Assembly: GCA_017459485.1 (NCBI GenBank)
Contig: JAFUCW010000036.1
Span: 1-19,219, forward strand
DNA length: 19,219 nt
Source of the DNA: Eggerthellaceae bacterium
GTDB lineage: Bacteria; Actinomycetota; Coriobacteriia; Coriobacteriales; Eggerthellaceae
Direction of reading: 5' to 3'
Under the pieces are notes generated by a model. The model was not told the origin of the DNA and ran no database searches. It saw only the letters and a list, made by a program, of their open reading frames with translations. Positions 1 through 19,219 of this stretch are shown here, one piece after another. The translations under genes were made by a program, and so were the position numbers. Positions within the stretch are counted from its first letter, which is position 1, and each line of letters opens with the position of its first letter.

Positions 1-346
1 GTATCGTAACGAAGATAGGAGTGGTGTTGAGTAGCACCACCGTGACGGACGCCCCGAATTCTGCCAGACACACTGTATAGAGGTAGTTGAACACCGTCAC
101 GCCGACAACGCCCATGACAGCGAACATCCACAGGTCCCGCAGCCGAACACGCAGAAAATCGCGCTTGAACAGGACCAAGAAGGCGGCAAGAAGCACGGTC
201 GCCGCCGACATGCGGACAAAGAGGATTCCCGCGGGGGACAATCCCGCCTCAAGCAACGGCACCAGAAACAGGCTCATGCAGCCCCAAAAGGTGCCAGCGG
301 CGAGTACGCTTATGGTCGCACGTGTCTTCTCCAAGGGAACCCCCAC
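1..346 (-). CDS. EamA/DMT-family transporter, N-terminal part (runs off window)
   Basis: Minus-strand translation from a GTG at 346 gives about 115 residues, then the window ends. Four hydrophobic segments follow one another, roughly residues 10-30, 37-56, 68-90 and 96-115. The pattern fits the first half of an EamA domain: a TFWG motif in helix 1, FVRMSAA at the start of helix 2, YLYTVCLAEFGAS in helix 3 and LNTTPIF in helix 4. DMT/EamA proteins are usually about 300 aa with ten helices, so about two thirds is missing. The family exports amino acids, metabolites or drugs; the substrate cannot be told here. GTG is chosen because GGGGAGGGG lies just upstream; a TTG at 334 is the alternative. 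The gene diverges from a MerR regulator that may control it. Confidence 0.8.
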   Translation of the reverse strand, partial: MGVPLEKTRATISVLAAGTFWGCMSLFLVPLLEAGLSPAGILFVRMSAATVLLAAFLVLFKRDFLRVRLRDLWMFAVMGVVGVTVFNYLYTVCLAEFGASVTVVLLNTTPIFVTI

Positions 347-411
347 GCCCCTCCCCGCAACGGCAAGTCCGCACGCAAACCAGGGAAGAGCCCCCAATTG
401 TACGACTACGA

Positions 412-442
412 TTTCATGATAAACTCTCATATCGTATAAGAG
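412..442 (+). promoter_or_regulatory. Promoter and dyad operator between the exporter and the MerR gene
   Basis: An imperfect 19-bp dyad at 424-442 has perfect outer arms (CTCT/AGAG) and matching inner ATA/TAT around a short centre. It overlaps a possible -10 (TATAAG, 435-440) that lies 17 bp after a weak -35 (TTTCAT, 412-417) for the plus-strand regulator. MerR-family proteins typically bind dyads lying within a promoter, so this is the likely operator for autoregulation and control of the divergent exporter. The dyad is seen directly; the promoter hexamers are weak and inferred. Confidence 0.5.
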
Positions 443-454
443 ACAAGGTTTGGC

Positions 455-1273
455 GTGCCTTCTCCGCGACATAACTATTTCAACATCGGCGAGTTCTCGA
501 AGCTTTCGCGCTGCAGCATCGTTTCGCTGCGCTACTACGAAAAGATCGGGGCTCTTATACCTGCGTACGTGGACGAAAAGACGCGGTACCGCTACTACAC
601 CTTGCAACAGCTGCACCAGGCGCGGCTCATACGCATCTGCATCGATGCAGGCGTTTCCCCCAAGCTGCTTTCGGAATACCTGAACAAGCGGGACTCGCTC
701 GACTTCAACGAGATCATGGACATATTCTCGAGCAAGGCGGACGAGATGTTGCGCAGGGCCTACGCGAACAAGATACTCATCGCCTCGCACAAAGAGGAGT
801 ACCGCCGCTCCCTGAAGGTGGCCTCCGAAGAGCCTTCGTGGGCAACAAGCCTGCCCCTGACCATCCTCATGCTGAAAACGAAACTGCACGACAACGCCTT
901 CGACTACCAGGAGTACCTGCACTCTGTCAGCGCCATCGTCAACATTTCCCGCGACCTAGGATTGACCACCCTTTCCCAACAGGGCCTGCGGCGCGGAAAG
1001 GACGGCAAATGGTACGCCTACCTTTCCGTTCAGCCCGAGCCGAACCTGGAAGAGCGCGTCGTAGAAAACGGGAAGATGATCGTCTACGAGGTGCCGACCG
1101 TGCCCCGCCTAAGCCAGGCGATCCACGGCAAGACCATGGAGGAATGCTTCGAAACGGCGTGCTCGACTTTCCCTGCCGAAGAGATTACGTGGTTCACCGA
1201 ACTGTGGACCTACACCATGGTGACCGGCGTAAACGCTCTCGAAGTCACGCTGCGCGACACCGCCTTGGAATAG
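455..1273 (+). CDS. MerR-family transcriptional regulator with C-terminal effector-like domain
   Basis: This 272-aa protein starts at GTG with an AAGG ribosome binding site about 6 bases upstream. Residues about 8-45 carry the MerR winged-helix signature: NIGEFSKLS, then SLRYYEKIGAL, a proline, and DEKTRYRYY. A helical linker (about 80-125), normally the dimerising coiled coil, comes next. A C-terminal region of about 140 residues is rich in Tyr, Trp and Glu and ends in a Trp-Phe-Thr-Glu-Leu-Trp cluster. That resembles the GyrI-like/BmrR-type drug-binding half of larger MerR activators more than a metal-sensing tail, since no Cys-rich metal loop is seen. The divergent position suggests it controls the neighbouring exporter in response to a small hydrophobic compound. 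The DNA-binding half is secure; the effector assignment is inferred. Confidence 0.88.
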   Translation: MPSPRHNYFNIGEFSKLSRCSIVSLRYYEKIGALIPAYVDEKTRYRYYTLQQLHQARLIRICIDAGVSPKLLSEYLNKRDSLDFNEIMDIFSSKADEMLRRAYANKILIASHKEEYRRSLKVASEEPSWATSLPLTILMLKTKLHDNAFDYQEYLHSVSAIVNISRDLGLTTLSQQGLRRGKDGKWYAYLSVQPEPNLEERVVENGKMIVYEVPTVPRLSQAIHGKTMEECFETACSTFPAEEITWFTELWTYTMVTGVNALEVTLRDTALE

Positions 1274-1321
1274 CGGTCTTGCATCTGGTGCGGAGGTATG
1301 CGCTTGTAGGGGTGTCCAGTG

Positions 1322-2047
1322 CTAGCGGTTGCGGGTGCCGCGGACGATGCCGAAGGCAATGCCCGCAATGAGCGCTGCCGCTACAGCAAAAACGATGAAA
1401 AGCACCCAGGGCATGGAGACGCTGCTCTCTTCGGTAACATCCGCACCGCCAACGGCAGATGGGGCGGAGCTTGCCGCACCCGAACCACCAGATGCGCTAC
1501 TGCCCGATTCCGTCCCCGTCGCCGCACTGGTCCCCGAAGAACCTGCAGCCGACGAAGAGGAAGCGCCCGACGAAAGCGCACTTGGGTCGAAGTCCTGCAC
1601 GCTTGCCAAGTCGACGGTAAGAGTGTAGTCCACTTCGTGCGGCTCGGACATAGCAGTAGTGTCGCCGACCACGTCATACGGTTCGTCGAAGGCGACCACC
1701 GGAATCAAGAACACCGAATTGCCGCTGGGGTTCACAGGCAGGTACTGCTTGCCAGCCACCACCATGTAGTCGTAGTTTGAGCTTGACCATTCGACTGCCA
1801 CCGCGGCCTTGCCGTTGAGCACGGAGAGTTTCGCTGGAGACATGACGCTTGCACGACCCGAACCGCCCCCAAGCTCCACATCCACGACGTATTCGCCGTC
1901 GTCCATGTCCACGGCGACCGCGTCGTCGTAGGGACTGCTCGAAACCGGCTCGCCTTTGGCCCATGCCATCCCTGGCACGGAAAGCATCAAGCACATCAAA
2001 AGCGCCAATGCGCCAAGCTTCGTCTTGTTCTGCACTCCTTGCAGCAT
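1322..2047 (-). CDS. Membrane-anchored surface protein with one NEAT-like domain
   Basis: This 241-aa protein starts at ATG 2047, after AAGGGAGAAG; an open frame continues upstream but has no comparable start signal. A signal peptide ends near residue 30 (AWA). Residues about 47-148 form one beta-rich domain starting DDGEYVVDVEL, with NYDYMVVAGKQYLPVN, NSVFLIPVVAF and a closing HEVDYTLTVD strand. This layout resembles NEAT (iron-transport-associated) domains and relatives beside metal-complex transporters. The Tyr-rich strand is the usual ligand contact in NEAT proteins. A Ser/Gly/Ala linker (150-205) leads to a C-terminal helix (212-234) with a basic tail. It is the last gene of the riboswitch-headed unit, 243 bases after the ExbD-like gene, so it may be the membrane-proximal acceptor of a relay. 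The ligand is unproven; the operon points to a corrinoid, the fold to heme or another tetrapyrrole. Confidence 0.8.
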   Translation of the reverse strand: MLQGVQNKTKLGALALLMCLMLSVPGMAWAKGEPVSSSPYDDAVAVDMDDGEYVVDVELGGGSGRASVMSPAKLSVLNGKAAVAVEWSSSNYDYMVVAGKQYLPVNPSGNSVFLIPVVAFDEPYDVVGDTTAMSEPHEVDYTLTVDLASVQDFDPSALSSGASSSSAAGSSGTSAATGTESGSSASGGSGAASSAPSAVGGADVTEESSVSMPWVLFIVFAVAAALIAGIAFGIVRGTRNR

Positions 2048-2202
2048 CGTCTTCTCCCTTCGGCGGACACACAAACGTGACCTCGTTCGCGAATCGCTCC
2101 TGCTTCTCTCGTACGTGACTAATACTAGACCTAACAGCGGATTTGTGCCAGCATTGCAACTCTTCCCCTGCTCGCTCAAGTGGAGGCAAAACAGAGGGTG
2201 AC

Positions 2203-2267
2203 TTTGTGTTCCAAGCTCCCGATTGCAAGCAGTGCCCGAAACGCAAGAGCAGTGCGTGGAACACAAA
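2203..2267. repeat. 11-bp perfect inverted repeat in the gap before the 241-aa gene
   Basis: TTTGTGTTCCA (2203-2213) and TGGAACACAAA (2257-2267) are exact reverse complements separated by 43 bases. The spacer holds two GCAGTGC-like direct repeats. The element lies in the 243-base gap between the ExbD-like gene (ends 2291) and the 241-aa gene (starts 2047). It could be a structured RNA that sets differential expression of the last gene, or a protein-binding site. No U-run follows on the minus strand, so it is not a typical terminator. Nothing else is recognised in this gap. Confidence 0.6.
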
Positions 2268-2290
2268 ACCCGTCCCTGCGTTACGCGTAT

Positions 2291-2611
2291 TTAGCGCTCG
2301 CCATCCACGAAATAGTATCGTTCGGTTGCCGGATCGTAGTATACAACCCCTTGCCGTTCGTATCCGCTGTCTATTTCACCGTCGTCGTCGGCGTCCAGGT
2401 TCACCTCGATACCGACGATATCCTCGTTTTCGTCTACGGGCTGCATGGGCTGGGTCAAATCCAGCCCATAGTGCGAAATAAGCGCAACAAGAATGCCAAG
2501 CATCAGCACCAGCATGCAGTCGGCAATGTTGACGACGTTTGCGCTGGGGTTGACGTCTTCTTCAGTTGCCTGCGAACGCGCAAGCGCACGCCCATGGCGC
2601 CGTCTGATCAT
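2291..2611 (-). CDS. ExbD/TolR-like small membrane protein (DUF2149-like), motor partner
   Basis: This 106-aa protein starts at an ATG overlapping the stop of the upstream ExbB-like gene (ATGA), which implies translational coupling. It has a basic N-terminus (MIRRRHGR), an NPSANVVNIADCMLVLMLG entry and a single membrane helix at about residues 30-47. Asp31 sits at the helix start, where ExbD/TolR/MotB proteins carry the proton-carrying Asp. The NPxxNVxNxxD pattern and small size recall DUF2149 proteins paired with MotA/ExbB channels in archaea and anaerobic bacteria. The extracellular tail (50-106) is short and acidic (NLDADDDGEIDSG) and ends in a Tyr-rich YYDPATERYYFVDGER stretch. It is shorter than ExbD (about 140 aa) and seems to lack the full periplasmic domain. 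The acidic loop could bind a cation or contact a partner (inference). Confidence 0.78.
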   Translation of the reverse strand: MIRRRHGRALARSQATEEDVNPSANVVNIADCMLVLMLGILVALISHYGLDLTQPMQPVDENEDIVGIEVNLDADDDGEIDSGYERQGVVYYDPATERYYFVDGER

Positions 2612-3399
2612 GCGTTCCCTCCTTGGTTCGCGGCTGGGGCCTGCCCACCTGCAGCGGAAGGCGCATTGTGCGACGCGGCGGAAACCTCCGAAGCAAGTGC
2701 CTGCTGGGCAGCAGATGCGGGGGCAGCAGAAGCACCCGCACCGTTCGCAGCCTTTGGCGTAGCGCCGTCGGCATGCATCTGCGCGACAGCACCGTTGTTA
2801 GCTGCCTCCAAAACGCATTCTGCGGCCGATTCGAATGCGGCGCTGTACTTCGCATACCAGGCCTTACGCAAGGTCGAAACAGCCAATGCCACAACTGCCA
2901 CAACCAGCCCGAGCACCGTAGTGTCGAAGGCCACCATAAGACTTTCTGCCAGTATTTCTGTATCCCCTTCTCCTATGCCCACGATACCAGGGCCCAGGGG
3001 GATCAACGTGCCCATCAGGCCCAGCATAGGAGCAATCTTGGCGATAAGGTCAGTCGCCTTCACGCGATTATCGTAGATAGTCTGCTCTTGCGCCACGATG
3101 TTAACCGCCATGGACTCTCGCTCAACAGGCGTGGCGGATGGATGTTTGAGCAGCTCCACCAATGCATTCTTTTGCCGGCGCAGCATGCCGCTTTCCATTA
3201 CGACCTTCTCCACGTCGGAGTCCGCCCGCACGTCGTCGACCAGCTGAGGGACGTTCAGCTTGAAATAGCGGCGTTCGGTGAAGAACTCGGCGATGAGCAT
3301 GCCCACTACAAAGACCATGACAATTACGAGGGCGATAAGCGCCACGACCACCGGCCCTTGCAACGAGCTCGAGAGGATATGCATAATGTCGATTAGCAT
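2608..3399 (-). CDS. MotA/TolQ/ExbB-family proton channel protein
   Basis: This 263-aa protein starts at ATG 3399 after AAAGGA. Helix 1 is at about 14-38. A cytoplasmic loop follows (40-115), then a helix pair at about 117-143 and 152-178 with the family signature: APMLGLMGTLIPLGPGI, then AFDTTVLGLVVAVVAL. The Thr in GLMGT and the DTT motif match the conserved polar residues lining the ExbB/TolQ/MotA proton path. Residues 200-263 form an Ala/Gly/Gln-rich tail with no fold visible, an unusual extension. ExbB-type proteins form a pentamer around ExbD helices and turn proton flow into motion. It overlaps the ExbD-like gene by four bases and lies 62 bases after a surface-protein gene of the same unit. 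In diderms the partner is TonB or TolA; no such protein is visible here. Confidence 0.88.
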   Translation of the reverse strand: MLIDIMHILSSSLQGPVVVALIALVIVMVFVVGMLIAEFFTERRYFKLNVPQLVDDVRADSDVEKVVMESGMLRRQKNALVELLKHPSATPVERESMAVNIVAQEQTIYDNRVKATDLIAKIAPMLGLMGTLIPLGPGIVGIGEGDTEILAESLMVAFDTTVLGLVVAVVALAVSTLRKAWYAKYSAAFESAAECVLEAANNGAVAQMHADGATPKAANGAGASAAPASAAQQALASEVSAASHNAPSAAGGQAPAANQGGNA

Positions 3400-3461
3400 C
3401 TATGTTTTCCTTTCACATTACGTTCACAGGCATCGGGGCAGCAGACGCACAACACGCTGGA

Positions 3462-4847
3462 CTACCCTAATCCACGTCTAAATCCTACCGCACGCCATAG
3501 GATGCCCAAGGCACAAATGCCCGATGTCACCAGCGACAGTACCTGAAGCGGAGTCAACCCCGCGGCGGCCTCTTCGATTTCGACAAGATCCATGGGGTCG
3601 CCGTCGCCGTCGGGAGTATCGAAGCCAGCCATAGTCATCGCGATTCCCCGCTTGGTCTCCTTGCTGCTCTGGCTGCCCGACTCCTCGTCTGCAGAACTGG
3701 AGCTGTCTGCACCATCCTCCGACGAGCCTTCGTCAGCCTCCACGCTGGACCCTGCTTCTTCAGAGCCCGCTGCGCCCGACTCGCCCCCTGCACTCGAGCT
3801 GCTGGTTTGTCCTTGCACTACTGCAGATGCCATGCCACCGGAATTCGCAGCTGGCGTGCTTTGGTCGTCTCCGGACCCGTCGTCGGCATTGCGCGAAACG
3901 TTGCCGGAAGCCGACGCAGCGGACGAGCCGGAGGAATCCTGACCGTCGCCTGCGCCCGGTTCGCCTGAACCGCCTTCGGAAGAGTCGGATTCGCCCGATT
4001 GCCCCGAACCATCCGCGTCTTCGCCAGGCGCAGTTTCGTTCCAGAGGGCGTTGACCATAAGGTCGCTGCCAACCTGTTCGAAGGAGACATCCCAACCAGC
4101 GAACTCGAACCCTTCCCGCACGGGAGACTCCGGAGCAGCAGCCGCAGAGCCTGCTGCAACCGACTGCGTCGAAAGCACGTTGCCTATGCCGTCGGTAAAC
4201 GTGACTGTGTACTGTGCAGGCGCCTTGGCGGCCTCTATGGCAGCAAGGGTGTCTGCCGTGGGAATGAACACCACCTGACGCGTGTACCACTGGGACCGAT
4301 CCGCGTTACCGCCGGAAAACGTCGCCATCGTCACGGGCGAATTCAGGGCGGGTATGGAAATGCTGAACCGGTGCGGCACGTATCCAGACGCGGGGTCCCC
4401 TGCCAGGTAGCTCGGCGAAGTCTGCGTGCCGTCGCCAGGGGCAAGAGCGGCCGCCTCTTCTGCGGTGCCGGGATAGTAGAGGTACGTGTAGGCCTTCGAC
4501 ATGAAGAATTCGACGTAGATGGTATTGCCTTGGCGCATGATGAGCGCACGTTCCTTGTTGGTCTGGTTGTCGCAGTCCACAGCGTTTTCGTACATGACGC
4601 ACATGCGCGACGTAGTGCGCGCCACAACACGCAGGATCTGCCCTTCGGGAATGTCCGCCGGGTAGATGACGTCGCCAATAGAGTAGCCTCCGCCTTCAAG
4701 CTCCTGCGTCGCAGGGTAGGAATCTGCGGGCTCGTTGAAAAGCGCGAGCGCAGGAGCGGGGAACGCAACGAGCAATGCAGCGAACGCGCATGCAGCAAGG
4801 ACCGCAGCGAAGCGGATTCGCACCTTCTGCAGAGAACCGAACGCCAT
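3462..4847 (-). CDS. Membrane-anchored surface protein: NEAT-like domain plus one InlB-type repeat
   Basis: This protein has 461 aa from ATG 4847; an ATG six codons upstream (4865) overlaps the previous stop and is possible, but 4847 has GGGGAG upstream. A signal peptide ends near residue 36 (ALA). Residues about 48-198 form a NEAT-like domain. It contains RMCVMYENAVDCDN with two Cys and two Met, then YLYYPGTAEEAAAL, then QWYTRQVVFIP as closing strand. One Listeria-Bacteroides (InlB B-type) repeat follows (212-270: VTFTDGIGN then GFEFAGWD). A long Ser/Gly/Asp/Glu linker (272-398) resembles a wall-spanning stalk. A C-terminal helix at about 431-452 anchors it in the membrane. No LPxTG motif is seen. 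It follows the 1322-aa gene without a gap and precedes the ExbB gene, so it is probably co-transcribed and part of the same receptor set. Confidence 0.85.
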   Translation of the reverse strand: MAFGSLQKVRIRFAAVLAACAFAALLVAFPAPALALFNEPADSYPATQELEGGGYSIGDVIYPADIPEGQILRVVARTTSRMCVMYENAVDCDNQTNKERALIMRQGNTIYVEFFMSKAYTYLYYPGTAEEAAALAPGDGTQTSPSYLAGDPASGYVPHRFSISIPALNSPVTMATFSGGNADRSQWYTRQVVFIPTADTLAAIEAAKAPAQYTVTFTDGIGNVLSTQSVAAGSAAAAPESPVREGFEFAGWDVSFEQVGSDLMVNALWNETAPGEDADGSGQSGESDSSEGGSGEPGAGDGQDSSGSSAASASGNVSRNADDGSGDDQSTPAANSGGMASAVVQGQTSSSSAGGESGAAGSEEAGSSVEADEGSSEDGADSSSSADEESGSQSSKETKRGIAMTMAGFDTPDGDGDPMDLVEIEEAAAGLTPLQVLSLVTSGICALGILWRAVGFRRGLG

Positions 4848-4852
4848 GGCCC

Positions 4853-7800
4853 TTATGCTCCCCATACGCCCTGGAGGCTTGTGGCTCTGGCAGCATTGCG
4901 ACGTTCGCGCTGCGCAAAACGACAGGCGAACGCCAAAGCGCCCAACGACGTCGCAAGCAGGGCAATGCCCACAACGGCGGGCAACAGGCTTGCCTGCGGC
5001 GCAGGGGCAATCTCCGATTCGTACACAAGCGCATCTAGGGCGGCTACGTCGTCGGAATCCGAAGCGTTGCGGTTGCGAGAGCTCGAACTGCCTGCTGTGC
5101 CGGCAGCAGCCGCATCCTTCTTGCTGCTCGATGCTGCGGCGGAAGTGGCCTTGCTGCTCTCTTTAGCACTTGAACTGGAGCTGGCAGCCGAAGAGGAGCT
5201 TGACCCGCTCCGGGAACTTAAGGATTGCGTGCCGCTGGCAGAAGAAGCGGCTGCCTGCGACTGCACGGAGCCACCCGCCAACCCCAGCGAAGGAGTCGTG
5301 TTGCCGCCGCCTGCGACCTGCCCTGCAGACCCGGAACCCGAACCGCCGCCAGACCCGCCGGAGTTGTCCGCTCCGCCCGAAGCGTCTGCTGCGCCTTCAG
5401 AGCTGCCGCCTTCGGCCTTGCCTCCCTTGCCCTGAGACTCATTCGAGTCGTTGCCTTTTGCGTCCTTGCCGTTGCCCGACCCATCCTTGGAGTCGTCGGT
5501 TTGCTCTTCTTTGGGAGCGTCGGGCTGCGCGTTCGCCTCGTCGATGGTGACGATCATTTCGTAGGTAATCGCATCGGTTTCCGACGTAGCTTCCTTGCCC
5601 TTTACAGAGAAGTAGAAGGTCGTGTTCAGGTCTACAGGGATCTGGTAGTACGAATGGTCGTTGGGGAACGTGCCGTCGCCGGTGTTGCGGTTCTTGTACT
5701 CCTTGCCGTCCATGTGCAGCGTGTCGGACGCGTTGGAGTCGTGCTCGATTATGGCCATAGCGCGGCCGTCCTTCACCACCACTTGGTAGATGAGGAACTT
5801 CTTGTTGCGCGGGGAGCGGCTCTTGCCCATGTTGGAATCGGAGGCAACCTTGCTCGCACCAGAATAGGTGCCGTCTGCGAGCGTAGTGGCATCGTCTAAG
5901 CCTGCCAGCGCGTTGATCGCCCATACGTTGTTTTCCAAGTAGCGCCCGTAGGTGCGGCTGGACCGGATAAGGCTGTCGGGGTTGGTTTCCTTGTTGTCCG
6001 GTTGCGGCGGGTCGTAGTCGCCGTCAAGCACGTTTTGAAGGTTTTGGGGCAGGGAATCGTAGGCGGCTTTCGCCATGGCAATGGATCCGTCTGCGTCTCC
6101 AGTGACCGCATAAGGGTCGCTTTCCAGCGCGGCGATAAGCACCTTCACCAGCCACATGCGCTCGTCGGCGGTCAACTGGCTTTGCAGGTCGGCGGGCAGC
6201 GCGTTGTATGCCTTGCCTGCCGCCTGGATGTCGACGCTGGTCTTTGTGACAGTGCGCGGGTCTTTGGGCAGCTTGTTGATGAGCGCACGCGCGTTAGCAA
6301 CCAGCGCGTTTTCGTCCGGTGCGACTTCCACCTTCTTCCATTGCGCCTCTACCGTGGCGTCCGCCTTCACGTTCGCGTACGTCCCGTTCCAGCCCTCGAA
6401 CGAATATCCTTCACGCGTCGGGTCGTCCGGCGGCGTGGCAGACCCGCCGTATTCGACAGTTTCGTCTTTCAGCGTGTTGCCCTGCCCGTCGGAAAACGTT
6501 ACGGTGTAGGTGGCAATCGCCCACACTGCGTTGATCGTCGTATCCGAAGCAATCGGCCCAAGGGCAGCGTCCCATTCCTTGAACGTGTAGCCTTCGCGGT
6601 CAACCGAAGGCTCGGTGGCGCTGGACCCGTATTCGACGGTCTGGGTCGACACCACCGTTCCCTGCCCGTCGGTGAAGGTGACCTTGTAGGTTTTGGGTTT
6701 CCACACTGCATTGATGGTGGTGTCTGCCACAATCCCGTCGAAGGGAGCGTCCCATTCCTTGAACGTGTAGCCTTCGCGTTCGGGAACTGCGGGCGGCGCT
6801 GCCGCGCTTCCGTACTCCACGCTCTGGGTGCCTAGTTCGCCACCTTGGCCGTCGGTGAAGGTGACCTTGTAGCTGTTTATGGCCCACGTCGCGTTGACCA
6901 CAACGTCGCCCTTGATGCTGGAGAATTCTCGGTCCCAACCGGCAAACGTGTAGCCTTCGCGCACAGGATCGGCCGGCGCCGTTGCCGCCTGCTCGTACGC
7001 CACGCTCTGGGACTTGATCTCTTTGCCCTGGCCGTCGGTGAAGGAAACCGTGTAGGTCTTGGGCTCCCATTGCGCGTTGACCGTCAGGTCTTCCGTCACC
7101 TTGGCAAAGCCCTTGTCCCAACCGACGAACGTGTAGCCCATGCGCGTCGGGTTGTCGGGCGCAGGCGCTGCGGCGCCTTCCTTCACGCGAGGTGACGCAT
7201 ACGTGTAGCCGTTGCCGTCGGTGAAGCTGACCGTGTAGTACGTCACGCCGGGCTCCAGCCACACGGCAAGGACTATCGTATTGCGCGTGATGTTGTCGAA
7301 CGAAACGGGGTCCCAACCGCCGAACACCCATCCTTCGCGCGTGGGGTCTTCGGGCGCCGTTGCTCCTTTACCGTGTTCGACCTCTTCTTCTTTCAGCAGC
7401 TTGCCATAGTCGCTCTCTTGAGTGCCGTCGTTGTAGTAGAACGACACTTTGTACTTCTTCAAGGACCATTTCGCGTTGACTGTCAGGTTACCCGTGATTT
7501 TGGAGAAATCCTTGTCCCAGCCGCCGAATACGTACCCTTCGCGCTTGGGGTCCGCAGGGGCCTTTGCCGCTGCACCGTATTCCACGGTTTGAGTCGTCTT
7601 GCCGCCAATGCCGTCGTCGAATGTTACCGTGTACGTGCGCTTTTTGGACGTGAACTTCGCCGTGTACGTCGCGTCCGCCGTGGCAGCCTTCACTGTGGGA
7701 TCCCACCCGCTAAACGTGTAGGTGTATTCTGCCGTTTGGGCTTTGGTGGGAGTGCCGCCAGGATACGCTGGCAAAGTGTTGTAGTCGGCCTGACTGGTGG

Positions 7801-8821
7801 TTTTCTTGCCGTCGACGACCCACGTTATCGTGTAGGCGTTGGAATCCCACTTCGCGTTCACGGTAGTGTCCTGAGAAATCTTGGAGAAGTCCTTGTCCCA
7901 TCCTGCGAAGGTGTAACCGCTGCGCGTGGGGTTGGAAGGAGCGGTTGCAGCCTCCCCTTCCTTCACCGTTTGGGTTTTCAGCGTGGTGCCGGCCCCGTCG
8001 GTGAAGGTGACCTTGAACACGCGCGTCAGCTTGGCGTTGACGGTCAGGTCGCTTGGCACGTTGGAGAAGTCCGCATCCCAGCCTTCGAACACATAGCCCG
8101 TGCGCGCAGGAGCGCTGGGTGCGCTTGCGCCTTCGCCTTTCTTGACGTACGCGGTCTTGAGCGTGGCGCCCAAGCCGTCGGTGAACGTGACCGCGCAGTA
8201 GCCCAGCGAGCCCTTCAACTTGTCCAGCGAAGGGATGGCCAGATAGATCTGCTTGGAAGTGGTGCCGCCGCCGCGTGCCTCCATCTTGATAACGGCAACA
8301 GGCCAGGCCTTGCCGAAGTAGCTGGTGTCCAGTTCGAAGGTGGGCAGGTTCGCTTCTGTGGTATTGGGGAACCAGTTGGCCTGCTTCTCGACGTCGCTGG
8401 GCTTGGTGCTCGCGTTGTCTTTGATGCTGGCGTTCAACAGGAAGCCGGCGTAGACCGTGTTGTTGCTCGAGGCGCGCAGAGCCTTCAGCGTGCCATTTTC
8501 AAGCAACGTGTAAGAGGACGAAACGCCCTCTTTCGTGCCCACATCTTTCCACATGCCGAAGCCGCCTGGGTCTGCATTGACATCGACGAACTCTATGGTG
8601 TCGCCGTCGTAGTCGAAGGCGGGCGGTGCCGCCGCATACGCCGGTTGGGCCATGCCCGCCGCGCCCACGCATATGCCCAGTGCCAGCATTGCCGCGCACA
8701 GAATGAAAAGTGCCCTGTGCTGCACTACCCGTGCGGGGATTGCAGCGCAGGACATTGTCCGCTCTTGTCGATGGCTCGCCGCACGATATGCGGAATGCTG
8801 CGTTGTGCTCATACGAATCAC
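4853..8821 (-). CDS. Giant membrane-anchored surface protein with ten InlB-type repeats
   Basis: This protein has 1322 aa from GTG 8821 (GAAGGA just upstream); ATG 8812 is an alternative. The signal segment is at about 34-63 (ending AYA). Residues about 70-203 form a module with a strong paralogue in the next gene upstream (DYDGDT, GFLLNAS, RGGGTTS, YLAIP). Ten Listeria-Bacteroides repeats follow (about 208-828), each VTFTDG...GYTFxxWD...TVNAxW; the third is degenerate. A helical stretch (830-980) leads to a second NEAT-like domain (983-1096: LADGTY, VVVKDGRAMAII, SYYQIPVDL). Next come a Ser/Gly/Lys/Ala linker (1100-1265) and a C-terminal helix (about 1279-1300) with a basic tail. The repeats probably act as a rigid stalk projecting the N-terminal module outward. 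It is in the riboswitch unit between the LRR protein and the 461-aa protein. The ligand is not known from sequence. Confidence 0.9.
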   Translation of the reverse strand: MIRMSTTQHSAYRAASHRQERTMSCAAIPARVVQHRALFILCAAMLALGICVGAAGMAQPAYAAAPPAFDYDGDTIEFVDVNADPGGFGMWKDVGTKEGVSSSYTLLENGTLKALRASSNNTVYAGFLLNASIKDNASTKPSDVEKQANWFPNTTEANLPTFELDTSYFGKAWPVAVIKMEARGGGTTSKQIYLAIPSLDKLKGSLGYCAVTFTDGLGATLKTAYVKKGEGASAPSAPARTGYVFEGWDADFSNVPSDLTVNAKLTRVFKVTFTDGAGTTLKTQTVKEGEAATAPSNPTRSGYTFAGWDKDFSKISQDTTVNAKWDSNAYTITWVVDGKKTTSQADYNTLPAYPGGTPTKAQTAEYTYTFSGWDPTVKAATADATYTAKFTSKKRTYTVTFDDGIGGKTTQTVEYGAAAKAPADPKREGYVFGGWDKDFSKITGNLTVNAKWSLKKYKVSFYYNDGTQESDYGKLLKEEEVEHGKGATAPEDPTREGWVFGGWDPVSFDNITRNTIVLAVWLEPGVTYYTVSFTDGNGYTYASPRVKEGAAAPAPDNPTRMGYTFVGWDKGFAKVTEDLTVNAQWEPKTYTVSFTDGQGKEIKSQSVAYEQAATAPADPVREGYTFAGWDREFSSIKGDVVVNATWAINSYKVTFTDGQGGELGTQSVEYGSAAAPPAVPEREGYTFKEWDAPFDGIVADTTINAVWKPKTYKVTFTDGQGTVVSTQTVEYGSSATEPSVDREGYTFKEWDAALGPIASDTTINAVWAIATYTVTFSDGQGNTLKDETVEYGGSATPPDDPTREGYSFEGWNGTYANVKADATVEAQWKKVEVAPDENALVANARALINKLPKDPRTVTKTSVDIQAAGKAYNALPADLQSQLTADERMWLVKVLIAALESDPYAVTGDADGSIAMAKAAYDSLPQNLQNVLDGDYDPPQPDNKETNPDSLIRSSRTYGRYLENNVWAINALAGLDDATTLADGTYSGASKVASDSNMGKSRSPRNKKFLIYQVVVKDGRAMAIIEHDSNASDTLHMDGKEYKNRNTGDGTFPNDHSYYQIPVDLNTTFYFSVKGKEATSETDAITYEMIVTIDEANAQPDAPKEEQTDDSKDGSGNGKDAKGNDSNESQGKGGKAEGGSSEGAADASGGADNSGGSGGGSGSGSAGQVAGGGNTTPSLGLAGGSVQSQAAASSASGTQSLSSRSGSSSSSAASSSSSAKESSKATSAAASSSKKDAAAAGTAGSSSSRNRNASDSDDVAALDALVYESEIAPAPQASLLPAVVGIALLATSLGALAFACRFAQRERRNAARATSLQGVWGA
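6332..8200 (-). repeat. Ten tandem Listeria-Bacteroides (InlB B-type) repeats
   Basis: These are protein-level tandem repeats of about 55-68 residues inside the 1322-aa protein. Each has a VTFTDGxG strand, a TxxVxxGxxAxxP segment, REGYTFxGWD, and a TVNAxW closing strand. Copies begin at about residues 210, 268, 329, 396, 456, 528, 589, 650, 711 and 771. Copies 8 and 9 (GYTFKEWD, TTINAVW) are the most alike, suggesting recent duplication. The DNA periodicity explains the repetitive look of this stretch; it is not a CRISPR array. Confidence 0.9.
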
Positions 8822-8840
8822 GTGTCCTTCACGCTACTGC

Positions 8841-8878
8841 GGCTGGAGCCCAGGGCATTCGCGCCCCAGGCTCCAGCC
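8841..8878 (-). other. Strong intergenic hairpin between two co-directional surface-protein genes
   Basis: GGCTGGAGCC (8841-8850) pairs exactly with GGCTCCAGCC (8869-8878). Inside, after a small internal loop, there are four more pairs. It lies in the 113-base gap between the 1251-aa gene (ends 8935) and the start of the 1322-aa gene. There is no U-run on the minus strand, so it is more likely a processing or 3'-stabilising hairpin, or a partial terminator that lowers downstream expression, than a full terminator. Confidence 0.6.
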
Positions 8879-8934
8879 GTTTGTTCTGCCTTCCTCTTAT
8901 GGCTCTTGCCTAAGAGGAACAACGTCCAACGCCG

Positions 8935-11900
8935 TTATTCGGCTGCGAAACCCTGCGGTTCGCTGTCGCCGGTGCGGCCCTGGCTTGTGGTCACCTTGAC
9001 CATCCAGCTCATCTTGCCCGGAGCGCGCGCGTCGGTTGCTTCGGGAACAGTGATGGAAACGGTGTCGCCGTCGATAGCAGCAGCCACGCCGGACTTCTTC
9101 CAGGTGGTGCCGTTGCTAGAGTAGTACCACACAGCCTTGGAGATGGTCTCGCCTTCTTTGAGCGTGCTGACCTTCACGGTCATGGGGATGTCCTTTTCAC
9201 CCTTGACCCACACAGGAGCTTCGCCGTTGGTCAACGTCAGGTCTTCAGGAGCCGTGTAGGCAAGCGGCGCGCCTTCAGCGGTGCGCTCCATGCTTGTGGT
9301 CACTTCCACCTTCCACTGCATGTTGCCGGGCTTGCGCGCTGCGGTCGCCTCGGGAACGGTCATGGACACGGTGTCGCCGTCGATAACAGCAGCCACGCCG
9401 GACTTGGTCCAGTTCTCGCCGTCCTTGGAGTACCACCACTGGGCGGCAGAGATCGTCTCGCCGGAGCCCAGGCCCGCAACAACAGCCGAGAACGTATTCT
9501 GCTCGGGGTCGCTGTTGCCCTGAATCCATACCGGAGTCTCGTTGTTGGTGATGGTCAGGTCTTCCAACGGCATCTGGATAATATGGCCGGTGCCGTCAGC
9601 AACAACCTTGGTGTAAGCGCCAGCAGCGTTTGCCTGATCTTCGATTTCGGTGGTCAGGACGACCTTGTTGTCATCGCGGTTGGCGTTCTTGTTGCCCGCA
9701 AAGGCGGTGCTGTCCAAAGTGGTGAGAGTAGAAGGAATGGCCAGCGTGTCAAGCGCGCAAGCATCCTGGAACGCATTCTTGCCGATGGTCTCCAGGCCTT
9801 CGTTGAGCACCAGGGTCTTGATGGAATTCGCCTCCATAATGTAGCCACCAACGGTCTGGCGGAAGGCAGTCTGATTGATGGTCTTCACGCTGGCGGGAAT
9901 CTCGACCGACGCGAGATAGTGGTTCATAAACGCCTGGTTGTCGATCAAGGTAAGGGTATTGGGAAGAGACAGCGTCTTTACCAGGGAGCCGCCAAAGGCA
10001 TTGCGGCCAATAGTTTCGACACCCTCTGGGATGACGATCGTATCGACCACGCGCGAAAGAAATGCAGCTTGCGGGATGTTCTTAAGGTTCTTAGAGATAA
10101 CAAGCTGCTCAAGGTCGGGATGCTCGTACATCTCGTTGCCGGTAAAGGCGCCGGTGCCCAACTCCTCAACACTGTCGGGGAGCACAATCGAAGAAAGCGG
10201 CGCATTCTGGAATGCGGTGTTGCCAATCTTCTTGAGCGTGTCGGGGAGCGTAACCTCGCTCAATCCCTTAACTGGACGAGGCTGATCGCCCGTTCCCAGA
10301 GCTGCCGAGAACGCAAAGTTACCGATTTCTTCCAAGCCAGCAGGCAGCATGACGGACGTGGGCACGTACGTGCGGTCAAACGCTTCGCCTTCGCCGTCTT
10401 CGGTAAAGCCGAATGTGCCCTTGCCGGATGTGCCGTTACCAATAGCGGTAATGGGCGTGCCGTCCGGGCCCTCATTCGGGATAACCATAGCCGGGTTTGC
10501 CTTGAGAACGTTCTTGCCATGGTCGGTCAGGCCAGTCACTGTCGCACCACTATAGGTGAAGCAAGAAACATCCCACTGCGAAGATTCAAGAGCAAGTGCC
10601 TCCTGCGTTTCGCCTGCAACGGCAACGTAGGACTCGGTGAACGGAAGGTAGCCATCCGCAGTGGCGGCAACGGTGTAGGTGTCGCCAATGGTCAAGACGT
10701 ACTTGCCATCGGTAGCGGCAACTTCAGCACCCGCGGAGTCGGTGACTGTCACCGTTGCACCTGCAATTGCAGCGCCTGCTGCATCCTGAGGCACGAAGGT
10801 GACCGGCTGGGTCGTAGTGGCTTCGCCCAGCGTGCCAAGCTCGACCCACAGGTCGTCAGTTGCACGATACCAGCCAGGAATCTTGTCGGCGCTAGAGCCC
10901 GTGTTGTTCCAAACAGTGACGTCAAGTACGGTGCCGTTAGTCAACATTTCTTCAACTGTGGCTTTGGGAAGCTCGATGTCGTAGCGCCACCGCGCATTAT
11001 CGGCAACCTTGTCCTGCTCGACACCGTCAATGACTTGCGTGCCGGCAGGCAGCATATCGTCAGAAACATAATTGCTGCCTGAAGGAATGAAGTCGTGGGA
11101 CTTGACCAGCGCGACACGAGAGTACTTTCCGACAGATGCCGTCGAGCCGTCCTGGGTGAAGATGATGGTAGCCGTGTCACCTTCAACCTTCAGCAGCCTG
11201 CTGTCGGCTTCCATGTGGTTGAACATCTGCCCGTCTTTGGCATTGCTCGACTTCATGCTAGGCAGCTTGTAGAGGCCGTCTTCAAGAACAACCGGAGGAT
11301 TGGTCTTCGGGGTCAACGCTTCACCAGAGAACACCACCGTCGCAGCGTCTACGTTGCTAAACTCAAGTCCCATGGTTCGATCAACCCAAGTGCCTGCCTC
11401 TTCATAAGGGGCATCTTCGGCAACGTGCATCTTCACAGCAACCTTGGCCCCATCGTAGGCAACGGTCTTTGGCCGATATACGTTGGTTACGGGCAGCTCA
11501 ACTGCTCCATCGCCAGCGATTGCCGCTGCGGCTTCTTCAGCGCCCTCGACTGCAGGATCAGAAACCGCATAGATCTTGTCATACACGCCCCCGGTGATCG
11601 TAAGAGACAGGGTTGACTGCCATTCGTTAGAAGTGCCTTCGAACGACTCCGCGCCGGCGTAAGGACGCACATAGCCCTTATAAGAGATGTTTCCAGTCGA
11701 TCCGACCGTCACATCCACCACTTCGCTCGACGCCTGAACGGTAGCAGACCCGATGTAGTTTCCAAAGGTTGCTGTTGAATCCTGGAGGTTGATTTCGGCG
11801 CGCCTGGCGGCAAAGTCGGACGAGTAAGACACCAGCGGCAGCACGAATTCCGTTTGGTTCTCGGGAATGGTCACGGGCACCTTATAGGCAGCCTTGGACT

Positions 11901-12690
11901 GGTTTTCAAACGAAGTCTCAGTCCCGTTGTACATATAGGTTGAGGAGATGGTCTCCATGTACTTCTCGCCCCAGCGCGGATCGTTGTCCTTGTTGTCGAA
12001 CGACAGACCCGCTTCTTTCTGGGTACCGCTAAAAGTATGGGTAGGGGTGGCACTGTTAAGGTAGATGGTCAAATAGTCCTGCGCATCTCCTGGATAGTCT
12101 TCCAGGGTAGCCTTTACAACCCTCCACATGAGTTCTTCCGTTGTAACATAAAGGTTGTAGATAATGGGAGACTTGTCCTCGAGCTTGTCCTTGGCAGGGA
12201 TGCCCAGATAGGTCTGGTACGAAGTGGTACCGCCACCACGATCGTCCGTCTTCAGGATAGCCACGGGAACCATCTTGCCACAGTAGCTTTCATCAAGCAC
12301 AAACTCGGGGTAGCCTTCCGAGTTGACGGGATACCAGTTGTCCTGGTTCGCCACGTCGGCGGGCTTGGTCCCCTCGTTATCCTCGCGGCTGGCATTCAAA
12401 AGAAAACCGCCGTAGACCGTCTTGTTGCTGGTAACAAGCTTGGTCCTGACCTTGCCACTTTCATAATAGTAGTAGGAGCCCGCTTCGGTACCCTGGTCGG
12501 ACCACATATTAAATTCTTCAGCCTTGTCAGCCTTGAAGAACTTAACGGTATCGCCGTCGTAGTCGGTAGTCTCTGGGACCGCACCATATGCCAGCGGTGC
12601 GGCGGACATCAGTCCGAGCGCGAACACCACTGCCAGCAACAGCGACAGCGCGGTGCGCCTCCCCTTTCCTGTTGATGCTATTACGTTCAT
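8935..12690 (-). CDS. Giant secreted surface protein with BspA-type leucine-rich repeats, B12-riboswitch controlled
   Basis: This protein has 1251 aa from ATG 12690 (AAAGGAGAA upstream). The signal peptide ends near residue 36 (AYG). In order: an N-terminal module (about 43-168; DYDGDT, TVYGGFLLNAS, RGGGTTSYQTYLGIP) homologous to that of the 1322-aa protein; a beta region (about 200-320); two NEAT-like domains (about 325-455, ending TWVDRTMGLEF, and 468-620, starting DGLYKLPS and ending GWYRATDDLW). A PEGA/carboxypeptidase-regulatory-like beta module follows (628-700). BspA-type LRR_5 repeats (about 735-1000) show GLEEIGNFAF, VETIGRNAF and LETIGKNAF. Two tandem Ig-like modules end the chain (1044-1148 and 1149-1250). 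No C-terminal membrane helix or LPxTG is seen, so attachment must be non-covalent or through a partner. It is the first gene after the second cobalamin riboswitch, so it is expected to be made when B12 is scarce. Confidence 0.9.
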   Translation of the reverse strand: MNVIASTGKGRRTALSLLLAVVFALGLMSAAPLAYGAVPETTDYDGDTVKFFKADKAEEFNMWSDQGTEAGSYYYYESGKVRTKLVTSNKTVYGGFLLNASREDNEGTKPADVANQDNWYPVNSEGYPEFVLDESYCGKMVPVAILKTDDRGGGTTSYQTYLGIPAKDKLEDKSPIIYNLYVTTEELMWRVVKATLEDYPGDAQDYLTIYLNSATPTHTFSGTQKEAGLSFDNKDNDPRWGEKYMETISSTYMYNGTETSFENQSKAAYKVPVTIPENQTEFVLPLVSYSSDFAARRAEINLQDSTATFGNYIGSATVQASSEVVDVTVGSTGNISYKGYVRPYAGAESFEGTSNEWQSTLSLTITGGVYDKIYAVSDPAVEGAEEAAAAIAGDGAVELPVTNVYRPKTVAYDGAKVAVKMHVAEDAPYEEAGTWVDRTMGLEFSNVDAATVVFSGEALTPKTNPPVVLEDGLYKLPSMKSSNAKDGQMFNHMEADSRLLKVEGDTATIIFTQDGSTASVGKYSRVALVKSHDFIPSGSNYVSDDMLPAGTQVIDGVEQDKVADNARWRYDIELPKATVEEMLTNGTVLDVTVWNNTGSSADKIPGWYRATDDLWVELGTLGEATTTQPVTFVPQDAAGAAIAGATVTVTDSAGAEVAATDGKYVLTIGDTYTVAATADGYLPFTESYVAVAGETQEALALESSQWDVSCFTYSGATVTGLTDHGKNVLKANPAMVIPNEGPDGTPITAIGNGTSGKGTFGFTEDGEGEAFDRTYVPTSVMLPAGLEEIGNFAFSAALGTGDQPRPVKGLSEVTLPDTLKKIGNTAFQNAPLSSIVLPDSVEELGTGAFTGNEMYEHPDLEQLVISKNLKNIPQAAFLSRVVDTIVIPEGVETIGRNAFGGSLVKTLSLPNTLTLIDNQAFMNHYLASVEIPASVKTINQTAFRQTVGGYIMEANSIKTLVLNEGLETIGKNAFQDACALDTLAIPSTLTTLDSTAFAGNKNANRDDNKVVLTTEIEDQANAAGAYTKVVADGTGHIIQMPLEDLTITNNETPVWIQGNSDPEQNTFSAVVAGLGSGETISAAQWWYSKDGENWTKSGVAAVIDGDTVSMTVPEATAARKPGNMQWKVEVTTSMERTAEGAPLAYTAPEDLTLTNGEAPVWVKGEKDIPMTVKVSTLKEGETISKAVWYYSSNGTTWKKSGVAAAIDGDTVSITVPEATDARAPGKMSWMVKVTTSQGRTGDSEPQGFAAE
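8941..9561 (-). repeat. Two tandem C-terminal Ig-like modules (1251-aa protein)
   Basis: Residues about 1044-1148 and 1149-1250 are clear tandem copies. Each has a PVWxxG opening, GETISxAxWxYS, a W-x-K-S-G-V-A-A strand, IDGDTVSxTVPEAT, and a closing W-x-V-x-V-T-T-S strand. The same module type ends the other giant secreted protein (13483-14094). It is absent from the three membrane-anchored proteins. Confidence 0.85.
9691..10488 (-). repeat. BspA-type leucine-rich repeats (LRR_5)
   Basis: Within the 1251-aa protein, residues about 735-1000 hold roughly eight 23-residue units of the form LPxxLxxIGxxAFxxxxLxxIxIP. BspA-type LRRs in surface proteins usually mediate binding to host or other macromolecules. 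Here they are inserted between a PEGA-like module and the Ig-like tail. Confidence 0.85.
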
Positions 12691-12808
12691 ACACGTTCTC
12701 CTTTCGTCTTTCGTGTACTCTTCGCTTCTCCTTCTTTGCTTTGCTTAAGGACAGGCGGCGTGGCGGCGGCATGCCGCAAGCCACAGGCATCCGTGCCCTG
12801 TGTGCAAC

Positions 12809-12835
12809 AAAAAACGCACCCATCTAAAGGTGCGT
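12809..12835 (-). terminator. Second (gene-proximal) terminator of the riboswitch 2 leader
   Basis: Arms ACGCACC (12814-12820) and GGTGCGT (12829-12835) form a 7-bp stem with an 8-base loop. On the minus strand they are followed by a U-run (plus-strand A's at 12809-12814). It lies between the aptamer and the start codon at 12690, fitting an intrinsic terminator of the expression platform. Confidence 0.8.
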
Positions 12836-12846
12836 GTGCTGAACCC

Positions 12847-12886
12847 GGTAAACAAAAAGCGTGCCTGAGCACGCCTTGTATTTACC
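12847..12886 (-). terminator. First (aptamer-proximal) terminator of the riboswitch 2 leader
   Basis: GCGTGC (12859-12864) pairs with GCACGC (12869-12874) around a 4-base loop, followed on the minus strand by five U's (12854-12858). Flanking GGTAAA (12847-12852) and TTTACC (12881-12886) are also complementary. The whole could form one long extended hairpin. It sits about 20 bases after the aptamer's terminal hairpin. Confidence 0.8.
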
Positions 12887-12905
12887 AACAGACGCAACCT
12901 CCGGG

Positions 12906-13044
12906 GTTCACAGAAGTTCTGTACGTGGCGGACAGGACAAGCACTCCGGCTCTCACGGCAATGTCCCTTGCTCAGGATTCGCACCTGATTCCCTTGTCGG
13001 ACCCCCTTTTCGGCGGCCACCTTCTGCCCGTTGGCTATTTAGTT
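12906..13044 (-). ncRNA. Cobalamin riboswitch 2 (short, class-II-like aptamer)
   Basis: The minus strand carries the cobalamin aptamer core. It has GACAAGGGAA, then a GGUGCGAAUCC arm, a GCAAGGGACAUUGCCGU element, and a B12-box-like AGCCGGAGUGCUUGUCC. A GACAAG/CUUGUC closing pair and a conserved ACAGAACTTCTGT hairpin at the 3' end are also visible. The large peripheral P8-P12 arms of long adenosylcobalamin riboswitches are missing, which resembles the compact cobalamin class. It is closely similar to the copy at 18.2 kb. Two terminators follow, so ligand binding is expected to stop transcription into the 1251-aa gene and the rest of the unit. Confidence 0.85.
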
Positions 13045-13101
13045 GTCATGATGCTTTTATCCAGTCGCTTCACTGTCGAAACGACTGTCAAAGCACGTTG
13101 C

Positions 13102-13131
13102 ATGCTACTCTCCTCGATATTGCTTTGTCAA
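13102..13131 (-). promoter_or_regulatory. Promoter of the riboswitch 2 operon
   Basis: On the minus strand, TTGACA (13126-13131) lies 18 bp before TAGCAT (13102-13107). The same promoter, with the same spacing, is found at the first riboswitch. Transcription should start near 13095, giving a leader of about 400 bases. About 35 bp upstream of the -35 are also nearly identical in both copies. Confidence 0.75.
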
Positions 13132-13411
13132 AGAGATATGAACGCAGTGTGGAGATGTGTGCGTCCGCATAAAAACCCAGCTGATATAGGGTGTTTGCAG
13201 CCTCTTTTCGTACATTCAATCCAGCAGACGCACATACGACCTGCTAGCTCAAGATCCCGCTGCGCTTCCTCCCCTACGGTTTGAATATTTCCACGCCGAA
13301 AGGAGCGTTATTTGAACCATAACCCTGCTTTTTCGCGCGACACGCTTTGGGCAGATTGCGCTTTTGCCTCTAGCGCACTTGGCAGTTTCACCTAGTAGGT
13401 TCCCCATTGCG
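13132..13411. other. Intergenic stretch between riboswitch 2 promoter and upstream terminator
   Basis: Only the first 30 or so bases, upstream of the promoter, are conserved with the other leader. The rest is without a convincing gene, RNA or repeat on either strand. Confidence 0.5.
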
Positions 13412-13445
13412 AAAAGTCTGGCCCCCGGATTACTCCGAGGGCCAG
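13412..13445 (-). terminator. Terminator after the giant secreted protein gene
   Basis: CTGGCCC (13418-13424) pairs with GGGCCAG (13439-13445). After one mismatch, CGGA/TCCG continues the stem around a 4-base loop. On the minus strand it is followed by CTTTTC. It lies about 30 bases after the TAA at 13477, so the upstream gene is probably a single-gene transcript. Confidence 0.85.
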
Positions 13446-13476
13446 GGGCAAGCGATGTATCGGGGAAAGAAATCGC

Positions 13477-16400
13477 TTACTCGACCAGCGAAATGCCTTC
13501 GCTGGTTACGGTGCGGCCGGTGCTGGTAGTTACGCGCACGCTCCAGGCCATCGGGGCTTTGCGCGCTTCTGTGCACGAAGGAATCTTCACGGTTAGCTCG
13601 TTGCCTTCGAAGAAGTTCTCTGCGCCGGTCTTCTTATAGTTAGTCTTGTTCTTTGAGTAGTACCATACGGCGCTTTGCACGGTTTCGCCTTCGGCAAGGC
13701 CGTTCACCTTGGCGACGATGTCAACCGGCTGGCCTTCCACCCACTTGAAATCGCCCGCGGGCACCACTTCCAGCTTCTCCAGCTCCGTCAGAGACTGGCC
13801 GGCGCTAGTGGCGGTGCGCCCGTCGGATGTAGTGACCATAACGCGCCACTTCATGGGATCCTTGCGCGCCACGGTGCATTCGGGAATGTAGACGGAAGAA
13901 TCCGCGTCTCCAACGAACACCTTGGCACCGGTCTTCTTCCAGCTATCCGGGTCGTCCGGGGTTTTGGTGTACTGCCACTGCCAGCTGGTCACCACTTCGT
14001 TCGTAGCGGGGTTCAGTCCTTCGGCCACCACACTAATCTCGGCAGGCTTGCCCGCCACCCACAACGGGGTGCCCACATGAGTCAGCACCAGATCGTCGGG
14101 GGCGACCGTCTTGGTCAGCTCGTCGCCGGAAAGGGTAATTTGCGCGGCAACCGGGTTCACGGTAAGCGTGCGCTCCACCCATGTTCCTGCTTGGTCGAAG
14201 TCGGCGCCGTCCACCACATGGAAGGCAACGGTCGCCTGCCAGGTTTCCACGTCGATCTGCGGGGCATTGCCCAGCGAATTGGCCAGCGGGATAACGAATA
14301 TGCCGTCCTGCGCGCCGATCACCTTCTGCGCCGCAGCCGCTTCTTCGGCCGTGCCGATGATCGCGGCGTCGTAGTTGCCATCCGTCACCGTGAAGGTGGG
14401 CTGGCACGTGTACTTGTTTGCCGAAGGGGTGCCGATGGTGTTGATCTTGCCATCAGGTGCGACCGCCATGGTCTCCAGTACGCTGACAACCGACGCCGGC
14501 AGTTCGTCGCGGTAGTTGCCTGTGCGCACATGGGCGGCGTCCAAGTCCACCACGGCCTGGCGTGCGGTGAGGGCGCTGTCCCAGTTACCTGCGTTGGCGC
14601 GGCTGTTGGACACCGCCGTTATAGGCAGGCGGAACGTGCCAGTGCCGGCTTCGATGGCGGCCAGGGCGTCTGCGTCGGTAATGGGCATGCGGAACTGGTA
14701 CTTGTCTGCCGTTCCGTCGTTTTGCACGCCGCTGCTGGTTTCGTAGACGCACTCCACTGTGGCAGGAGCGTAGTAGATCATGTTGCCTGCCGTTTCTTTG
14801 GCAGCAAACGTGGCCTTCACGGCGTCGAGGTCCGCAAGCGCGTCGTCGACCGTGCCCGCATAGACATATTCGTAGCCCTTGGCGGAAAGCGCGAACACGA
14901 AGTCGGCGCCGTTTTCGGTCTTTTCGATGAAGGCGTTCACTACCTTGAACATGGCTTCTTCGTCGTAGATGGAAAGGGCGATCGTGTCGGGCTCTTCTGC
15001 ATCCAGCGGGGTAACCGTGTTCGCGCGGAAGATGACCCCATGGTCGTACCAGCCCTGCTGCATGTTATAGCGGGACGTGTTGCTGGAATGGAATGCGTAC
15101 TGCAGCTGTTCGTTGAACTTGGCGACAGGATAGGTAACCGTACTTTGCTTGGCAGCCGTGTCCATGGCGATCTCTATGGCGCCTTCGGGTGCCGTGTCGC
15201 CGTCGGGTGCGGCAGCCGCAGCTTCCTCCTTCGTTCCCACGTACACCAAGCCGTAGCTGGTGTTCTTCAGCACGGCATCCAGGCTCATCTGGCCGTTTTC
15301 AACCACCAGAACGCCCATGCCAAAGTCCTTTTCGGTGCCCTTGAGCACGTCTTCGTAATAGTAGTACGGCGTGCCGTTGGCCTTGTCGAAAGTAACTTCG
15401 TAGCGCCCATCCTTGGGGACAAGCCCCTTGATGGCGTCTTCGATGGCAGCCGCCCAGGCATCCACAGTGGCCTGGTCGGTTTCGTCGCGGTTCACTGCAG
15501 CCATAGCGGCGTTCACTACCGCAGCGGTTTCGTCGGTGAAGTAGCCCAGGTTGCCCATTTCCTGGCCAGGCACCTTCGCGATGGCAGCATCTACTGCCGT
15601 CCAGTCGACGTCGGTTTCAACGGACAGCTTCACGAAGTTCACGATTATGTTGCCCAGGAATTCCTTTTCGTCGGTCACCGTGAAGGTTTGGCTGAACTGG
15701 GTCTCGCCGTCGGTTTCGCTGATGTAGGCGTGGTCGGGAACACTCCATTCGCGGGTGGTGACCAACGCATAGCCTTCAGGCGCGTCCACGGTCACGGTAT
15801 AGGTTTCGCCCACCTGCAAGTTGTCAAGAACGTAGTACGTTCCTTCGGGCACGGGGACGGTAGTCTCTTGACCCGTCGAGTGGACCTTCAGCTTGACCAC
15901 TTCGCCCGTTCCGTGGATGGAATAGTTCTGCTCCTGGATGCGCTCTTGACCGCGGATCTGCATCCAGTAGTAGTAGTTCTTGTGATACAGGCCGATCTCC
16001 TTGGTTGCCTGGTCCGCCACGACTTCGTAGTTTTCGGTAGCCGTGCGGTAGTCGGCTGCTTCGGCGGTTACCTTGTACGTGGCGCCCACCACCAGTTCGT
16101 AGACGCCTTCTACGGCGGCGACTTCAGTGCCTTCGGGGTCGACCACAGTAAACGTGGCACCGTCGATAGGTTCGCTGGTCTTGTTGTCTTTGGCAGTGAA
16201 GGTCACGCTTTGCACAGGCGCCTTCTTCAGGCTGAAGCTGCAGTCCTTCTGCGGGTCGAATCCCAGCGACCACACGCCCAGGCTGTCGTCAAGGTAGCCG
16301 AACTTGCTGCCGTAGGCCACTACGCGGTTGTCGATGGGAATGGTGTAGACCCCTGACGTATCCGGCGTGGCTTCGGCATACGTGGATTCGTCTTCGCCCG

Positions 16401-17517
16401 ACGGGCCGAATTTCACCGTAAGGGTCACGCCTTCGAGCGTTTCGTTGGTGGCGTAGTCGTACACCTTGAACGTGAAGCGCTGGGCATCCAGGTACTTGTT
16501 CATCAGGACGCTTTCGGTACCTGCGACGGTGTGGGTCATGGATCCGGTCTTGTCTTCGTAGCCCGCCGCAGCAATGGTGTAGCCGTAGCGGATACCGTTG
16601 TAGAGCTTGTAGCTGCCGTCCGCCTCTGCCGTCACTTCGGACTTGTCGTCCCAGCGATACACCGTAATCTGGGGGTTGGCAACCGCTTCGTCTAGCTGGT
16701 CCTTCACGTCGAAGTCGACGGCCACCTTGCTCTCTTCCGCCTTAATAAGCGTAAGGGTGAGCGTTTCGCCGTCCTTCTTGGGCGCGTAGTCTTCCTGCGT
16801 AAGCAGCGTCTCTTCGGAGCCCGGCACCACGTAGCCTTCGGCCGACGCGGTAACCGTATAGGTGTCGGGCACGGTCATGGTGTAGGTGCCGTCGATGGGT
16901 TCGAGCGCCGTACCGTCCGACTTCGTGACGGTAATCTGCGCGCCTTCGATAGCTTCTTTGGAAACCGCGTCCTTCACTTCTATGGTCACGTGGCGGTCTT
17001 CAGGCAGCGGCGACACGGTAATAGTGAAGGTCTGCTCTGCCAGAGGGTCGGCGCCGTAGTAGACCTCGTCGGCGTCGTACTGGTTGTAGGACGTGCCCTG
17101 CGGGTAGAGCTTCAACGTTGCTGTGAAGGTCATGCCCTGGTCGCGGTAGGTCGCCTTCGGGCTGAACGTGACTGTGCCGTTAGACCCTTCGGGGTAGCGA
17201 ATCTTCTTCAGGTTGCTGCTGGAGAAGTACGTGGTGCTAAGAATGCTCTTGTCCACAAACCAGCCGGAGCGGAACTTGCCCGACTCCGCCATCTTGAAGA
17301 CGACGCTGCTGATCTTGGCGCCCGCCGTGCTGTAGTAGGGAATGGTGACGTTGGCGTTCTTGCCAGTAACGCTGGCGGCCGTGGCAGCGGTGACCACCTT
17401 GCCGTCCAGGAAGAACTGGTTCAGGTAGCGCTGTGCTTCCTGCTGGGCGGCTATGGGCAGGTCGGTGCTGTCGCTTGTCTTGGTCAGGTCCGCTTCGTTT
17501 ATCTGGAAGTCGTGCAC
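13477..17517 (-). CDS. Giant secreted NEAT-like/PEGA-like surface protein, main part after an in-frame TAG
   Basis: This open frame (1346 codons from a GTG at 17517) is in frame with the signal-peptide ORF at 18030-17548 and separated only by a TAG. The GTG has no ribosome binding site, so it is probably the body of a 1517-codon gene, not an independent gene. Visible order: the end of the first NEAT-like domain; a beta region (60-165); four tandem PEGA/carboxypeptidase-regulatory-like modules (about 175-515); another beta region (520-635); a FIVAR-like helical stretch (637-700). Then three or four NEAT-like domains follow (703-1125), with YVGTKEEAAAAA, YAGTVDDALADL, GTAEEAAAAQ and TWVERTLTV. 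Two tandem Ig-like modules end it (1142-1245, 1248-1345). There is no C-terminal helix or LPxTG. The upstream riboswitch predicts repression by cobalamin. Whether it is translated depends on the TAG. Confidence 0.75.
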   Translation of the reverse strand: MHDFQINEADLTKTSDSTDLPIAAQQEAQRYLNQFFLDGKVVTAATAASVTGKNANVTIPYYSTAGAKISSVVFKMAESGKFRSGWFVDKSILSTTYFSSSNLKKIRYPEGSNGTVTFSPKATYRDQGMTFTATLKLYPQGTSYNQYDADEVYYGADPLAEQTFTITVSPLPEDRHVTIEVKDAVSKEAIEGAQITVTKSDGTALEPIDGTYTMTVPDTYTVTASAEGYVVPGSEETLLTQEDYAPKKDGETLTLTLIKAEESKVAVDFDVKDQLDEAVANPQITVYRWDDKSEVTAEADGSYKLYNGIRYGYTIAAAGYEDKTGSMTHTVAGTESVLMNKYLDAQRFTFKVYDYATNETLEGVTLTVKFGPSGEDESTYAEATPDTSGVYTIPIDNRVVAYGSKFGYLDDSLGVWSLGFDPQKDCSFSLKKAPVQSVTFTAKDNKTSEPIDGATFTVVDPEGTEVAAVEGVYELVVGATYKVTAEAADYRTATENYEVVADQATKEIGLYHKNYYYWMQIRGQERIQEQNYSIHGTGEVVKLKVHSTGQETTVPVPEGTYYVLDNLQVGETYTVTVDAPEGYALVTTREWSVPDHAYISETDGETQFSQTFTVTDEKEFLGNIIVNFVKLSVETDVDWTAVDAAIAKVPGQEMGNLGYFTDETAAVVNAAMAAVNRDETDQATVDAWAAAIEDAIKGLVPKDGRYEVTFDKANGTPYYYYEDVLKGTEKDFGMGVLVVENGQMSLDAVLKNTSYGLVYVGTKEEAAAAAPDGDTAPEGAIEIAMDTAAKQSTVTYPVAKFNEQLQYAFHSSNTSRYNMQQGWYDHGVIFRANTVTPLDAEEPDTIALSIYDEEAMFKVVNAFIEKTENGADFVFALSAKGYEYVYAGTVDDALADLDAVKATFAAKETAGNMIYYAPATVECVYETSSGVQNDGTADKYQFRMPITDADALAAIEAGTGTFRLPITAVSNSRANAGNWDSALTARQAVVDLDAAHVRTGNYRDELPASVVSVLETMAVAPDGKINTIGTPSANKYTCQPTFTVTDGNYDAAIIGTAEEAAAAQKVIGAQDGIFVIPLANSLGNAPQIDVETWQATVAFHVVDGADFDQAGTWVERTLTVNPVAAQITLSGDELTKTVAPDDLVLTHVGTPLWVAGKPAEISVVAEGLNPATNEVVTSWQWQYTKTPDDPDSWKKTGAKVFVGDADSSVYIPECTVARKDPMKWRVMVTTSDGRTATSAGQSLTELEKLEVVPAGDFKWVEGQPVDIVAKVNGLAEGETVQSAVWYYSKNKTNYKKTGAENFFEGNELTVKIPSCTEARKAPMAWSVRVTTSTGRTVTSEGISLVE
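13483..14094 (-). repeat. Two tandem C-terminal Ig-like modules (giant secreted protein)
   Basis: Two copies of about 100 residues share a W-V-x-G-x-P opening, a central W-x-Y-(S/T)-K strand, KKTGA, an IP-x-C-T-x-A-R-K motif, and a closing W-x-V-x-V-T-T-S. They are homologous to the tail of the 1251-aa protein, with IPxC here where that protein has VPEAT. Confidence 0.85.
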
Positions 17518-17547
17518 GTAGTAGTACTTGTCGGGCGTGGTGTCCTG

Positions 17548-18030
17548 CTAGCTGAAGTGGCTTGCGGAGCGCGCCGCGTACACCTTGGGCTGCCCTAGCT
17601 CGATAGGCACGGGCCAAAAGGTGTAGGCGGAACTGCCTTCCATCTGCAAGCCGCCCAGCAAGTTGCCGAACTCGCCGCCGACTTCCTTTTGCTCTTCGGC
17701 GATTGCTTCTGCGACGATAGTGTCCTTGGTGGCCGTGTCGGACACGTAGAAGCGATCTGCCCCGGTGCCCTTCATGGTAACGACGGCCGTCGCCTTGCCG
17801 TCCTTCACCACCACGGTGGCCTTCGTCACCATGATCATGCCGCTGGCGTCGGTGGTGACGTCGGTGGCAATGTTGGTAGCTTCGTAGGTGCCGTCGGCAA
17901 GCGTCGTATCCGCCCATGCCTGCTGGCTTGTCGCAGGCAACAGCCCTGCCACGCCCAACGCGAGCACGGCAAACAGCACTGCCGAAAGCGCCTTAAGCGA
18001 CCCTTTCCTCTTCGATGCCAATACGTTCAT
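17548..18030 (-). CDS. N-terminal fragment of the giant secreted protein (signal peptide, part of a NEAT-like domain), ends at TAG
   Basis: This 160-aa ORF starts at ATG 18030 after AAAGGAGAAGG. The signal peptide (MNVLASKRKG start, ending AWA near residue 40) resembles that of the 1251-aa protein (MNVIASTGKG). A NEAT-like domain begins at LADGTYE (about 44) with VVVKDGKATAVVTM and VPIELGQPKVYAA, then stops at TAG (17548-17550) before the final strand. The missing strand continues in the same frame after the stop (DTTPDKYYYVHDFQIN). The matching domain in the 1322-aa protein has no break there. The short product would be a secreted partial domain, so this is probably a disrupted gene, a readthrough gene or a sequence error. 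Confidence 0.75.
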   Translation of the reverse strand: MNVLASKRKGSLKALSAVLFAVLALGVAGLLPATSQQAWADTTLADGTYEATNIATDVTTDASGMIMVTKATVVVKDGKATAVVTMKGTGADRFYVSDTATKDTIVAEAIAEEQKEVGGEFGNLLGGLQMEGSSAYTFWPVPIELGQPKVYAARSASHFS

Positions 18031-18088
18031 GCACCCTTCTCCTTTCGTTTCCGCTTGATGCTTCGGTTCCTTTCGAAGAAAACGCAAT

Positions 18089-18113
18089 AAAAAAAGCGCT
18101 CCGTTGGGAGCGC
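18089..18113 (-). terminator. Terminator in the riboswitch 1 leader
   Basis: GCGCTCC (18096-18102) and GGAGCGC (18107-18113) form a 7-bp GC-rich stem with a GTTG loop. On the minus strand it is followed by seven U's (18089-18095). It is placed between the cobalamin aptamer and the start at 18030, as expected for a transcription-attenuating expression platform. Confidence 0.9.
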
Positions 18114-18134
18114 GCACAGCAAGGCATGGTAAGC

Positions 18135-18152
18135 GCTTCGTGTACTCGAAGC
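18135..18152 (-). other. Small hairpin between aptamer and terminator of riboswitch 1
   Basis: GCTTCG (18135-18140) pairs with CGAAGC (18147-18152) around a 6-base loop. The adjoining AAGCGCTT overlaps in sequence with the terminator arm, so it may take part in an alternative antiterminator fold. That role is inferred. Confidence 0.45.
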
Positions 18153-18187
18153 TCCAGCCTGGTTTGGTTTTCGCACAACCCCCCGGG

Positions 18188-18325
18188 GTTCACAGAAGTT
18201 CTGTGCGTAGCGGACAGGACAAGCAGTCCGGCTCTTACGGCAATGTCCCTTGCCCAGGATTCGCACCTGATTCCCTTGTCGGACCCCTTGTCGGTGGCCA
18301 CCTTCTGCCCGTTGGCTATTTAGTT
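18188..18325 (-). ncRNA. Cobalamin riboswitch 1 (short, class-II-like aptamer)
   Basis: On the minus strand the order is: ATAGCCAACGGGCAGAAGG, GGGGUCCGACAAGGGAA, GGUGCGAAUCC, GCAAGGGACAUUGCCGU, AGCCGGACUGCUUGUCC, and a CACAGAACTTCTGTG hairpin (18191-18205). This matches the cobalamin riboswitch core (GGGAA, GGUG-AAUCC, B12 box) without the long peripheral arms. It is followed by a 7-bp terminator with U7 and then the giant secreted-protein gene, giving a leader of about 345 bases. In cobalamin riboswitches binding usually turns the gene off. Confidence 0.87.
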
Positions 18326-18380
18326 CTCATGATGCTTGTTGGCAGCCGTCTTGCAGAAAAACTGCCTCAAAGCACGTTGC

Positions 18381-18410
18381 ATGCTAATCACCTCGACATT
18401 GCCTTGTCAA
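18381..18410 (-). promoter_or_regulatory. Promoter of the riboswitch 1 transcript
   Basis: The minus strand has TTGACA (18405-18410), an 18-bp spacer and TAGCAT (18381-18386), the same arrangement as at 13102-13131. The expected start is near 18374. The bases upstream (to about 18442) are nearly the same in both copies, which may mark an additional regulator site. Between about 18443 and 18608 no further gene or clear signal is seen. Confidence 0.75.
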
Positions 18411-18608
18411 AGAGATATGAACGCAGTGTGAAGATGTGTGCACCCACTGAAAACCCCAGCTAACATGCAGCGTATACAGCCCGCTTCTCTACCCTTTCAG
18501 CCCCTGGTGCTTTCAGTTTCAAACGGGTTAAAAACCTCTACGCCAAGTGAGGTTGATCCCAGCTTCTGCCTGCCTCAGGCGAGGCGAAAAGCGCACCTTT
18601 GCACTAGG

Positions 18609-18935
18609 TCACTTCTTCTTGCCGAACTTGGCGATCAGTCCCACGCCCACGAACAGGACGACCGCCAACACGACCGGCCAGACGCGGAACTCGGGGCCAC
18701 TCGAGCCAGCGGATTCGCCGGCTGCCCCCGATGTGGTCGCTGCCGCATCCTGCACGCCTTCTGCAGCGTTGCTCGCCCAGGCGACGTCAGACAGTAGCAG
18801 CCCGGCCGCAAAAAATGCCGCAACCACAACACCTGCCGCGATGGCAACCACAGCGGCAACGGACCCTGCCGGGCGGCGCATAATCAGGGACGCGCGCAGA
18901 CCGTGCCCGCACAGTTGGTGTCCACTCGAATCCAT
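18609..18935 (-). CDS. Small two-helix membrane protein of unknown function
   Basis: This protein has 108 aa from ATG 18935, chosen because GGAGG lies 5 bases upstream; an in-frame ATG nine codons earlier lacks such a site. An N-terminal hydrophobic helix (about 24-48) ends in DVAWA, like a signal peptide or first membrane helix. A short Ala/Ser/Gly-rich outer loop follows (50-80). A C-terminal helix (about 84-103) ends in a KFGKKK basic tail. The layout, signal then short linker then anchor, is that of the other anchored proteins here but without any ligand domain. It lies upstream of the riboswitch 1 promoter in the same direction and has no riboswitch of its own. I do not recognise a family. 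Confidence 0.65.
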   Translation of the reverse strand: MDSSGHQLCGHGLRASLIMRRPAGSVAAVVAIAAGVVVAAFFAAGLLLSDVAWASNAAEGVQDAAATTSGAAGESAGSSGPEFRVWPVVLAVVLFVGVGLIAKFGKKK

Positions 18936-19089
18936 TGCGCCTCCGATCGTCGGTGCCCCCACGCCATCTACACCATGGTACTACACTTCGCGCCACACCA
19001 GCCCCGCATGGCAAAAGCGGGCCTTAGTGCATAGAGAGGGACGCCTTTGCTTCTACCGAATAAGACTTTTGCCCCGTAGCGGCGAGTGG

Positions 19090-19114
19090 TTCCGGCGTTC
19101 GTAGAACGCCGGAA
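19090..19114 (-). terminator. Strong hairpin just after the edge gene
   Basis: TTCCGGCGTT (19090-19099) pairs perfectly with AACGCCGGAA (19105-19114), with a further C-G pair closing a 3-base loop. It begins 5 bases after the stop codon at 19119. There is no U-run on the minus strand, so it may end transcription weakly or protect the 3' end. The gap from 18936 to 19089 shows no other clear feature. Confidence 0.65.
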
Positions 19115-19118
19115 CATC

Positions 19119-19219
19119 CTACTTACATTGCGCAGGAACCATGTCCCACTTGGCCTGGTCAGTGTGCAGCTCGTGCTCGGCGCGCTCGCTGAGGGGAGCG
19201 CCGTAGATCTCCTTGTAGA
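19119..19219 (-). CDS. C-terminal end of an unidentified gene (runs off window)
   Basis: The last 32 residues before a TAG are hydrophilic and end in DMVPAQCK. They start in-window with YKEIYGAPLSERAEHELH. The composition looks like the tail of a soluble enzyme, not a surface protein. Codon pattern and direction match the neighbours, and a strong hairpin follows the stop. Too little is present to name a family. Confidence 0.6.
   Translation of the reverse strand, partial: YKEIYGAPLSERAEHELHTDQAKWDMVPAQCK

Follow-up and report, generated by a model that had tools for sequence, protein, structure and literature searches.

NEAT modules are familiar as carriers of heme with the heme-iron motif YXXXY, and ExbB motors as energizers of the outer membrane. 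The gene btuB is controlled by a cobalamin riboswitch, an RNA type for which a kissing hairpin has been proposed. According to the excerpts available to us, the Bacteroidota hmu operon (HmuYRSTUV) handles heme, is iron-responsive, and combines a TonB-dependent receptor and CobN/HmuS with ExbB-like and DUF2149 proteins (PMC10434189, PMC12583661). No description of a cobalamin riboswitch joined to a NEAT domain, or of CbiK combined with NEAT and a corrinoid, was found in the open-access library that we searched. Here, we analyzed a 19,219-nt stretch of DNA (hereafter, the window) from an Eggerthellaceae bacterium (assembly GCA_017459485.1, contig JAFUCW010000036.1), whose minus strand carries all genes of a cluster spanning positions 1322..18442. 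An earlier reading of the letters alone (the sequence-only reading) had proposed that this cluster unites control of the B12 type with surface modules of the NEAT type and an ExbB/DUF2149-like pair, and our analysis supported this combination. The cluster probably serves to acquire corrinoids at the cell surface under repression by B12.

When the window alone was searched against Rfam, no match was obtained at the gathering score or at E<=1. Over the whole genome, RF00174 ranked the two window leaders fourth and fifth of seven matches (leader 2 at 12921-13039, 16.2 bits; leader 1 at 18203-18320, 15.7 bits; cut-off, 31.5 bits). R1, a lineage-specific model of ten training leaders excluding those of the window, placed leaders 1 and 2 at 18175..18312 and 12894..13031 on the minus strand with 80.5 and 83.3 bits, respectively (E-values of 7.2e-16 and 1.7e-16, both rough). 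In an alignment of 13 leaders, including those of the window, 93.9% of cells were paired versus 79.9% after shuffling, 13 of 24 pairs had changed on both sides (9.5 in shuffles; 3/500 as high), and the covariation score was 0.511 versus 0.231 (0/500 shuffles as high); in the number of further pair types, the leaders did not exceed the shuffles (167/500). The two cobalamin-type riboswitches claimed earlier are thus upheld by R1 and covariation, with the correction that they are a variant below the Rfam cut-off. The lack of an Rfam cobalamin match, named in advance as an argument against them, does hold at the Rfam threshold but is overridden by R1; taken by itself, the empty window scan would have spoken against the riboswitches.

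Both leaders showed the anatomy of an expression platform, with a promoter-like site upstream and a terminator-like site before the gene. The two best promoter-like sites of the window (sigma-70-like, TTGACA-18-TAGCAT, 10/12 each) were directly upstream of leaders 1 and 2 (18381..18410 and 13102..13131, respectively, minus strand). The first three terminator-like sites in the window list were directly downstream, where one intrinsic terminator is predicted for leader 1 (18096..18113) and two for leader 2 (12877-12856 and 12835-12814, together 12814..12877), all on the minus strand. Since the totals were not clearly above the shuffled level in the window (4 promoter-like sites versus a mean of 5.2; 22 terminator-like sites versus 17.6, sd 4.3), the argument lies in the placement of these sites. 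The fold around the leader 2 terminators (12920-12800) had a z-score of -4.83, the wider stretch at the leader 1 terminator was not unusual (z -0.89), and single-sequence folding of three aptamers was unconvincing (z -1.63, 0.74, and 1.00). Like RF00174 and RF01482 (clan CL00101), the leaders contain the core GGGAA-GGUG-AAUCC, ACUGU-like elements, a variant B12 box, and a hairpin downstream of the aptamer, as seen in leader 1. Unlike RF00174, the window-type leader is only about 140 nt long, with several RF00174 arms missing and no hairpin ahead of its B12-box-like segment. Judged by sequence, the window leaders appear to be a variant related to clan CL00101 but outside Rfam membership, and are predicted to sense cobamides.

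Behind leader 1, an in-frame TAG at 17550-17548 cuts the first gene. P0008 (17548..18117, minus strand; likely start ATG at 18030), the N-terminal part of giant surface protein 1, ends there, and P0001 (13477..17517, minus strand), the remainder, continues in the identical frame; the two belong together as one reading frame interrupted by TAG, which corrects the earlier view of the first protein. P0008 contained a NEAT-like module from about 17934 (PF05031, E 0.0056, below the cut-off) and matched nothing at E<=1e-6 among the 137 other genomes of the family. In P0001, CarboxypepD_reg and SpaA domains were accompanied by NEAT-like modules near residues 660-839, 842-950, and 957-1129. Behind leader 2, the giant secreted-type protein P0002 (8935..12690, minus strand) carried BspA-type leucine-rich repeats and a CarboxypepD_reg-like domain below the cut-off. 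It is followed on the same strand by P0003 (4853..8821), a giant protein with nine stretches of Flg_new repeats and a NEAT-like module at 5495-5950 (hhalign, 98.4% to the P0006 family), by P0004 (3462..4865), with one Flg_new repeat and a NEAT-fold domain at 4230-4697, and, after the ExbB pair, by P0006/P0009 (1322..2047), with a NEAT domain at about 1595-1909. On inspection of their sequences, P0003, P0004, and P0006 each seem to be anchored by a hydrophobic segment at the C-terminus, which was modelled as a helix in P0006. The sequence-only reading had assigned NEAT-like domains to five surface proteins; NEAT-type evidence was obtained for P0006, P0004, P0003, and P0001/P0008, and a search for the module in P0002 gave no significant match.

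The domains of P0006 and P0004 have a NEAT fold according to structure models, and since hhalign linked the two families only weakly (17.5%), their common fold rests on those models. The matched NEAT entries carry titles of heme, porphyrin, or hemoglobin binders, one of them being IsdA with cobalt-protoporphyrin. Against PDB sequences, the P0006 family retrieved IsdX1 chains at E 0.11 and 0.23, below ribosomal S11 and not significant, and P0060 gave no NEAT match. PF05031 was not detected in P0006 itself and reached E<=0.01 in 23 of the 50 members of its alignment. Tyr141 of P0006 was invariant across the 50 aligned proteins, with Val at the +4 position in P0006 and Phe in the consensus. Corrinoids are the presumed cargo of these modules, rather than heme, other metal-tetrapyrroles, or cobalt.

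P0005 (2608..3399, minus strand) is an ExbB/MotA/TolQ proton-channel protein that exceeded the PF01618 cut-off (44.4 versus 22.9 bits). Its putative ExbD-type partner (2291..2611, minus strand) is DUF2149-like, scoring 22.8 bits against PF09919 (E 1.2e-4), below the cut-off of 27.1; the proposed pair is supported as ExbB with a DUF2149-like neighbour. A DUF2149-like ORF was listed in 15 of the 21 ExbB loci read by script, where overlapping ORFs are hidden and one contig ends first, and in several families the genes for ExbB, the DUF2149-like protein, and NEAT remain linked. A scan of genome contigs with ExbB gave one relative only. The C142 ExbB gene of the window genome adjoins a Flg_new protein, and neither RF00174 nor R1 detected a switch there. 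To our knowledge, Coriobacteriia have no outer membrane, and the motor would here act in a cell without one.

We compared 11 window-type loci (the window, C205, G092, G121, G117, G091, G090, G040, G388, G368, and G406), leaving out G081, G156, G351, and G409, which have a related ExbB without P0003/P0004-like neighbours. Five of the 11 (C205, G092, G117, G040, and G406) are cut off by the end of their contig. The upstream flank is assembled in the other six, and a cobalamin-type leader was present in five of them, namely the window, G090 and G091 (which belong to one genus and have the same leader, at 78.5 bits), G121 (RF01482, 40.7 bits, below the threshold of 50), and G388 (RF01482, 68 bits), the sole one of the five above the Rfam threshold. 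The sixth, G368, had no detectable riboswitch. G406 carries a P0004-like piece, ExbB, DUF2149, NEAT, BtuF-like, and BtuC-like genes in a row, and in G117 a CbiK-containing protein piece lies ahead of the operon. In Desulfotomaculum sp. L018 (Bacillota), an RF00174 match of 118.3 bits heads DUF2162, ExbB, DUF2149, and CobN.

Elsewhere in the window genome, a window-type switch, itself one of the ten R1 training leaders, precedes genes for a CbiK lipoprotein-type protein, a NEAT-like lipoprotein, and BtuF-like and BtuC-like proteins. We read the ORFs behind 35 of 45 R1 rows, and Pfam matches in 81 ORFs behind R1 matches (80 of 134 mechanically picked, plus the C328 NEAT-like ORF) comprised CbiK (17), Peripla_BP_2 (16), FecCD (9), NEAT (6), TP_methylase (4), and CbiD (3). 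The 81 did not include near-copies of G066 (G056, G095:C3, and G055), G063, G095:C6, G135:C36, the G090/G091 operons, and 20 scattered ORFs. The R1 matches cluster in few genera (11/48) and so are not independent. The P0006 NEAT family recurred in ABC and cbi operons headed by the switch, with E-values as low as 4.5e-36 against a small set. For RF00174, the genes behind 29 of 63 listed matches were read, mainly short ones, and some of these matches head genes without a clear B12 link. At C54, the switch is near a contig end, with the gene behind it unseen; the giant protein behind the C457 switch gave only weak matches, with no significant NEAT module. B12-binding and MttB-type proteins are further products of the window genome, and it has CbiD, so the host may make corrinoids and is not necessarily a pure scavenger.

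A link between the cluster and corrinoid import is supported by the switches and NEAT families that it shares with CbiK-BtuF-BtuC and cbi operons, by the G406 row, and by the L018 locus. Of the earlier claim of corrinoid capture, this import link stands, while corrinoid as the ligand is an inference. Against corrinoid acquisition are the leaders below the Rfam threshold, the switchless G368 operon, the interrupted first gene, and CbiD, with which scavenging need not be vital. The heme-related titles of the matched NEAT entries, the heme handling of hmu, the non-significant sequence match of the P0006 family to IsdX1, and the clustering of R1 matches in few genera count against it as well. In the mechanism that we propose, low intracellular B12 would cause the two variant riboswitches to let RNA polymerase pass the terminators whose anatomy is described above. 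The giant secreted and anchored proteins would then bind corrinoids outside the cell via their NEAT-type modules and pass them on from one module to the next. ExbB/DUF2149, by analogy with its family, may harness the proton gradient to make the anchored proteins release or transfer their cargo, and the cargo may finally reach a BtuF-BtuC-BtuD-type transporter encoded elsewhere in the genome, in the operon headed by this type of switch.

The titles of the matched NEAT entries would also suit heme or another metalloporphyrin as cargo, captured by NEAT and stripped or exchanged of iron or cobalt by a surface CbiK/CobN-type chelatase, with B12 control arising because the product feeds the tetrapyrrole or cobalt supply. 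This reading gains from the G117 piece and from the hmu operon, where ExbB and DUF2149 are beside the CobN/HmuS de-chelatase in the excerpts at hand (PMC10434189, PMC12583661). It is nevertheless unlikely, given cobalamin-type leaders in five of six assessable operons versus 0 of 44 lower-scoring ExbB places of the family with an RF00174 match (E<=0.1) on their contig at a distance of up to 150 kb (many on short contigs, eight with neighbours examined, and some first-look candidates unscored), and given that the ABC and cbi operons linked to the system speak for corrinoids. CbiK, the commonest Pfam match behind the switch, may instead serve as a surface chelatase in a B12-making cell, which CbiD in the genome would fit, and the target would be cobalt, free or complexed; cobalamin riboswitches control cobalt supply too, according to the portion seen of one study (PMC7689651). 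We consider this improbable, as the matched NEAT entries are titled as binders of tetrapyrroles or hemoglobin rather than of bare metals, and the transporter linked to the system belongs to the Peripla_BP_2/FecCD type.

P0002 and P0003 consist largely of leucine-rich and Flg_new repeats, kinds known in adhesins, and the Flg_new protein beside the switchless C142 ExbB would agree with giant adhesins or matrix proteins that merely follow B12 status and whose NEAT-like modules are structural. Such a role seems the most remote of these, since ExbB, DUF2149-like, and NEAT genes are kept together in several families and the same NEAT family occurs in ABC and cbi operons. Returning to corrinoid acquisition, a fuller scheme is somewhat doubtful, in which NEAT modules were recruited as corrinoid binders in Coriobacteriia-type bacteria within a B12-repressed relay, and an ExbB/DUF2149 motor without an outer membrane pulls cargo from anchored carriers or drives a surface chelatase; this would be the monoderm equivalent of BtuB-TonB uptake, assisted by a motor and paralleled in Bacillota. 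If true, NEAT proteins would gain a new cargo, ExbB/DUF2149 would gain a job without an outer membrane in a presumed monoderm, and the cluster would show how gut actinobacteria compete for corrinoids.

Among known systems, BtuB/BtuG/BtuFCD resembles the cluster in its cobalamin-riboswitch control, and the window genome has BtuF-BtuC-like genes headed by this type of switch, but capture here would be by NEAT-type modules, and no BtuB-type, BtuG-type, or TonB-dependent receptor Pfam match was obtained among the window proteins scanned. The surface transcobalamin/intrinsic-factor-like proteins of the family are likewise cell-wall-type proteins behind cobalamin-type leaders; two of them combine Cobalamin_bind-like with CW_binding_2 and DUF4430 with choline-binding modules, so that toroid or DUF4430 modules there contrast with NEAT in the window. 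As far as the hmu excerpts extend, that operon shares ExbB and DUF2149 next to tetrapyrrole genes, as well as, in relatives, chelatases, whereas the window has NEAT surface proteins and B12-type control instead, and CobN was not found in its genome (72% complete). Isd-type heme relays (IsdA, IsdB, IsdC, IsdH, IsdX1, and Hbp2) share the NEAT fold in secreted or surface proteins; the window differs in the Val four residues after Tyr141 of P0006, apparently unlike YXXXY, and in its cobalamin-type riboswitch control, giant repeat proteins, and ExbB/DUF2149-like pair.

On the minus strand, the window contained two leader–gene blocks. In block 1, a promoter-like site was followed by a leader (18312–18175), a terminator and one reading frame (P0008 + P0001, giant surface protein 1). 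In block 2, a promoter-like site preceded a leader (13031–12894), two terminators and the genes for two giant proteins (P0002 and P0003), the NEAT-type P0004, ExbB, a DUF2149-like protein and the NEAT-type P0006, with overlaps of a few bases at P0003/P0004 and ExbB/DUF2149-like. An in-frame TAG (17550–17548, minus strand), located within a NEAT-like module, cut the block 1 frame into P0008 and P0001; it may be an assembly error, a strain mutation or recoding, and homologs elsewhere showed no interruption. A MerR-type gene lay beyond block 2 (455–1273, plus strand), and at two ExbB loci of the window genome (this one and L014, 533–1423, plus strand) such a regulator was convergent with the NEAT gene. 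The genome comprises 2.43 Mb in 504 contigs (72% complete; the window is contig C322).

The Rfam scan of the window yielded no match at the cut-off and none at E ≤ 1, and in a whole-genome search with the cobalamin riboswitch model RF00174, both leaders scored below threshold, at 16.2 and 15.7 bits, as the fourth and fifth of seven matches. Because they fell below the Rfam cut-off, we regard both as a variant form, related to the cobalamin clan. Among the leaders inspected in relatives, a subtype stood out that is marked by the core GGGAA-YCRGGUG-UCC, the element CAAGGGMCAUU, a B12 box of variant form and, in a hairpin, GUGAACCC. A lineage-specific model (R1), built from an alignment of 10 subtype leaders outside the window that lie upstream of CbiK, NEAT-like or CbiL genes, scored the window leaders at 83.3 and 80.5 bits and those of two relatives, G090 and G091, at 78.5 bits. 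Across 13 leaders, 93.9% of cells were paired versus 79.9% after shuffling, 13 of 24 pairs changed on both sides, and the observed covariation score was reached by 0 of 500 shuffles; the count of further pair types was not above that of the shuffles. Slid control structures were only 26–52% paired, a comparison biased towards the leader structure, which was drawn by hand from one of the sequences. In the leaders of the window, G090 and G091, no small hairpin precedes the B12-box-like stretch, so these were regarded as a compact variant.

R1 matched 28 of 138 family genomes and 11 of 48 genera (10 training leaders included). Its five places in the window genome were the two window leaders, C328 (itself a training leader), C54 (close to a contig end) and C457, upstream of a 1602-residue open frame. 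On C328, the leader preceded genes for a CbiK lipoprotein-type protein, a NEAT-like lipoprotein, and BtuF-like and BtuC-like proteins. At L013 of the same genome (3575–4603, minus strand), the CbiK downstream of the B12 switch had, by reading, a lipoprotein-type N-terminus and is therefore apparently extracytoplasmic. From 134 ORFs chosen mechanically behind 35 R1 matches, 80 were scanned together with the C328 NEAT-like ORF, and the 81 contained CbiK (17), Peripla_BP_2 (16), FecCD (9), NEAT (6), TP_methylase (4) and CbiD (3). The P0006-type NEAT family was found again behind R1 switches (up to E 4.5e-36, small database). Since this family and the R1 switch recur at B12 genes, the window shares its switch and module with B12 genes.

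Other cobalamin-type leaders were also observed. On C413 (L012), a sub-threshold element (1949–2087, minus strand; 27.5 bits) lay upstream of a PocR-AraC regulator, beside which a BCCT transporter, a B12-binding protein and an MttB-type methyltransferase were encoded (2416–6309). On C375 (L011), a riboswitch over threshold (10431–10639, minus strand; 53.1 bits) lay upstream of genes for a Ser-rich protein of surface type (910 residues) and for a lipoprotein of toroid type that resembles intrinsic factor (Prenyltrans, E 7.5e-4, below cut-off). Two relatives (L089, G032:C151; L067, G135:C23) carried such leaders upstream of cell-wall proteins predicted to be surface intrinsic-factor-like, one containing a Cobalamin_bind-like domain (E 1.4e-4, below cut-off) and the other DUF4430. 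A leader of another kind, Rfam's L31-Coriobacteria, was present at two loci from the family.

ExbB homologs (E ≤ 1e-10) occupied 53 places in 36 of 138 family genomes, nine above 190 bits, the window type among them, and 44 lower. RF00174 matched at E ≤ 0.1 in 30 of 35 ExbB-bearing relatives and over the cut-off in 20; the genes behind were inspected for 29 of the 63 listed matches. None of the 44 lower-scoring places had such a match (E ≤ 0.1) within 150 kb on the same contig, many contigs being short and some first-look candidates unscored. The neighbours at eight inspected lower-scoring places were other surface-type proteins, with a BtuC/FecCD-like gene in five; near one other-type ExbB locus with such a gene (L155), two molybdenum/tungsten-cofactor riboswitches occurred (13985–14113 and 15209–15364, minus strand). 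Window-type loci numbered 11 in total, three of them in other families, found among 396 genomes sampled from the class. Of the six whose upstream flank was assembled, five carried a cobalamin-type leader. These were the window, G121 (RF01482, 40.7 bits, below 50), G388 (RF01482, 68 bits, over 50) and the pair G090 and G091, which belong to one genus and are hence not independent. None was found upstream of the sixth, G368. Elsewhere, G406 showed the row P0004-like (partial, contig end), ExbB, DUF2149, NEAT, BtuF-like and BtuC-like, and G117 had a CbiK-containing protein piece upstream of its window-type row. In a Desulfotomaculum sp. MAG (L018, 129–6401), an RF00174 match of 118.3 bits lay upstream of DUF2162, ExbB, DUF2149 and a CobN protein, the last beginning, by reading, with a signal-peptide-like segment and ending in a hydrophobic one.

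In the mechanism we propose, B12 shortage would open the switches, whose leader anatomy is described here; NEAT-type proteins, assigned by fold, would catch a tetrapyrrole at the cell surface; ExbB/DUF2149, as a putative motor, would power a transfer step; and import would proceed through the linked BtuF-BtuC-type transporter. Against this capture reading, the ExbB/DUF2149 pair of the Bacteroidota hmu operon serves heme, according to two reports (PMC10434189, PMC12583661), and the matched NEAT entries are, by title, binders of heme, other porphyrins or hemoglobin. Furthermore, the window genome encodes CbiD, the switch is absent from one window-type operon (G368), and gene 1 is broken. YXXXY is the heme motif of NEAT domains; P0006 relatives keep one Tyr and not the second, a pattern that neither proves nor excludes heme.

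In the open-access literature searched, judged mostly from listings, no description of this combination of parts was found; the single parts are already known.
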